Below are positions 1-64,000 of a DNA stretch of 64,000 bases, piece by piece. The translations under genes were made by a program, and so were the position numbers. The notes under the pieces are model-generated. The model saw nothing but the letters and a program-made list of their open reading frames with translations, searched no databases and was not told the origin of the DNA. Positions within the stretch are counted from its first letter, which is position 1, and each line of letters starts with the position of its first letter. The DNA is from Lysobacter firmicutimachus (GTDB lineage Bacteria; Pseudomonadota; Gammaproteobacteria; Xanthomonadales; Xanthomonadaceae): assembly GCF_037027445.1 (NCBI RefSeq), contig NZ_JBANDL010000002.1, positions 1,116,001 through 1,180,000 of the forward strand, written 5' to 3'.

Positions 1-224
1 GGTCATAGGCTCTCGGGCGGGAGAATACAGGCTAGGAGCGGACAGGTGAGTGTCGGGTGTGCGGTCCATGCGGGGGCGTGCGGGGCCGCTTATGCGACAG
101 CGCCTCGCTCGCGCGCGGCGGGATCGGGCCGGCGCGGCCGCATCCGCCTGACTCTGACTGCCGCATGCACCGGCGGCGCGCGGCGTCTGCCCAGCGACGC
201 GCGCGCATGCGATGCTTCGCGGCT

Positions 225-1475
225 ATGTCCGCCCCGCATCCGCTCAGCGCCACCAGCTACGCGGCCCGCATCGCCTTCGTGGTCGAGCTGGCCGAACGCC
301 TGCACAGCTATGGCACCACGGCTCAGCGCCTGGAAGCGGCGGTGACCGCAGTGGCGCAGAAGCTGCGCCTGGAATGCGAGCCCTGGTCCAATCCGACCGG
401 GTTGATCCTGACCTTCAGCGACCCGCAACGACCGCTGGGCGACAGCGACACCACCCGGGTCATCCGGCTGCCGCCGGGCGAGAACGATCTGTACCGGCTC
501 AGCGAAACCGACCGCATCGCCGAGGAGGTGATGGCCGGCCGGCTCGACCTGGCCGCCGGGCATGCCGCCCTGGAGGCGTTGGACCGGCCGCGCACCCGGC
601 GCTGGCGGGCGATGCAGGTGATCGCCTACGGCCTGGCCGCCGGCGCGGTCGCCAGCCTGCTGCGCCTGCCCTGGCTGGACATCGGCGTGGCCGCGGTGAA
701 CGGCCTGATGATCGGCCTGCTGGTGGACTTCTCCGGCCAGCGGCCGCGACTGCGCGAGGCGCTGGAAGCGATCGCCGGCGTGTTCGCCGCCGCCGCGACC
801 GTGCTGGCGGCCAATTTCGTCGCTCCGTTGAACCAGAACACGGTGATCATCGCCTCGCTGATCGTGCTGCTGCCCGGTATGGCGCTGACCAACGCGGTCA
901 ACGAGCTGACCAGCCAGCATCTGGTCTCGGGCACCGCGCGTTTCGCCGGCGCGGTCACCACGGTGGTCAAACTCGCGGTCGGCACGGTGATCGGCCTGTA
1001 CCTGGCCGACCTGATCGGGTTGGAGCCGGTGGTGCGGGCCTGGCGTCCGCAGGAGTCGTGGGTGGAATGGTGCGGCCTGGCGGTATCGGCCTATGCCTTC
1101 GCGGTTTTGTTCCGCGCCGATCGCCGCGATTATCCCAAGGTGATGGCGGCGGCCGCGGGCGGTTATCTGATTTCGCGTTTCGGCGGCCTGGCCTGGGGCA
1201 ACCCGGCGGGGATCTTCCTCGCCGCCCTGGTCATGACCGCGCTCGGCAACGCCTATGCGCGCTGGGGCAACCGGCCCGGCGCGATCATCCGCGTGCCCGG
1301 CATCATCCTGCTGGTGCCCGGCAGCGTGAGCCTGCGCGGGCTGCTGACCATGCTGCAGCAGCAGGACGTCCACGTCGGCCAGGACGCGGTGCTGGCGGTG
1401 GTCAATATCCTGTTGGCGCTGATCGCCGGGCTGATATTCGGCAATCTGCTGTTGCCGGCCCGGCGCAATCTCTGA
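225..1475 (+). CDS. ThrE-family threonine/serine exporter
   Basis: Predicted inner-membrane exporter of the ThrE (DUF1212) family, which expels threonine and serine in the actinobacterial prototype. The 416-residue chain has a soluble N-terminal half with the family-typical segment around residues 10-120 (acidic and Gly/Pro-rich, including a LPPGENDLYRL stretch) and about ten hydrophobic segments from residue 130 to the end, so both family halves are fused in one polypeptide. ATG at 225 is chosen because family similarity begins just after it; ATG at 207 is a possible in-frame alternative, and no good ribosome binding site helps decide. It is followed by a strong terminator, so it is probably monocistronic. 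The transported substrate is inferred from the family only. Confidence 0.87.
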   Translation: MSAPHPLSATSYAARIAFVVELAERLHSYGTTAQRLEAAVTAVAQKLRLECEPWSNPTGLILTFSDPQRPLGDSDTTRVIRLPPGENDLYRLSETDRIAEEVMAGRLDLAAGHAALEALDRPRTRRWRAMQVIAYGLAAGAVASLLRLPWLDIGVAAVNGLMIGLLVDFSGQRPRLREALEAIAGVFAAAATVLAANFVAPLNQNTVIIASLIVLLPGMALTNAVNELTSQHLVSGTARFAGAVTTVVKLAVGTVIGLYLADLIGLEPVVRAWRPQESWVEWCGLAVSAYAFAVLFRADRRDYPKVMAAAAGGYLISRFGGLAWGNPAGIFLAALVMTALGNAYARWGNRPGAIIRVPGIILLVPGSVSLRGLLTMLQQQDVHVGQDAVLAVVNILLALIAGLIFGNLLLPARRNL

Positions 1476-1557
1476 TCCGGCTCCGCCGGGCGCCGATCCG
1501 GCCGCCTGCGTCCCCGGCCGAGTCCGGCCGGCTCCCATTCCCTGGCGGGTCGAATTC

Positions 1558-1596
1558 GCCGCACCGCTCCCCCGGGCAGCGGTGCGGCCGGTTTTT
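1558..1596 (+). terminator. Rho-independent terminator of the ThrE-like gene
   Basis: An 11-bp perfect stem (GCCGCACCGCT pairing with AGCGGTGCGGC, loop of nine) is followed after a few bases by five T residues. It lies 83 bp behind the exporter stop codon on the same strand. Confidence 0.8.
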
Positions 1597-1610
1597 CGCC
1601 GACGCAATGG

Positions 1611-1632
1611 AAAACGCCGGCGGCTGCCGGCG
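1611..1632 (-). terminator. Terminator of the H-NS family gene
   Basis: On the minus strand CGCCGGC and GCCGGCG pair around a short loop and run straight into TTTT. It lies 18 bp beyond the stop of the H-NS family gene and faces the exporter terminator, so the two convergent transcripts end separately. Confidence 0.7.
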
Positions 1633-1649
1633 CCTGCGGCCGAAGCCGG

Positions 1650-2036
1650 TTACTTGATCAGGAAATCGTCGAGCTTGCGGCCCGCGGCGGTGTAGGCGGC
1701 CAGCCAGCGCGGCTGCTTGCCGCGACCGGTCCAGGTTTCGCCGGTATTGGCCGGATTGCGGTACTTCGGCGCGACCTTGCCGAGCGGCTTGCGCGCCTTG
1801 CGCACGCCGGCGGCGGCCGGCTTGGCGGCCTTGGGGCCGGCCTTGGCGGCGCGCGGTGCGGACGCGGCGCCGAACAGTTCTTCGATGGTGTAGCCCTCGG
1901 CCTTGACCAGCTGGGCGATTTTCTTGCGCACTGCAGCAACCGGCTTGCGCTTGTTGAGCGTGGTTTTGCGCTTCTTGGCCTGGCTGATCAGGGATTCGAG
2001 TTCTTTGGCGGACAACGAGGAGATATCGATCGTCAT
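1650..2036 (-). CDS. H-NS family nucleoid-structuring protein
   Basis: A DNA-binding nucleoid protein of the H-NS family, expected to silence AT-rich and horizontally acquired DNA. The 128-residue length fits. Residues 1-50 form a charged alpha-helical oligomerisation region (SAKELESLISQAKKRK); residues 58-90 are an Ala/Lys/Pro-rich linker; residues 100-112 carry the conserved DNA-binding loop TWTGRGKQPRWL, the diagnostic part of the family. The start is supported by GGAGG five bases upstream of the ATG. A sigma-70-type promoter and a terminator are both visible, so it is a single-gene unit. Xanthomonads carry several such paralogues and the sequence does not show which one this is. Confidence 0.93.
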   Translation of the reverse strand: MTIDISSLSAKELESLISQAKKRKTTLNKRKPVAAVRKKIAQLVKAEGYTIEELFGAASAPRAAKAGPKAAKPAAAGVRKARKPLGKVAPKYRNPANTGETWTGRGKQPRWLAAYTAAGRKLDDFLIK

Positions 2037-2089
2037 GGAGCCTCCGGGAGTGTGGTCGGTTTACGGCCAGTCCCTGGCGCGCGGCCAGC

Positions 2090-2118
2090 ATAATAGAGGG
2101 ACATACCCCGGGCGTAAA
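2090..2118 (-). promoter_or_regulatory. Sigma-70-like promoter of the H-NS family gene
   Basis: Read on the minus strand, TTTACG (plus 2113-2118) and TATTAT (plus 2090-2095) are separated by 17 bases, a good -35/-10 pair about 55 bp before the H-NS start codon. The local sequence is much richer in A and T than its surroundings. Confidence 0.6.
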
Positions 2119-2163
2119 TGTGCCGATGGTCGCGATATATTCGTTCGCGATTCTGCAGCCGGT

Positions 2164-2179
2164 TGGCACGATTAGTGCT
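2164..2179 (+). promoter_or_regulatory. Possible sigma-54 promoter (-24/-12)
   Basis: TGGCACG-ATTA-GTGCT matches the sigma-54 pattern TGGCACG-N4-TTGCW at all but one fixed position. No protein gene follows on the plus strand, so it is either fortuitous or drives a non-coding transcript. Confidence 0.25.
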
Positions 2180-2482
2180 GTGCTATTAGTGCCGCGACGT
2201 GAGCGGGCCGCGATGGTCAATGGGGCGTGGGGCCAGCGGGACGCGGCGCAAAGCGGCGCGATACGGTGCCGTGGGCGCGCCGGGGTTCGCGCAACCGGCG
2301 GCGGATAATCCGCGCGACGCCCCCGGCGCGATTTTATCCGGGCGGTGGATTCGCGACGTGCGGCGGGCGCAGAAAATCGCCGCGCGGGGCAGGCGATAAA
2401 ACGTGCCTGCCGTCATATTTTCGAACATTATTACCAGCGATGCGGCGGCATCGGCCGCCGCGGCGCCGGCGGGATGACCCGT

Positions 2483-2504
2483 GCGGTTTACCCGGGTAAT
2501 CCGC
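2483..2504. repeat. Palindrome beyond the proS stop
   Basis: A 22-bp near-perfect palindrome whose centre, TTACCCGGGTAA, is perfect, flanked by GCGG and CCGC. It begins 11 bp beyond the proS stop codon. No T tract follows, so it may be a transcript-end hairpin or a protein site. Confidence 0.45.
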
Positions 2505-2514
2505 CCCGGCCGGC

Positions 2515-4230
2515 TCAGCGGCCGGCGATGCGCGCCAGCACCGCGGCGCGATCGAGGTTTTCCGCCTCGGCGGCGCGGCGATGGCGGTATTCGAAGCTGC
2601 CCGCGGCCAGGCCGCGTTCGGACACCACCACCCGGTGCGGCACGCCGATCAGCTCCATGTCGGCGAACATCGCGCCCGGGCGCAGGCCGCGGTCGTCGAG
2701 TGCGGCGTCGACGCCGGCGGCGAGCAGGTCGCGGTACAGCGCCTGTGCGGCTTCGGCCACGGCGGCATCGTTCTTCGGGTTGATCACGCACACTACCGCC
2801 TGCCACGGCGCCATCGCGTCCGGCCAGGCGATGCCGGCGTCGTCGTGGTTCTGCTCGATCGCCGCGGCGACTATCCGCGACACGCCGATGCCGTAGCAGC
2901 CCATGGCCGGCGTCGCCGCCTTGCCGGTTTCGTCGAGCACGCTGAGCTTCATCGCTTCGGCGTATTTGCGGCCGAGCTGGAACACGTGGCCGACCTCGAT
3001 GCCGCGGGCGATGCCGAGCGTGCCGCGGCCGTCGGGGGAGGGGTCGCCGGCGACGGCGTTGCGGATGTCGGCCACTTCGCCCGGTTCGGCCAGGTCGCGG
3101 CCCCAGTTGACTCCGGCCAGGTGGTAGCCGTTGTCGTTGGCGCCGACCACGAAGTCGGCGAGCGCGGCGACGCTGCGGTCGGCGATCACCCGCACCGGCT
3201 TGGCCGGCGCGACCGGGCCGAGGAAGCCCGGCTGGGCGCCGAGGTGTTCGAGGATCTCGGCCTCGCTGGCCAGGCGGTACTCGGCCAGGCCGGCGAGCTT
3301 GGACAGCTTGATCTCGTTGACGACGTGGTCGCCGCGCACCAGCGCCAGGGCGAACTGCGGCTGGCCGTCGGCGTCGGCGCCGACGATCGCGACCGACTTG
3401 ACCGTGCGCGCCAGCTCGATGCCGAGCAGGGCGGCGACGTCTTCGCAGGTCTTCTGGGTCGGCGTATCGACCTTGCGCATGGCCTCGGCCGCGGCCGGGC
3501 GCGGGCCCGGCGATACGGCTTCGGCCAGTTCGACGTTGGCGGCGTAGTCCGAGCCGTCGGAGAAGGCGATCGCGTCCTCGCCCGAATCGGCCAGCACATG
3601 GAACTCGTGCGAGGCGCTGCCGCCGATCGCGCCGGTGTCGGCGAACACGGCGCGGAACTTCAGCCCCAGGCGGGTGAAGATGCGGCCGTAGGTGTCGTAC
3701 ATGTTGCGGTATTCGCGGCCCAGGTCCTCGTCGGTGACGTGGAAGGAGTAGGCGTCCTTCATCAGGAACTCGCGCGCGCGCATCACCCCGAAGCGCGGTC
3801 GGATCTCGTCGCGGAACTTGGTCTGGATCTGGTAGAAATTGACCGGCAGCTGCTTGTAGCTGGCCAGCTCGTTGCGGGCGAAATCGGTGACGACCTCTTC
3901 ATGGGTCGGGCCGAAGCAATACCAGGCTTCCTTGCGGTCCTGCATCTTCAGCAACTGGCCGCCGAACTTCTCCCAGCGCCCGGTCTCTTCCCACAGCTCC
4001 TTGGGCTGCACCGCCGGCATCAGCACTTCGATCGCGCCCGCGGCGTTCATCTCCTCGCGCACCGCGCGCTCGACCTTGCGCAGCACGCGCAGGCCCAGCG
4101 GCGACCAGGTGTACAGGCCGGCGGCGAGCTTGCGGATCATGCCGGCCTTGAGCATCAGCTTGTGGCTGACGATTTCGGCCTCGGCGGGGGTTTCCTTGCT
4201 GGTACGGAGATGGAACTGCGACAGGCGCAT
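2515..4230 (-). CDS. proS: Prolyl-tRNA synthetase
   Basis: Cytoplasmic class II aminoacyl-tRNA synthetase that charges tRNA-Pro. At 571 residues it has the length of the bacterial-type enzyme with an internal editing domain. The N-terminal catalytic core shows the class II start ([23 protein letters not shown], residues 24 onward), motif 2 ([21 protein letters not shown], about residues 137-157) and motif 3 near residue 450 ([17 protein letters not shown]); the insert between about 230 and 390 is the deacylase domain that clears Ala-tRNA-Pro; the last 100 residues form the anticodon-binding domain. The gene stands alone on its strand, about 150 bp from its downstream-facing neighbour. Confidence 0.98.
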
Positions 4231-4380
4231 CGGCAGGGGTTCGCGGATGGGGAAAGCGAACAGTTTGCCATGCCGGCGCGCCAGGCTCGTTCGCGAACCG
4301 GGCCGGCGGGGCGCCGGGGGCGCCCTGGAGGCGAGCGCCGAAGCCGCTGCGGGCGGGCTCCGGCGCTCAGCGGGCGCCGA

Positions 4381-4866
4381 TCAGGCGTCGCCTTGCTTGG
4401 TGGTCGGGCGGCCCGTGGCCGGCGACCCGGCGGCCGGCGCCGCGGCCGGCTGGGTGCAGTAGGCGCGCACCGCGGCTTCGGCCAACTGGACCTGGGCGGC
4501 GCGCTGCTGGGCGTCGAGCACGTTGTCCGGCTTGCCGTCCTTGTTGGCGTCGACCCCGACCGAGCGCGAGCTTTGCAGCTGCTTGAGATTGCCGCGCGCG
4601 GTCACGCACTGCGGGTTCTCGGCGGCCGGCGCGTCGGCCGCGGTGGCGGTCTGCGCAGCCGTGCCGGAGCGGTTCTTGATCACCCGGTTCTTGACCCCGG
4701 CCTGGTTGGGCGGCGGCGAATCGGAGTAGTGAGTGACGCCCTTGGCGTCCTTCCACTGGTACAGCTCGGTCGCGGCGACCGGGGCGGCCAACAGGACGAG
4801 CAGGGCGGCGCTGAGGCCCAGCGCCGGGAGGGGGCGGCGGGCGGAAGGGCAGGTCGGGCGGGACAT
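4381..4866 (-). CDS. DUF4124 domain periplasmic protein
   Basis: A 161-residue exported protein of unknown role. Residues 1-33 form a signal peptide ending in APVAA-TELY, after which the DUF4124 signature ELYQWKDAKGVTHYSDSPP appears. A low-complexity middle rich in Ala, Thr and Asn leads to a C-terminal helix with two cysteines (in PQCVTARG and RAYCTQP) that could form a disulphide in the periplasm. ATG at 4866 is preferred over 4884 because it starts just before the basic n-region. It lies between proS and pssA, divergent from pssA. DUF4124 proteins are common in xanthomonads but no activity is established. Confidence 0.85.
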   Translation of the reverse strand: MSRPTCPSARRPLPALGLSAALLVLLAAPVAATELYQWKDAKGVTHYSDSPPPNQAGVKNRVIKNRSGTAAQTATAADAPAAENPQCVTARGNLKQLQSSRSVGVDANKDGKPDNVLDAQQRAAQVQLAEAAVRAYCTQPAAAPAAGSPATGRPTTKQGDA

Positions 4867-4977
4867 GACGGAGCTCCGGGGCAACGGGCGGAACGGGGCG
4901 GCAGGCGCCGGTGAGGCGGGGGGAAGCTACGATTGCAGCATCCTGTCCGGATGCAGGCAAGCGCTACACTTCGCAGT

Positions 4978-5760
4978 ATGGAACCCCATCACACGCCCCG
5001 CCCCCGCGGACGCGGCATTTACCTGCTGCCCAACCTCTTCACCACCGGCGGCATGTTCGCCGGCTTCTACGCGATCATCGCCGCCACCCAGGGCCGCTTC
5101 GACGACGCCTGCGTGGCGATCTTCATCGCCGCGATCCTCGACGGCGTCGACGGCCGGGTCGCGCGCCTGACCAACACGCAGAGCGAGTTCGGCGTGCAGT
5201 ACGACTCGCTGGCCGACCTGATCAGCTTCGGCCTGGCGCCGGCGCTGGTGATGTACCACTGGGCGCTGGAATCGACCAAGCTGGACGGCGTCATCCCCGG
5301 CAAGATCGGCTGGGTCGGTGCCTTCCTGTACGCCGCCTGCGCCGCGTTGCGCCTGGCCCGGTTCAATTCCCAGGTCGGCCAGGTCGACAAGCGCTGGTTC
5401 ATCGGCCTGGCCAGCCCGGCTGCGGCGGGCCTGGTCGCCAGTTTCGTCTGGACCTGCCACAGCTTCGACCTCGCCGGCGAGCAACTGCGCTATGGCGCGT
5501 TGGCGGTGACCGTACTGGCCGGCCTGCTGATGGTCAGCCGGATCCGCTACGTCAGCTTCAAGGGCAGCGGCCCGCGCAACGACCGGGTGCCGTTCCTGGC
5601 GATCCTGGTGGTGGTGGCGGTGGTGGTGGCGATCGCGATCGACCCGCCGCGGGTGTTGCTGGCGATCTTCGCTCCCTACGCGCTGTCCGGTCCTGTGCAG
5701 GCGATCTACCGCCGCGTGCGCCGCCTGCCGCCGCCCCCGACCGAGGGCACCGCGCCATGA
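4978..5760 (+). CDS. pssA: CDP-diacylglycerol-serine O-phosphatidyltransferase
   Basis: Integral membrane enzyme that makes phosphatidylserine from CDP-diacylglycerol and serine, the precursor of phosphatidylethanolamine. The CDP-alcohol phosphotransferase motif D-x2-DG-x2-AR-x8-G-x3-D-x3-D is complete (D55, D58, G59, A62, R63, G72, D76, D80), and the 260 residues contain about six to eight hydrophobic segments. ATG at 4978 is chosen over 4933 because the extra N-terminal residues look non-coding and a small hairpin (GCATCC/GGATGC) lies in that stretch. The stop overlaps the next start by ATGA, so it is translationally coupled to the holD-like gene and rimI. Confidence 0.93.
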   Translation: MEPHHTPRPRGRGIYLLPNLFTTGGMFAGFYAIIAATQGRFDDACVAIFIAAILDGVDGRVARLTNTQSEFGVQYDSLADLISFGLAPALVMYHWALESTKLDGVIPGKIGWVGAFLYAACAALRLARFNSQVGQVDKRWFIGLASPAAAGLVASFVWTCHSFDLAGEQLRYGALAVTVLAGLLMVSRIRYVSFKGSGPRNDRVPFLAILVVVAVVVAIAIDPPRVLLAIFAPYALSGPVQAIYRRVRRLPPPPTEGTAP

Positions 5761-6107
5761 GCGGACTGTGGAGCGCGCAGCAGCGCGAGTGGCTGCAGGC
5801 GATGGACCACAGCGTGCTGAGCCTGGCCGGCGACGCCGCCGAGGCCGTGCCGCCGATGGAGCCGCGCGCCTCCGCTGCGTCGGCGGTCGGCGCGGTCGCT
5901 GCGCCGCCGGCCAAGGTGGCGAGCGCCGGCGCGCCGGCGCTCGACAGCCCGCTGCTGCGCAATCTGCTGCGCGCCGCCCGCCGTTCGCCCGGCGATGCGG
6001 CGGTGCTGGCCTTGTTCGACGCGGCCGCGCTGCGCGGCGACCCGCGCGCCAAGCGCGCGTTGTGGCCGCAGTTGCGCGCACTGCGCCGCGGGAGCGGGCG
6101 CCGATGA
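5757..6107 (+). CDS. holD: Probable DNA polymerase III psi subunit (divergent HolD)
   Basis: A 116-residue protein that automatic annotation would leave as hypothetical. I assign it as the psi subunit, which links the clamp loader to chi and SSB. The C-terminal block LRGDPRAKRALWPQL matches LRANPTARAALWQQI of E. coli HolD; the block ALDSPLLRNLLRAARRSP resembles ALTDPLVSDVLRALTVSP; and the N-terminus QREWLQAMD recalls the RRDW clamp-loader peptide. The region between the blocks is shorter than in E. coli. Position supports the call: it overlaps rimI by ATGA, and holD-rimI is the enterobacterial order; a cryptic psi of pseudomonads lies in the same place. The partner holC is 4 kb away. Similarity is from memory, without alignment scores. 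Confidence 0.68.
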   Translation: MSGLWSAQQREWLQAMDHSVLSLAGDAAEAVPPMEPRASAASAVGAVAAPPAKVASAGAPALDSPLLRNLLRAARRSPGDAAVLALFDAAALRGDPRAKRALWPQLRALRRGSGRR

Positions 6108-6601
6108 TCGCGCTGGCCTCGGACCTGGAACGTCCCACGGCCCCGGCCGCGCTGCGGCCGATGCGCGAAGACGACTTGGATGCGGTCCACGCGATCGAGA
6201 TCCGCGCCTACGAGTTCCCGTGGACCCCGGGCATCTTCCGCGACTGCCTGCGCGCCGACTACCCGGCTTGGGTGCTGGTCGAGGACGAGCGCATCGTCGG
6301 CTATTTCTTGATGAGCGTCGCCGCCGGCGAGGCGCACGTACTCAACGTGTGCGTCGCTCCGGAAGCGCATGGGCTGGGGTTCGGCCGCAAGCTGCTGCGC
6401 GCGCTGGTGATGATCGCCCGCGGCCGCGGCGCCGAACGGGTATTCCTGGAAGTGCGCCCGTCCAACGCCGGCGCGATCGCCCTGTACCACAGCGAAGGCT
6501 TCAACGAGATCGGCCGCCGCCCGCGCTACTACCCGGCCCGCGGCGGCCGCGAGGACGCGCTGGTGATGGCGATCGAGCTGTTGCCCGAGGGTGGGGATTA
6601 G
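6104..6601 (+). CDS. rimI: Ribosomal protein bS18 (S18)-alanine N-acetyltransferase
   Basis: Cytoplasmic GNAT-fold acetyltransferase predicted to acetylate the N-terminal alanine of ribosomal protein S18 using acetyl-CoA. Of 165 residues, 16-160 form the GNAT domain: RPMREDDLDAVHAIE at the start, the acetyl-CoA loop HGLGFG at 89-94, and the RimI-typical RPSNAGAIALYHSEGF at 118-133 with the conserved Tyr. ATG at 6104 overlaps the holD-like stop by four bases. The gene's last codons (Gly-Asp-stop) are written by a heptamer repeat tract that begins at 6594, so the native C-terminus may have been altered by the repeat. Confidence 0.92.
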   Translation: MIALASDLERPTAPAALRPMREDDLDAVHAIEIRAYEFPWTPGIFRDCLRADYPAWVLVEDERIVGYFLMSVAAGEAHVLNVCVAPEAHGLGFGRKLLRALVMIARGRGAERVFLEVRPSNAGAIALYHSEGFNEIGRRPRYYPARGGREDALVMAIELLPEGGD

Positions 6602-6677
6602 GGATTAGGGATTAGGGATTAGGGATTGGGGATTGGGGATTGGGGATTGGGGTTTGGGGATTGGGGTTTGGGGATTG
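6594..6677. repeat. Tandem heptamer tract, 12 units (G-arm only)
   Basis: Exactly twelve uninterrupted heptamers: four GGGATTA, then GGGATTG units with two GGGTTTG variants. The TAG stop of rimI (6599-6601) is inside the first two units. It is followed by GCAGGAGCGGC, a weak form of the AAAAGC core seen in other copies; no opposing NAATCCC arm follows. It belongs to the dispersed heptamer element family of this window. Confidence 0.92.
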
Positions 6678-6700
6678 GCAGGAGCGGCGACGCTGCCCCC

Positions 6701-6729
6701 TGTAGGAGCGGCGTGAGCCGCGACAACCC
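6701..6729 (+). repeat. REP-like palindromic repeat, left copy
   Basis: TGTAGGAGCGGCGTGAGCCG and following bases resemble the REP elements common in Pseudomonas and xanthomonads (TGTAGGAGCG head, GCGGC-GTGA-GCCGC stem-loop). A perfect 29-bp inverted copy lies at 6837-6865. Confidence 0.85.
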
Positions 6730-6836
6730 AAACGACGAAACACCACGCCTCCTTCGGAAGCCCCGACCCTTCCCGCTCTGCCTGCCCAAATCGCGGATAT
6801 CCGCGCTTCGGCTGCCACGCTTGCGTCCGTCGCTGC

Positions 6837-6865
6837 GGGTTGTCGCGGCTCACGCCGCTCCTACA
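6837..6865 (-). repeat. REP-like palindromic repeat, right copy
   Basis: The exact reverse complement of the repeat at 6701-6729. The two copies face each other across 107 bp of unique sequence between rimI and the valS terminator, the paired arrangement typical of REP/BIME elements. Confidence 0.85.
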
Positions 6866-6883
6866 GGAGCCACGCGCGGACGC

Positions 6884-6913
6884 AAAAAAGCCGCGGCATG
6901 ACCGCGGCTTTTT
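6884..6913. terminator. Bidirectional terminator behind valS
   Basis: AAAAAAGCCGCGG and CCGCGGCTTTTT pair around a short loop, giving a T tract on either strand. It ends valS transcription on the minus strand and could stop read-through from rimI on the plus strand. Confidence 0.85.
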
Positions 6914-6937
6914 CGCCTGTGCGACCGCAGCGGCCGC

Positions 6938-9760
6938 TCAGTCCAGCTTGGCTCGCTGCGCGACCAGCTCTTCCAGCATCGTGGTCCAGTCGATCAGGCG
7001 CTTGCGCTCCTGCTCGACCACCGCCGGCGGCGCGTTCTGGACGAAGGTCTCGCTGGCCAGTTTGCCCCGGCACTTGGCGATCTCGCCTTCGACCCGCTTC
7101 TTCTCCTTGTCCAGACGCACGCGCTCGGCGTCGAGCTTCTCCGCCGGCAGCGGCACCAGCAGGGTCAGCTCGCCGACCACCGCCGGCGCGGCCGGCGGCG
7201 CGGCGGCCACGTCGTCGACGAACTCGATCCGCTCCAGTTTGTTGAGGAACGTGAGCTGGCTGGCGAAGCGTTCGCTGCGCTCGCGGTCGCTGGCGTCGCC
7301 CTTGGCCAGCAGCAGCGGCACCAGGTCGGACGGCTTGACGTTGAGCTCGCTGCGCACCTTGCGCAGCGCCGACACCATCGCCTTGAGCCATTCCACGTCG
7401 GCCTCGGCGCGGGCGTAATCGCCGGCGAACTCGGCCGCTTGAGGGTAGGCGCGCAGCATGATCGTGCTTTCGGCCACGCCCAGCTTGAGCGCGACCTGCT
7501 GCCACAGTTCCTCGGTCACGAACGGAATCAGCGGATGCAGCAGGGACAGCAGGCGCTCGAGCACGTACAGCAGGGTGTGGCGGGTGCTGTCGGCGGCCTC
7601 GCGGTCTTCGCCCTGCAGCGCCGGCTTGGCCAGTTCGACGAACCAGTCGCAGAACGCGTTCCAGGCGAACTCGTACAGGCTCTGCGCGAGCAGGTCGAAA
7701 CGGTAGGCGGCGAAGTGCGCCTCGGCCTCGGCCGCGGCCTTGGCCAGTTGCGCCAGGATCCAGCGCTCGGCGTCGGTGCGGGGCTGCGGCGCGCCGGCGA
7801 AGCGGGCGCCGTCGGTGTTCATCAGCACGAAGCGGGTGGCGTTCCACAGCTTGTTGCAGAAGTTCTTGTAGCCCTCGGCGCGGCCGAGGTCGAACTTGAT
7901 GTCGCGGCCGTGGGTGGCGAGCGCGGCGATGGTGAAGCGCAGCGCGTCGGCGCCGAACGCCGGGATGCCTTCGGGGAATTCGCGGCGGGTGGCCTTTTCG
8001 ATCTTCTCGGCCATCTTCGGCTGCATCAGGCCGCTGGTGCGCTTGGCCAGCAGTTCGTCCAGGGTGATGCCGTCGATCAGGTCGATGGGGTCGAGCACGT
8101 TGCCCTTGGACTTGGACATCTTCTGCCCGTCCTTGTCGCGCACCAGGCCGTGGATGTACACGTCGCGGAACGGGACCTGGCCGGTGAAGTGGTCGGTCAG
8201 CATGATCATGCGCGCGACCCAGAAGAAGATGATGTCGAAGCCGGTGACCAGCACCGAGGTCGGCAGGTAGCGCTCGAAGCCGCGTGCGCCCATCGCCGCC
8301 GCGTCCGGCCAGCCCAGGGTGCTGAACGGCCACAGGCCGGAGGAGAACCAGGTCTCCAGCACGTCGTTGTCCTGGGTCAGTCGATGTTCGGCGTGTTCGC
8401 CAGAAAGAACCTGCTCGTAATCGTCCTGTGTGAGGATGCCTGCGGGAACGTCCTTTAGATACTTCTCGTACGCTTCAGCGGCAGTCCGAGCGACGTAAAT
8501 ATTGCCCTGCGCGTCGTACCAGGCCGGAATGCGATGGCCCCACCACAGCTGGCGGCTGATGCACCAGTCCTGGATGTTCTCCATCCAGTGACGGTAGGTA
8601 TTGATCCAGTTGGCCGGGACGAAGCGGACCTCGCCCTGCTCGACCAGCGCCAGGCCGCGCTTGGCCAGGCCGTCCATGCGCACGAACCACTGATCGGTGA
8701 GGTAAGGCTCGATCACCTGGCCGGTGCGGTCGCCGCGCGGCACCTGCAGCTTGTGCGGCTTGGTTTCGACCAGCAGGCCCTGCGCTTCCAGTTCGGCCAG
8801 CACGACCTTGCGCGCTTCGTAGCGGTCCAGGCCGACGAAGCGTTCCGGCGCGTTGCCGTTGACGGTCGCGTCGGGGGTGAAGATGTTGATCAACGGCAGC
8901 TCGTGGCGCTGGCCGACCGCGTAGTCGTTGAAGTCGTGCGCCGGGGTGACCTTGACCACGCCGGTGCCGAACTCGCGATCCACGTAGGCGTCGGCGATGA
9001 CCGGAATCTCGCGGCCGGTCAGCGGCAGGGTCACGGTCTTGCCGATCAGGTGTTGGTAGCGCTCGTCGTCCGGATGGACCATGACCGCGGTGTCGCCGAG
9101 CATGGTTTCCGGGCGCGTGGTCGCCACGGTCAGGGTCGCGCTGCCGTCGCTGAGCGGGTAGCTGATTGACCACAGGAAGCCGTCTTCTTCCTCGTTGACC
9201 ACTTCCAGGTCGGAGATCGCGGTCTTCAGCACCGGGTCCCAGTTGACCAGGCGTTGGCCGCGGTAGATCAGGCCCTGCTCGTGCATGCGCACGAAGGCCT
9301 CGATCACCGCCTGCGTGGCCATCGGGTCCATGGTGAAGGTCGAGCGGGTCCAGTCGCCGGAGGCGCCGAGGCGGCGCATCTGCCGTTCGATGGTGCCGCC
9401 CGAATGCGCTTTCCACTCCCACACCTTCTCGATGAAGCCGTCGCGGCCCAGGCCGTCGCGGGTCAGGCCTTCCTGGCCCAGGTTGCGCGCCACCACCATC
9501 TCGGTGGCGATGCCGGCGTGGTCGGTGCCCATCTGCCACAGCGTGTCGTAGCCGCGCATGCGGTGATAGCGGATCAGCGCGTCCTGCAGGGTGTGCTGGA
9601 ACGCGTGGCCCATGTGCAGGGTGCCGGTGACGTTCGGCGGCGGCAGCAGGATCGAATACGTCGGGCCTTCGCCGCGCGGCTGGAATACGCCGCTGCTTTC
9701 CCACTGTTCGTAGAGGCGGGCTTCGAACTGTTTGGGGTCGTAGCTGGAGGCGAGGGACAT
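6938..9760 (-). CDS. valS: Valyl-tRNA synthetase
   Basis: Cytoplasmic class I aminoacyl-tRNA synthetase that charges tRNA-Val and edits Thr-tRNA-Val. The 940 residues fit the family. The HIGH motif is HMGH at 49-52 within [15 protein letters not shown]; the CP1 editing domain spans about 190-350 ([14 protein letters not shown]); KMSKSKGN lies near residue 545; the anticodon-binding domain follows; and residues 870-940 form the Val-specific C-terminal coiled coil ([21 protein letters not shown]). It is the last gene of pepA-holC-valS, the order known from many gammaproteobacteria, and is separated from holC by a heptamer repeat tract. Confidence 0.98.
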
Positions 9761-9767
9761 AGGGGCG

Positions 9768-9833
9768 GAGATTCGGGATTGGGAATTCGGGATTGGGTAC
9801 AGCGGGGATTCGGGATTGGAGATTCGGGATTCG
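9768..9833. repeat. Heptamer element between holC and valS (G-arm)
   Basis: About eight imperfect heptamers of the types GGGATTC, GGGATTG and GAGATTC, interrupted once by GTACAGC. It starts 7 bp upstream of the valS start codon, so on the valS transcript it reads as GAATCCC repeats directly in the leader. GCGAAAACCGAAGC just beyond resembles the AAAAGC core. Confidence 0.85.
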
Positions 9834-9871
9834 TTAGGACAATGGCGAAAACCGAAGCGTGGGGCCGCCCC

Positions 9872-10297
9872 TCACATATCGTGCTTGTTCAACGCCAGCC
9901 CGCGCGCCTGGTATTGCTTCCAGCGCTCGCGCAGCGGACCGCGCGCGGAGTCGTCGGCGGGAACCACTTCGAGCACGCGGTCGAAGCCGTCGGCGACCGC
10001 GGCGTCGCGCAGGTTGATCACCAGCGGGCGCAGCGCGGCGTCGGACTCGGGCGCGGCGATCAGCACGTCGGCTTCTTCCTCGTCCTCGTCCAGGCCGGCG
10101 ATCTGGTGCGGGATGTAGGCGTCCTCGCCCATGTCCCAGAGCATGTCGTCGAGTTGCTCGGCCTGCTCGGCGCTGCGCGCCAGGATCAGGGTCGGCAGCC
10201 CGGCGTCGTGGGCCTTGCGCGCCAGCTCGCAGACCAAGCGCATCGGCTCCTCGCGGAAGCGCGGCGATTGGATCAGGTAGAAGTCGGCACGGGGCAT
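9872..10297 (-). CDS. holC: DNA polymerase III chi subunit
   Basis: Chi subunit of the replicative clamp loader, which binds single-stranded DNA binding protein and pairs with psi. The 141 residues match the family in length and in features: an N-terminal ADFYLI strand, ARKAHDAGLPTLILARSAEQAEQLDDMLW around residues 26-54 and the conserved SDAALRPLVINL near 84-96. An acidic run (DEDEEEAD) lies in the middle. It sits between pepA and valS as in E. coli, but heptamer repeats fill both junctions. Its likely partner is the HolD-like protein at 5757-6107. Confidence 0.93.
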   Translation of the reverse strand: MPRADFYLIQSPRFREEPMRLVCELARKAHDAGLPTLILARSAEQAEQLDDMLWDMGEDAYIPHQIAGLDEDEEEADVLIAAPESDAALRPLVINLRDAAVADGFDRVLEVVPADDSARGPLRERWKQYQARGLALNKHDM

Positions 10298-10306
10298 CGG
10301 GAAGCC

Positions 10307-10424
10307 GGGATTGGGGATTCGGGATTGGGGATTGGTTGGGGCAAAAGCCGAGGCGGAGCCGGTGGGGATTCGATGGCGGCGTCAGGAGCCGTCATCGAAT
10401 CCCGAATCCCGAACCTCAAATCCC
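10307..10424. repeat. Complete heptamer element between pepA and holC
   Basis: A full copy: left arm of GGGATTG/GGGATTC heptamers (10307-10337), then GGCAAAAGCC, a core of about 55 bp, and a right arm of GAATCCC heptamers (10396-10424). Its ends form an inverted repeat, GCCGGGATT at left and AATCCCGGC at right. The stop codon of pepA (10416-10418, TGA on the minus strand) falls inside the right arm, and the left arm ends 10 bp upstream of holC. Confidence 0.9.
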
Positions 10425-11888
10425 GGCCTGATCGAGCAACCACTGCGACAGCAGCCCCACCGGGCGGCCGGTGGCCAGGCCGCGCTTGCCTTCTTCGTTG
10501 GAGACGCCGGCGATGTCCAAATGGGCCCAGCGCTGGCCTTCGGTGAAGCGGGCCAGGAAGCAGCCGGCGGTGATCGCGCCGGCCCAGCGGCCGCCGATGT
10601 TGTAGACGTCGGCGAAGCTGGATTCGAGCTGGGTCTGGTACTCGTCCCACAGCGGCAGGCGCCAGGCGCGGTCGAAGACCTGCTCGCCGGCCTGCAGCAG
10701 TTCGCCGGCGAGGTCGTCGTCCTTGCTCATCAGGCCGCTGGCGAACTTGCCCAGCGCGACCACGCAGGCGCCGGTCAGGGTGGCCACGTCGAGCAGGGCC
10801 TTGGGTTCGAAGCGCTGGGCATAGGTCAGCGCGTCGCACAGGATCAGGCGGCCTTCGGCGTCGGTGTTGCCGACCTCGATGGTCTTGCCGGACATGCTGG
10901 TGAGCACGTCGGACGGACGGTAGGCGTCGGCGTCGGGCATGTTCTCCACCGCCGGCACCACCACCACCAGGTTGATCGGCAGCTGCATGCCGACCGCCGA
11001 GACGAACGTGCCCAGCACCGAGGCGGCGCCGCACATGTCGAACTTCATCTCCTCAATGCCGCCCTGGACCTTGAGGTTGATGCCGCCGGTGTCGAAGGTG
11101 ATGCCCTTGCCGACCAGCACGTAGGGCTTGGCGTCGCCGCCGTTGTCGTACTTGAGCACGATCAGCTTGGGCGGATTGGCCGAGCCGCGCGCGACGGCGA
11201 GCAGCGAGCCCATGCCCAGCGCCTGCATCTGCTCGCGATCGAGCACTTCGCAGGAGGCCTTGTCGAAGCGGCCGGCGAATTCCTGCGCCTGCTGCGCCAG
11301 GTAGGCCGGGTTGCAGATGTTCGGCGGCAGGTTGCCGAGCTCGCGCGCGAACGCGACGCCGGCGGCGATGGCCTGGCCCTGCGCCAGCGCGACCGTGTCG
11401 GTGCCGCTGAGCGAGAGCTGGCGCAGGCCGGGTTCGTCCTTCTTCTTGCCCAGGGTGGCGGTGTAGCGATAGCAGGCGTGGTCGGCGGCGATCGCGGCCT
11501 GGCGGATCGCCCAGGCCGCGTCGCGGCCCTGCACCGGCTCTTCGGACAGGGTCAGCAGGGCGTGCTGGACCGGGCCGGCCTTGAGCGCGCGGGCGGCGTC
11601 GCCGACCGCCTTCAGGTACTGGGCGACGCCGAACTTGCCCGGCTCGCCGAGGCCGACCACCAGAACGCGCGGCGCGGTCACGCCGGGGACGTCGTGCAAC
11701 AGAGCGGTCTTGCCGGTCTTGCCGCTGATGTCGCCGCGTTCCAGCAGCACGGTCAGGCGGCCGCCGCTGATTTCATCCAGCGTTCGCGCGGCAGCGGTCA
11801 GGGTCTTGTCGGCGAAGGCGCCTACCACGACGCAATCGGTTTGAGCGGCCGCGGGCGTGTCGCGGTTCAGGTCGAATTCGAGGGCCAT
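10416..11888 (-). CDS. pepA: Leucyl aminopeptidase (M17 family)
   Basis: Cytosolic two-metal M17 aminopeptidase that trims N-terminal residues from peptides; in E. coli PepA also binds DNA as an accessory factor for Xer recombination. The 490-residue chain has the variable N-terminal domain (1-170) and the catalytic domain with the M17 metal motifs [11 protein letters not shown] and the signature [13 protein letters not shown] at 11888 is chosen because family similarity begins at MALEFDLN; the 24 extra codons upstream look non-coding. The last residues Gly-Ile-stop are encoded by the heptamer element, so the extreme C-terminus may be element-derived. Divergent from lptF. Confidence 0.96.
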
Positions 11889-12123
11889 CCAACAGATTCC
11901 CAGCAGAAAAGAGGAGTTGTCTCGTACAATCGGCCGGCTTTGCCTACGGCCGGAGGCCAAGGACTGAAGCCGGGGCCTGAAGCCCGCGCCGCCTGGCGCT
12001 CTTGTCGATCCGCAGCCCCTAGATCGGGGCGGGATCGGGCCAGCCGGCCGTCGAACGAACCCCCGAGTTTAAAGCAAGCCCGCCCGATGCCGAAGCCCAA
12101 CCCGAAGCGCGCCCCCACGCCTC

Positions 12124-13206
12124 ATGCAGAAGCTTGACCGTTACCTGACCGGCGAATTCGCCCAGGCCGTCTTCGCGACCCTGGTGGTGCTGCTGATCGT
12201 GAGCGTCGGCGGCGCCTTCACCGACGTGCTCGAGGACATCGCCAAGGGCAAGGTCCCGGCCGGGATGATGCTGATGCAGCTGGGCCTGGTGCTGATCAAG
12301 TGGCTGCCGCTGATCCTGCCCCTGGCGTTGATGCTGGGCCTGATGCTGGGCATCGGCCGGCTGTACCGGGACTCGGAAATGCCGGTGATCGCCTCGATCG
12401 GCGTCGGTCCCAAGCGTTTGCTGCGCCCGCTGCTGTACGTGGTCGGGCCGATCGTGCTCGTGGTCGGCGCCTGCTCGCTGTGGCTGGGTCCCTGGGCCGA
12501 CCGCGTCTCGCGCGAAATGATCAACGAGGCCAGCCGCAGCCTGGTCGTGGCGGGGCTGGAGCCGGGCGCCTTCACCGGCCTGCCGAACGACAACGGGGTG
12601 ATCTACGTCGGCGCCATGTCCGGCGACGGCAGCCGTTTCGAGCGGATCTTCATCTATCGCAACAAGCCCGAGCGGCAGACCGTCACCACCGCCAAGAGCG
12701 GCCATCTGACCGTGCGAGCCAACGGCGACCGCTACCTGACCCTGGACGACGGCTTCGAGGTCGACGGGCCGATGGACGGCGGCCTGGACTACCGGTTGAT
12801 GCGCTACGCCAGCAACGACGTGCTGATGCCGGCCAGCGAAGACCGCTACGACCCGTCGCTGCCGGAAATGATGTCGACCCCGCAATTGCTGACCGACCCG
12901 CGGCGCGAGGCCGCGGCGCAACTGCATTACCGGATCGCGCCGCCGCTGCTGGCGCTGGCGTTCGCCCTGCTGGCGGTGCCGCTGGCCCGCAGCACCCCGC
13001 GCCAGGCCCGCTACGGCAGCGTGCTGATGGGCTTCCTGGCCTATCTGATCGGCAACAACTTCATGATGATGGGCACCGGCTGGATCGAGGACGGCAAGGT
13101 CCCCGGCTTCGTCGGCCTGTGGTGGCTGACCCTGCCGCTGCTGGCGGTGTCGGCCTGGCTGTACCTGCGCGACGGCCGCGTCGCCCGGCGGAGGAAGGCG
13201 CGATGA
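12124..13206 (+). CDS. lptF: LPS export permease LptF
   Basis: One of two inner-membrane permeases of the LptB2FG ABC transporter that extracts lipopolysaccharide from the inner membrane and pushes it onto the periplasmic bridge. The 360 residues show three N-terminal transmembrane segments (starting about 14, 54 and 98), a periplasmic jellyroll domain (about 130-265) and three C-terminal ones (about 272, 301 and 331). Start ATG is at the opening of DRYLTGEFAQAVFATLVVLL. It overlaps lptG by ATGA. The gene pair is divergent from pepA, as in many Gram-negatives. Confidence 0.95.
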   Translation: MQKLDRYLTGEFAQAVFATLVVLLIVSVGGAFTDVLEDIAKGKVPAGMMLMQLGLVLIKWLPLILPLALMLGLMLGIGRLYRDSEMPVIASIGVGPKRLLRPLLYVVGPIVLVVGACSLWLGPWADRVSREMINEASRSLVVAGLEPGAFTGLPNDNGVIYVGAMSGDGSRFERIFIYRNKPERQTVTTAKSGHLTVRANGDRYLTLDDGFEVDGPMDGGLDYRLMRYASNDVLMPASEDRYDPSLPEMMSTPQLLTDPRREAAAQLHYRIAPPLLALAFALLAVPLARSTPRQARYGSVLMGFLAYLIGNNFMMMGTGWIEDGKVPGFVGLWWLTLPLLAVSAWLYLRDGRVARRRKAR

Positions 13207-14303
13207 AGCCCTTCCCCAAGATCCACGACGTCTACGTCGGCCGGGCCGTGCTCGGCACCGTGCTGCTGACCTGGGCGGTGCTGCTGGGCCTGGACTTCAT
13301 GCTCAGCCTGGTCGGCGAGTTCGGCGACATCGGCAAGGGCCGCTACGGGCTGATGCAGGCGCTGGCCTACATGCTGATGACCGTGCCGCGCCGCGCCTAC
13401 GGTCTGTTCCCTTATGCCGCGGTGATCGGCGCGCTGATGGCCCTGGGCCAGTTGGCCTCGACTTCCGAACTGACCGTGCTGCGCGCGGTGGGCCTGTCGC
13501 GGCGCCGGCTCAGCCTGGCGGTGGCCGGCGCGCTGGCGGTGCTGACCCTGGCCATGGTGGTCAACGGCGAGACCCTGGCGCCGGAAGGCCAGCGCCGCGC
13601 CGATGCGCTGAAATCGGCGGCCAAGTCCAACAACCAGGTGGTGGCCGAGTATTCCGGCCTGTGGGCGCGCGAGGGCGACGTGATCCTCAGCGCCAGCCAG
13701 GGCCAGGAGCGCAGCAGCGGCCCGGACCGGTGGCTGGAGCTGCGCAACGTCAATCTGTACCAGTTCGGCGCCGACGGCCGCCTGGCCTCGTACGCGATCG
13801 CCAAGATCGCCGAGCACCGTCCCGGCGGCTGGCTGCTGCGCGACGTCACCCGCACCACCTTCCACGCCAAGTCGGCCGAGCAGACCCAGATCGCGCAGGA
13901 GCGCTGGGAGTCCAAGCTCGACAGCGCGGCGCTGATGAGCGGCACCAACCGGCCGCGCTACCTCAGCGCCAAGGCCCTGCACAAGGCGATCGAGGACCGC
14001 GAACGCAACGACCTCGACGCGGCGGAATTCGAGGCCCATTACTGGGGACGCTGGTTCTACCCGCTCAACGTGCTGACCCTGTGCCTGGCGGCGATTCCGT
14101 TCGCCTTCGGCAGCCTGCGCAGCGGCGGCCTGGGCAAGCGCTTGTTCATCGGCATCGTGTTCGCCCTGGTGTTCTGGCAGTTGCAGACCCAATTCGTCGA
14201 ACTGGCCAAAGTGTTCCACTTCGACTTCCGCCTGGCCTATGCGATGCCGACGGTGGTGATGCTGGCGGTCTCCGCCTACCTGTTCAAACGCAGGTCGGGG
14301 TGA
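13203..14303 (+). CDS. lptG: LPS export permease LptG
   Basis: Second permease of the LptB2FG lipopolysaccharide exporter. It is 366 residues with the same six-helix plan and periplasmic jellyroll as LptF; the N-terminus MKPFPKIHDVYVGRAVLGTVLL and the family-typical GxxGALMALGQLASTSELTVLRA helix-coupling segment (near residue 75) identify it. The start overlaps lptF by four bases, so the two are made together. Transcription leaves the gene directly into a 0.6 kb tandem repeat array whose first unit forms a long hairpin that could act as a transcript end. Confidence 0.95.
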   Translation: MKPFPKIHDVYVGRAVLGTVLLTWAVLLGLDFMLSLVGEFGDIGKGRYGLMQALAYMLMTVPRRAYGLFPYAAVIGALMALGQLASTSELTVLRAVGLSRRRLSLAVAGALAVLTLAMVVNGETLAPEGQRRADALKSAAKSNNQVVAEYSGLWAREGDVILSASQGQERSSGPDRWLELRNVNLYQFGADGRLASYAIAKIAEHRPGGWLLRDVTRTTFHAKSAEQTQIAQERWESKLDSAALMSGTNRPRYLSAKALHKAIEDRERNDLDAAEFEAHYWGRWFYPLNVLTLCLAAIPFAFGSLRSGGLGKRLFIGIVFALVFWQLQTQFVELAKVFHFDFRLAYAMPTVVMLAVSAYLFKRRSG

Positions 14304-14926
14304 GCCAAGCCCGCTTAGGCGGCACTGCCGCCTGGGCTTGGCGAACGCCCGGCGCGCTGCGCCGGGCCGGGGCCGTACCCTCCAGTTCACGCATAGCCGC
14401 CCGAAGCCGCGTGCGGCACTGCTGCCTGGGCTTGGCGAACGCCCGGCGCGCTGCGCCGGGCCGGGGCCGTAACCCTCCAGCTCATGCATAGCCGCCCGAA
14501 GCCGCGTGCGGCACTGCCCCTGGGCTTGGCGAACGCCCGGCGCGCTGCGCCGGGCCGGGGCCGTACCCTCCAGTTCATGCATAGCCGCCCGAAGCCGCGT
14601 GCGGCACTGCCGCCCGGGCTGGTCGAACGCCCGGCGCGCTGCGCCTGGCCGGGGCCGTACCCTCCAGTTCACGCATAGCCGCCCGAAGCCGCGTGCGGCA
14701 CTGCCGCCCGGGCTGGTCGAACGCCCGGCGCGCTGCGCCTGGCCGGGGCCGTACCCTCCAGTTCACGCATAGCCGCCCGAAGCCGCGTGCGGCACTGCTG
14801 CCTGGGCTTGGCGAACGCCCGGCGCGCTGCGCCGGGCCGGGGCCGTAACCCTCCAGCTCATGCATAGCCGCCCGAAGCCGCGTGCGGCACTGCCGCCTGG
14901 GCTGGTCGAACGCCCGCGGTCCCTAC
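14304..14926. repeat. Tandem array A, about 94-bp hairpin units, 6.7 copies
   Basis: Units begin with GCATAGCC at 14391, 14486, 14579, 14673, 14767 and 14862, so the period is 93-95 bp; a divergent first unit starts right at the lptG stop. Each unit carries GAAGCCGCGTGCGGCAC, then GCCTGGGCTTGG or a variant, then the hairpin GCCCGGCGC...GCGCCGGGC, and ends CCGTACCCTCCAG. In the first unit GCCAAGCCC and GGGCTTGGC form an outer stem around AGGCGGC/GCCGCCT; later units lack the left arm. A related array lies behind xerD. Confidence 0.9.
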
Positions 14927-14938
14927 GCCCCCTCGCAA

Positions 14939-15412
14939 CTAACGCTTCGGCAATCGCACCATCCGCGTCCCGCTCGCGCGGTCGTGCCAAGTCAGCCGTT
15001 CGCGATCGAACAGCGCCCACCAGAAGCCGAGCCCGCCGGCCAGCAGCGAGAGCGTGCCCACCGCGTAGCGGATCCACAGCGCCCTCCAGCCTGGGGCCGC
15101 ACCGTCGGCGCCGATCACCCGCAGCCGCCAAGGCCGCATGCCCAGGGTCTGGCCGCCGCGGCGCCAGCTCAGCGTCGCGTAACCGCCGGCGGCCAGCCAG
15201 CACAGCGCCCACTCCAGCCACCACCAGCCGGTCAGCGGCCGGATGTTCTCGTGGGTGTCGTGGCCGGCCAGAGTGAAGGCCAGCACCATCAGCAGGCCGA
15301 TCAGCATCCACAGCGCCAGCACCGGCCAGAAATCGTAGAACAGCGAGAACAGCCGCCAATGCAGCAGGGCGGCGGGGCGGGGCGGGGCAGCGGTGGGGGC
15401 GGTTGCGGTCAT
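14939..15412 (-). CDS. RDD family membrane protein
   Basis: A 157-residue inner-membrane protein of the RDD family, named for conserved Arg and Asp residues; its role is unknown, though some members are implicated in ion exchange. Three to four hydrophobic segments are visible (about 28-50, 62-80 and 112-132). The family signature GGQTLGMRPWRLRVIGADG lies at about 86-104, and RRLFSLFYDF-type residues (WRLFSLFYDFWPV) open the first helix. It is convergent with lptG across the tandem array. Confidence 0.85.
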   Translation of the reverse strand: MTATAPTAAPPRPAALLHWRLFSLFYDFWPVLALWMLIGLLMVLAFTLAGHDTHENIRPLTGWWWLEWALCWLAAGGYATLSWRRGGQTLGMRPWRLRVIGADGAAPGWRALWIRYAVGTLSLLAGGLGFWWALFDRERLTWHDRASGTRMVRLPKR

Positions 15413-15535
15413 CGCGGCAGGATACGTGCAGGAACCGGCGCAGAGGAGTGAGAAGTGAGCGCGGGCGGGGACCGCTGTTCCCCTGCAGTTGCTGCCTCAC
15501 TCCTTTCCACTCGCCCCTCGCCGTAAGCTTCCCCC

Positions 15536-16477
15536 ATGCCCACGCCCGCCGATCGCCGCACGCTCGCCATGGCTCTGCCGCCGCTGGAGGAGCGCGACGA
15601 CGCCGACATCGCCGCGTTCCTCGATGCGATCTGGGCCGAGAGCGGCTTGGCGCAGCAGACGTTGCACAGCTATCGCCGCGACCTGGAAGGGCTGGCGCGC
15701 TGGCGCGACGGCCGCGGGCTGGCCGGCGCCGACCGCACCGCGCTGTTCGAGTACCTGGCCTGGCGCACCCGCGAGGGCTACTCGCCGCGCAGCAATGCGC
15801 GGCTGCTGTCGGCGCTGCGCGCGTTCTACGCCTGGCGCCTGCGCCGCGGCCTGCGCAGCGACGATCCGACGGCGCTGCTGGAGCCGCCGAAACTGCCGCG
15901 GTCGCTGCCCAAGGCGCTGGCGGAAAGCCAGATCGACGCCTTGCTGGCCGCGCCGGAGACGGACGCGCCGCTGGGGCTGCGCGACCGCGCGATGCTGGAA
16001 TTGATGTACGCCTCCGGCCTGCGCGTCAGCGAACTGGTGAACCTGCCGGCGACCGCGGTCAATCTGCGTCAGGGTGTGCTGCGGGTCACCGGCAAGGGCA
16101 GCAAGGAGCGGCTGGTGCCGCTGGGCGAAGAGGCCCAGCACTGGCTCGAGCGCTACCTGAGCCAGGCTCGCCCGCAACTGGCCGGCAAGCGCGCCCTGGC
16201 GCCCTTGTTCATCGGGGCTTCCGGCGAAGCGCCGAGCCGGCAGGAGTTCTGGCACCTGGTCAAGCGCTACGCTGCCGTCGCCGGCATCGATCCGGCGCGG
16301 ATCAGCCCGCATGCCTTGCGCCACAGCTTCGCCACCCACCTGCTCAACCGTGGCGCCGACCTGCGCGCGCTTCAGATGCTGCTCGGCCACAGCTCGCTGT
16401 CGACCACCCAGATCTACACCCTGGTAGCCCGCGAGCAGCTCAAGCGCCTGCACGCCAAGCACCACCCGCGTGGGTGA
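15536..16477 (+). CDS. xerD: Tyrosine recombinase XerD
   Basis: Site-specific recombinase that, with XerC, resolves chromosome dimers at dif during division. The 313 residues contain the N-terminal SAM-like core-binding domain (about 22-108) and the catalytic domain with the full set of active residues: R163 ([11 protein letters not shown]), K187, H259, R262 ([12 protein letters not shown]), H285 (LLGHSSL) and nucleophile Y294 (TTQIYT). Length and the SGLRVSEL wording fit the housekeeping Xer proteins, not an integrase. It is followed immediately by repeat array B. Confidence 0.95.
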
Positions 16478-16752
16478 GGATCAGCGCTCAGGCGGCACGG
16501 CCGCCTGCTGATCCGAACGCCCGGCGCCCCTGCGCCGGGCCGGGCGCATCGGATCAGGTCGCGAGTACCCCCAACGAAGCCGCGTGCGGCACGGCCGCCT
16601 GCTGATCCGAACGCCCGGCGCCCCTGCGCCGGGCCGGGCGCGCCGGGTCAGGTCGCGAGTACCCCAACGAAGCCGCGTGCGGCACGGCCGCCTGCTGATC
16701 CGAACGCCCGGCGCTCCTGCGCCGGGCCGGGCGCGCCGGGTCAGGTCGCCAG
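16478..16752. repeat. Tandem array B, about 93-bp hairpin units, 3 copies
   Basis: Three units follow the xerD stop; GAAGCCGCGTGCGGCAC recurs at 16576 and 16669. The core CGAACGCCCGGCGC...GCGCCGGGCCGGG is shared with array A, but the outer segment is CTGATCC instead of GGGCTTGG and the tail is GGTCAGGTCGCGAGTACC. As in array A, only the first unit has a left arm (GGATCAG) that pairs with CTGATCC around CAGGCGGC/GCCGCCTG. In each unit CTGATCC can also pair with a following GGATCAG or GGGTCAG. No gene lies between here and dsbC (16753-17037). Confidence 0.88.
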
Positions 16753-17037
16753 TACCTCCGCGTCACGGCGGGCGTCGAGCGGGCTTGCCCCCCTCCCTCC
16801 CTGGCTTCCGTCCGCCGGTCCTTGTCCCCCGCACATCGGCGCATTCACCCCGGCGGCCCCGGGCCGGCGCACACTCCACGCGACGGGCGGCCCGCGCCGC
16901 AAACCGCGACCGGCATCGCCACTCGCGCGGCGATCCGGTCGCGGTACCGCGATCGCGGCGCCGCCCGTGCCACAATCGGCAGAACCTATTCCCCGTCGGG
17001 CGGTCCAAGCCCGACCTCTGAACCAAGGATTCGATGG

Positions 17038-17922
17038 ATGAAGCGCATCATTTTCGCCGTGCTCGGCGCGATCAGCCTGTCCGCCTGCGCCCAGGCGCCG
17101 CAGGGCGCCGCCGCCAAGGCTGAGCCGGCCGCCAAGGCCGATGCCGTCGCTGCCGCACCGACCGGCAAGGCGCCGGAGGTCAAGGCCGGCAGCGCCGAGG
17201 CGCGCGCGGTCGAGGCGATCCGCCAGCTCAACCCCAACATCACCATCGACAAGGTCGGCGCGGCACCGATGCCGGGCTTCCGCGAAGCCCTGGCCCAGGG
17301 CCAGGTGGTCTACATCAGCGACGACGGCCGCTACCTGTTCCTGCCCGGTTCGGGCGGCGCGCTGTTCGACACCCAGGCCAAGAAGAACCTCAGCGAGGAC
17401 AGCCTGGCGGCGATGCGCAAGGACCTGCTGAAGACCATCCCGGCCAGCGAGCGCATCGTGTTCGCCCCGGCCAACCCCAAGCACACCGTCACCATCTTCA
17501 CCGACGTCGAGTGCGGCTACTGCCGCAAGCTGCACAGCGAAATCGCCGAGTACAACCGCCAGGGCATCGCGGTCGAGTACCTGGCGTTCCCGCGCATGGG
17601 CATCGGCAGCGAGGACTACAAGAAGATGGTTTCGGTCTGGTGCGCGGCGGACCGCCGCAAGGCCCTGACCGACGCCAAGGCCGAGCACAGCGTGCCCAGC
17701 AAGGACTGCAAGAACACCGTCACCCAGCAGTACAACGTCGGCCAGCGCGCCGGCCTGACCGGCACCCCGATGATCCTCACCGCCGAGGGCGTCCAGGTCG
17801 GCGGCTACGTGCCGCCGGCGCAGCTGCGCCAGACCCTGGACAAGATCGCCGCGGACAGCAAGCCGGCGGCCGCCGGCGCCAAGCCCTCCGCCGCGGTCGC
17901 CGCGCCGGTCGGCGGCCTGTAA
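17038..17922 (+). CDS. dsbC: Thiol:disulfide interchange protein DsbC-like lipoprotein
   Basis: Periplasmic disulphide isomerase of the DsbC/DsbG type. The 294-residue precursor starts with a lipoprotein signal (lipobox LSAC, modified Cys 17), then an Ala/Lys/Pro linker (about 20-55), a dimerisation domain (about 58-125) and a thioredoxin-fold domain with the CGYC active site at 159-162. The cis-Pro loop TGTPMIL lies near residue 240. Membrane anchoring by lipidation is known from xanthomonads but not E. coli. Two ATGs overlap (17034 and 17038); only 17038 is in frame, with AAGGA upstream at a workable distance. Confidence 0.92.
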
Positions 17923-17948
17923 GCCGCGGGCCCTGCCGCGTTCGCCTC

Positions 17949-17974
17949 GACGCCGCCTTCGGGCGGCGTCGTCG
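17949..17974 (+). terminator. Rho-independent terminator of dsbC
   Basis: A perfect 9-bp stem GACGCCGCC / GGCGGCGTC closed by a TTCG tetraloop is followed by GTCGTTTGT. It lies 27 bp behind the dsbC stop. Confidence 0.8.
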
Positions 17975-18140
17975 TTTGTGGGGCGGGAAGGGGCGCACGG
18001 GGCGGGCGGGCGAGGCCCGTGCGGAGCGGGGCGACCGGGTCGGCCGGCCGCCGCGGACGCCGGCCGAAGCCTGGAGCCGCCCGAGCCGGGCCGGCGTTTT
18101 GGTTACAATACCGGGCCCTGCGTTGCACGGTTCCCCGGAC

Positions 18141-21100
18141 ATGATCGTCCTCGAGGGCCCTTCGGCCCTGTCTTCGTTCCGCCGCGATCGGCTTCAAGCC
18201 CGCCTGCAAGTCATCCACCCCGATGTGCGTCTGCTCGATGCCTGGCCCGTGTATTGGGTCGAGCCCGAGGCCGGCGCCGCGCCCGACGATGCGACCCTGC
18301 GCCGCATCCTGCAGGCGCAGCCTGAGGCCGCCGCGCGCGCCGACGGCGCGGTCTCGCGCTACGTCACCCCGCGCCTGGGCACCTTGTCGCCCTGGGCCAG
18401 CAAGGCCACCGAGCTGCTGCGCGGCGCCGGGCAGCCGGTCAAGCGGGTCGAACGCGGCACCCGCTACGACCTCCTGGGCTGGCCGGCCGATGCCGCCACC
18501 CAGGGGGCGCTGGCCAAGGCCCTGCACGATCCGATGACCCAGTCGCTGCTGGACGCACGCGACGATGCCGCGGCGCTGTTCGCGGTGCCGGCGCGCGGCG
18601 AACTGGAACGCATCCCGCTGGATCGGCTGGAGGCCGCCAACGCCCGCCTCGGCCTGGCCCTGGCCGACGACGAAATCGCCTACCTGCGCGAGCGTTACGC
18701 CGCGCTCGGCCGCGAGCCGGCCGACGTCGAACTGATGATGTTCGCTCAGGCCAATTCCGAGCACTGCCGGCACAAGATCTTCAACGCCTCCTGGACCGTC
18801 GACGGCCGCGAACAACCGCTGTCGCTGTTCAAGATGATCAAGCACACCCATGCGCAAACGCCGGAGAACACTCTGTCGGCGTACAGCGACAACGCGGCGG
18901 TGGTCGAGGGCTATGCCGCGCGCCGGTTCCGGCCGCAGCCGGGCAGCCAGGCCTACGCGGCCGAGGCGGAAATCCCTTCGGCGTTCTGCATCAAGGTCGA
19001 AACCCACAATCATCCGACTGCGATCGCGCCGTTCCCCGGCGCCAGCACCGGCAACGGCGGCGAGATCCGCGACGAAGGCGCGACCGGCCGCGGCGGCCGG
19101 CCCAAGGCCGGCCTGTGCGGTTTCAGCGTCTCGCACCTGCGCATCCCGACCCTGCCGCAGCCCTGGGAAAGCCCGCGCGCGCTCAATCCGCGCATGGCCC
19201 CGGCGCTGGAAATCATGCTCGACGGCCCGATCGGCGCGGCCGCGTTCAACAACGAATTCGGCCGGCCGAACCTGACCGGCTACTTCCGCAGCTTCGAACT
19301 GGGCCAGGGCGAGATCGCCCGCGCCTACGACAAGCCGATCATGCTCGCCGGCGGTCTCGGCGCGATCGACCGGGTCCAGGTGGCCAAGCTCGGCCTCAGG
19401 CCGGGCCATGCGGTCATCGTGCTCGGCGGCCCGTCGATGCTGATCGGCCTCGGCGGCGGCGCGGCCAGCTCGGTCGCCTCCGGCGACAGCGCGGAGGAAC
19501 TGGATTTCGCCAGCGTCCAGCGCGACAACCCGGAAATGGAGCGTCGCTGCCAGGAGGTGATCGACCGCTGCGTCGCGCTGGGCGAGGCCAACCCGATCGA
19601 CAGCGCTCACGACGTCGGCGCCGGCGGTCTGTCCAACGCCATTCCCGAACTGCTGCACGACTCCGGCCTGGGCGGCGTGATCGACCTGGCCAAGGTGCCC
19701 AGCGACGACCCCTCGTTGTCGCCGATGCAGCTGTGGTGCAACGAATCGCAGGAGCGTTACGTGCTCGGCCTGCCGGCCGATCGCGTGGCCGACTTCGCCG
19801 CGATCTGCGAGCGCGAGCGTTGCCCGTTCGCGGTGGTCGGCTACGCCACCGCCGAAGAGCGGCTGGTGGTCGGCTACGGCGCTACCGTCGAGTCGGTGTA
19901 CGGCGACGGTGCCGAGCCCGCGGCGGACTGGCCGATCGATCTGCCGATGGACGTGCTCTTCGGCAAGCCGCCGAAGATGCACCGCGACACCCGCCATCCG
20001 GCCGCAGCGCCGTGGCCGGCGCTGGACTGGGACGGGCTGGACCTGCACCAGGCCGGCTTGCGCGTGCTCGCGCACCCGACCGTGGCGGCGAAGAACTTCC
20101 TGGTCACCATCGGCGATCGCACCGTCGGCGGCCTGGTCGCGCGCGACCAGATGATCGGCCCCTGGCAGCTGCCGCTGGCCGACTGCGCGATCACCCTGAG
20201 CGGTTTCGACGGCTTTGTGGGCGAAGCGATGGCGCTCGGCGAGCGCACTCCGCTGGCCCTGCTCGATGCGGCCGCGGCGGCGCGCATGGCGGTCGGCGAA
20301 GCGATCACCAACCTGTGCGCGGCGCCGGTGGAATCGCTGAACCGGATCAAGCTGTCGGCGAACTGGATGGCCGCGGCCTCGCATCCGGGCGAAGACGCGT
20401 TGCTGTTCGACGCGGTCAAGGCGGTCGGCCTGGAGCTGTGCCCGGAGCTCGAGTTGAGCATCCCGGTCGGCAAGGATTCGCTGTCGATGCAGGCGCAATG
20501 GAGCGACGGGATTCGGGATTCGGGATTGGGGATTGGCAAGAGCGATTCCCCGGCGACCGATGCCGAATCCCGAATCTCCAATCCCCAATCCCATAAGTCG
20601 GTCTCGCCGGTGTCGCTGATCGTCAGCGCGTTCGCGCCGGTGGTCGACGTGCGCCAGCAGCTGACTCCGCTGCTGTCGCGCGAGGCCGAGACCGAGCTGT
20701 GGCTGATCGGCCTGGGCGCGGGCAAGCAGCGCCTCGGCGGCTCGGTGCTGGCCCAGGTGCATCCGGAGGCCGGCGCGGCCGACGGACTGCCCGCGTTCGC
20801 CGGCCTGCCCGGCGAGGGCGCGCGCTTCGACACCGGCGTGCCGGACCTCGACAGCCCGCAGCGCCTGCGCGATTTCTTCGAGCTGATCCGCGACGCGCGC
20901 GAGGCCGGCCTGCTGCTGGCTTACCACGACCGCAGCGACGGCGGCGCCTTCGCGACCCTGGCCGAAATGGCGTTCTGCTCGCGCCTGGGCCTGGACATCA
21001 GCCTCGACGGCTGGGGCGAAGACCCGTTCCGCACTCTGTTCAACGAAGAGCTGGGCGCGATCGTGCAGATCCACGACGAGGACCGCGCCGAGTTCGCCGA

Positions 21101-22169
21101 CCTCATCGCCCGCCACGGCCTGATCGACTGCGCCCAGCGCATCGCCAAGCCGACCACCGCCGCTTCGGTGCGGGTCAAGGAGGACGGCAAGGTGCTGGTC
21201 GAGTGGCGCTGGGAAGAATTGTTCGACGCTTGGTGGTCGACCAGTCACGCGCTGCAGAAATTGCGCGACAACCCCGACTGCGCCGACGAGGAGCGCGCGA
21301 TCGCGCGCGACTTCAACGCCCCGGGGCTGAAGCCGAAGCTGGGCTTCGACGCCAACGACGATATCGCCGCGCCGTTCGTCTCCCATGCCGTTCACATCGG
21401 CGGCGCGCGGCCCAAGGTCGCGATCCTGCGCGAGCAGGGCGTCAACGGCCAGATCGAAATGGCGGCGGCGTTCCACCAGGCCGGCTTCGAAGCCTACGAC
21501 GTGCACATGAGCGACCTGATCGCCGGCCGCTTCCGGCTCGAAGACTTCAAGGGCTTCGCCGCCTGCGGCGGTTTCAGCTACGGCGACGTGCTCGGCGCAG
21601 GCCGCGGCTGGGCCACCAGCATCCTCGAGCGCAGCGCGCTGCGCGACGCCTTCGCCGCGTTCTTCGCCCGCGAAGACAGCTTTTCGCTCGGCGTCTGCAA
21701 CGGCTGCCAGATGCTCGCCCAGCTCAAGCCGGTCGTGCCCGGCGCCGAGCACTGGCCGGTGTTCCTGCGCAACCGCAGCGAGCAGTTCGAAGCGCGCCTG
21801 GGCCTGCTGGAAGTGGTCGAGTCGCCGTCGCTGTTCCTGCGCGGCATGGCGGGCTCGCGCATCCCGGTCGCGGTCGCGCACGGCGAAGGCCGCGCCGACT
21901 TCGCCAGCGGCCTGGACCAGGCCGCGGCCAACGTCGCGCTGCGCTACGTCGACGGCGACGGCCGCGTCGCCGACCGTTACCCGCTCAACCCCAACGGCTC
22001 GCCCGACGGCATCGCCGGCCTGACCAGCGCCGACGGCCGCGCCACCATCCTGATGCCGCACCCCGAGCGCACCCTGCGCAGCGCCAACTTCAGCTGGGCG
22101 CCGAAGGACTGGAGCGGCGACTCGCCGTGGCTGCGGATGTTCCGCAACGCGCGGGTGTGGGTGGGCTGA
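18141..22169 (+). CDS. purL: Phosphoribosylformylglycinamidine synthase
   Basis: Large single-chain FGAM synthase of purine biosynthesis: converts FGAR, glutamine and ATP to FGAM. The 1342-residue chain has the N-terminal PurS-like domain, linker, two PurM-like ATP-binding halves (for example [15 protein letters not shown] near residue 291) and a C-terminal class I glutamine amidotransferase with nucleophile Cys 1186 (GVCNGCQM) and the His/Glu pair in PHPERTLR. An odd tract at residues 790-818 ([10 protein letters not shown] ... ESRISNPQS) is encoded by a heptamer element inserted in frame in the C-terminal half. ATG at 18141 is supported by family N-terminus [14 protein letters not shown] and by a TACAAT -10-like box at 18104. 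Confidence 0.97.
20508..20592. repeat. Heptamer element inside purL
   Basis: A compact complete copy: four left heptamers (two GGGATTC, two GGGATTG), then GGCAAGAGCG, a core of about 25 bp and a right arm with GAATCCC, GAATCTCC and CAATCCC units. The arms can fold into a hairpin. The purL frame stays open through it, adding roughly 29 residues between the conserved segments [10 protein letters not shown] and [13 protein letters not shown]. Confidence 0.93.
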
Positions 22170-22196
22170 GACCCGTACCGCATCGACGCAAGCCAA

Positions 22197-22228
22197 GACG
22201 GGCGCCCTGCAAGGCGCCCGTCTTCGTT
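22197..22228 (+). terminator. Rho-independent terminator of purL
   Basis: A perfect 10-bp stem GACGGGCGCC / GGCGCCCGTC with loop CTGCAA is followed by TTCGTT, 27 bp behind the purL stop. Confidence 0.8.
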
Positions 22229-22282
22229 GTACGGCGACATGATCGGCAGGCCGAACGCACCGCTGTCGAAAGAGGCGGCTGC

Positions 22283-22504
22283 ATGCAGGACCCACCCGAG
22301 TCTATGCACGACAGGACGCTGAGCGGAACCGAAGCGGACTGGGGCGGCGCGACGGCGACGATTCGTCTTCTCGACCGCGACTCGTCGCCGGTGGTCTTGC
22401 TCGCCGAAGGGTTGCGCACTGCGGCGGCGCTCGGCACAAGCGCAGAGGACCGGCCGAGCGGTCTGCCCATCGTTGTTCGGGACGTTCCGGAGTGCGGAAT
22501 GTGA
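22283..22504 (+). CDS. Small hypothetical protein, first of a coupled pair
   Basis: A 73-residue protein I do not recognise. It has AAAGAGG eight bases before the ATG and its stop overlaps the start of the next gene as TGATG, two signs of a real coding unit. The sequence is acidic at the N-terminus (MQDPPESMHDRTLSGTEADW), then has strand-like segments ATIRLLDR, SPVVLLAEGL and LPIVVRDV; no signal peptide or membrane segment. It might be the leading part of the following protein separated by a frameshift, since neither piece alone looks like a familiar domain. Confidence 0.5.
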   Translation: MQDPPESMHDRTLSGTEADWGGATATIRLLDRDSSPVVLLAEGLRTAAALGTSAEDRPSGLPIVVRDVPECGM

Positions 22505-23034
22505 TGTCCGGCCTGGCGTTCGCCAGTGTCTTTTGCGAGCGCGCCCATCCCGATTTTCCGTTCCGGGATCGCAGCTGGATCGCGGTCGCGTTCGAAAGGA
22601 ACGCCTACGACCGCACGTACATGCCGGAATGGTTCTTCAGGGCGGCATCGAAGCGCTTAGGCGACCGCGTAGCGCTGCTTGTGGCCGGCGATGGCTTCGC
22701 CGATGCGGGGCTTGCGGAGGTGTGCGCGCTGCCCTTCGCGTGGGAAGACTATCGTGAGTTTATGGCGCGGCCGCGGGCGTACTCGCTGGCGTATCGAATG
22801 ACGGGCGCCGATGCGGCGTTCGGCTGCGTCGCAGACGCCGACATGACCGTGTTCGCGGGCGAGGCTGCACGGATGGAGGCGTTGCTGGCCGATGTGGGCG
22901 GGGCCGGGCGCTTGCTGGAACACATGCGGCAAGAGTTCCTGCTGGGCGACACGGGCGGCTATCCGGAAATGGATCTGTTCTTTCAGCGGCTGTTGTTTCC
23001 GTCGAAGCGCGAGGGCAGCGATGCCGGCGCTTGA
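22504..23034 (+). CDS. Hypothetical protein, second of a coupled pair
   Basis: A 176-residue soluble protein of unknown family. It is rich in aromatic and acidic residues (WIAVAFERNAYDRTYMPEWFFRAASKRL at the start, YPEMDLFFQRLLFP at the end), with two conserved-looking segments, RVALLVAGDGFAD and LPFAWEDYREFMARPRAYS. No motif points to catalysis. The base composition is visibly less GC-rich than its neighbours and it uses codons rare here, such as TTA for Leu, which suggests acquisition. The size and pairing resemble immunity or accessory cassettes, but nothing proves this. ATG at 22492 is an alternative start. Confidence 0.68.
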   Translation: MSGLAFASVFCERAHPDFPFRDRSWIAVAFERNAYDRTYMPEWFFRAASKRLGDRVALLVAGDGFADAGLAEVCALPFAWEDYREFMARPRAYSLAYRMTGADAAFGCVADADMTVFAGEAARMEALLADVGGAGRLLEHMRQEFLLGDTGGYPEMDLFFQRLLFPSKREGSDAGA

Positions 23035-23767
23035 GCCGTTCCGGCGGCGCCCGCATCGGTCATCGCAGGCTCGATGAAACCCGCGGCCTACGGGCCCAGA
23101 AGATGCGCCGCCGCAGGCGATCGACATGGCCGCCGGGGCGGCCGGAGGCAGAGGCTGCGACGGGCCGGACTGGCCGCAAGCGCCGTCGCCGCATGGCTCA
23201 CGCGGCCTTTCGTTTCCTCACCGATTCCCCCGCGGGCGGGTCCGGCCTTTGAATCGCAACCGCCCGCAGCCCGTCAAACCGCGCGGCGTTCTGATTGAGC
23301 GAGCCTTTTCCCAGGGGCGGCTCCGGTGCCCGCCCCCGAAGCCGTCGAACCGGCGACGGCTACGCGCAGGGTCGCCGCCGGGCCCCGGCCGACGTCCGCG
23401 TCCGCGTCCGCGCCCGGCTTGCGAGAAGCCGGGCCGCCGCGATCGCCGGCCTGCGCACGAAGTCGGCCGGCCCGGATGGCGACGGTACGGTACGCAACGC
23501 AGACCCGGATTCGAGCGTCCGAAGGGCGTAGCATGAATCCGCTGTCGACGGCCGGTTTGTCCGGCGCGGAGGGCCTGTGAAGTGTGATGATCCGAGCAGT
23601 CCGATCGTGCCTGGCCGCCTGAATCCGAATACGTGCGACAACTCTCGCACACTCTGTGCGAACGCGCGGCCGGACACGCCGGCAAGGAACCGGAGCGGTC
23701 GCGCGCGGTCTGGTAGAGACCATGAGCGAAACTGCTAAAGTCCAGGGTTCACGCGCAGGAGGGTGAC
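23035..23767. other. Gap before the type II secretion operon
   Basis: About 730 bp without a convincing gene. Open frames here give Arg/Pro-rich products typical of chance. A repeated GTCCGC triplet pair (about 23393-23410) and a hairpin with arms GCCCGGCTT/AAGCCGGGC (23412-23434) are visible. The final 60 bp must hold the xps promoter; TAAAGT at about 23735 is a possible -10 box with no clear -35. Confidence 0.5.
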
Positions 23768-25525
23768 GTGAACGCAGTAGTGAACAGTGCCGGCGCGGGC
23801 GCCGGCGGGATCGCGGACGGCGTGGCCGAAGACGGTCAGGCCGCGGTCGATGCGCGCATCGTCGATGCGCTGCTCGCCAAGGGGCGGCTCAAGGAGCCGG
23901 ATCTGGCGCGGGCGCGGCGCTTGCAGGAAGAGACCGGCGGCAGCCTGCTGGCCTTGCTTGCCCGGCTCGGCCTGGTGTCCGAGCGCGACCACGCCGAGAC
24001 CGTGGCCGCGGTGCTCGGCCTGCCCTTGGTCAACGTCAAGGACGCGCCCGAGCTGCCGCCGGAAGGGGTCAGCCTGACGCCGAAATTCATGAAACAGTTC
24101 GCCGTCTGCCCGGTCGCCGAGAGCGAGGCGCGGGTCGACGTGCTGATGGCCGACCCGCAGGACGCCTATCAGGTCGACGCCCTGCGCCTGGCCACCGGCC
24201 GCGAGATCCGGCCGCTGGTCGGCTTGCGCTCGGAGGTCGGCGATCTGGTCGAGCGCTGGTACGGGCAGGGCCGCAGCGCCATGGGCGCGATCGTCGAGAC
24301 CGCCGAGGGCGAAGGCGCCGGCGATCTGGACGATGTCGAACATCTGCGCGACCTGGCTTCGGAAGCGCCGGTGATCCGCCTGGTGAACCTGGTGATCCAG
24401 CGTGCGGTCGAGCTGCGCGCTTCGGACATCCATATCGAGCCGTTCGAGAACCGGCTCAAGGTGCGTTACCGCATCGACGGCGTGCTGGCCGAGGGCGAAA
24501 GCCCGCCGGCCAACCTGACCGCGGCGGTGATCAGCCGGATCAAGATCATGGCCAAGCTCAACATCGCCGAACGCCGCCTGCCGCAGGACGGCCGGATCAT
24601 GCTGCGGGTGCAGGGCAAGGAACTCGACCTGCGCGTCAGCACCGTGCCGACCGCGCACGGCGAGTCGGTGGTGATGCGACTGCTCGACCGCGAAACGGTG
24701 GTGTTCGACTTCTACAAGCTCGGTTTCACCGACGAGTTCCTGCCGCAGTTCCAGAAGGTGCTGGACCTGCCGCACGGGATCATGCTGGTCACCGGCCCGA
24801 CCGGTTCGGGCAAGACCACCACCCTGTACACCGCGCTGAGCAAGCTCAACACCAGCGACGTCAAGATCATCACCGTCGAGGACCCGGTCGAGTACCAGAT
24901 CGAAGGCATCAACCAGATCCAGGCCAAGCCGCAGATCGGCCTGGACTTCGCCCATGCGCTGCGTTCGATCGTCCGCCAGGACCCGGACATCATCATGATC
25001 GGCGAAATGCGCGACCTGGAGACCTGCCGGATCGCGATCCAGTCGGCGCTGACCGGCCACCTGGTGCTGTCGACGCTGCACACCAACAACGCCGCCGGCG
25101 GCATCACCCGCCTGCTCGACATGGGAGTCGAGGACTACCTGCTGACTTCGACCATCAACGGCATCCTCGCCCAGCGCCTGGTGCGCCGGCTGGAGCCGAC
25201 CCACGCCGAGAAGTACCCGGCCTCGCCGGAGGAAATCGACAAGTTCGGCCTGCGCCGTTACCAGCCCGAAGGCGAGATCTTCCTGTACCGCCCGCGCGGC
25301 TCGGCCCTGGCGCCGTCGGGCTACCTCGGCCGCACCACGATCATGGAGTTCCTGGTCATGAACGACGAACTGCGCCGCGCGGTGATGCGCCATGCCGGCA
25401 TGGGCGAGATCGAACAGATCGCCCGCCAGGCCGGCATGCGCACCATGTACGAGGACGGCATCGTCAAGGCTCTGGCCGGCCAGACCACAATCGAGGAAGT
25501 GTTGCGTGTTACCGAAGATGGCTGA
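23768..25525 (+). CDS. gspE: Type II secretion ATPase GspE (XpsE)
   Basis: Cytoplasmic hexameric ATPase that powers pseudopilus assembly in the type II secretion system. The 585 residues contain the N-terminal MshEN/GspL-binding domain (about 45-150) and the secretion ATPase domain with Walker A GPTGSGKTT near 343-351, the Asp box around ITVEDPVEYQ, Walker B and the His box (LSTLHTNNA). The start is GTG, supported by AGGAGGG nine bases upstream. The segment after RLVRRLEPTHAEKYP, where GspE proteins usually carry a CxxC...CxxC zinc motif, has no cysteine at all. First gene of the operon; a heptamer element lies between it and gspF. Confidence 0.95.
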   Translation: MNAVVNSAGAGAGGIADGVAEDGQAAVDARIVDALLAKGRLKEPDLARARRLQEETGGSLLALLARLGLVSERDHAETVAAVLGLPLVNVKDAPELPPEGVSLTPKFMKQFAVCPVAESEARVDVLMADPQDAYQVDALRLATGREIRPLVGLRSEVGDLVERWYGQGRSAMGAIVETAEGEGAGDLDDVEHLRDLASEAPVIRLVNLVIQRAVELRASDIHIEPFENRLKVRYRIDGVLAEGESPPANLTAAVISRIKIMAKLNIAERRLPQDGRIMLRVQGKELDLRVSTVPTAHGESVVMRLLDRETVVFDFYKLGFTDEFLPQFQKVLDLPHGIMLVTGPTGSGKTTTLYTALSKLNTSDVKIITVEDPVEYQIEGINQIQAKPQIGLDFAHALRSIVRQDPDIIMIGEMRDLETCRIAIQSALTGHLVLSTLHTNNAAGGITRLLDMGVEDYLLTSTINGILAQRLVRRLEPTHAEKYPASPEEIDKFGLRRYQPEGEIFLYRPRGSALAPSGYLGRTTIMEFLVMNDELRRAVMRHAGMGEIEQIARQAGMRTMYEDGIVKALAGQTTIEEVLRVTEDG

Positions 25526-25531
25526 TCGTTC

Positions 25532-25644
25532 GGGATTGGGGATTGGGGATTCGCAAAGCGGATCCACCCGACTCGATCGTCTTCGACCCCTCCCGCTTTT
25601 ACTGATCCCTAATCCCTAATCCCTAATCCCTAATCTCCAATCCC
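25532..25644. repeat. Complete heptamer element between gspE and gspF
   Basis: Left arm of three GGGATTG/C heptamers (25532-25552), a core of about 50 bp ending in CGCTTTTACTG (AAAAGCG on the other strand), and a right arm of five CTAATCC-type heptamers plus CAATCCC (25603-25644). It ends in AATCCCGGCCT, eight bases before the gspF start codon. Confidence 0.92.
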
Positions 25645-25651
25645 GGCCTCC

Positions 25652-26869
25652 ATGCCCCTCTACCACTACAAAGCCCTGAACGCGCGCGGCGAGCTGCTCG
25701 ACGGCCAGATGGAGGCCGCGAGCAACGGCGAGGTGGTGCAGCGCCTGCAGGAGCAGGGGCATTTGCCGGTCGAGGCGAAGCTGGCTTCGGAGGCGGGCGC
25801 GGCTTCGTCGTGGAAGGGCTTGTTCAAACCCAAGCCGTTCACCGGCGCGCGGCTGGTGCAGTTCACCCAGCAGCTGTCGACCCTGCTCGGCGCCGGCCAG
25901 CCGCTGGACCGGGCGCTGACCATCTTGCTCGATCTGCCCGAGGACGAGGCGGCCAAGAGCACCGTCGCCGACATTCGCGACGCGGTGCGCGGCGGCACTT
26001 CGTTGTCGGTGGCGCTGGAACGCCAGCACGGCACGTTTTCGCGCCTGTACATCAACATGGTCCGTGCCGGCGAGGCCGGCGGCAATCTGCACGAGACCCT
26101 GGCCCGCCTCGACGATTACCTGGAACGCAGCCGCCAGTTGCAGGGGCGGGTGATCAACGCGCTGATCTATCCGGCGATCCTGCTGCTGATGGTCGGCGCC
26201 AGCCTGCTGTTCCTGCTCGGCTACGTGGTGCCGCAGTTCGGCGCGATGTACGAGAGCCTGGACGCCGAGCTGCCGATGTTCACCCAGGTGGTGCTGGCGC
26301 TGGGCCTGTTCGTGCGCGACTGGTGGATCGTGCTGATCGTCGCGCCGGCGCTGGCCTTGTGGTGGTTCGACCGCAAGCGCCGCGACCCCGCGTTCCGCGA
26401 GGCGCTCGACGCCTGGCTGCTCAAGCGCAAGTTCGTCGGCCCGCTGATCGGCAAGATCGAGACCGCGCGCCTGGCGCGCACGCTGGGCACCTTGGTGCGC
26501 AACGGCGTGCCGCTGATGACCGCGATCGGCATCGGCCGCAACGTGCTCGACAACCGCGTGCTCGCCGCCGACGTCGACGCGGCCGGCGAAGAGGTCAAGA
26601 ACGGCGTGGCCTTGTCGACCGCGCTCGGCAAGGGCAAGCGTTTCCCGCGCCTGGCCCTGCAGATGATCCAGGTCGGCGAGGAGTCCGGCGCGCTGGATTC
26701 GATGCTGATCAAGACCGCCGAAACCTTCGAGCAGGACACCGGCATGGCCCTGGACCGGATGCTGGCGGCGCTGGTGCCGGTGGTGACGGTGGTGCTGGCC
26801 GGCATCGTCGCCACCGTGGTCATGGCGGTGCTGCTGCCGCTGTACGACCTGACCAACGCGATCGGGTGA
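25652..26869 (+). CDS. gspF: Type II secretion inner-membrane platform protein GspF
   Basis: Polytopic inner-membrane core of the secretion platform, contacting GspE and GspL. The 405 residues show the duplicated GspF domain (residues about 68-190 and 272-395) and three transmembrane helices (starting about 168, 220 and 370). The N-terminus MPLYHYKALNARGELLDGQMEA is typical. The ATG has no Shine-Dalgarno sequence: the 20 bases before it are the end of a heptamer element. Translation may depend on re-initiation or on ribosomes loading on an unstructured leader. Confidence 0.95.
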   Translation: MPLYHYKALNARGELLDGQMEAASNGEVVQRLQEQGHLPVEAKLASEAGAASSWKGLFKPKPFTGARLVQFTQQLSTLLGAGQPLDRALTILLDLPEDEAAKSTVADIRDAVRGGTSLSVALERQHGTFSRLYINMVRAGEAGGNLHETLARLDDYLERSRQLQGRVINALIYPAILLLMVGASLLFLLGYVVPQFGAMYESLDAELPMFTQVVLALGLFVRDWWIVLIVAPALALWWFDRKRRDPAFREALDAWLLKRKFVGPLIGKIETARLARTLGTLVRNGVPLMTAIGIGRNVLDNRVLAADVDAAGEEVKNGVALSTALGKGKRFPRLALQMIQVGEESGALDSMLIKTAETFEQDTGMALDRMLAALVPVVTVVLAGIVATVVMAVLLPLYDLTNAIG

Positions 26870-27072
26870 GCATGAGCCGCCTCTCGCCCCTGCCATCCGC
26901 CGCCGCCTGGTTGAACGCCGGCTGTACCGATGCCGGCGAGCGCCGAACTTTGCAAATCCACGCGGAACACACTCCAGGGCGGCCCAGGCCGCCGGCTCGA
27001 CCCCGCGGCCGCTGCCGGCGCGTTTGATACCCAGGCCGGCTCCGCGTTTTATTCAGCTACCACCACCTACGG

Positions 27073-27519
27073 ATGACGATCGAAATGCGCAATCCCCGTT
27101 CGATGACCCGCTCCCCGTCCCCGGCCCGCCAGCGCGGCATGAGCCTGATCGAGATCATCATCGTGATCGTGCTGATCGGTGCGGTGCTCGCCTTCGTCGG
27201 CAACCGCGTGCTCGGCGGCAAGGACCGCGGCGACTACAACCTGGCCAAGGGCCAGATCCAGACCCTGGCCGGCAAGGTCGATTCGTTCCAGATGGACACC
27301 GGTCGCCTGCCGGGCTCGCTGGAAGAACTGGTCAAGCAGCCGGCCGACGCCAATGGGTGGCTCGGCCCCTACGCCAAGGATGCCGAACTCAAGGACCCGT
27401 GGGGCCATCCGATCGAGTACCGCCAGCCGGGCGAGAGCGGTCCCTACGATTTGGTCAGCTACGGCAAGGACGGCAAGGCCGGCGGCAGCAGCGTCGACGC
27501 CGACATCAAGAACAACTGA
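27073..27519 (+). CDS. gspG: Major pseudopilin GspG
   Basis: Main subunit of the secretion pseudopilus. A basic leader ends in QRG, then the mature N-terminus MSLIEIIIVIVLIGAVLAF has Glu at position 5 and the hydrophobic helix required for processing by prepilin peptidase and for assembly. The C-terminal domain carries the GspG features GRLPGSLEELV, WLGPYAKDAELKDPWGHPIEYR and YDLVSYGKDGK, including the calcium-loop region. Length 148 fits. ATGs at 27085 and 27103 would give shorter leaders; none has a good ribosome site. The 203-bp gap after gspF is the largest in the operon and may hold a promoter, since GspG is needed in excess. Confidence 0.94.
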   Translation: MTIEMRNPRSMTRSPSPARQRGMSLIEIIIVIVLIGAVLAFVGNRVLGGKDRGDYNLAKGQIQTLAGKVDSFQMDTGRLPGSLEELVKQPADANGWLGPYAKDAELKDPWGHPIEYRQPGESGPYDLVSYGKDGKAGGSSVDADIKNN

Positions 27520-27530
27520 GTCCAGCGCTC

Positions 27531-28100
27531 ATGACGCGCCTGCGGCATAGCCCTTCCCGCGCCGGAGGGCGCGGGAACGGGGCCGCGGCGCGCAGCGCCC
27601 CCGGCCGCGCCGGGCGGACTCAGCGCACGCCGGGTGCGGCCACGGTGCGCCGGACTTCGCGCGGCATGTCCTTGCTGGAGATGCTGCTGGTGATCGCGCT
27701 GATCGCCGCGATCGGCGTGCTGACCGTGGCCGCGCTCACCGGCGGCGTAGCCGGCATGCAGTTGCGTAGCGCGGCCAAGGAAATCGCCGCGCAGTTGCGC
27801 TTCACCCGCAGTCAGGCGATCGCCACCGGGCGGCCGCAGAAATTCACCCTCGACCCCTCCGCGCACACCTGGAGCGCGCCGAGCGGTCGCCGCGGCGAGA
27901 TCCCGAAAAAAGTGCGGATCGTGTTCACCGGCGCGCGCGAAGTGCAGCCGCGCCGCGGCGAGGGCGCGATCGTGTTCTTCGCCGACGGCGCCTCCACCGG
28001 CGGCCGGGTGCAGTTGGCGGTCGAGCAAGCGGCGTGGAACGTCGATGTCGCCTGGCTGACCGGCGAGGTCAAGCTCAAGCGCAGCGAGGCGCGGCGATGA
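27531..28100 (+). CDS. gspH: Minor pseudopilin GspH
   Basis: Minor pseudopilin at the tip of the pseudopilus. The processing site is SRG-MSLLEMLLVIALIAAIGVL with Glu at position 5, followed by a small globular domain (LRFTRSQAIATGRPQKFTLD and IVFFADGASTGGRVQL are family-typical). From ATG 27531 the leader would be 45 residues, unusually long and rich in Gly, Ala and Arg; GTG at 27645 gives a normal 7-residue leader and a 151-residue product and may be the true start. The stop overlaps gspI by ATGA. Confidence 0.88.
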   Translation: MTRLRHSPSRAGGRGNGAAARSAPGRAGRTQRTPGAATVRRTSRGMSLLEMLLVIALIAAIGVLTVAALTGGVAGMQLRSAAKEIAAQLRFTRSQAIATGRPQKFTLDPSAHTWSAPSGRRGEIPKKVRIVFTGAREVQPRRGEGAIVFFADGASTGGRVQLAVEQAAWNVDVAWLTGEVKLKRSEARR

Positions 28101-28552
28101 GCCGGTCGCGGCGAACGCGCGCCCTGCTGTCGCGGCCCGCGCGAACGCGCGGCTATACCCTGTTGGAAGTGATCGTCGCTTTCGCTCTGCTCGCCATGGC
28201 CTTGACCCTGTTGCTCGGCACCCTGTCCGGCGCCGCCCGCCAAGTGCGCTGGTCCAACGATGCCGGGCGCGCGGCGATGTACGCGCAGTCGCTGATGGAC
28301 CAGGTCGGGGTCGGCCAGGCGCTCAAGCCGGGCCAGCGCAGCGGCGATTTCGAACAAGGGCGTTACCGCTGGACGCTGGGAGTGAAGCCATGGCGCGATC
28401 CGGCGCCGGCCTCGACCCAGCCGATCGATCCCAACGCGCTGCGGCTGATGGAAGTGCAGTTGGCGGTGGAGTGGGGCGACGGCGGTTCCGGCCGGCGGTT
28501 GATGCTGCGCAGCCTGCGCAGCGCGCCGCCGTCCAACGAGATTTCGCCATGA
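28097..28552 (+). CDS. gspI: Minor pseudopilin GspI
   Basis: Minor pseudopilin of the tip complex GspI-J-K. The 151-residue precursor has a 19-residue basic leader ending RTRG, then [21 protein letters not shown] with Glu at +5. The globular part contains [13 protein letters not shown], in the place of the family's Ala-rich helix contact. It overlaps both neighbours by four bases, which fixes its start. Confidence 0.9.
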
Positions 28553-29226
28553 ACGGCGCCGTCGTCCGCCCGCGCCTTGCGCCGCGCGCCGCTGCGCGCG
28601 GCTTCACCCTGATCGAAGTGCTGCTGGCGATGGTGTTGCTGGTGGCCGGGCTGACCCTGGCCTTCGCCACCTTGTCGGCGGCGACCAAGACCGCCGCGCG
28701 CGGCGAGTCCCTGGCCCAGCGCAGCGAACGCGAGCGCGCCGTGGTCGGGTTCCTGCGCAAGCGCATCGCCGCGACCCGTCCGATCCCGTTCGCCTTCGAC
28801 CAGAGCACGGCGGTGCCGCAGCGCTTCGTCGGCGAGCCCGACCGTCTGCGCTTCGTCGCCGACCTGCCGGACTACCTCGGCCAGGGCGGGCCGTATCTGC
28901 ACGATTTCGCGATCGAGAGCGACGGCGACCAGGCGCGCATGGTGCTGTCGCTGTCGATGGTGCTGGCCGGCGAGACCATCAAGGACCCGCAGCCGCGCCC
29001 GCCGGAGTTGCTGGTCGACGGACTGAAGTCGGCACGCTTCCGTTACCGTTCGATCGACCCGCAGCGCGGCGAACTCGGCGAATGGCAGGAGCGCTGGACC
29101 ACGCCGGAGCAACTGCCGCTGTTCGTCGAGGCGACCTTCGTCGATCGCGACGGCCGCCGCTGGCCGCCGCTGATCGTGTCGCTGCCGTTGGCCACCGCCA
29201 GCGGCGGCTTCGTGCCGGAGTTGTGA
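28549..29226 (+). CDS. gspJ: Minor pseudopilin GspJ
   Basis: Minor pseudopilin, 225 residues. The leader ends in AARG and the mature protein begins [21 protein letters not shown] with Glu at +5. The C-terminal domain is beta-rich and includes [20 protein letters not shown], consistent with GspJ. Start overlaps gspI by four bases and the stop shares one base with gspK. Confidence 0.9.
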
Positions 29227-30212
29227 TGAGGACGGCGCGAGCGATCGGGACGACAACGCAAGGCATCGCGCGACGCGCGGCGCCGCTGCCGGCTTGCGCC
29301 GGCGAGCGCCGCGATCCGGCAACCGCGCCTGGACGCTCGCGTGGGGCGGCGCTGCTGTTGGTGCTGTGGCTGATCGCGCTGCTGACCGCGTTGATCGGCG
29401 CCTTCGCCCTCACCGCCCGCACCGAGAACCTGCAAGGACGGGTGATGGTGCGCGGCCTGGTGGCACAGAACGCAGCGCGCGCCGGCCTGGAGTACGCCAT
29501 GACCCGGGTCGCGATGAACGACCCCAAGCTGCAGTGGCAGCCCGACGGCCGCCCGCATCGTTGGCGTTTCGGCGACGCGCAGCTGGAGATCGGCATCGTC
29601 GATGAGAACGGCAAGGTCGACCTCAATCAGGGCGACGCCACCGTGCTGGCCGGACTGATGCAGAGCGCCGGCGGACTGGAGCAGGCCGAGGCCGCGCGCC
29701 TGGCCGCGGCGATCATGGATTGGCGCGATGCCGATACCCTGACCCAGCCGGCCGGCGGCGCCGAAGACGCCGACTACGCCTCGGCCGGTCGTCCTTACGG
29801 CGCCAAGGATGCGGAGTTCGAAAGCGTGGCCGAACTCGAACAGGTGCTGGGCTTCACGCCGGCGCTGTACGAAAAGATCGAGCCGCATGTCACGGTTTAC
29901 AGCGGCCGCACGCGGCCCGAACCTGCGTTCGCGTCCAAGGAAGTGCTCGATGCTATCGGCATGAATGGCACACAAATCGTCGAGCAACGGCGCAGAACGC
30001 AGCCCGGATCACAATTGCCCGGCGGCACCGGCGGCGGAGATCTTCCCGGTCTCGTCGGCGAACGCAGCGGCACCTATAGTATCGACAGCCGCGCCCGGCT
30101 AGCGGATGGCCGCGAAGCGGTGTTGCGAGCGGTCGTGCGGGCGGGGGGAGGTTCCATGCCCGGCATGGCCTACACGCCGCTGCGTTGGGAGGAGGGAGCT
30201 TCGTCACGATGA
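29226..30212 (+). CDS. gspK: Pseudopilin tip protein GspK
   Basis: Largest minor pseudopilin, expected to cap the tip with GspI and GspJ. The 328-residue precursor has a leader of about 41 residues ending GRSRG, then [20 protein letters not shown], which lacks Glu at +5 as GspK proteins do. The large inserted alpha-helical domain (about 100-230) includes [13 protein letters not shown], a helix-hairpin-like [29 protein letters not shown] and an ASKEVLDAI segment. The TGATG junction with gspJ sets the start. Confidence 0.91.
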
Positions 30213-31372
30213 ATGCGCAGGTTGCCGAGGGTCGGTCGGGCAATGACCGGTTGCGACGTCTCAGCGCCCGGTTCGCGCCGGGTGCGGGCGGCTTTTTCTC
30301 TTGGTGGGGGCGCACGCTGGCGTCGTGGCTGCCGTTGCGGACCCGTCAGGCGCTCGGCGTCGACCGCGGCCGTCTGTTGCTGCAGGTCGACGGCGACAGC
30401 GTGCATCTGCGCCTGCAACAGGCCGGCGAAGTGCGCGACCTGGCGGTGCTGCCGAGCCTGGCCGACCTGACCGCAGCGGCCGCGTCCGATCCGTTGGAAC
30501 CGTTGCTGCCGCCGCGCGTGGCCGAGCTGCCGCGCTGGCTGTTGTTGCCGCCGGCGTCCAGTCTGCGCCGCCGCCTGAACCTGCCGGCCGCCGCCGCCGA
30601 GCGCTTGCGCGACGTGGTCGGCTTCGAGATCGACCGGCAAACGCCTTTCACCGCCGATGCAGTGGCCTACGACGCGCGCGTGCTGGCGCGCCGCGACGCC
30701 GACGGCCAGCTCGACGCCGAACTGGTCGCGGTGCCGCGCCAGGTGCTGGACCCGCAGCTGGCCGCGATCGGCCCGTTGGCGTCGACCCTGTCGGGGATCG
30801 AAGTCGCCGGCGCCGACGGCGCACCGCTCGGGGTCAATCTGCTGCCTCCGGCGCAGCGCAGCACCCGCAGCGATCCGTTCCGCTACTGGAATCTGGCCCT
30901 GGCCGCGGTCGCCGTGCTGGCCCTGGCCGCGGCTCTGTGGCAGGTGCTGGAGAACCGCCGCGAAGCGATCGCCGACCTCAAGCAGACCATTTCGCGCAAC
31001 GCCGCCGGTGCGCGCCAGGCCGCGATCCAGCGCCAGGAACTGGTCGACCTGATCCAGGGCCAGGCCTTCCTCGACCGTACCCGCAAAGCGCGGCCCAGCA
31101 CCGTCGAGGTGATCGACGAACTCAGCCGCCGCTTGCCCGACGGCACTTATCTGGAAAAACTCGCGATCGAAGACGAGAGCCTGCTGATGATCGGCCTCAG
31201 CGGCGAAGCCTCGGCGCTGATCGGCAAGCTGCAGGGCACGCCGCTGTGGCGTTCGCCGGCGCTGACCGGCGCGGTGCAACCGGACCCGGCGACCAATCGC
31301 GACCGCTTCACCCTGACCGCCGAGATCGGCCCGCCCAAACCGCAAAACCCGGAGGCCGCGCGTGGCCCGTAA
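30209..31372 (+). CDS. gspL: Type II secretion platform protein GspL
   Basis: Bitopic inner-membrane protein that binds GspE on the cytoplasmic side and GspM in the periplasm. The 387 residues show an N-terminal actin-like domain with [20 protein letters not shown] (about 142-161), one transmembrane helix (about 231-250) and a PilN-like periplasmic ferredoxin-fold domain ([24 protein letters not shown] onward). The PilN/GspL hybrid character is typical of the xanthomonad Xps system. Start overlaps gspK by ATGA. Confidence 0.9.
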
Positions 31373-32033
31373 CTGGCGATCCCTCGGCGCGGACCGCGAA
31401 CGCTGGCTGGCCCTGGGCCTGCTGCTGGCGACGCTCGCGGTCGCCTATGCGGTGCTGATCCACCCCTGGTGGACGGTGCCGATGATGGAAGCCGGCGACG
31501 AACTGTCCGACCTGCAGCAGCGCGAACTGCGCCAGCGCATGGAGTTGCGGCAGGCGCCGCAGATCCGCAACCGCCTGGACGAGGTGCGCAAGCGCCAGGC
31601 CGACCGCCCCGGCTTCCTGCCCGAGGCCACCGCCGAGCTGGCCACCGCCGGCCTGGTCCAGCGCCTGGAAACCGTGGTGCTGCAGGCCAGCCCGGGCAAC
31701 CGCAGCTGCGGCATCGTCAACCGCTCGCCGCTGGCCGAGCCGCGCCGCGACCGCTACGCGCGGGTGGTGGTGCAGGTGCGCCTGCGCTGCGGCGCGCCGG
31801 AGACCGCGGCGGTGCTGCATTCGCTGGAAAGCGGGTCGCCACGGCTGTTCGTCGGCAACCTCAACCTGCTCTCCACCCGCGGCTACTTCGTGCCCGGCAC
31901 CGCCGGCCCGGCCAACGACGGCGGCCTCGACGTGAGTTTCGACCTGTACGGTTACCTGCGTCCGGGCCCGGGCACGGCAGGCGCTGCCTCCGCCGCCACC
32001 AACACCGCTGCGGGGGACGCCGATGCGCCTTGA
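31362..32033 (+). CDS. gspM: Type II secretion platform protein GspM
   Basis: Bitopic inner-membrane partner of GspL. The 223 residues have a single transmembrane helix (about 16-36), a coiled-coil stretch (EAGDELSDLQQRELRQRMELRQAP) and a ferredoxin-like periplasmic domain, matching the XpsM plan. GTG start at 31362 lies within the end of gspL (11-base overlap) and has GGAGG seven bases upstream. Confidence 0.88.
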   Translation: MARNWRSLGADRERWLALGLLLATLAVAYAVLIHPWWTVPMMEAGDELSDLQQRELRQRMELRQAPQIRNRLDEVRKRQADRPGFLPEATAELATAGLVQRLETVVLQASPGNRSCGIVNRSPLAEPRRDRYARVVVQVRLRCGAPETAAVLHSLESGSPRLFVGNLNLLSTRGYFVPGTAGPANDGGLDVSFDLYGYLRPGPGTAGAASAATNTAAGDADAP

Positions 32034-32853
32034 CGACGCCAGCCCGCGCACCTGGTTGTTGGCCACCGTGGCCGGCTGGGCGCTGTTGTCCTGGGTGCTG
32101 GCCTTGGCCGGCATGGGCCGCAGCGTGGCTCAGCTAGACGAAGACCCGACCCTGATCAAGCCGCTGCCGCAATCGGGCAAGAGCGCTGCCGATTCGCTCG
32201 GCCCGCTGGCCAAGTACAGCGAGATCGCGGCGCGGCCGTTGTTCGTCGACGACCGCCGGCCGAAGCCGTTCTTCATGCAGGGCAAGGGCGAAGGCGAGAA
32301 CCAGGCCGCCGCGTTCGACTACCTGCTGACCAGCGTGCTGATCACTCCGCAGCTGTCGATGGCCTTCCTGCAACCGGCCGACGGCAGCGAGTCGGTGCGG
32401 GTCAAGCTCGGCGAAGTGCCCGAATCGCACCCTGCCTGGCGGCTGACGTCGCTGGAACCGCGGCGGGCGGTGTTCGAGGGCCCCGAGGGGCGGCGCGAAC
32501 TGGACCTGCGCGTGTTCAACGGCCAGGGCGGCGAACCGCCGACCCAGGTCGCCGGGCCCACGCCGGGCAGCGTGCCGGGCGCGGTGCCGCAGCCGGGCCG
32601 GCCGATCCCGCCGCCGCAACCGCCGCAGCCGGTGCCGCAACCCCAGCCGCAGCCGCAGCCGCCCAATCGCAGCGTGTCGCAGGTGCCGCCGCCGCAGCCG
32701 GTCAAACCGGCCGAGGCGGCGCCGAACGAAGCCAGCAACGCCGCGCCGCTGACCGAGCAGGCGCAAATGGAAGCCATCCGCAAGCGGATCGAGGCGCGAC
32801 GCGCGCAATTGCGGCAGCAGCAAGCCGCTCAACCCCCGGCCAACACGCCGTAG
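32023..32853 (+). CDS. gspN: Type II secretion protein GspN (XpsN-like)
   Basis: A 276-residue inner-membrane-anchored periplasmic protein. One transmembrane helix (about 11-30) is followed by a GspC-like homology region (EIAARPLFVDDRRPKPFF and YLLTSVLITPQLSMAFLQ), then a long Pro/Gln-rich tail (about 180-245) and a charged C-terminal helix. In Xanthomonas XpsN bridges the platform and the secretin, the job GspC has elsewhere; the absence of any gspC here agrees. It overlaps gspM by 11 bases. Confidence 0.85.
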   Translation: MRLDDASPRTWLLATVAGWALLSWVLALAGMGRSVAQLDEDPTLIKPLPQSGKSAADSLGPLAKYSEIAARPLFVDDRRPKPFFMQGKGEGENQAAAFDYLLTSVLITPQLSMAFLQPADGSESVRVKLGEVPESHPAWRLTSLEPRRAVFEGPEGRRELDLRVFNGQGGEPPTQVAGPTPGSVPGAVPQPGRPIPPPQPPQPVPQPQPQPQPPNRSVSQVPPPQPVKPAEAAPNEASNAAPLTEQAQMEAIRKRIEARRAQLRQQQAAQPPANTP

Positions 32854-32862
32854 AGTGAACGC

Positions 32863-35118
32863 ATGAAGCTACGTCCCCAGCAATACGCCAGCAATGCCCT
32901 GGTCGCGGCGATCATCGCCACGCAATTGGCCTCGTGCGCCAGCGTGGTGTCGCCGCGCGTGCATCGCGACGGCGATCCGTCCGCCTTGCGCGGCAACCAG
33001 GCCGGCGAGTCCGCCGCCGACAGCGGCGTGCGCGTCACCCGCGACGGCGTGGTCCAGCAGCCGCTGGAGGCCAAGGCCGACGAGGAGGGACCGCAGGCGC
33101 AGATCCGCCGCGGCACCGGCCAGACCATCAACCGGCGCGCCGCTTCGGCGCCGCCGCCGGGGCTGGGCGCGACCAGCGGCAGCGCCACCTTCAACTTCGA
33201 AGGCGAGTCGGTGCACGCGGTGGCCAAGGCCATCCTCGGCGACATGCTCGGGCAGAACTACGTCATCGCGCCGGGCGTGCAGGGCACCGTGACCCTGGCC
33301 ACGCCCAAGCCGGTCAGCGCCTCGGAAGCGCTGAACCTGCTGGAGATGGTGCTTAGCTGGAACAACGCGCGACTGGTCTACACCGGCGGTCGCTACAACA
33401 TCGTGCCCTCCGACCAGGCCCTGGCCGGCAACGTCGCGCCCAGCACCGCCTCGCCGGCCGCCGCGCGCGGCTTCGAGGTGCGCACCGTGCCGCTGAAGTT
33501 CATCTCGGCCACCGAGATGGAGAAGATCCTCAAGCCCTACGCGCGGCCGAACGCGATCGTCAACGTCGACAATTCGCGCAACGTCATCACCGTCGGCGGC
33601 ACCCGCGCCGAACTCGAGAACTACCTGCGCACGGTCGAGGTGTTCGACGTCGACTGGCTGTCGGGCATGTCGGTGGGCGTGTTCCCGCTGCAGTCGGGCA
33701 AGGCCACCAGGGTGGTGGCCGACCTGGAGAAGGTGTTCGGCGAGCAGAGCAAATCGCCGGTCTCGGGCATGTTCCGCTTCATGCCGCTGGAAGGCGCCAA
33801 CGCGGTGATGGTGATCACCCCGCAGGCCGACTACCTGGACGACATCAAGGACTGGTTGGACCGGATCGACAGCGCCGGCGACAACGTCCAGCTGTACACG
33901 CGCGAACTCAAGTACATCAAGGCCAAGGATCTCGCCGACCGCTTGGCCGAGGTGTACGGCGCCGGCCGCAGCGGCGGCGGTGGCGGCGGCGACGGCGCGC
34001 CCTCGCTGATGCCGGGGCTGGAGTCGGTCGAGCTGCGCGACGGCGACGGCGGCTCCACCGCCGACATCGGCAAGAGCTCCAGCGATGGCGGTTCCAGCGG
34101 CGGCAGCAGCGGTGGCGGCCTGGGCAGCGGCATGTCGCTGGGCTCGCGCCAGGCCGGCAACGGCGCGGTGACGCTGGAAGTCGACGGCGCCAAGGTCGGC
34201 GTGGCCGCGGTCGAGGAAACCAATTCGATCCTGGTGCGCAGCAGCCCGCAGGCCTGGAAGTCGATCCGCGACGTGATCGACAAGCTCGACGTCATGCCGA
34301 TGCAGGTGCACATCGAGGCCCAGGTCGCCGAGGTCGAGCTCAACAACGGCCTGGAGTACGGCGTGCAGTGGTTCCTCGAGCGCGCCACCATCGACAACGG
34401 CTTCGGCGACCTCAACCGCCGCACCAATCCGCTGGTGCCGTCGAAGTGGAGCACGATCGCCGGCAGCATCGGCGGCAAGAGCGGCGAGGGCCTGGCCTGG
34501 TCGCTGATCAAGAACAACGCCGCGGCGGTGCTGACCGCGTTGGACCAGGTCACCGACGTGCATATCCTGCAGACCCCGTCGGTGTTCGTGCGCAACAACG
34601 CCGAGGCCACCCTCAACGTCGGCACCCGCATCCCGATCGAGTCGGTGTCGGTCAACGCCGGCACCGGCAACAACAACACCTACAGCCAGGTGCAGTACCT
34701 GGACACCGGCGTAATCCTCAAGGTGCGGCCGCGGGTCAGCCGCGACGGCATGGTGTTCCTGGACATCGTCCAGGAGGTCAGCTCGGCCGGCAATCCGCTC
34801 AACGCCAACAGCAGCAACGTCGTCATCAACACCAAGAAGCTCAAGACCGAGGCGGCGGTGCAGAGCGGCGAGACGGTGCTGCTGGCGGGCCTGATCGCCG
34901 ACCAGACCGACCGCGGCTCCAAGGGGCTGCCGGGGTTGAGCCGGATCCCGGTGGTCGGCGGTTTGTTCGGCCGGCAGAACTCCAAGACCACCCGCCGCGA
35001 AACCATCATCCTGCTGACCCCGACCCTGGTCCGCAATCCGATGGAGTCGCGCGAGCTGACCGACGAGTACAGCCGCCGCTTCCGCGCCATGGAGCCGCTG
35101 CAGCCGAAGAAGAAATAA
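32863..35118 (+). CDS. gspD: Type II secretin GspD (XpsD), lipoprotein
   Basis: Outer-membrane secretin through which folded exoproteins leave. The 751-residue precursor has a lipobox (QLASC near residue 25), which agrees with the known lipidation of XpsD and with the absence of a separate pilotin gene here. Domains in order: N0 (about 107-190), N1 (about 204-267), N2 (about 268-335), N3 with a long Gly/Ser-rich loop (about 367-430), and the secretin barrel (about 500-740, with the VPxxxxIPxxGxLF-like stretch LSRIPVVGGLFG). As in Xanthomonas it is the last gene of the cluster, ten bases behind gspN. Confidence 0.96.
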   Translation: MKLRPQQYASNALVAAIIATQLASCASVVSPRVHRDGDPSALRGNQAGESAADSGVRVTRDGVVQQPLEAKADEEGPQAQIRRGTGQTINRRAASAPPPGLGATSGSATFNFEGESVHAVAKAILGDMLGQNYVIAPGVQGTVTLATPKPVSASEALNLLEMVLSWNNARLVYTGGRYNIVPSDQALAGNVAPSTASPAAARGFEVRTVPLKFISATEMEKILKPYARPNAIVNVDNSRNVITVGGTRAELENYLRTVEVFDVDWLSGMSVGVFPLQSGKATRVVADLEKVFGEQSKSPVSGMFRFMPLEGANAVMVITPQADYLDDIKDWLDRIDSAGDNVQLYTRELKYIKAKDLADRLAEVYGAGRSGGGGGGDGAPSLMPGLESVELRDGDGGSTADIGKSSSDGGSSGGSSGGGLGSGMSLGSRQAGNGAVTLEVDGAKVGVAAVEETNSILVRSSPQAWKSIRDVIDKLDVMPMQVHIEAQVAEVELNNGLEYGVQWFLERATIDNGFGDLNRRTNPLVPSKWSTIAGSIGGKSGEGLAWSLIKNNAAAVLTALDQVTDVHILQTPSVFVRNNAEATLNVGTRIPIESVSVNAGTGNNNTYSQVQYLDTGVILKVRPRVSRDGMVFLDIVQEVSSAGNPLNANSSNVVINTKKLKTEAAVQSGETVLLAGLIADQTDRGSKGLPGLSRIPVVGGLFGRQNSKTTRRETIILLTPTLVRNPMESRELTDEYSRRFRAMEPLQPKKK

Positions 35119-35192
35119 GCGGCGCCCCTCCGGTGACGGCCCCGCGGCCGCACCGGCTGCGGGACCCTGGGGGTTCGTGATAGAACCGCGGC

Positions 35193-36032
35193 ATGACAGA
35201 ACTGCCCATCGTCGTGGTGCCGGTCGGGGTCGACGACGACGCGCTCGACGCCTGCCTGGCCGCGCTGGACCTGTGCACGCCGCCGGGCGCGCGGGTCTGG
35301 CTGGCCGACGATGCCCAGGCCGGGCCGCGCGGCTACGCCATCGTCGAACGCTGGCTGGCGCGCACCGCCTTGCGTGCCGACTACAGCCGGCGCCAGCGCA
35401 GCATCGGCGAGGTGGCGCATCTGGACGAAGTGCTCGGCGCCTGCGGCGAAGCCGACGTGGCGGTGCTCGCGGCCGACGCCGTGCCCGCGCCGGGCTGGCT
35501 GACGCGGCTGAGCGCCTGCTTCGCCGCCGACGGCGCGATCGCCACCGCCACGCCCTGGTGCAACGCCGGCGAAGCCGCGGCCTGGCCGCGCGTCGGCGAG
35601 ATCGCGCCGCAACCGGACGGCGACGACGCCGACCGCCTGGCGCGCGCGCTGGCGCAGATGCCGGCGGCGCATCCGGAGCTGCCGGCGGCGGTCGGCCATG
35701 CGGTGCTGTTGCGCGGCAAGGCGCGGCGCCGCGCCGGCGGCCTGGACGCGGCCAGCTACGGCTCCTGGTACGCGGCGCTGACCGATCTGTCGCTGCGACT
35801 GGCCGGATTGGGGTGGCGCAACGTATTGTGCGACACCGCCTATGTCGCGCGCGGCGGCGAAGGCCGTCCCTGCGACGGCGACATGGAGGCCCTGGCCGTG
35901 CGCTGGCCGGACTGGCACCCGCGCCTGGCCCATTTCCTCATGCAGGACCCGCTGCGCGGGCTGCGCGAACAACTCGCCGAGCGCCTGGAACGCATCGGCC
36001 CACCGGAACCGCAACGTGATTTTTTCCTCTGA
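35193..36032 (+). CDS. Glycosyltransferase family 2-like protein (degenerate)
   Basis: A 279-residue soluble protein resembling the family 2 glycosyltransferase fold. VAVLAADAVPAPGWLTRL occupies the place of the usual DxD-containing donor loop, and GLDAASYGSWYAALTDLSLRLAGLGWRNVLCDTAYVARGGE aligns with the acceptor-side block of that family (GGFDE...ED.DLCLRAREAGW...), but the catalytic ED pair is absent. It may therefore be an inactive or divergent partner of the next gene, with which it overlaps by 17 bases. It starts 74 bp behind gspD. Confidence 0.65.
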   Translation: MTELPIVVVPVGVDDDALDACLAALDLCTPPGARVWLADDAQAGPRGYAIVERWLARTALRADYSRRQRSIGEVAHLDEVLGACGEADVAVLAADAVPAPGWLTRLSACFAADGAIATATPWCNAGEAAAWPRVGEIAPQPDGDDADRLARALAQMPAAHPELPAAVGHAVLLRGKARRRAGGLDAASYGSWYAALTDLSLRLAGLGWRNVLCDTAYVARGGEGRPCDGDMEALAVRWPDWHPRLAHFLMQDPLRGLREQLAERLERIGPPEPQRDFFL

Positions 36033-36927
36033 GCCCGATCCGTCCGTCCGCCCCGAAACCGCCTCGGGGGTCGGATTGGGCGCGGTCGTGGTCAGCTACC
36101 GCAGCGCCGCGACCATCGACGAGTGCCTGACCCGGCTGCGCAACGGTCGCGGCGTCGGCGCGATCCGTGTGGTCGACAACCAGTCCGACGACGGCACCCT
36201 GGAGATCGTCCAGCGCCACGCCTCGCTGGACCCGCGCGTGCGTTTCATCGCCAACCCCGACAATCCCGGCTTCTCGGTCGGTTGCAATCAGGGCGTGGCC
36301 GAGCTGGAACCGCCGCCGCCGGGGAGCCACTGCGGCTGGGTGGCGTTCGTCAATCCCGACTGCATGGTCGAGCCGGACACCTTGCAGCGCCTGCACGCCG
36401 CCGCGGCCTCGCTCGGCGAGGCCCTGGTCAGCGCTGACCTGGTCAGCGAAGACGGCGAGCGCGATGCCGCGGTGCGCCGGCGCGATCCCGATTTCGGTGC
36501 GATGCTCGGCGGCCTGCTGCGCCCGTGGGCGGCGCCCAAGCTGGCGATCGCGCCCGACGACACGGCGGTACTGCAGCGGGTCGAGGCGACCTCGGGCGCC
36601 TTGATGCTGATGCCGCGCCGGCTGTTCGAGCGCATTGGCGGCTTCGACGAAGGGTATCGCCTGCACGCCGAGGACCTGGACCTGTGCCGGCGGGTGCGCC
36701 AGGCCGGCGCCGAGGTCGCGGTCGCCAACGGCGTGCGCGTGGTGCACGTGCGCGGCGTGTCCAGCCGTTCGCGGCCGTTCTTCGTCGAATGGCACAAGCA
36801 CCGCGGGCTGTGGCGCTACTTCTGCAAGTTCGAGGCGCCGCGGCGCGGCGCGGCGATGCGCGCCGGGGTGTTCGCGGCGATCTGGCTGCGCTTCCCGATC
36901 GCGGCCTTGCGCGCCTGGTTGCGCTGA
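36016..36927 (+). CDS. Family 2 glycosyltransferase, rhamnosyltransferase-like
   Basis: Predicted inverting glycosyltransferase of the RfbF/WbbL type that adds a sugar, often rhamnose, to a lipid-linked or protein acceptor at the inner-membrane surface. Visible landmarks in the 303 residues: GAVVVSYRSAATID (about 15-28), VVDNQSDDGTLEIV, NPGFSVGCNQGVAEL, the donor/metal loop FVNPDCMVEPDTL, and the catalytic-base block GGFDEGYRLHAEDLDLCRRVRQAGAEV. A GTG start inside the previous gene is the only initiator before the domain. The actual sugar and acceptor are unknown. Confidence 0.82.
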   Translation: MIFSSEPDPSVRPETASGVGLGAVVVSYRSAATIDECLTRLRNGRGVGAIRVVDNQSDDGTLEIVQRHASLDPRVRFIANPDNPGFSVGCNQGVAELEPPPPGSHCGWVAFVNPDCMVEPDTLQRLHAAAASLGEALVSADLVSEDGERDAAVRRRDPDFGAMLGGLLRPWAAPKLAIAPDDTAVLQRVEATSGALMLMPRRLFERIGGFDEGYRLHAEDLDLCRRVRQAGAEVAVANGVRVVHVRGVSSRSRPFFVEWHKHRGLWRYFCKFEAPRRGAAMRAGVFAAIWLRFPIAALRAWLR

Positions 36928-37086
36928 GCGTCGGCCGGGCAGGGCGGGCCGCGCCGGCCCGCGGCCTCGCCCCGCGGCGCGCGTCTCCGACGGCCTGTGC
37001 CGTCAGTCGGAAAACCGCGGCGGCGGCGATTGCGCCTGTCACATGCGCCGTATAGTCCGGGGACGCTGGCCCACAGGGGGTAGGTC

Positions 37087-37980
37087 ATGTCGTTGTTCAG
37101 CAAGCTGTTCGGCGGCAGGCGCGAGGCTGCGCAACGCGCCGAGCCGATGGATCTGGTGGCGTTCGCCGAACGCTACGCGCAGGCGATACGCGCGGCCTGG
37201 CCCGAGGCCACGGTCGCGATCTCGCACGGCGCCGGCGCGGCCGACGCCAAAATCGACTGGCGCCTGCCGGACGGGTTTCAGGCCACCCATTTCCTCGGCA
37301 ACAGTTACCAGCGTTACCTCGATGCGCCGGACGAGCCGGAAGCGGTGTTCGCCGATCAGATCGCTTCGGCGCGCGAGCTGCAGCTCGGCATCGGCCGCGG
37401 CAGCGACGCGGCGCGCTCGGCCATCCTGCCGGTGCTCAAGACTCGCGGCTGGCACGAGATCGCCTTGCAGCAGACTCGCTCGATGGGCATCCGCAACGCG
37501 ATGCCGTTCATCGTCGAGCCGCTGGCCGGCGACCTGGTGCTGACCTATGTCGAGGACTCGCCGGATTCGATGAGTTATCTCTCGCCGGCCGAGGCCGAAC
37601 GCCGCGGCCTCGATGCGCAGGCCCTGCGCGCGCAGGCGCTGGAGAACCTGACCCGGTTCCTGCCCGAACTGGACGTGCAGGGCGGCGGCGGCCGCTACGC
37701 CGCGCGCCTGGACCGCAACTACGACGCCAGCATGGTGCTGCTGTTCGAACACTGGCGCGACCGCCTGGAGATACGCGGCGAGCCGGTGTTCGCGATCGCC
37801 GCGCGCGACGAGCTGATGGTCTGCGGCAGCGAGGACGCCGACAGCCTGGCCTCATTGCAGGACGTGGCCGGCGAAATCGTCCAGTCCTCGGCCTACAACC
37901 TGTCGCCGCGGCTGTACGTGCACCGCGACGGGCGGCTGCACGAATTCGCCGGCGCGCAAGCGCTCAGCGATAGCGGTTGA
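37087..37980 (+). CDS. DUF1444 family protein
   Basis: A 297-residue cytoplasmic protein of the DUF1444 (YtpQ-like) family, function unknown. Family features are LQQTRSMGIRNAMPFIVEPLAGDLVLTYVEDSPDSMSYLSP and GRYAARLDRNYDASMVLLFEHWRD, in the second half, in the expected order. The N-terminus MSLFSKLFGGRREA is amphipathic. Its 3' end overlaps the convergent pyrF stop by 17 bp, so the transcripts must collide or end inside each other's genes. Confidence 0.8.
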   Translation: MSLFSKLFGGRREAAQRAEPMDLVAFAERYAQAIRAAWPEATVAISHGAGAADAKIDWRLPDGFQATHFLGNSYQRYLDAPDEPEAVFADQIASARELQLGIGRGSDAARSAILPVLKTRGWHEIALQQTRSMGIRNAMPFIVEPLAGDLVLTYVEDSPDSMSYLSPAEAERRGLDAQALRAQALENLTRFLPELDVQGGGGRYAARLDRNYDASMVLLFEHWRDRLEIRGEPVFAIAARDELMVCGSEDADSLASLQDVAGEIVQSSAYNLSPRLYVHRDGRLHEFAGAQALSDSG

Positions 37981-38776
37981 TCTGATCGCGCAGCTCGCGC
38001 GCAGCGGCCGCGGCGGCGGCCGCGTAGTCGTCGCCGGAAGAGGCGTACAGGATCGCACGCGAGCTGCTGACCATCAGGCCGCTGCCGTCGGCGGTCTTGG
38101 CGTTGCTCACCACCGCTTCGACGTCGCCGCCCTGGGCGCCGACGCCGGGCACCAGGAACGGCATCTCGCCTACGATCGCGCGCACTTCGCGCAACTGCGC
38201 CGGCCAGGTCGCGCCGACCACCAGCGCGCAATTTCCGTGCCCGTTCCACTCGCGCGCGACCTTCTCGGCGACGCGCTGGTACAGCGGGCGTCCGTCGACG
38301 ATCAGATCCTGCAGATCGCCGGCGCCGGGGTTGGAGGTGCGGCACAGCACCACCACGCCGCGCTCGGCGCGGTCGAGGAAGGGCTGCACCGAATCGCGCC
38401 CGAGATACGGGTTGGCGGTGACCGCATCGGCGCGGTACCGGTCGAAGGCCTCGGCGGCGTAATGCTGTGCGGTGCTGCCGATGTCGCCGCGCTTGCTGTC
38501 CAGGATCACCGGAATGCCCGGATGCGCGGCGTGGATGTGTTCGATCAGCCGGTTCAGCGCCGCTTCGGCGCCGAGCGCGGCGAAGTGGGCGATCTGCGGC
38601 TTGAACGCGCAGGCGTATTCGGCGGTGGCGTCGACGATGTCGCGGTTGAAGGCGAACACCGCATCGGCGTCGCCGGCGAAACGCGCCGGAAACCGCGTCG
38701 GCTCCGGGTCCAGCCCCACGCAGACCAGGGTGCCGGCCTGCTGCCAGCGGTTGCGCAACGTCTGCATGAAGTTCAT
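37964..38776 (-). CDS. pyrF: Orotidine 5'-phosphate decarboxylase (type 2)
   Basis: Last step of UMP synthesis, decarboxylating OMP. The 270-residue length and the signature LDSKRGDIGSTAQHYA (about 93-108) place it in the longer type 2 (mycobacterial-like) subfamily rather than the short E. coli one. CVGLDPEPTRFP opens the barrel, FLVPGVGAQGGD is the phosphate-binding segment near residue 211. ATG at 38776 is preferred: AGGA lies upstream and the family N-terminus follows; a TTG at 38785 and ATG at 38767 are alternatives. It lies downstream of map but is separated from it by half a heptamer element. Confidence 0.95.
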   Translation of the reverse strand: MNFMQTLRNRWQQAGTLVCVGLDPEPTRFPARFAGDADAVFAFNRDIVDATAEYACAFKPQIAHFAALGAEAALNRLIEHIHAAHPGIPVILDSKRGDIGSTAQHYAAEAFDRYRADAVTANPYLGRDSVQPFLDRAERGVVVLCRTSNPGAGDLQDLIVDGRPLYQRVAEKVAREWNGHGNCALVVGATWPAQLREVRAIVGEMPFLVPGVGAQGGDVEAVVSNAKTADGSGLMVSSSRAILYASSGDDYAAAAAAAARELRDQINRYR

Positions 38777-38825
38777 GGCGATCAAGTCCTATTCCAATGC
38801 AAGTTCAAACAACGAAAACCCGGCC

Positions 38826-38867
38826 CCGGCTTTTCCGAATCCCGAATCCCGAATCCCCATCCCGGCC
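38826..38867. repeat. Heptamer element between map and pyrF (C-arm only)
   Basis: CGGCTTTTCC (the AAAAGC core on the other strand) is followed by GAATCCC heptamers and ends ATCCCGGCCTTC, one base before the map stop codon. No left arm is present. The terminal AATCCCGGCCT wording matches the right ends of the copies before gspF, nrdR and holC. Confidence 0.85.
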
Positions 38868-38868
38868 T

Positions 38869-39606
38869 TCAAGTCACCACGATCGGTTCGCCCGAAGTCA
38901 CCACCACGGTGTGCTCGAATTGCGCGGCGAAGCCGCGCCGGCACAGCATCGACCAGCCGTCTTCGCCTTCTTCGGTGCGGGTGGTGTGGGTGGCCAGGAA
39001 CGGTTCGATCGTAATCACCATGCCCTCGTGCAGGCGGCGGGTGTCGCGCGGATCGTAGTAGCCGGGGATGTTGCCCGGCGCTTCGTGCAAGGCGCGGCCG
39101 ACGCCGTGGCTGCCGAGGTTGCGGATCACCTTGAAACCGCGCCGGGCCGCGACCGATTCGACCGTGCGGCCGATGCTGTTGATCGGCTGGCCGGCGCGCA
39201 ACTGCGCGATCGCGGCGTCGCGCGCCTCGCGGGTGGCATCGAGCAGCTTCTGCTGCGCGGCGCTGGCCTGGCCGACCACGAAGCTGCCGCCGGTGTCGGC
39301 GAAATAGCCGTCCAGTTCGGCGGAGACGTCGATGTTCACCAGGTCGCCCTCGCGCAGCACGCTGAGGTCGGGAATGCCGTGCGCGGCGACCTGGTTGATG
39401 CTGATGCAGGTGGCGCCGGGAAAATCGTAGGTCAGCTGCGGCGCCGATCGCGCGCCGGCCTCGCGCAGCATCGCCGCGCCGATCGCGTCGAGATCGCGCG
39501 ATACCGCGCCGGGCACGGCGGCCTCGCGCATGGCCGCCAGGATCGAGGCGACCAGCGAGCCTGCGCGGCGCAGGCCTTCGAGTTCGAATGCGTGCAGTAC
39601 GGTCAT
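38869..39606 (-). CDS. map: Type I methionine aminopeptidase
   Basis: Metalloprotease that removes the initiator Met from nascent proteins. The 245 residues have the pita-bread fold landmarks and all metal ligands: the two Asp in NIDVSAELDGYFADTG, His in GSHGVGRALHEAPG, Glu in TIEPF and Glu in FEHTVVV. It is slightly shorter than E. coli Map (264). The start MTVLHAFELEGLRRAG is the only sensible one. It follows a 104-residue gene by 28 bp and the two probably share the ettA transcript. Confidence 0.95.
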   Translation of the reverse strand: MTVLHAFELEGLRRAGSLVASILAAMREAAVPGAVSRDLDAIGAAMLREAGARSAPQLTYDFPGATCISINQVAAHGIPDLSVLREGDLVNIDVSAELDGYFADTGGSFVVGQASAAQQKLLDATREARDAAIAQLRAGQPINSIGRTVESVAARRGFKVIRNLGSHGVGRALHEAPGNIPGYYDPRDTRRLHEGMVITIEPFLATHTTRTEEGEDGWSMLCRRGFAAQFEHTVVVTSGEPIVVT

Positions 39607-39634
39607 GTCGATGCTCCCATGCCGATGGCCGCGA

Positions 39635-39949
39635 TCAACGCGGCGGCGATTGAGGGGGAATCAAGTCGGACTCATGGCGAACGCCGTCGTCGTCGATGTC
39701 CAGGTACCAACGTCGGCCGACAGGCCAGGGAGACGGCACGACCGTTCCGGTAGCGAACAGGCGATCGGGACGGCCGTCTTCGTCCGTATCTTCATCGAAG
39801 ACGGTCAGCACCATCCCTTCGGTGAACACGACGGTCCGGCCTTGGACGTCCAAGGCCGCTCCGTCGTCGCCGCAGTGCAGCGGCAACAAATTGGGCCTCA
39901 GCATGCCGTTGAAGTCGCCGTTGTTCAGCCAGCGCTCGAACGGTTGCAT
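39635..39949 (-). CDS. Small acidic hypothetical protein
   Basis: A 104-residue protein I cannot place. It has AAGGAG eight bases before its ATG, begins 14 bp after the ettA stop and ends 28 bp before map, so it is a real operon member that is easily missed because the same frame stays open into ettA. Two acidic loops, DEDTDEDGRPD and DIDDDGVRHESD, resemble EF-hand or Excalibur-type calcium loops (D-x-D-x-D-G spacing in the second). No signal peptide. MQPFERWLNNGDFNGMLRPNLLP opens it. Confidence 0.72.
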   Translation of the reverse strand: MQPFERWLNNGDFNGMLRPNLLPLHCGDDGAALDVQGRTVVFTEGMVLTVFDEDTDEDGRPDRLFATGTVVPSPWPVGRRWYLDIDDDGVRHESDLIPPQSPPR

Positions 39950-39963
39950 GCCGAAGCTCCTTC

Positions 39964-41625
<1,662 letters not shown>

Positions 41626-41933
41626 GCAGACTCCGAAGCAGAGGCGCGCGCCGAGCCCGGCCGGAACGGCCGGAAGGCGGGGCGGGGGGCGTTGCGAATA
41701 GCCGATTATCCCGCAGCCGGGGGGCGGGTTCCAGCGCGGGGCCTTGCGGGCAGGTGAACCTGCGGGCGCCGGGCCGCAGGGGCGGGCGGCGCAAGCCCGG
41801 GCCGGCCGTTGGATCCGTTAATGCCTTGCCGGCCGTCGCGCCTGCGCAGGCCGGCCTGCGCAAGCTTCAGCGCCAAGCTGCGTCCCAGCGACGTTTCCAG
41901 GCCGGCGCATCGGCGGTCGCGCCGTGCGGCGGC
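41626..41933. other. Gap between lpxO and ettA
   Basis: About 310 bp holding no gene I can support. Small inverted repeats are visible (GCAGGT/ACCTGC near 41750; GCCTGCGCAGGC near 41845), none followed by a T tract. It must hold the ettA promoter. Confidence 0.45.
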
Positions 41934-42836
41934 TCACCACCAGACGATCAGGGCCACCACCGCCAGCACCGCCAGGTACTTGATCGCGTAGTAGGAGCCC
42001 TTGCTGCGCTCCTTGAGCGCCTTGGTCTTCAGCCGCACCGCGTAGAAGTACTTGAACAGCTTGTTGATCGCGCCGGTCTTGTCGCCTTCCTGGTTGGGCG
42101 AGGCGCCGGCGGCGATCAGGCGCTGGGCGATGAAGCGGTTCAGCCCGCGCGCCCAGGCCCAGCGCATCGGCCGTTCGATGTCGCAGAACAGGATGATCCG
42201 GTTCTGGCTGGAGCCGTTCTGGGCCCAGTGGATATAGGTTTCGTCGAACATGGTCCACTCGCCGTCGCGCCAGCTGTAGCGCTGGCCGTCGACGTCGATG
42301 AAGCAGGCGTCGTCGTTGGGCGTGTCCAGGCCCAGATGCAGGCGCAGCGAGCCCGCGTAAGGGTCGCGGTGCGGGCGCAGCTCGCCGCCCGGCGGCAGCT
42401 CGGTGAACATCGCCGCCTTGACCCCGGGGATCTCGCGCAGCAACTGGGTGGTGACCGGGCACAGCTCGGCCGCCGAGGGATGGGCGTCGTCGTACCACTT
42501 CAGGTAGAAGCGCTTCCAGCCGCGGCGGAAGAACGAGTTGAAGCCGACATCGTTGTAGCCGTCGGCGGCCTTGATCTGCTGCAGCTCGCGCAGGTGCAGG
42601 GCCTCGGCGCGGATCTCGCGCCAGCGCGCGCGCAGCGGCTCCAGCTCGGGGAAGTGCTGGTCCGGGTTCAGGAAGGCGGTGGTCGGCACCCGCGAGCAGG
42701 CGTACATCAGCACGTTGATCGGCGCCATGAAGGTCGAATGGTCGAGCAACTGGCGGCCGAGCCGGTGCCGGACCCGGCCGCGGAAGTGCACGTACACGGC
42801 GCTGGCGAGGAACGCGAAGACGAAGACCCATTTCAT
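41934..42836 (-). CDS. lpxO: Lipid A hydroxylase LpxO-like (aspartyl/asparaginyl beta-hydroxylase family)
   Basis: Fe(II)/2-oxoglutarate dioxygenase predicted to 2-hydroxylate a fatty acyl chain of lipid A at the inner membrane. The 300 residues start with a membrane anchor ([16 protein letters not shown]) and end with another ([14 protein letters not shown]). The iron ligands H156-x-D158 ([16 protein letters not shown]) and H203 ([10 protein letters not shown]), and the 2-oxoglutarate Arg 213 ([14 protein letters not shown]), are all in place. ATG at 42836 coincides with the first hydrophobic segment. Divergent from glyA. LpxO and lptFG in one window are both lipopolysaccharide functions. 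Confidence 0.9.
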
Positions 42837-43071
42837 GGTCGGGGCATCCAAGGTCGAACGGGCCGGCCGGGGAGCGGCGGGCCTGGGGAGGGGAGGTCGG
42901 CGCATTGTCCGCCGGGTCGGGGCGCTGCGGCAGCCCCGCTTTGGCGGTTGGCCGCCATACGCCCCTAGGCTAACATTTCAAGTCTTACGTCAAGCCCGCC
43001 CCCTGCCACGCGGGCCCGGCCTGACGCGGCGTACCTCCCCCTCCCGTCCGTACTTCTTTCCGAGGCCGCGA

Positions 43072-44325
43072 ATGTTCCCCAGCCACACCCGTATTGCCGG
43101 ATTCGACGACGAGCTCGCCCAGGCCATCGCGGCCGAGGCCCGCCGCCAGGAAGACCACGTCGAACTGATCGCCTCGGAAAACTATGCCAGCCCGCGCGTG
43201 CTGGAGGCCCAGGGCAGCGTGCTGACCAACAAGTACGCCGAGGGTTACCCGGGCAAGCGCTACTACGGCGGCTGCGAATACGTCGACATCGCCGAGCAGC
43301 TGGCGATCGACCGGGTCAAGCAGCTGTTCGGAGCCGACTACGCCAACGTGCAGCCGCATTCGGGCTCGCAGGCCAACCAGGCGGTGTACTTCGCCCTGCT
43401 CAACCCGGGCGACACCATCCTGGGCATGTCGCTGGCCCACGGCGGCCACCTCACCCACGGCGCCAAGGTCAACGCCTCCGGCAAGCTGTTCAACGCCGTG
43501 CAGTACGGCGTCGACGCCCAGGGCCTGATCGACTACGACGAAGTCGAGAAGCTGGCCCTGGAACACAAGCCGAAGATGGTCGTGGCCGGCTTCAGCGCCT
43601 ACTCGCAGAAGATCGACTGGGCGCGCTTCCGCGCCATCGCCGACAAGATCGGCGCCTACCTGTTCGTCGACATGGCCCATGTCGCCGGCCTGGTCGCCGC
43701 CGGCGTCTACCCGAACCCGCTGCCGCACGCCCACGTGGTCACCTCGACCACCCACAAGACCCTGCGCGGTCCGCGCGGCGGCATCATCCTGGCCAAGGGC
43801 GCCGACGAGGACCTGACCAAGAAGCTGCAGAGCATCGTCTTCCCGGGCATCCAGGGCGGTCCGCTGATGCACGTGATCGCGGCCAAGGCGGTGGCGTTCA
43901 AGGAAGCGCTGGACCCGGAGTTCAAGGCCTACCAGGAACAGGTGGTCAAGAACGCCCAGGCCATGGCCAAGACGATCATCGCCCGCGGCTACAAGATCGT
44001 CTCCGGCGGCACCGACAACCACCTGATGCTGGTCGACATGATCGGCAAGGGCATCACCGGCAAGGACGCCGAAGCCGCGCTCGGCCAGGCCCACATCACG
44101 GTCAACAAGAACGCCGTCCCGAACGACCCGCAGAAGCCGTTCGTGACCTCCGGCCTGCGCATCGGCACCCCGGCGGTGACCACCCGCGGCTACAAGGAAG
44201 CCGACTGCGTGGCCCTGGCCGAGTGGATCTGCGACGTGCTGGACCATCCCAAGGACGCCAAGGTCATCGCCGGCGTGCGCGAGAACGTCACCAAGCAGTG
44301 CGCGCAGTTCCCGGTGTACGGCTAA
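43072..44325 (+). CDS. glyA: Serine hydroxymethyltransferase
   Basis: PLP enzyme interconverting serine and glycine and feeding one-carbon units to folate. The 417-residue length is exact for the bacterial enzyme. Landmarks are [21 protein letters not shown] (about 24-44), the YYGGCEYVD segment, and the PLP lysine K229 in [16 protein letters not shown] lies six bases before the ATG. It is followed by a heptamer element and nrdR, an order shared with other xanthomonads. Confidence 0.98.
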
Positions 44326-44327
44326 GC

Positions 44328-44453
44328 GCCGGGATTCGGGAGTAGGGATTCGGGGATGGAGAGCGCATTCGCGGCGGCTTGGCACTATGCTGGCATCCGC
44401 CGCAAGCGCTTTTGACTTTCCGAATCCCGATTCCCGAATCCCAAATCCCGGCT
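44328..44453. repeat. Complete heptamer element between glyA and nrdR
   Basis: Ends are GCCGGGATTC at left and AATCCCGGC at right, an inverted repeat. The left arm has imperfect GGGATTC units to about 44358, the core is about 60 bp and includes CGCAAGCGCTTTTGAC (AAAAGCG on the other strand), and the right arm has three to four GAATCCC-type heptamers. It ends five bases before the nrdR start codon. Confidence 0.9.
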
Positions 44454-44457
44454 TCCC

Positions 44458-44976
44458 ATGCATTGCCCCTTCTGCCAGCACCAGGACACCCGCGTGATCG
44501 ATTCGCGGGTGTCCGACGACGGCGCCACGATCCGGCGCCGGCGCGTCTGCGAGGCCTGCGGCGAACGGTTTTCGACGCTGGAGACCATCGAGCTCAAGCT
44601 GCCGATGATCATCAAGGGCGACGGCCGCCGCGAGCCGTTCGACGCGCGCAAGCTGCGTCTGAGCATGGACCGCGCGCTGCACAAGCGGCCGGTCTCGGAA
44701 GAGCAGGTCGAGGCCGCGGTGCGCGCGGTGGTGCACCGCCTGCGCATGACCGCCGAGCGCGAGCTGGCTTCGCGGCGGGTCGGCGATTTCGTCATGGACG
44801 AGCTGCGCAAGCTCGACCACGTCGGCTACGTGCGTTTCGCCTCGGTCTATCGCGCCTTCGAGGACGTGGCCGATTTCCGCGAAGAACTCGATCGGCTCGA
44901 ACGCGACGCGCCCGGCGACGGGCAACTGCCGCTGCTCGGCGAGGAACCCGCGCACGAGCGCAACCGCAAGCGCTGA
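44458..44976 (+). CDS. nrdR: Transcriptional repressor NrdR
   Basis: Zinc and nucleotide-binding repressor of ribonucleotide reductase genes. The 172 residues have the N-terminal zinc ribbon (C3, C6, C31, C34 in MHCPFC and CEACGERF) and the ATP-cone (about 49-139, [26 protein letters not shown]). A C-terminal charged tail extends about 20 residues past the usual end. The start codon is fixed by the zinc ribbon, yet there is no Shine-Dalgarno sequence: the bases before it are the right end of a heptamer element. Confidence 0.96.
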
Positions 44977-45158
44977 ATCTGCGGCCGTTCGCTTCCGGCG
45001 AGAACCGCCGGCGCCCGCCGCTCGTGCGGCGGCCGCGCCGCTGCGCCGTCACGCGGGCCATCGCCGCGATCCCGATCGGCGCTGTCACGGCCGGCGCGAT
45101 GACGCCCAGCGATGCGGACGCGGTCGCTATTCGCGCGCGTCGGGCCCAGAATGAGCCG

Positions 45159-46253
45159 ATGACCGCCTCCTTCAGCGCTATCGATCACGCCCTGATGGCC
45201 CGCGCGTTGCGCCTGGCCGAGCAGGGTGCCTACACCACCAAGCCCAATCCCATGGTCGGCTGCGTGCTGGCGCACGGCGAAGAGGTCGTCGGCGAGGGCT
45301 GGCACCAGCGCGCCGGCGAGCCGCATGCCGAGGTGCTCGCGCTGCGCGCCGCCGGCGATCGCGCGCGCGGCGCCACCGCCTACGTGACCCTGGAGCCCTG
45401 CGCCCATACCGGCCGCACCGGGCCCTGCAGCGAGGCCTTGATCGAGGCCGGCGTGGGACGGGTGATCGCGGCGATGCGCGACCCGTTCCCGCAGGTCGAC
45501 GGCGCCGGTTTCGCCCGCTTGCAGGCGGCCGGCATCGAGGTCGCCAGCGGCCTGATGGAAGCGCAGGCGCGCACGCTCAACCGCGGTTTCCTGTCGCGGA
45601 TCGAGCGCGGCCGGCCGTGGCTGCGGGTCAAGCTGGCGACCAGCCTCGACGGCCGCAGCGCCTTGGCCAGCGGCGAATCGAAATGGATCAGCGGCCCGGC
45701 CTCGCGCCTGGACGTGCAGCGCTGGCGGGCGCGTTGCGGCGCGATCGTGACCGGTGCCGGAACCGTGCTCGCCGACGACCCCGAGCTGACCGTGCGCCTG
45801 GGCGACGACACGCCGTTCGTGGCGCCGCTGCGGGTGGTGCTCGACCCGGGCCTGGCCACGATCGCCCGCGGCCGCGTGCGCGGCGGCGAGGCGCCGACCC
45901 TGTACCTGCACGCGCCCGACGCCAAGCTGCCGCGCGGCTTCGCCGCCGAACACGCCGCGGTGCCGGTGCGCGAAGGCCTGATGGACCTGGAAGCGGTGCT
46001 CAAGCTGCTCGCCGCTCGCGGCGTCAACGAAATCCAGCTCGAAGCCGGCGCGACCCTGGCCGGCGCCTTCCTGGCCGGCGGCTGGGTCGACGAAGTGCTG
46101 CTCTACATGGCCCCGGTGCTGCTCGGCGAACGCGCGCGGCCGCTGTTCGACGGCCTCGGCATCGAGGCGATGGCGGACAAACGCAAGCTGGAGCTGGTCG
46201 ATGTGCGCCAGCTGGGCGGGGATATGCGGGTGCTGCTGCGGCCCAAACCCTAG
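45159..46253 (+). CDS. ribD: Bifunctional riboflavin deaminase/reductase RibD
   Basis: Second and third steps of riboflavin synthesis: deaminates and then reduces the pyrimidine intermediate. The 364 residues carry the N-terminal cytidine-deaminase-like zinc site (HAE in GEPHAEVLAL, PCAHTGRTGPC) within residues 1-150, and the reductase domain (VKLATSLDGRSALASGESKWISG, about 160 onward; ARGVNEIQLEAGATLAG near the end). ATG at 45159 is chosen because homology starts at DHALMARALRLAEQG. The 182 bp upstream hold no gene. Confidence 0.96.
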   Translation: MTASFSAIDHALMARALRLAEQGAYTTKPNPMVGCVLAHGEEVVGEGWHQRAGEPHAEVLALRAAGDRARGATAYVTLEPCAHTGRTGPCSEALIEAGVGRVIAAMRDPFPQVDGAGFARLQAAGIEVASGLMEAQARTLNRGFLSRIERGRPWLRVKLATSLDGRSALASGESKWISGPASRLDVQRWRARCGAIVTGAGTVLADDPELTVRLGDDTPFVAPLRVVLDPGLATIARGRVRGGEAPTLYLHAPDAKLPRGFAAEHAAVPVREGLMDLEAVLKLLAARGVNEIQLEAGATLAGAFLAGGWVDEVLLYMAPVLLGERARPLFDGLGIEAMADKRKLELVDVRQLGGDMRVLLRPKP

Positions 46254-46327
46254 ACGTCGGCGGGCCGGCGTCAGGAGCCCGCCCGAAGCGTCGCCGACTC
46301 TTGCCTCCTGACCGTTGGGCCTGCCTC

Positions 46328-47107
46328 ATGAGCTCGAATCCCTTCAAGGACCATTTCTCCGCCCTGGCGCAAAGCTACGCCGCGTCGCGGCCGGAGTATC
46401 CCGACGCCATGTTCGACGCCATCGCCGCGCAACTGCCGGCGACGGCGGTGCGGGTGTGGGAGCCGGGCTGCGGCAGCGGCCAGGCCACCCGAGGCTTGGC
46501 CGCGCGGTTCGAGCGGGTGCACGCGACCGAGCCGAGCGCGGCGCAGATCGAGCGCCATTGGGCGCGCGAGGCGGCATTGCGCGGCGAGGGCCGGGTGAGC
46601 CTGGCGATCGAGCCGGCGGAGCGCTGCTCGCTGGCCGATGCCAGCGTCGAACTGGTCGCGGTCGCGCAGGCGATGCACTGGTTCGATCGCGAGCGTTTCT
46701 ACGCCGAATGCGAGCGCGTGCTGGTGCCCGGCGGGGTGCTGGCGGTGTGGGCCTATGGCGATTTCCTGCCGCCGGAGGGCATGGTCGAGGCGGTCGAGGC
46801 CTTCCGTGCCCGCATCGGTCCCTATTGGCAGACGGAGAACGCCGAGGTCCGCGACGGCTATGCCGGCTACCGCTGGCCGTTCGCCGCCCTGCCGGCGCCG
46901 GCGTTGTGGCTGGAGGCCGAATGGAGCCTGAGCCGCTGGCTGGGCTATTTGCACAGTCTGTCGGCTGTCGAGCGCTGCCGAGCCGCCACCGGCGACGACC
47001 CGGTGGCGCTGCACCGCGCGGCGCTGAGCGCGGCCTGGGGCGCGGCCGAGGACGTGCGCACCGTCCAATGGCCGCTGCACCTGCATTTGCGGCGCAAGCC
47101 GGGCTGA
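46328..47107 (+). CDS. Class I SAM-dependent methyltransferase
   Basis: A 259-residue cytoplasmic methyltransferase of unknown substrate. The SAM site is VWEPGCGSGQATRGLA (about 43-58); ERCSLADASVELVAVAQAMHWFDRERFYAECERVLVPGGVLAVW covers motifs II and III and has the 'AxAxHWF' wording of the ubiE/trans-aconitate-like group. The N-terminus FKDHFSALAQSYAASRPEYPDAMFDAI is typical of that subfamily. It lies between ribD and the FMN riboswitch and is probably read through from ribD. Confidence 0.85.
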   Translation: MSSNPFKDHFSALAQSYAASRPEYPDAMFDAIAAQLPATAVRVWEPGCGSGQATRGLAARFERVHATEPSAAQIERHWAREAALRGEGRVSLAIEPAERCSLADASVELVAVAQAMHWFDRERFYAECERVLVPGGVLAVWAYGDFLPPEGMVEAVEAFRARIGPYWQTENAEVRDGYAGYRWPFAALPAPALWLEAEWSLSRWLGYLHSLSAVERCRAATGDDPVALHRAALSAAWGAAEDVRTVQWPLHLHLRRKPG

Positions 47108-47275
47108 GGCCAGCGGCCGGCGCGGCCGCCCGGAGGCCGCACCGGGGCGGCCCGCGACCGGTCCGGCCGCGCCGCGGCGGAACGCTGCATCGCGGCCGCG
47201 GCGGTGGGCCGGCTCCGGACGCTCGGGCGGCCGGTGCTAAACTGCGCGCGCCGGTTCGCCGGCACCCACAGGTAA

Positions 47276-47437
47276 CGTCTTCAGGGCGGGGCGGAACTCC
47301 CCACCGGCGGTAGGCGCGGCGACGCGCGAGCCCGCGAGCGCTGCCCGGCCGCGCGTCCCAGGACGTCCCGGCCGGGCGGGTCAGCAGATCCGGTCCGATG
47401 CCGGAGCCGACGGTCACAGTCCGGATGAAAGAAGACG
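47276..47437 (+). promoter_or_regulatory. FMN riboswitch (RFN element)
   Basis: CGTCTTCAGGGCGGGGCGGA at the 5' end and GATGAAAGAAGACG at the 3' end form the closing P1 helix, and the invariant segments CCCCACCGGCGGTA, the GCAGATCCGGT-type block and CACAGTCCGGATGAAAGA are all present. A long variable P-stem (about 47310-47375) is GC-rich. It precedes riboflavin synthase by 173 bp; a GCCTTGAGGC stem and TTTTT at 47523-47527 in that leader could be the terminator half of the switch. Confidence 0.95.
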
Positions 47438-47610
47438 GCTACGCGCGACGCCCGCCGCAAGGACGGGCGCCCGAGGCTGCGGCCGCGCCGCGGCCCGTGC
47501 GTTGTCTTCGAGCCTTGAGGCGTTTTTCGCTCAACATCACGCGGGAAACGTTTCATGACCCAGTTCGTTCGCAACACCTGCCCGGCGGCCGCCCGCCAGG
47601 AGGCCGGCTG

Positions 47611-48219
47611 ATGTTCACCGGCATCATCGAAGGCGTCGGCTCGCTCGCCGCCACGCAGGATCTCGGCGGCGACGTGCGCCTGCGCATCGCCACCGGCACG
47701 CTGGATTTCTCCGAACCCAGGCTCGGCGAGAGCATCGCCGTCAACGGCGTGTGCCTGACCGCGATCGCGTTCGAGCGCGATTGGTTCGAGGCCGACGCGT
47801 CCACCGAAACCCTGGCGCTGACCACGCTCGGCGCGCTGCGTCCCGGCGCCGTGCTCAACCTGGAACGGGCGATGCGCCCGACCGACCGGCTCGGCGGGCA
47901 CATGGTCAGCGGCCACGTCGACGGCGTCGGTGCGGTGCTGGGCGTGCACGAGGACGCGCGCGCGCAGCGCTGGCGCTTCCGCGCGCCCGCGGCGCTGCTG
48001 CGCTACATCGCCAAGAAAGGCTCGATCTGCGTCGACGGGGTCAGCCTGACGGTCAACGAAGTCGACGCCGAAGGCTTCGAGGTCGCGCTGATTCCGCATA
48101 CCGTCGCCCACACCGCCTTCGCCGCGACCTCGGTCGGCGACGCGGTCAATCTGGAAATCGATCTGGTCGCGCGCTACGTCGAGCGTCTGCTCGGCGCGCG
48201 CGCGGAGGAAACCGCATGA
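47611..48219 (+). CDS. ribE: Riboflavin synthase alpha subunit
   Basis: Final step of riboflavin synthesis, dismutating two lumazines. The 202 residues contain two lumazine-binding barrels, each opening with the family motif (MFTGIIEGVG at 1-10 and GGHMVSGHVDGVG near 93-105); VNGVCLTA and VDGVSLTVN are the paired active-site segments. CAGGAGG lies nine bases before the ATG. Expression is expected to fall when FMN binds the upstream riboswitch. The stop overlaps the next gene by ATGA. Confidence 0.96.
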   Translation: MFTGIIEGVGSLAATQDLGGDVRLRIATGTLDFSEPRLGESIAVNGVCLTAIAFERDWFEADASTETLALTTLGALRPGAVLNLERAMRPTDRLGGHMVSGHVDGVGAVLGVHEDARAQRWRFRAPAALLRYIAKKGSICVDGVSLTVNEVDAEGFEVALIPHTVAHTAFAATSVGDAVNLEIDLVARYVERLLGARAEETA

Positions 48220-49361
48220 GCTTCGCCACCGTTCCCGAACTGCTGGAAGAAATCCGCGCCGGCCGCATGGTCGTGATCGTCGACGACGAGGACCGCGAGA
48301 ACGAAGGCGACCTGATCATGGCCGCCGAGCTGGTGCGCCCGGCCGACATCAACTTCATGGTCACCCACGCGCGCGGCCTGGTCTGCTTGTCGCTGATGCG
48401 CGAACGCTGCCTGCAGCTCGGCCTGGGGCCGATGGTGCGCGACAACACCTCGCCGCACCACACCAACTTCACCGTCAGCATCGAGGCCGCCGAAGGCGTC
48501 ACCACCGGCATCTCGGCCTACGACCGCGCCCATACCGTGCGCACCGCGGTGCGTCCGGACGCCAAGCCCAGCGATTTGGCCCAGCCCGGCCACATCTTCC
48601 CGTTGATGTCGCAGCCCGGCGGCGTGCTCAGCCGCGCCGGCCACACCGAGGCCGGCACCGACCTGGCCCTGCTCGCCGGCCTGGAGCCGGCGGCGGTGCT
48701 GGTGGAGGTGCTCAACCCCGACGGCAGCATGGCGCGGCGCCCGGAGCTGGAGGCCTTCGCCGCCGAGCACGGGCTCAAGATGGGCTCGATCGAGGAACTG
48801 ATCCGTTATCGCCTGGCCACCGAGCACACGGTCGAGCGGGTCGACGCGCGCACCATCGAGACCGAGCACGGCCCGTTCCAGCTGCTGAGCTACCGCGACC
48901 GGCTCAGCCACGCCCTGCATTTCGCCCTGCTGCGCGGCGAGCCCGACCCGGCCGCGCCGACCCTGGTGCGGGTGCACGTGCAGAACCCGCTCGCCGATGC
49001 GCTGCACTGGCGCCGGCCGGACTTCGGCCCGGCGATCGGCGAGGTGCTCGGCGCGATCGCCCGGGAGGGCCGCGGCGCGCTGGTAGTGCTGGCCGACCAT
49101 GCCGACGCCGAGGCGCTGCTGGCGCGAGTCCGCGGCCAGGCCGCGCACGAGCCGGCCGGCGAGGGCGGCCCCGACGAGGCGGCGCCGCCGACCCGCGGCC
49201 ACGCTCTGGCCGAATGGCGCCGCAACGGCGCCGGCGGCCAGATCCTGGCCGACCTGGGCCTGGGCAAGCTGCGCGTGATCGGCACCCCGCGCCGGCAGAT
49301 CGGCCTGGCCGGTTTCGGCCTGGAAGTGGTCGAGTACGTCGACCCGCACCGGCTCGGCTGA
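48216..49361 (+). CDS. ribB: 3,4-dihydroxy-2-butanone-4-phosphate synthase with degenerate RibA domain (RibBX)
   Basis: The N-terminal 205 residues are a complete DHBP synthase (DDEDRENEGDL metal site, FMVTHARGLVCL, RAGHTEAGTDL), which makes the four-carbon riboflavin precursor. The C-terminal 170 residues have the outline of GTP cyclohydrolase II but not its zinc site: where the family has three Cys in a GDxxxSxRCDC-type stretch, this protein reads HVQNPLADALHWRRPDFG and has no Cys in the whole domain. Such hybrids are known in proteobacteria as RibBX, and a separate ribA is then needed elsewhere. Gene order and ATGA coupling to ribE are normal. Confidence 0.94.
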   Translation: MSFATVPELLEEIRAGRMVVIVDDEDRENEGDLIMAAELVRPADINFMVTHARGLVCLSLMRERCLQLGLGPMVRDNTSPHHTNFTVSIEAAEGVTTGISAYDRAHTVRTAVRPDAKPSDLAQPGHIFPLMSQPGGVLSRAGHTEAGTDLALLAGLEPAAVLVEVLNPDGSMARRPELEAFAAEHGLKMGSIEELIRYRLATEHTVERVDARTIETEHGPFQLLSYRDRLSHALHFALLRGEPDPAAPTLVRVHVQNPLADALHWRRPDFGPAIGEVLGAIAREGRGALVVLADHADAEALLARVRGQAAHEPAGEGGPDEAAPPTRGHALAEWRRNGAGGQILADLGLGKLRVIGTPRRQIGLAGFGLEVVEYVDPHRLG

Positions 49362-49449
49362 GCCGGCGCGTCCCATCCGCCGAGGCGGCCGGACCTGAGC
49401 CGGCCGCCAACCCGCTAAACTACCCCTTTCGTCCGGTCGATCCCCCACC

Positions 49450-49917
49450 ATGCCCCATTACGAAGGCGACCTGCGCAGCCCCCAGGGCGCGCGCTACGCC
49501 ATCATCGCCAGCCGCTGGAACCCGCGCATCACCGATACCCTGGTGGCCGGCGCGCGCAAGACCTTCGCCGATCACGGCGTCGCCGAGGACGCGATCGACG
49601 TGTTCCGCGTGCCCGGCGCCTGGGAACTGCCGGTGCTGGCCAAGCGCCTGGCCGCGGCGGGCCGCCATGCTGCGGTGGTCGCGCTGGGCTGCGTGGTGCG
49701 CGGCGACACCCGCCACTACGAGCAGGTCGCCGACGGTTGCTCGGACGGCCTGATGCGGGTTTCGCTCGACTACGGCCTGCCGATCGCCAACGGCGTGCTC
49801 GCGGTGGAAATGCACGAGGACGCCATGGCCCGCGCCGGCGGCAGCCACGGCAACAAGGGCGAGGAAGCGGCGCTGGCCGCCCTCGAGATGAGTCACTTGC
49901 TGGAACAATTGCCATGA
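49450..49917 (+). CDS. ribH: 6,7-dimethyl-8-ribityllumazine synthase
   Basis: Penultimate enzyme of riboflavin synthesis, assembling as a 60-mer or decamer. The 155 residues show [19 protein letters not shown] (substrate site near 18-36), [29 protein letters not shown] with the catalytic His, and [17 protein letters not shown]. The stop overlaps nusB by ATGA, so nusB is coupled to it. Confidence 0.97.
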
Positions 49918-50375
49918 ACCGCCGTCGTCAGGATGGAATCGATCCGGTCGCGCGCTCGCGCGCTCGCCGCCGCGCGCTGCAGGCCGTGTACGCCTGGCAG
50001 ATGTCGGGCGCCAAGGCCAACGACGTCATCGCCCAGTTCGCTCACGAGCAGGCGCACGAAGTCGCCGACCTGGCCTACTTCGAAGACCTGGTGCGCGGCG
50101 TCGATGCGCATCGCGCCGAACTCGACAAGGCGCTGACGCCGTTCCTCGACCGCGAGGTCGAGCAGGTCGATCCGATCGAGCGCGCCGCGTTGCGCATCGC
50201 CGCCTACGAGCTGCGCCACCGCGTCGACGTGCCGTACCGGGTGGTGATCAACGAAGCGATCGAGACGGTCAAGCGCTTCGGCGCCGAACACGGCCACACT
50301 TACGTCAACGGCGTGCTCGACCACGCCGCGGCGGACTGGCGCGCGGTGGAATTCGCCGCGTCGAAGAAGCGCTGA
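49914..50375 (+). CDS. nusB: Transcription antitermination factor NusB
   Basis: RNA-binding factor that with S10 forms the rRNA antitermination complex. The 153 residues are all-helical in pattern; the Arg-rich N-terminus ([20 protein letters not shown]) and the family block [35 protein letters not shown] are clear. The ribH-nusB-thiL order is common in gammaproteobacteria. Start fixed by the four-base overlap with ribH. Confidence 0.96.
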
Positions 50376-50448
50376 TGCGCGGGCGCTGCGCCGCCGCGCA
50401 GCGCCGGAACGCGGCCGCGCCGACGCGCGCGCCGCGCCGGGCGGCACG

Positions 50449-51453
50449 ATGAGCGCGGCCGAATTCGACCTGATCGCGCGCATCCGCGCGCGCGCCGGCG
50501 TGCGCGACGACGTCGCGCTCGGCATCGGCGACGATGCCGCGCTGTTGCAGCCGCCGCCGGGGCGGCAACTTGTGGTGGCCACCGACACCCTCAACCGCGG
50601 CGTGCACTTCGGCGAAGGGGCCGCGGCGGCCGACATCGGCTGGAAGTCGCTGGCGGTGAACCTGTCCGACCTGGCGGCGATGGGCGCCGAGCCGGCCTGG
50701 TGCACGTTGTCGCTGTCCCTGCCGACGCAGGCGGACAACGCCGCTTTCGTCGACGCTTTTCTCGACGGCTTCCTCGACCTGGCCGCGCAGCATCGCGTCG
50801 CCCTGGTCGGCGGCGACACCACCCGTGGCCCCTTGTCGGTCTGCGTGACCGTGCTCGGTCTCGTCGCGCCCGGCGCGGCCTTGCGCCGCGATGCGGCGCA
50901 GCCCGGCGACGAGATCTGGGTCACCGGCACGCTCGGCGATGCCGCGGCGGCGTTGGCCCTGGACGGCATCGCGCCGTACCGCGAACAGGCCGTGCGCCGC
51001 TGTGCCGGCGATCCGGCCACCGATGCGGCGCGCCTGCACGAGCGCCTGGCGCGGCCGACGCCGCGCGTCGCCGCCGGGCGTTCCCTGGCCGGGCTGGCCT
51101 CGGCCGGCATCGACGTGTCCGACGGTCTGCTGGCCGACCTCGGCCACGTTTGCGCGGCATCCCAGGTCGCCGCGCGGATCGAGTTGGCGCTGCTGCCGGT
51201 GTCGCCGGCCTTGGCCGCGGCCGCCGAAGGCGCCGCGCGCTGGCAGCTGCAGGCGGCCGGAGGCGACGATTACGAGCTGTGCTTCACCGCCGTGCCGGAG
51301 CGGCGAACCGCAATCGAGCGCGCGCTGGCCGAGGCCGCGGTGCCCGGCTGCAGGATCGGGCGCATCGAAGCCGGTCGCGGCGTGCGCGCCTTCGCGCCGG
51401 ACGGCACGCCGTGGCGACCGGCGCGGACCGGCTACGAGCATTTCGCCGGCTGA
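50449..51453 (+). CDS. thiL: Thiamine-monophosphate kinase
   Basis: ATP-dependent last step of thiamine diphosphate synthesis. The 334 residues hold the ThiL motifs GIGDDAALL (about 25-33), TDTLNRGVHF, NLSDLAAMGAEP, GGDTTRGPL, VSDGLLADLGH and GGDDYELCF, covering metal, nucleotide and substrate sites. It follows nusB by 73 bp. No gene of the pgpA type follows; the neighbour is convergent. Confidence 0.95.
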   Translation: MSAAEFDLIARIRARAGVRDDVALGIGDDAALLQPPPGRQLVVATDTLNRGVHFGEGAAAADIGWKSLAVNLSDLAAMGAEPAWCTLSLSLPTQADNAAFVDAFLDGFLDLAAQHRVALVGGDTTRGPLSVCVTVLGLVAPGAALRRDAAQPGDEIWVTGTLGDAAAALALDGIAPYREQAVRRCAGDPATDAARLHERLARPTPRVAAGRSLAGLASAGIDVSDGLLADLGHVCAASQVAARIELALLPVSPALAAAAEGAARWQLQAAGGDDYELCFTAVPERRTAIERALAEAAVPGCRIGRIEAGRGVRAFAPDGTPWRPARTGYEHFAG

Positions 51454-51540
51454 GCGCCGCGGCGGCCGGTTCGGTCGCTGGGCCGGGGCGGTGCCGCACC
51501 GTCGGGCGGTGGCGGATTGGGTCGGCGCACTCCGCCGCGC

Positions 51541-52926
51541 TCACGCGTCCGGCAGCAGCTTGCCCGGGTTGAGGATCGCGTCGGGGTCGAACACCTGCTT
51601 GAGCTGGCGCATCAGCGCCAAGGTCTGTGCGCTCACCGCCTGCGGCATGAAGTCGCGTTTGGCCAGGCCGATGCCGTGCTCGCCCGACAAGGTGCCGCCG
51701 AGCGCCAGCGCCAGCGCGAACACCCGCGCCATCGCCGCGCGCGCGCGTTGGTCCTGCGCGACGTCGGCGGGGTCGTAGAGCAGGTTGACGTGCAGATTGC
51801 CGTTGCCGGCGTGGCCGAAGCAGACGATGGGCAGGTCGAACTCGCTCGCCAGCGCCTGCACGCCGTCGACCAGCTCGGGGATGCGCGACACCGGCACCAC
51901 CACGTCTTCGTTGATCTTGCCCGGCGCCAGCGTGCGTAGCGCCGGCGACAGCGCCTTGCGCGCCGCCCATAGTTTTTCCCGCGCGGCCTCGTCGACGGCG
52001 TCGTCGAGCGCGAGCAGGCCGTCGCCGGCGGCGGCGCGGCGCAGCGCTTCCAGCGCGTGCGGCAGGGTATGCGCATCGCCGTCGGCTTCGATCATCAACA
52101 GCGCGCCGGCCTCGTGCGGCAGCTCGGCGCCGCCGACGTCGCGCGCCAGGCGCACGCATTGCGCGTCCATGAATTCCAGCATCGACGGCGTGACCGGCTG
52201 GGCCATCAGCCGCGCCACCGCGCGCGCCGCGCTGGACACGTCGCGATAGATGCCGCGCAGCGCCGCGCGCGCCGGCGCGCTCGGGGTCAGGCGCAGGCTG
52301 GCCTCGACGATCAGCGCCAGGGTGCCTTCGCTGCCGACCAGCAGGCGGTGCAAGTCGTAACCGGTGCTGCCCTTGGTGGTGGCGGTGCCGCAGACGATCA
52401 GCTCGCCGGCGCCGGTGACGGCGGTCAGCGCCAGCACGTTGTCGCGGCTGGCGCCGTACTTCACCGCGCGCGGACCGCCGGCGTTGCAGGCCAGGTTGCC
52501 GCCGACCGTGCTGAACGCCGCGCTGGTCGGGTCCGGCGGCCAGAACAGGCCGTGCGGCTTGAGCGCGGCCTGCAGGTCGCCGTTGAGCACGCCCGGCTCG
52601 ACCACCGCGCAACGGTCGCCGGGGCGGATCTCGAGGATCCGGTCCATGCGTTCGAACGAGACCACCACGCCGCCGGCCACCGGCACCGAGGCGCCGGTGG
52701 TGTTGGTGCCGCGGCCGCGCGCGATCACCGGCACGCGATGACGGCGGCAGGCGCGCACCAGGGTCTGCACCTGCTCGCGCGTGCGCGGCAACGCGACCGC
52801 GTCGGGCAGGGACTGGCGGCGCGAATTGTCGTAGGCGTAGGCCAGCCGTTGCCCCGGGTCGGTCAGCCAGCCATCGCCGAACACCGCGGCCAGCTCGCGC
52901 TGCAGGGCGTCGGGCAGGGCGATCAT
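51541..52926 (-). CDS. FAD-binding oxidoreductase of the GlcD/D-lactate dehydrogenase type
   Basis: A 461-residue flavoenzyme that oxidises a 2-hydroxy acid. The N-terminal PCMH-type FAD domain (about 35-215) shows PVIARGRGTNTTGASVPVAGGVVV, TVGGNLACNAGGPRAVKYG and GSEGTLALIVEASLRLTP; the C-terminal FAD-oxidase domain includes the CFGHAGNGNLHVNLLYDP segment and ends GTLSGEHGIGLAKRDFM ... DPDAILNPGKLLP, all diagnostic. The substrate (D-lactate, glycolate or D-2-hydroxyglutarate) cannot be read from the sequence; no cytochrome or GlcE/GlcF partner is adjacent. ATG at 52926 overlaps the DUF457 stop by four bases. Confidence 0.9.
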   Translation of the reverse strand: MIALPDALQRELAAVFGDGWLTDPGQRLAYAYDNSRRQSLPDAVALPRTREQVQTLVRACRRHRVPVIARGRGTNTTGASVPVAGGVVVSFERMDRILEIRPGDRCAVVEPGVLNGDLQAALKPHGLFWPPDPTSAAFSTVGGNLACNAGGPRAVKYGASRDNVLALTAVTGAGELIVCGTATTKGSTGYDLHRLLVGSEGTLALIVEASLRLTPSAPARAALRGIYRDVSSAARAVARLMAQPVTPSMLEFMDAQCVRLARDVGGAELPHEAGALLMIEADGDAHTLPHALEALRRAAAGDGLLALDDAVDEAAREKLWAARKALSPALRTLAPGKINEDVVVPVSRIPELVDGVQALASEFDLPIVCFGHAGNGNLHVNLLYDPADVAQDQRARAAMARVFALALALGGTLSGEHGIGLAKRDFMPQAVSAQTLALMRQLKQVFDPDAILNPGKLLPDA

Positions 52927-53468
52927 GGCGTCGCTTCCGCGCGCGGCGCGGTCCAGCGCCGCAACGCCGCGCCGCACAGGCCCAGGGCGAAGGCCGGCAG
53001 CACGATCCAGCGCGCCTCCGACCACAGCACCTGCAGGCCGCGCAGGCTGAAGAAACGCGCGCCGATCGGCGAGACCTCGATCGGCCGCCACGGTGCGAAC
53101 AGGCGCTGCTCCGACCACGGCCAGTACAGCGCGACGCCGAGGCCGCCGTTGGTCAAGGCGTCGAGCAGCGGGTGCGAAACCGTGCACAGGAACAGCCAGG
53201 CCGCGGCGCGCCACGGCGGGGCGCGCAGCCACGGCGCCGCCAGCGCGCCGAGCGCGGCGATCAACGCGGCGAATGCGAACGAGTGACTGGCGCCGCGGTG
53301 GCCGAAGCCGTCGGCGTAGGCGATGCCGAGCTTGAACGCGACCACATCCGCGTCGGGCAGCATCGCCGCGAGCGCGCCGGCGACCAGCAGTCGCGGCGGA
53401 ACCGCGCGCGCGCCCAGGGCCAGGCCGAGGGCCAGCGGTACGGCGGCGTGGGTCATCACGGTCGGCAT
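52923..53468 (-). CDS. YdjM/DUF457 membrane-bound metal-dependent hydrolase
   Basis: A 181-residue inner-membrane protein of the DUF457 (YdjM-like) family. It has four to five hydrophobic segments and the conserved histidine/aspartate set: THAAVPLALG at the start, LPDADVV, GHRGASHSF and VSHPLLDALTNGG. The arrangement suggests a metal-dependent phosphatase or hydrolase within the membrane, an inference from the family. It is coupled by ATGA overlap to the downstream oxidoreductase, with no obvious functional link. Confidence 0.87.
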   Translation of the reverse strand: MPTVMTHAAVPLALGLALGARAVPPRLLVAGALAAMLPDADVVAFKLGIAYADGFGHRGASHSFAFAALIAALGALAAPWLRAPPWRAAAWLFLCTVSHPLLDALTNGGLGVALYWPWSEQRLFAPWRPIEVSPIGARFFSLRGLQVLWSEARWIVLPAFALGLCGAALRRWTAPRAEATP

Positions 53469-53508
53469 CGCGCGGCTCGGTCTCGATCGGGTATCGGCAG
53501 GAGAGGGG

Positions 53509-53919
53509 TCAGGCGTCGTCGGCGCGGAACGCGTCGCGCAGCCAGCGCAGTTGCGGCTCGGCCGGGTCGCCTTGGGCTTCGATCACGTCGAAACGGCAGG
53601 CGTGCTCGGCGTAGCCGGGGTGGGCGAGCAGGAACGACTGCGCCGCCAGCAGTAGTTTGCGCCGCTTGCGCAGGTCGACCGAGGCCGCGCCGCCGCCGTA
53701 GCGGGCGTCGCGGCGGTAGCGCACTTCGACGAACACCAGCACGGCGCCGTCGAGCATCACCGCATCGAGTTCGCCGCAGCGGTAATGGGCGTTCGCGGCG
53801 ACTTCGCGCAGTCCGGCGCCGAGCAGATGACGGCGCGCGGCGGCTTCGATCGCGGCGCCGCGGGCGCGCCGTGAGGGCGCACCCGTGGAGCGGGCGTTGC
53901 CGTCAGCGGCGCGAGGCAT
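53509..53919 (-). CDS. yraN: YraN family (UPF0102) putative nuclease
   Basis: A 136-residue protein of the YraN family, whose fold is that of Holliday-junction-type endonucleases; function unproven. [51 protein letters not shown] contains the family's E...GELDxV...FVEVR active-site pattern. It overlaps the end of lpoA by 17 bases. The order lpoA-yraN with divergent rsmI is the same as in E. coli (yraM-yraN, yraL). Confidence 0.93.
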
Positions 53920-55294
53920 CCGCCAGCGGCACTGCGACGCCGCTGCTGAAGGTCGACCAGGCCGGCGTGCGCAGCACGCTGCCGAAGCCGTCGACCCGCA
54001 GCACGCCGGTGGCGCCGGCGACGAAGGCGTCGGAGCGGCTGGCCAGGCGTTCCAGATAGGCCGACAGCAGCCACGCGTCGTAGCCGAATGCGAACAGGCG
54101 CGCGGCCGGACCGCGCGCGGTCGGCAGACCGGCCGCGACGCCCGGCGCCGGCGGCAGGCCGCGCACGCCGCCGCTGGTCCAGGATTCGGAGGGGAAGGCG
54201 ATGCCGTCGAGCACCCGGTCCTGCTCCGGCTTGCCGGTGCCGGACAACAGCTGCGAGGTCGCCACGCGCGGCTTCTCGGCCAGGCCGGCGAGGGCGAGCT
54301 TGGGAATCAGCCCGCGCGCCGCGCTGCCCTTGACCGCCAGGAACACCGCGTCGATGCCGCCATCCTTGCTCGCGAACGGCGCCAGGTCCGCGGTGCCTTC
54401 GCCGATCGTGTCGGTGACCTGGGCACCGCGCGCGCTCAAGCGCTCCTTGAGCGCGGCGATGGCGCGGCGCTGGCTGTCGTCGCCGCCGCCGATGGCGAGC
54501 ACGCGCGCGGCCTTGCGTTCGAGCAGGTAGTCGGCCGCGGCCACGCCTTCGTCCTCGGGCGTCAGCGAGAAGCTCACCGTGCCGCTGGGCGGGGCGACGT
54601 TGCCGCGGTTGAGCGCCAGCACCGGCACCGGCAGTGCGTTCTTGCCGAACAGGGCGCTGACCTCGTCGCGGCCGAGCGGCCCGACCACGAAGTCGTTGCC
54701 CTCGGCGGCGGCCTTGTCGTAGGCGGCGAGGGTGCCGCCGGCGGTGCCGTTGGTGTCGTAGAAGACGATTTCCGGGCGCCGCCGGGTTTCGCCGTAATAG
54801 CCGGCGAGCAGGCCATCGCGCACCGGCGCGGCGGCAGTGGCGAGCGAACCCGACAGCGGCAGCAGCACCGCCAGCTTGAGCGGCGGACGGTAGCCGTCGC
54901 TGTCGGCCGGCGGGCGCTGGGCCGAGGCCTGGTAGCGCCAGTTCGAGGTCTGGTCGAACGGCCGCGGCAGCGGCAGGCCGCGCTGCATCAGCTGGCGGCC
55001 GACGAAGTTGTACAGCGGGTCGCCGACCGGCAGGGCATCGGCTTCGCGCGTCAGCGCCGCATTGTCGAGCTGCGCCAGCAGGCGTTCGATCTGGCGTTCG
55101 TTCTCGGCACGCTCGGCGCCGCTGAGGTTGGCGTTGTTGTGCGCCAGATGCCCGGCCTGGGCGATCAGCGGATTGGAGGCGCTGACCGCGGCGGCGGGGC
55201 GGGTTTCGACCGTGGCGCAGCCGCCGAGCACGGCGGTGGCGGCCAGCAGGCTGAACATCCATGTCATCGCGGGCCGGTTCTTGCTCTGATTCAT
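53903..55294 (-). CDS. lpoA: Penicillin-binding protein activator LpoA
   Basis: Outer-membrane lipoprotein expected to activate peptidoglycan synthase PBP1A from outside the sacculus. The 463-residue precursor has a lipobox LGGC (Cys 26), a short N-terminal helical region (about 40-95) and a periplasmic-binding-protein-like domain ([30 protein letters not shown], about 140 onward). It is much shorter than E. coli LpoA (678 residues) because the N-terminal TPR-like domain is reduced. ATG at 55294 begins the signal peptide. Confidence 0.9.
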
Positions 55295-55369
55295 CGGCTT
55301 GCTTCCGCCGTCCAGCGGCGTTCCTGTGGGACCGGTTAGGATTCTACCCGGCCTCACCGCACCCGTACG

Positions 55370-56200
55370 ATGCTCACTTCCGGCACCCTTCATATTGTCG
55401 CCACCCCGATCGGCAACCTCGGCGACCTGACGCCCCGCGCGCTGGAGACCCTGCGCTCGGTCGCGGCGATCTGTGCCGAGGATACTCGCCACACCCGCCA
55501 GCTGCTGGCCCATTTCGGCCTGGAGCGGCCCCTGTTGGCCCTGCATCAGCACAACGAGGACCAACAGGCGGCGCAGCTGGTGGCACGGCTGCAGGGCGGC
55601 GATTCGCTGGCCCTGGTGTCCGACGCCGGCACCCCGCTGGTCAGCGATCCGGGCTTCCGCCTGGTCCGCGCCGCCCGCGCGGCCGGCATCCGGGTGTCGC
55701 CGGTGCCCGGCGCCTGCGCCGCGATCGCGGCCCTGAGCGTGGCCGGGCTGGCCTCAGACCGGTTCAGTTTCGAGGGTTTCCTGCCGGCCAAGGCGTCGGC
55801 CCGGCGCGAGCGCCTGGCGCGGTTGGCGGCCGAGCCGCAGACCCTGCTGTTCTACGAATCGGCGCACCGGATCGAGGAAACCCTGGCCGACATGGTCGGC
55901 GCGTTCGGCGAACAGCGCCCGGCGGTGCTGGCGCGCGAGTTGACCAAGCTGTTCGAGACCGTGCTCGACGGCAGCCTCGGCGAACTCGCGCAGAAGGTCG
56001 CCGCCGACCCCAACCAGCGCAAGGGCGAGTTCGTGCTGATCGTCGAAGGCGCCGGCGACGACGCCGACGCCAAGGTGGTCGAGGGCCGGCGCATCTACGC
56101 CAAGCTCAGCGAGCACCTGCCGCCGTCGACCGCGGCCAAGCTGGCCGCCGAGCTGAGCGGGGCGCCGCGCAAGGCGCTGTACGGGCGCGGCGAGGAGTAG
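55370..56200 (+). CDS. rsmI: 16S rRNA 2'-O-methyltransferase RsmI
   Basis: Methylates the ribose of C1402 in the 16S rRNA decoding centre. The 276 residues show the tetrapyrrole-methylase fold: LHIVATPIGNLGDLTPRALETL (about 7-28), AEDTRHTRQLLAHFG, LVSDAGTPLVSDPGFRLV, and FLPAKASARRERL and FYESAHRIEETL in the second half. Together with RsmH in this window, which methylates the base of the same nucleotide, it completes the C1402 modification pair. Divergent from lpoA across 75 bp. Confidence 0.96.
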   Translation: MLTSGTLHIVATPIGNLGDLTPRALETLRSVAAICAEDTRHTRQLLAHFGLERPLLALHQHNEDQQAAQLVARLQGGDSLALVSDAGTPLVSDPGFRLVRAARAAGIRVSPVPGACAAIAALSVAGLASDRFSFEGFLPAKASARRERLARLAAEPQTLLFYESAHRIEETLADMVGAFGEQRPAVLARELTKLFETVLDGSLGELAQKVAADPNQRKGEFVLIVEGAGDDADAKVVEGRRIYAKLSEHLPPSTAAKLAAELSGAPRKALYGRGEE

Positions 56201-56321
56201 ACGATGCTCATGAGCGCGACGCCGGAGCCGGCGCATCCGGCCCAGCGCGTGCCTGTGTGCGGCTGAGGCGGAGATGAAGCGTGCCGGCGCGCGAGCGGGT
56301 CGGGCGTGCGACAATGCGCCC

Positions 56322-56682
<361 letters not shown>

Positions 56683-56683
56683 C

Positions 56684-56890
56684 TTTTTCAGGCTGCGCCT
56701 GAAAAACCCAAAGTTTGCTTTGCAAACTTTGGGCCCCGCTTCGTTCCCCCCAATCCCCGCCCCTTCGGGGTGGCGTTTTTCGGGCTTCGCCCTACAAACC
56801 CCAAAATTTGCTGCGCAAATTTCGGGCCCCGCTATGTGTCTCCAAATCCCCGCCCCTTCGGGGCGCCCCCCTTTACTAAAGGGGGCTCTC
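56684..56890. repeat. Cluster of hairpins with a 93-bp duplication behind rnpB
   Basis: Successive stem-loops: TTTTTCAGGC/GCCTGAAAAA (56684-56706), CCCAAAGTTTGC/GCAAACTTTGGG (56707-56733), CCCCGCCCCTTCGGGG (56755-56770), AAATTTGC/GCAAATTT (56804-56822), CCCCGCCCCTTCGGGG again (56848-56863) and CCCCCTTTA/AAGGGGG (about 56866-56885). The second and third are repeated as the fourth and fifth at a spacing of about 93 bp with base changes in both arms, so the stems are kept while the sequence drifts. The block reads into the spacer towards mraZ. Confidence 0.75.
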
Positions 56891-56923
56891 GGTTGCGGAA
56901 GAGTGTCGCTGCTTGTTGCCTTG

Positions 56924-56963
56924 CCCGAGTCCCGAGTCCCGAGTCCCGAGTCCCGAGTCCCGA
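56924..56963. repeat. Heptamer tract, CCCGAGT units
   Basis: Five to six tandem CCCGAGT heptamers in perfect register. The unit length and the CCCGA wording recall the GAATCCC arms of the dispersed heptamer element, with AGT in place of AAT. It lacks the other parts of that element. Confidence 0.85.
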
Positions 56964-56976
56964 AGCTGGGCTTGTC

Positions 56977-57014
56977 TCCCTCTCCCGCTTGCGGGAGAGG
57001 GGCGGGGTGAGGGC
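56977..57014. repeat. CTCTCCCGC/GCGGGAGAG stem-loop repeat
   Basis: CTCTCCCGCTTGCGGGAGAG forms a near-perfect hairpin, followed by GGGCGGGGTGAGGGC. This wording is a dispersed intergenic repeat in many GC-rich proteobacteria. It sits between the heptamer tract and the mraZ control region. Confidence 0.75.
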
Positions 57015-57222
57015 CGGCGGACTCGGCGGGAACGGCGGCCCGCCGGCGGGCGTCCCCTCCAGTCCGGGTGTCCCAGCGCGGCAGCTCCTGGCCGCCTGTG
57101 CGCCCGCGGATGTTCCGATAGCTGCCGCCGATCAGGGATCGAACTTCGACCTTTTGCGTCTATCGAGCCGGATTGCTGCTGCGCAACAAGGCCTTAACAA
57201 CTGTGACGGACATCGCGCGAGG

Positions 57223-57259
57223 GTCACTTTGTGACGTTCAGAGTCTCAAAACCTGAGAC
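57223..57259. promoter_or_regulatory. Two inverted repeats upstream of the dcw promoter
   Basis: GTCAC-TTT-GTGAC (57223-57235) and GTCTCA-AAACC-TGAGAC (57243-57259) lie 92-128 bp before the -35 box, in the most AT-rich stretch of the spacer. Each has the form of a dimeric regulator site; neither is followed by a T tract. The cognate protein is unknown. Confidence 0.4.
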
Positions 57260-57350
57260 GAAACAAAGGTTAGTGGATAACTCTTGAATAAGACTCTGAA
57301 GTTCGCTGCAAGCCATTGATGCGACAGGTGAAATTTGTCCCGGAAAGTTG

Positions 57351-57378
57351 TTGACAACCCTGTGCACCCTGCTAATGT
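57351..57378 (+). promoter_or_regulatory. Promoter of the mraZ (dcw) cluster
   Basis: A perfect -35 box TTGACA (57351-57356) and TAATGT (57373-57378) are separated by 16 bases. The predicted start site falls within the MraZ operator immediately downstream, about 105 bp before the mraZ ATG. Confidence 0.8.
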
Positions 57379-57412
57379 GGACATCCGAGGGAAATCCTGG
57401 GTTTTAGTGGGA
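57378..57412 (+). promoter_or_regulatory. MraZ operator (10-bp-spaced TGGG repeats)
   Basis: TGGA (57378), AGGG (57388), TGGG (57398) and TGGG (57408) recur at exactly 10-bp intervals. MraZ of other bacteria binds short direct repeats of TGGGN separated by five bases in its own promoter region. The position over and just past the -10 box suits autorepression. Confidence 0.72.
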
Positions 57413-57490
57413 TTTCGAGGCCAACCGCTCAGCCGGGCGGATGAACTGAGGTGACCCGTCCGGTAGAGACGGGAGCCGCAAAGGTGCGCA

Positions 57491-57937
57491 ATGTTCCAAG
57501 GCGAAACCGCCATCACGATCGACGACAAGGGCCGGCTGGCGGTGCCCACCGCCTACCGTGATCTCGTCGCGCGCGAGTGCGGCAACCGCCTGGTCATCAC
57601 CTACAACCCGTTCGAGTCCGGCTCCCTCTATCTGTATCCGCTGTCGATCTGGGAACGCGTCCGCGACCAGGTCAACAAGCTGCCCAAGGTCAAGCAGGTC
57701 AACCGCAACATGCAGCTCAAGCTGGTCGGAGCGGCGGCCTTCGTCGAACTCGACAGCAACGGCCGCATCACCGTGCCCCCGAGCCACCGTTCCGCGGTCG
57801 GCATCGACAAGAAAGCCGTGTTGCTGGGCATGGGCGACAAATTCGAGCTGTGGAGCGAGCAAGCGCATCACGCCCAGATCCGTCAGACGATTACCGACGA
57901 CGATCTGAGCGACGAGCTGCTCGATTTGCAGCTATGA
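57491..57937 (+). CDS. mraZ: Transcriptional regulator MraZ
   Basis: First gene of the division/cell-wall cluster; DNA-binding repressor of its own operon. The 148 residues form two SpoVT-AbrB-like halves, each with the family motif ([17 protein letters not shown] at 8-24 and [17 protein letters not shown] near 87-103). Length is typical. The operator described at 57378-57412 is its likely target. Its stop overlaps an in-frame ATG of rsmH. Confidence 0.97.
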
Positions 57938-57948
57938 CGGGGGGTGGC

Positions 57949-59046
57949 ATGGAACGCACGCACGCGCGGTCCGGCCACCTTCCCGTGATGTATCGGCAGG
58001 TGCTCGAAGGCCTGCGGGTGCACGGGAACGGAGCCTATCTCGACGGGACGTTCGGCCGCGGCGGGCATGCCCGCGGCGTGCTCGACCAATTGGACGCCGG
58101 AGGCCGGCTGCTGGTGATGGACAAGGACCCGGAAGCGATCGCCGTGGCCGAACGCGAGTTCGGCGGCGATGCGCGCGTGTCCATCTATCGCGGCAGCTTC
58201 GCCGAGCTGGGTCGCTGGGACGCGACCGCCGCCGGCCTCGACGGCGTGCTGTTCGACCTGGGCGTGTCCTCGCCGCAGCTCGACGTCGCCGAGCGCGGCT
58301 TCAGCTTCGGCAAGGACGGCCCGCTGGACATGCGCATGGACCCCGACAGCGGCCAGAGCGCGGCGCAGTGGCTGGCGACCGCGGCCGAGAAAGAGATCGC
58401 CGACGTGCTGTGGACCTACGGCGAAGAGCGCCAGAGCCGCAAGATCGCCCGCGCCATCGTCGCCCGCCGCGACGCCCAGCCGCTGCTGCGCACCGCGCAA
58501 CTGGCCGACCTGATCGCCTCGGTGATGCCGCGCGGCGACCAGAAGATCCACCCGGCCACGCGCAGCTTCCAGGCGATCCGCATCTTCATCAATCGCGAAC
58601 TGGCCGATCTGGAAACCGGGCTCGACGCCGCGCTGGCGCGGCTCAAGCCGGGCGGCCGGCTGGCGGTGATCAGCTTCCACTCGTTGGAAGACCGCATCGT
58701 CAAGCAGTTCATCGCCCGCCATTCCAAGGCGCCGCCGGCCAACCGCCGGATGCCGGTGGAGCTGGCGTTCACCCCGACCCTGCTCGCCATCGATGGCGCG
58801 CAGAAGGCCGACGAGGCCGAGACCGCGGCCAACCCGCGCGCGCGCAGCGCGGTGTTGCGGGTGGCCGAGAAGCTGGGATTCGGGATTCGAGATTCGGGAT
58901 TGGCTGAGCCGGGATCGGAGATTCGGGGTTCGGGATTGGGTAAGGCGAAGGCCGCGCCCGGCGCCGACTTCAGCGCATCGCCGCTCGTACGAATCCCCAA
59001 TCCCCAATCCCCAATCCCCGCGTCTCCGCCAGGAGGCGCGCCATGA
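57949..59046 (+). CDS. rsmH: 16S rRNA N4-cytosine methyltransferase RsmH with element-encoded tail
   Basis: Methylates N4 of C1402 in 16S rRNA. Residues 1-308 are a normal Rsm[29 protein letters not shown] (SAM site), [12 protein letters not shown], and the [13 protein letters not shown] segment, ending at [11 protein letters not shown] where the E. coli protein also ends (313 residues). Here a heptamer element starting at 58875 removes the stop and adds about 57 residues (GIRDSGL ..., IPNPQSPIP ...) up to the overlap with ftsL. ATG 57949 has a G-run before it; ATG 57934, overlapping mraZ, would add five residues. Confidence 0.95.
58875..59020. repeat. Complete heptamer element in the 3' end of rsmH
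   Basis: A long copy: left arm of GGGATTC, GAGATTC and GGGATTG units with an interruption (58875-58950), then TAAGGCGAAGGCCGC, a core of about 40 bp and four GAATCCCC/CAATCCCC units (58991-59020). The element is translated as the RsmH tail. It ends 23 bp before the ftsL start, and AGGAGGCGCGCC for ftsL lies just beyond it. Confidence 0.92.
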
Positions 59047-59306
59047 TGCGCCTCCTGCTCGCCTTGCTGATCGTCGCCAACGTGGTCTCGGCGTTGCTGG
59101 TGGTGTTCGCCCGTCACGAGCATCGGCAGCTGTTCGTTCAGCTCAACAAGCTGCAGCGCGAGCGCGATGAACTCAATATCGAGTTCGGCCGGCTGCAGTT
59201 GGAGCAGGCGACCTGGGCGGAGAGCAATCGCATCGACCAAGTCGCGCGCGAGCGCATCGGGATGAAGTTTCCCGAGGGCGCCGAAACCGTGGTGATCCGT
59301 CCATGA
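59043..59306 (+). CDS. ftsL: Cell division protein FtsL
   Basis: Bitopic division protein of the FtsQLB complex. The 87 residues have a single transmembrane helix (about 2-21) and a periplasmic leucine-zipper-like coiled coil ([50 protein letters not shown]), with the family ending (AVERIGM-type). AGGAGG stands eleven bases before the ATG. It overlaps rsmH and ftsI by four bases each. Confidence 0.94.
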
Positions 59307-61279
59307 CCGGCCGCAACTCCCATCGTCCCCGCCGCAGCGGCCCGCTCGACCGGGTGCTCGGCGAGCGCGCCGGCCGCGGCGGGGTGAAGCGGCTGGCCGA
59401 ATCGCTGCGCGAGCGCATCGCGCAGATGCGCGAAGAGCGCGGCCGCGGCGGCGCCAAGCCGCGCAGCCGCACGGCCCAGTTCAACCTGCGCAATCGCCTG
59501 ATCCTGGTCGGCGGCACGCTCGGCCTGTGCGCGGTGGCGCTGGTGGTGCGCGCGCTGGACCTGCAGGTGATCAGCAACGATTTCTATCGCCAGCAGGGCG
59601 ACGCGCGCTCGCTGCGCGAAATCCCGATCCCGACCTCGCGCGGCATGATCACCGACCGCAACGGCGAGCCGCTGGCGGTGTCGACGCCGGTCGAGTCGAT
59701 CTGGGGCAATCCCAAGGAGCTGGCCAAGAACCCGGCGCGCCTGCCGGAGTTGGCCAAGGCGCTGGGCGTGACGCCGGACGAGCTGACCCGCAAGCTGGCC
59801 CAGCGCGCCGGCAAGGAATTCATGTACCTCAAGCGCCGGATCAATCCGGACGAGGCGCGCAAGATCCTCGCCCACAAGATTCCGGGGGTGTTCTCGCAGC
59901 GCGAGTTCCGCCGCTTCTACCCGCAGGGCGAAGCGATGGCGCATGTGCTGGGCTACACCAACATCGACGACCGCGGCCAGGAAGGCCTGGAACTGGCGTT
60001 CGATCACGAGCTGCGCGGCAAGCCCGGCACCAAGCGGGTGATCCGCGACGGCGCCGGCCGCATCGTCGAGAACGTCGACCTGGTGCGCAGCGCCGAGCCG
60101 GGCAAGGACATCACCCTGACGCTGGACCGCCGCATCCAGTACCTGACCTATCGCGAGCTGCGCCGCGCGCTGACCGACACCGGTGCGTCCAGCGCCTCGG
60201 CGGTGGTGCTGGACATCGAGACCGGCGAAGTGCTGGCGATGGCCAATCTGCCCACCTACAACCCGAACCTGCCGGGCGCGGGCAACCGCGATACCCATCG
60301 CAACCGCGCCATCACCGACGTGGTCGAGCCGGGTTCGACGATGAAGCCGATCACCGTCGCCGCCGCGCTCGCCGCCGGCACGGTCAAGCCCACGACCCTG
60401 GTCAACACCTCGCCGGGCTGGATGCCGAACGGCCGCTACCGCATCACCGACACCCACAACAACGGCGTGCTGACCGTCACCGGGGTGATCACCAAGAGCT
60501 CCAACATCGGCGCGGCCAAGCTCGCCTTGCCGCTGCCGAACGACTACTACTACAAGTTCATCCACAACTTCGGCTACGGCAGCAAGCCGGGCAGCGGCTT
60601 CCCGGGCGAGTCTTCGGGCCTGCTCGCGCCGCCGTCGCGCTGGAGCGGCACCACCAAGGCGACCATGTCCTACGGCTACGGTCTGTCGGCGACGCCGTTG
60701 CAGATCGCCATGGCCTACGCGGCGATGGCCAACGGCGGCCAGCTGATCCAGCCGACCTTCGTCAAGGGCCAGCGCAACGAGCCGCGCCAGGTGCTCGAGC
60801 CGGCCGTGGCCGGCGAGATCATGCGCATGATGCAGACCGTGACCGAGCCGGGCGGCACCGCCAAGCAGGCGGCGATCCTGGGCTATCACGTCGCCGGCAA
60901 GACCGGCACCACGCGCAAGTTCAGCGCCACCGGCGGCTACTCGCGCAAGTACGTGTCGCTGTTCGCCGGCGTCGTGCCGGTGGAGAAGCCGCGCTTCTCG
61001 ATGGTGGTGGTGGTCAGCGAGCCCGATCCGACCAAGCGCGGCTACTACGGCGGCTCGGTGTCCGGGCCGGTGTTCCGCAACGTCATGGACGGCGCGCTGC
61101 GCCTGATGGACGTGGCGCCGGACGACATCGAAACCTGGCTGGCGGTACAGGCCGCGGCCGAGGCCAAGCGGGCAAAACAAAACGGCGGCAAGCCGGCCGG
61201 TCCGGTGTTGCCGGCGGCGACCGCCGCCGCGCCGCCGCCGATCGCGGCCGGTGCGCTGGCCCAGGGAGGCGCGCGATGA
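59303..61279 (+). CDS. ftsI: Penicillin-binding protein 3 (FtsI), septal transpeptidase
   Basis: Septum-specific peptidoglycan transpeptidase. The 658 residues include a 66-residue, strongly basic cytoplasmic tail (E. coli has about 20), one transmembrane helix (about 69-88), the pedestal domain (about 100-280) and the transpeptidase domain with nucleophile S345 (GSTMK), the SSN triad (KSSNIG) and KTG (GKTGTTRKF). The C-terminus ends in an Ala/Pro-rich tail. Start fixed by the four-base overlap with ftsL. Confidence 0.96.
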
Positions 61280-62748
61280 ACCGCAGCCTGCCCCTGGCCG
61301 AACTGCTGCCCGACATCGCCGGCATCCCCGGCGATCTGCGCATCACCGGGCTGGTGATGGACAGCCGCGCGGTGCGTCCGGGCAACGCCTTCGTCGCCAT
61401 CGCCGGCTTCGGCGCGCATGGGCTCGGCTTCGTCGAGCAGGCGCGCGCCAACGGCGCGAGCGCGATCCTGTTCGAGCCGCCGGCGCCCGCCGAGTTGCCG
61501 GCGCCGGCCGACGCCATCGCCGTACCCGGCCTGCGCGCGCGCCTGGGCGAGATGGGCGACCGTTTCCACGGCCGCGCCACCGCGGCGATGCGGGTGGTCG
61601 GCGTGACCGGCACCAACGGCAAGACCTCGACCGTGCAGCTGATCGCTCAGGCCTGGCACTTGCGCGGCATCGCCTGCGGCACCGTCGGTACCCTCGGCGC
61701 CGGCCTGTACGGCCGGATCGTGCCGACCGGCTTCACCACTCCGCTGGTGCTGCAGTTGCACGAACTGCTGGCCGACATGCACGAGGCCGGCGCGCAGGCG
61801 ATCGCGATGGAAGTCAGCTCGCACGCGCTCGACCAGGGGCGCGTCGCCGGCGTGCATTTCGACGTCGGCGTGTTCACCAACCTCACCCGCGACCATCTGG
61901 ATTACCACGGCGACATGGCCAGCTACGGCGCGGCCAAGGCGCGCTTGTTCGCGTGGCCGGGGCTGAAGGCGGCGGCGATCAATCTCGACGACGAGTTCGG
62001 CCGCGAACTGATCGCGTCGCTGCCCAAGGGCGTGCGCGCGCTCGGGCTGAGCTCGCGCGGCCGCGCCGGCGCGGCGCTGCGCGCGGAGCGGCTGAACTTC
62101 GACAGCCGCGGCATCGGCTTCGACCTGATCGTCGACGGCCAGAGCCACGCGGTGGCTTCGCCGCTGCTCGGCCGTTTCAACGTCGACAATCTGCTCGCGG
62201 TGGCCGGCGCGTTGTACGCATTGGACGAGACCCCGGCGCAGATCGCCGCGACCTTGTCGCAGCTGCAGCCGATCCACGGCCGCATGAACCGGCTCGGCGG
62301 CGACGGCGCCTTGCCGCTGGTGGTGATCGACTACGCACACACCCCGGACGCGCTGGAGCAGGCCCTGGCCTCGCTGCGCGCCCATGCCAATGCGCGGCTG
62401 ATCTGCGTGTTCGGCTGCGGCGGCGACCGCGACCGCGGCAAGCGCCCGCAGATGGCGGCGATCGCCGAGCACGGCGCCGACCTGGTGGTGGTCACCGACG
62501 ACAACCCGCGCGGCGAAGACGGCGACGCGATCGTCGCCGATATCGTCGCCGGCCTGCGCGACCCGCAGCGTGCGATCGTGCAGCGCGACCGTCGCGCCGC
62601 GATCGAGCATGCCATCGGCGAGGCCGGTCCCGACGACATCGTGCTGGTGGCCGGCAAGGGCCACGAGCCTTATCAGGAAATCCACGGCGTGCGCCATCCC
62701 TTCGACGACACCCAAGTCGCCCGGGCGGCGTTGGAGGCCAAGGCATGA
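61276..62748 (+). CDS. murE: UDP-MurNAc-Ala-Glu:meso-diaminopimelate ligase
   Basis: Adds the third residue of the peptidoglycan stem peptide. The 490 residues contain the nucleotide-binding loop [11 protein letters not shown] (about 109-119), [25 protein letters not shown], and the DNPRGED motif near 417 that selects meso-diaminopimelate, as expected for a Gram-negative. It overlaps ftsI by ATGA and murF by ATGA. Confidence 0.97.
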
Positions 62749-64000
62749 AGCGCCTGCGGCTGAGCGAAATCGCGCGCATGACCGGCGGCCGCCTGGTCGG
62801 CGACGACGTCGTAGTCGACGCGGTCGTCACCGACACCCGCGCCTTGCCGGCGTCGGGTGCGGCGCTGTTCGTCGCGCTCAAGGGCGAACGTTTCGACGGC
62901 CACGATCATCTGTCCAAGCTGGCCGGCAGCGCCGCGGTCGCGGCGCTGGTGTCGCGCGAGACCGGCGCGGCCCTGCCGCAGGTGTTGGTCGCCGACACCG
63001 AGCGCGCCCTGGCCGCGTTCGCGGCCGCGGTGCAGGCCCAGCGCGCCGGCAACATCGTGGTCGCGATCACCGGCAGCAACGGCAAGACCAGCGTCAAGAC
63101 CCTGACCCAGTCGATCCTCGAGCGCGCCGGCCGCACCTACGCGACCCCGGGCAACCGCAACAACGAGATCGGCCTGCCGCTGGCGGTGCTGGACGCGCCG
63201 GAAGACGCGCGTTATTCGGTCTACGAGATGGGCGCCGGCAAGCCGGGCGACATCGCCTACCTGGTGAATATCGCCCAGCCGCAGGTCTCCCTGGTCAACA
63301 ACATCGCTCCCGCGCATCTGGAGCGCATGGGCAGCCTGCTGGGGATCGCCGACACCAAGGCGGCGATCTACGACGCGTTGCCGGCCGACGGCTTCGCCGC
63401 GGTCAACGCCGACGACGCGTTCGCGCCTTATTTCGAACAGCGTGCGGCGGGCCGCCGCGTGGTCCGCTTCGGCCTGGACGCCAGCGCCGAAATCACCGCG
63501 CGCGACGTGCGGCTCGGTACCGAAGGTTCAAGCTTCGTGCTCGTCACCCCGATGGGCGAGGCGCCGATCGCGCTGAAGCTGGTCGGCCGCCACAACGTGC
63601 GCAACGCCCTGGCCGCCGCATCGCTGGCGTTCGGCGCCGGCGTGCCGCTGGCGCAGATCGCCGAGGGCCTCAACGCCGCTCAGCCGGTCGACGGCCGCCT
63701 GATCACCCATCGCCTGGACAACGGCGCGGTGCTGATCGACGACAGCTACAACGCCAACCCGGGTTCGACCGCCGCGGCGATCGACACGCTGGCCGAGATG
63801 GGCGGGCAGAACTGGCTGGTGTTCGGCGCGATGCGCGAGATTGGCCATGAAGAGATCGCCATGCACGCGGAGATCGGCCGCCGCGCCAAGGCCGCCGGCC
63901 TGCGCCGGCTGTACGCGCTGGGGCCGTTGCCGGCCGCCGCGGCGGAAGCCTTCGGCGAAGGCGCGCAGGTGTTCGACAGCCACGACGCGCTGGCCGCGGC
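62745..64000 (+). CDS. murF: UDP-MurNAc-tripeptide:D-Ala-D-Ala ligase (partial at window edge)
   Basis: Adds D-Ala-D-Ala to complete the UDP-MurNAc-pentapeptide. The first 418 residues are in the window: N-terminal domain (1-90), P-loop [12 protein letters not shown] near 106-117, [42 protein letters not shown], the hinge to the third domain at [27 protein letters not shown], and the start of the C-terminal domain. The reading frame is open to the last base, so the gene continues to the right. It overlaps murE by four bases, continuing the dcw order. Confidence 0.96.

Follow-up and report, generated by a model that had tools for sequence, protein, structure and literature searches.

Heptamer arrays in the window and across the genome

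The window analysed here, a 64,000-nucleotide (64-kb) stretch of the Lysobacter firmicutimachus genome, carries tandem arrays of GGGATTN or NAATCCC heptamers at all eight places (E1 to E8) named in the original prediction, a note made from the sequence alone, as well as a ninth array, of GGGACTC, that the note had missed (Table 1). The predicted plan of a left arm, a core and a right arm holds for five of the eight copies (E3, E4, E5, E7 and E8) and fails for E1, E2 and E6, the three partial copies, whose existence as half elements had also been foreseen. In the five full copies the core, expected to measure 25-60 bp, ranges from 31 to 90 bp. An inverted repeat had been said to end the full copies; GCCGGGATT is found only at E3 and E7, and AATCCCGGC at E3, E5 and E7, with one further occurrence of the latter at 36262, outside any array. 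Placement in gene junctions stood for several copies but not for E4 and E8, and the pepA stop codon falls inside the right-hand arm of E3. NCBIfam supports the names pepA, holC, valS, gspE, glyA, map and pyrF; those of gspF and nrdR were taken from translations only. An Rfam scan of the window recovered RNase P and an FMN riboswitch, and gave no match at the heptamer elements.

Table 1. Heptamer-armed features of the window (E1 to E8 and the ninth array, in window positions) and the full-length member elsewhere in the genome
Feature	Position	Strand	Description
E1	6594..6677	+	single 12-unit GGGATTN array; overlaps the end of a rimI-type reading frame, with valS converging opposite
E2	9768..9833	+	two left arms in direct orientation (9768-9794, 9805-9831), right arm absent; holC/valS junction
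E3	10307..10424	.	full, 4+4 units around a 64-bp core; pepA/holC junction
E4	20508..20592	.	full, 31-bp core; in frame inside purL
E5	25532..25644	.	full, 59-bp core; between gspE and gspF
E6	38826..38867	-	a right arm alone; map/pyrF junction
E7	44328..44453	.	full, 72-bp core, GCC/GGC ends; glyA/nrdR junction
Ninth array	56924..56963	-	perfect repeat of GGGACTC (5.7 copies); ~240 bp past the gene for RNase P RNA
E8	58875..59020	.	full, 90-bp core; within the rsmH reading frame, in its C-terminal tail
Full-length member	G000:C2:4363713-4364156		between accB and accC; four-helix-bundle gene of IVP/S23 type (PF05635) within the arms

These heptamers are genuine and occur throughout the genome. 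Exact three-unit matches number 374 (206 + 168) in the whole genome, compared with 7 (3 + 4) for the pattern read backwards, and a sample of 81 blocks (1,645,402 bp, window included) holds 93 arrays, compared with 9 in the reversed sequence of the same blocks. Four units make the commonest arm (37 of the 93 sample arrays), and GCC lies immediately outside 23 of the 93. Adjacent arrays in the sample form 26 convergent pairs, 1 divergent pair and 6 pairs in the same direction, in agreement with the paired arrangement that had been predicted. Inverted terminal repeats able to form a long stem are present both at the loci of the protein gene described below and in 21 elements folded on both strands, whose hairpins have a mean z of -5.3, with 95% below -2. 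The fixed core of the original prediction was not recovered: 325 core pairs yielded five matches, each of 11-13 nt, and on this count a classic MITE with a fixed core was rejected. Nor was there any sign of arm-to-arm copying at the seventh base, where 20 of 60 paired units are equal (null mean 0.364, sd 0.058).

A four-helix-bundle gene between heptamer arms

The L. firmicutimachus genome (G000) contains one PF05635 gene, for a 23S-rRNA-intervening-sequence protein (IVP), and it is enclosed by heptamer arms. We know of no function for the IVP/S23 four-helix-bundle protein. Its structure has been solved (2GSC), and the gene is under purifying selection (median dN/dS 0.19 in 91 pairs). This coding member, and the use of other heptamers in the same part elsewhere, had both gone unseen in the original prediction.

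Across bacteria, 101 of 140 IVP genes (51/67 + 50/73) have flanking inverted repeats above every shifted control and 39 do not, the controls being shifted windows of the same loci in which intergenic position is not matched. Good matches also arise between the upstream half of one IVP locus and the downstream half of another (mean 15.4, 95% point 26.5, 150 pairs) because the heptamers resemble each other. When 98 loci with above-control arms were re-examined, the best period was 7 in 92, and the arms comprised 60 distinct heptamers, with GGG in 39 of the 98. The gene is found between arms at differing junctions (accB/accC, carA/carB and glyA/nrdR); in Xanthomonas arboricola and X. dyei it is flanked by GGGAATC arms, and in cyanobacterial plasmids IVP genes are placed either between cas6 and cas4 or next to cas10, with a cmr3-family gene on the other side. 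None of 150 IVP loci contained any of seven typed 23S motifs.

Dispersed heptamers frequently agree with the IVP arms of their own genome. They disagree in G019 and G056 and with the G041 IVP examined, and on two Nostoc plasmids (200 kb) the six period-7 arrays are of other heptamers, none matching the plasmids' IVP arms. Two genomes, G008 and G030, have GGGATTN arrays and no PF05635 match.

Empty sites and array turnover among relatives

Comparison with a second L. firmicutimachus genome (G354) and with other species (G014, G007, G006 and G008) shows empty sites and array turnover. At accB/accC, 20 genomes include 11 with the IVP element, 1 with a short GGGACTC element, 3 with other short repeat stretches and 5 with an empty site, so that empty, short and IVP-bearing alleles occur at one junction within one genus. 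The E4 site is empty in three of the four other species compared (G014, G007 and G006) and holds a GGGACTN version in G008. Empty sites in relatives had been anticipated; at neither E4 nor accB/accC did comparison with the empty relatives, which are different species, show a target duplication, also proposed as a check.

Single junctions hold different elements in related species. The holC/valS junction, where E2 lies, has elements with GGGATTN or GGGAATN arms in other species; the E5 site has a GGGAATN version in G008 and a 0.9-kb stretch lacking the E5 element in G007 and G006; map/pyrF in G008 has a GGGAATN right arm at the place matching E6; and glyA/nrdR, the site of E7, carries an IVP gene in G018 and G006. 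In the G008 counterpart of E8 the arms are GGGAATN where those of L. firmicutimachus are GGGATT, while the core is related. The G008 element at pepA/holC was considered as one nested inside a GGGATT element, and this was rejected, a single GGGATT unit lying beside it on the pepA side.

Within the species, E1 has 12 units in the window genome and 5 in G354, in line with the predicted change of arm length by repeat turnover, and the seventh bases of one array differ. No movement was seen between these two genomes, none of 11 comparable arrays or elements being absent from either.

A proposed family of inverted-repeat elements with coding and non-coding members

We propose, with a probability of roughly 0.6, that the window copies belong, as short non-coding forms, to a family of inverted-repeat elements whose full members carry the IVP gene. 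Each arm is built from some four heptamers in tandem, the left arm being rich in G and the right arm in C. We infer that copies spread by inserting, in many cases at the ends of genes, and that IVP serves in trans as a putative nucleic-acid-binding factor, alongside replication or repair enzymes of the host. The arms may pair in the transcript into a stem of ~28 bp that, judging from its length only, RNase III could cut, and such processing would make insertion into an operon tolerable, as with the intervening sequence (IVS) of 23S rRNA. A heptamer variant may spread through an array by slippage or conversion and so change the sequence of the arm, a process by which, we propose, period and complementarity persist while the letters change.

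Several of these observations could be accommodated by structures that do not move. The strong hairpins of the 21 elements, the gene-end positions of E1, E3, E5, E6 and E7 and the low dN/dS of IVP would suit hairpins selected at gene ends for RNA processing, stabilisation or termination, with IVP as an RNA-binding regulator. We regard this as unlikely in view of the in-frame insertion in purL, at a site empty in three species, the several different elements at one junction within one genus, and the presence of arms around the IVP gene itself at accB/accC, carA/carB and glyA/nrdR.

What are the nearest known relatives of such elements? The original prediction named no family, but a published relative exists. 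Rehm et al. (2015) described tandem, G-rich GGGNATC heptads in Xanthomonas and Nostoc, mostly intergenic and near gene ends, with arrays of four units the most frequent, 70 convergent pairs in one Xanthomonas genome and 75 in another, and 83% at the same place in the relative (PMC4692102). The L. firmicutimachus arrays resemble these in that GGGATTN falls under GGGANTN, in unit number and in convergent pairing; they differ in the GGGATTN unit itself and in that the same plan elsewhere uses heptamers without a G tract. The terms 'S23' and 'intervening' are absent from the whole text of that paper. The same authors discuss a G-quadruplex reading of the heptads (PMC4692102), under which the repeats would be kept for regulation of transcription or translation, with pairing and the IVP gene as side issues. 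The GGG tracts and the commonest four-unit arm in L. firmicutimachus are compatible with it, as are the reported CD spectra of (GGGAATC)3GGG in K+ and the Xanthomonas transcripts that start or stop at repeats (PMC4692102). Yet GGG occurs in just 39 of the 98 IVP-framing arrays, which leaves G-quadruplexes unsupported as a general rule, convergent pairing at 26 to 1 is unneeded for their formation, and Rehm et al. were unable to assign the repeats a role in gene regulation (PMC4692102); we find this reading very unlikely. Equally unlikely is an ordinary MITE or REP moved by an unrelated transposase, such as a RAYT, with IVP as a captured passenger: terminal inverted arms, the GCC outside arrays, short non-coding copies and empty sites fit it, whereas the missing target duplication (in relatives of different species), the lack of a shared core and the need for capture with 60 distinct heptamers do not. 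The likeness to MITE, REP and RAYT-type elements extends to small size, dispersal, inverted repeats and a mostly intergenic position, and not to arms built of tandem heptamers of changing sequence.

For the family proposed here, the closest parallel with a coding member is the 23S rRNA IVS of Coxiella and Leptospira, a PF05635 gene between inverted terminal repeats; in Coxiella, tandem heptamers are described ahead of the ORF, together with a terminal stem of 28 bp and cleavage by RNase III (PMC4990558). Likewise, the accB/accC element has an IVP/S23p ORF within its arms, and short copies have none. Unlike the rRNA IVS, the copies of the window are placed within protein genes or between them, and an ORF is missing from most copies in the genome. 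Since no IVP locus in our set had a 23S motif, what links these elements to the rRNA IVS is the protein family and one paper (PMC4990558). IVP is also reported to be related to Avd of diversity-generating retroelements (PMC10053308). The Avd-type model NF033474 matched a Nostoc IVP (E 1.4e-6) and the X. arboricola IVP (0.0019), both under the curated cut-off, and did not match the L. firmicutimachus IVP. Unlike those retroelements, the L. firmicutimachus genome has no match to a reverse transcriptase (PF00078), nor have 10 of 17 heptamer-rich genomes, and a resident reverse transcriptase is unsupported as a requirement. We read the elements as IVS-like, with coding and short non-coding forms, and putatively without transposase or reverse transcriptase. 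TAACTGA repeats of Beggiatoaceae, cyanobacteria and Bacteroidetes (MacGregor 2015; PMC4679880) are likewise intergenic heptamer arrays, patchy across phyla, for which 'no mechanism is evident'; unlike the window elements, they are reported as direct repeats (PMC4679880).

A wider reading is conceivable, though we doubt it. Elements with an Avd-like IVP and period-7 pairing arms of almost any heptamer might form a widespread mobile class lacking transposase and reverse transcriptase, whose short copies spread in trans and whose heptamer identity is rewritten in concert, in both arms and at many loci, perhaps through IVP-guided repeat synthesis. The rRNA IVS, the Xanthomonas and Nostoc heptads and the 'CRISPR-associated' IVP genes might then be one thing. 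The related core and differing arms of E8 in G008 are what we would cite for such concerted rewriting.

Heptamer repeats have been reported in bacteria without a cause (PMC4692102, PMC4679880). The IVP gene between heptamer arms is new here; among the matches listed in open-licence PMC, no title or abstract start tied IVP/S23 genes to heptamer arrays. Tying the two together gives each a context, and the question becomes testable, since the fate of the arms could be monitored after deletion of IVP. Care is also advisable with IVP genes counted as members of operons where they may only reside, such as the cyanobacterial-plasmid genes at cas6/cas4 or beside cas10 and those in a figure of CRISPR associations (PMC10910872). 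If our reading is true, IVP would belong to a heptamer-armed element as its conserved gene and would not be a ribosomal protein.

Convergent heptamer arrays in the source genome

Arrays of GGGATTN or NAATCCC heptamers are present at all eight places (E1–E8) listed in the original prediction, and that observation holds with corrections: the plan it ascribed to the copies, a G-rich left arm, a core and a C-rich right arm, is complete in five, the others being one-armed or, in E2, built of two direct left arms. Across the whole 5.32-Mb Lysobacter firmicutimachus genome (G000), exact three-unit matches to GGGATTN/NAATCCC number 206 + 168; the reversed pattern gives 3 + 4. The window (G000:C2:1116001-1180000) together with 80 sampled stretches of the same genome (1,645,402 bp) contains 93 arrays with two or more exact units, and the reversed sequence contains 9; 37 of the 93 span four units. 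Neighbouring arrays separated by less than 400 bp are convergent in 26 cases, point in the same direction in 6 and diverge in 1. A motif-free scan of the sample returned 40 arrays of period 7, compared with 13, 2 and 1 of periods 6, 8 and 5, respectively.

Window copies and other located features (window positions unless a locus is named)
Feature	Coordinates	Form	Position or remark
E1		one-armed	overlaps end of rimI-type reading frame
E2		two direct left arms	before valS
E3		full	overlaps pepA stop codon
E4		full	in frame within purL
E5		full	at most 7 bp from gspE end
E6		one-armed	at most 7 bp from map end
E7		full	at most 7 bp from glyA end
E8		full	tail of rsmH frame
Tandem repeat, 93–94 bp	14319-14916	6.4 copies	
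Tandem repeat, 93–94 bp	16492-16756	2.8 copies	
Tandem repeat, 93–94 bp	56684-56863	1.9 copies	directly beyond RNase P RNA gene
FMN riboswitch	47273-47440		one of only two Rfam matches in the window
Class A RNase P RNA	56324-56683		the other Rfam match
Sampled pair with IVP gene	L095:8713-9156 (G000:C2:4363713-4364156)	convergent pair	encloses PF05635 gene
Sampled pair with repeat	L099:9884-10195	272-bp core	core holds a repeat with 97 more hits elsewhere in the sample, thus another repeat family within a heptamer-armed pair
Second IVP gene, Nostoc edaphicum plasmid	L372:36462-36848	arms of apparent 8-base unit	

GCC occupies the three bases just outside 23 of the 93 arrays; on the inner side, 98% have G as the second base after GGGATT, and 28 of the 93 have AARGC within 16 nt, compared with 2.1% of random 16-mers. 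Apart from these inner-edge features the cores are unrelated, with five hits of 11–13 nt each among 325 core pairs. RNA folding of 21 elements with cores of up to 130 bp gave a mean z of -5.3 across both strands, and z fell below -2 in 95% of the 42 folds. The passages of Rehm 2015 (PMC4692102) on Xanthomonas heptads describe convergent pairs and 83% conservation between two species, and found no role in gene regulation; those of MacGregor 2015 (PMC4679880) on TAACTGA repeats place them in three bacterial groups, with no mechanism seen.

Heptamer arms around IVP genes

Cores of 240–400 bp occur in just three of the sampled convergent pairs, one of which encloses a gene matching PF05635, the family of 23S-rRNA-intervening-sequence proteins (IVPs). 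The G000 protein also matches TIGR02436 (four helix bundle protein), has a solved relative in XCC0516 (2GSC; E 2.3e-37), and belongs to a family in which the X. arboricola and Nostoc members weakly match the Avd model. Among 91 pairs from 14 genomes, dN/dS has a median of 0.19 and a maximum of 0.39, with a median dS of 1.1 that places many pairs near saturation; the five closest pairs give 0.02–0.13. PF05635 matches occur in 33 of 60 relatives and in 52 of 299 genomes taken from across the phylum.

Are such genes generally armed? We scored the best ungapped inverted match between the sequences before and after each PF05635 match, leaving out short-flank loci (3 of 70 in a first set, 7 of 80 in a second). 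Shifted windows of the same loci reached at most 16 (114 controls in the first set, none from cyanobacterial plasmids, and 138 in the second). Scores above 16 were obtained for 24 of 29 Xanthomonadales loci, 8 of 10 on cyanobacterial plasmids (10 of 24 hit records taken), 19 of 28 from the wider Pseudomonadota (30 taken from the matches found) and 50 of 73 in named genomes (from the best 80 of at least 590), together 101 of 140. Loci from Bacteroidota, Planctomycetota, Acidobacteria, Chloroflexi, Clostridia and candidate-phylum bacteria are among the named ones that exceed 16. Each of the 150 loci is a distinct place (25-mers shared at most 54%), yet many are kin. Pairing halves from different IVP loci gives a mean score of 15.4 and a 95% point of 26.5 (150 pairs); because heptamers resemble one another, the score demonstrates arms, not a common origin of the two arms.

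A re-run on 135 loci of plain geometry left 98 above 16, with a best period of 7 in 92, 8 in 3, 9 in 2 and 10 in 1. The 92 period-7 loci use 60 distinct heptamers, and G exceeds C in the left arm of 94 of the 98. GGG is present in the arm unit of 39 of the 98; an account of the arrays in terms of G4 covers GGG heptamers only. In one IVP element (L133) and its relatives the third left-arm heptamer commonly reads GTGATT, and the arm may thus itself provide the IVP frame with a GTG start. On cyanobacterial plasmids (L147, L148, L149), IVP genes are flanked by cas6 and cas4 and, elsewhere, by cas10 and a cmr3-family gene; the heptamers flanking the gene in L148 are unidirectional and failed the inverted test.

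IVP arms agree in part with the dispersed heptamers of their own genomes.

Exact heptamer triples on both strands of 23 genomes, IVP arms counted in
Heptamer	Triples	Backward control	IVP arms
GGCAGTA	G228 42, G113 30, G129 18, G330 5, G348 1, 0 in 18		GGCAGTA in G228, G113, G129, G330 (counts minus those arms 34, 19, 9, 4)
GGGACCN	G047 405, G009 70, G056 49, G129 1, 0 in 19	G047 138, G009 3, G056 11	GGGACCN in G047, G009; GGGAGCA in G056
GGGAATN	G001 480, G016 326, G006 259, G033 209, six more at most 29		GGGAATN in G001, G016 and accB/accC IVP of G006; GGGATTN in G033
GTGAGTR	G051 78, G041 59, G330 3, G113 1	G051 30	GTGAGTR in G051; GTGACGC in examined G041 IVP

The IVP of G019 has GGGAATN arms, yet that genome holds 398 GGGATTN matches versus 19 of GGGAATN; in G101, with GTGAGTA arms, exact triples number 0. 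PF05635 is found in 15 of 17 relatives with at least 20 GGGATTN matches versus 18 of the other 43 (Fisher p 0.0013, with the cut-off set after the counts were known and kinship uncorrected), the two exceptions being G008 and G030.

Alleles at shared junctions

Different elements occupy one and the same junction. Between accB and accC, 11 of 20 genomes of the genus carry an IVP element, G008 a 4+4 unit GGGACTC element without an ORF, G004, G009 and G018 other short repeat stretches, and G002, G010, G012, G013 and G015 just 11–13 bp. In several genomes with an IVP element after accB (L322 and others), the accB stop codon is enclosed by a hairpin that is perfect or nearly so and shows paired changes from one species to another (GTAATCGGC/GCCGATTAC and GTGATCGGC/GCCGATCAC). 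At glyA/nrdR we found GGGATTN elements in G000, G354 (the second genome of the source species) and G014, GGGACTN in G008, GAGTGA-type in G017, G007 and G005, and an IVP gene in G018 and G006; the other 11 genomes have a different gene ahead of nrdR. The G005 element (L217) comprises at least two whole tandem copies and, in the stretch covered, the end of a third. At pepA/holC, GGGATTN is present in G000 and G354, GGGAATN in six genomes and no element in G010, G012, G013 and G015, the remaining genomes giving no clear call or another neighbour; in G008 a GCCGGGAAT...ATTCCCGGC element adjoins a single GGGATT unit that is left over towards pepA. The E4 site within purL holds 18–21 bp instead in three relatives and a GGGACTN version in G008.

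G000 and G014 have related E7 cores (z 20.7); G000 and G008 have related E8 cores (z 4.8) despite arms of GGGATT versus GGGAAT. Between G000 and G008, the cores of E2, E3, E5 and E7 are unrelated and that of E4 is borderline (p 0.028). Within the species, 8 of 11 rows are identical and none is absent; E1 has 12 versus 5 units, one array keeps its unit number but differs at most of its seventh bases, and one other row shows a point change.

A proposed family related to rRNA intervening sequences

The original prediction read the copies as a non-autonomous mobile element with arms growing by slippage. Empty sites, insertion within a gene and array turnover bear out part of that idea. The arms, their pairing and the coexistence of coding and non-coding forms recall the Coxiella 23S rRNA intervening sequence (IVS), for which the relevant sections of PMC4990558 describe a terminal stem of 28 bp, two or three heptamers in tandem ahead of the S23p ORF and cutting by RNase III, and cite older ideas of transposition remnants or mobile elements. 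We propose that short copies spread in trans, with the IVP serving as a nucleic-acid-binding factor, that host enzymes may carry out the DNA steps, and that RNase III could cut the stem of the element. No reverse transcriptase was found in G000, so a resident one is not required at present.

We class the window copies with an IVS-like, IVP-linked family outside rRNA, as its short representatives. A general link of heptamer arrays with IVP genes was not found in the passages and listings consulted from the open-licence literature, and it is this link that constitutes the larger finding.
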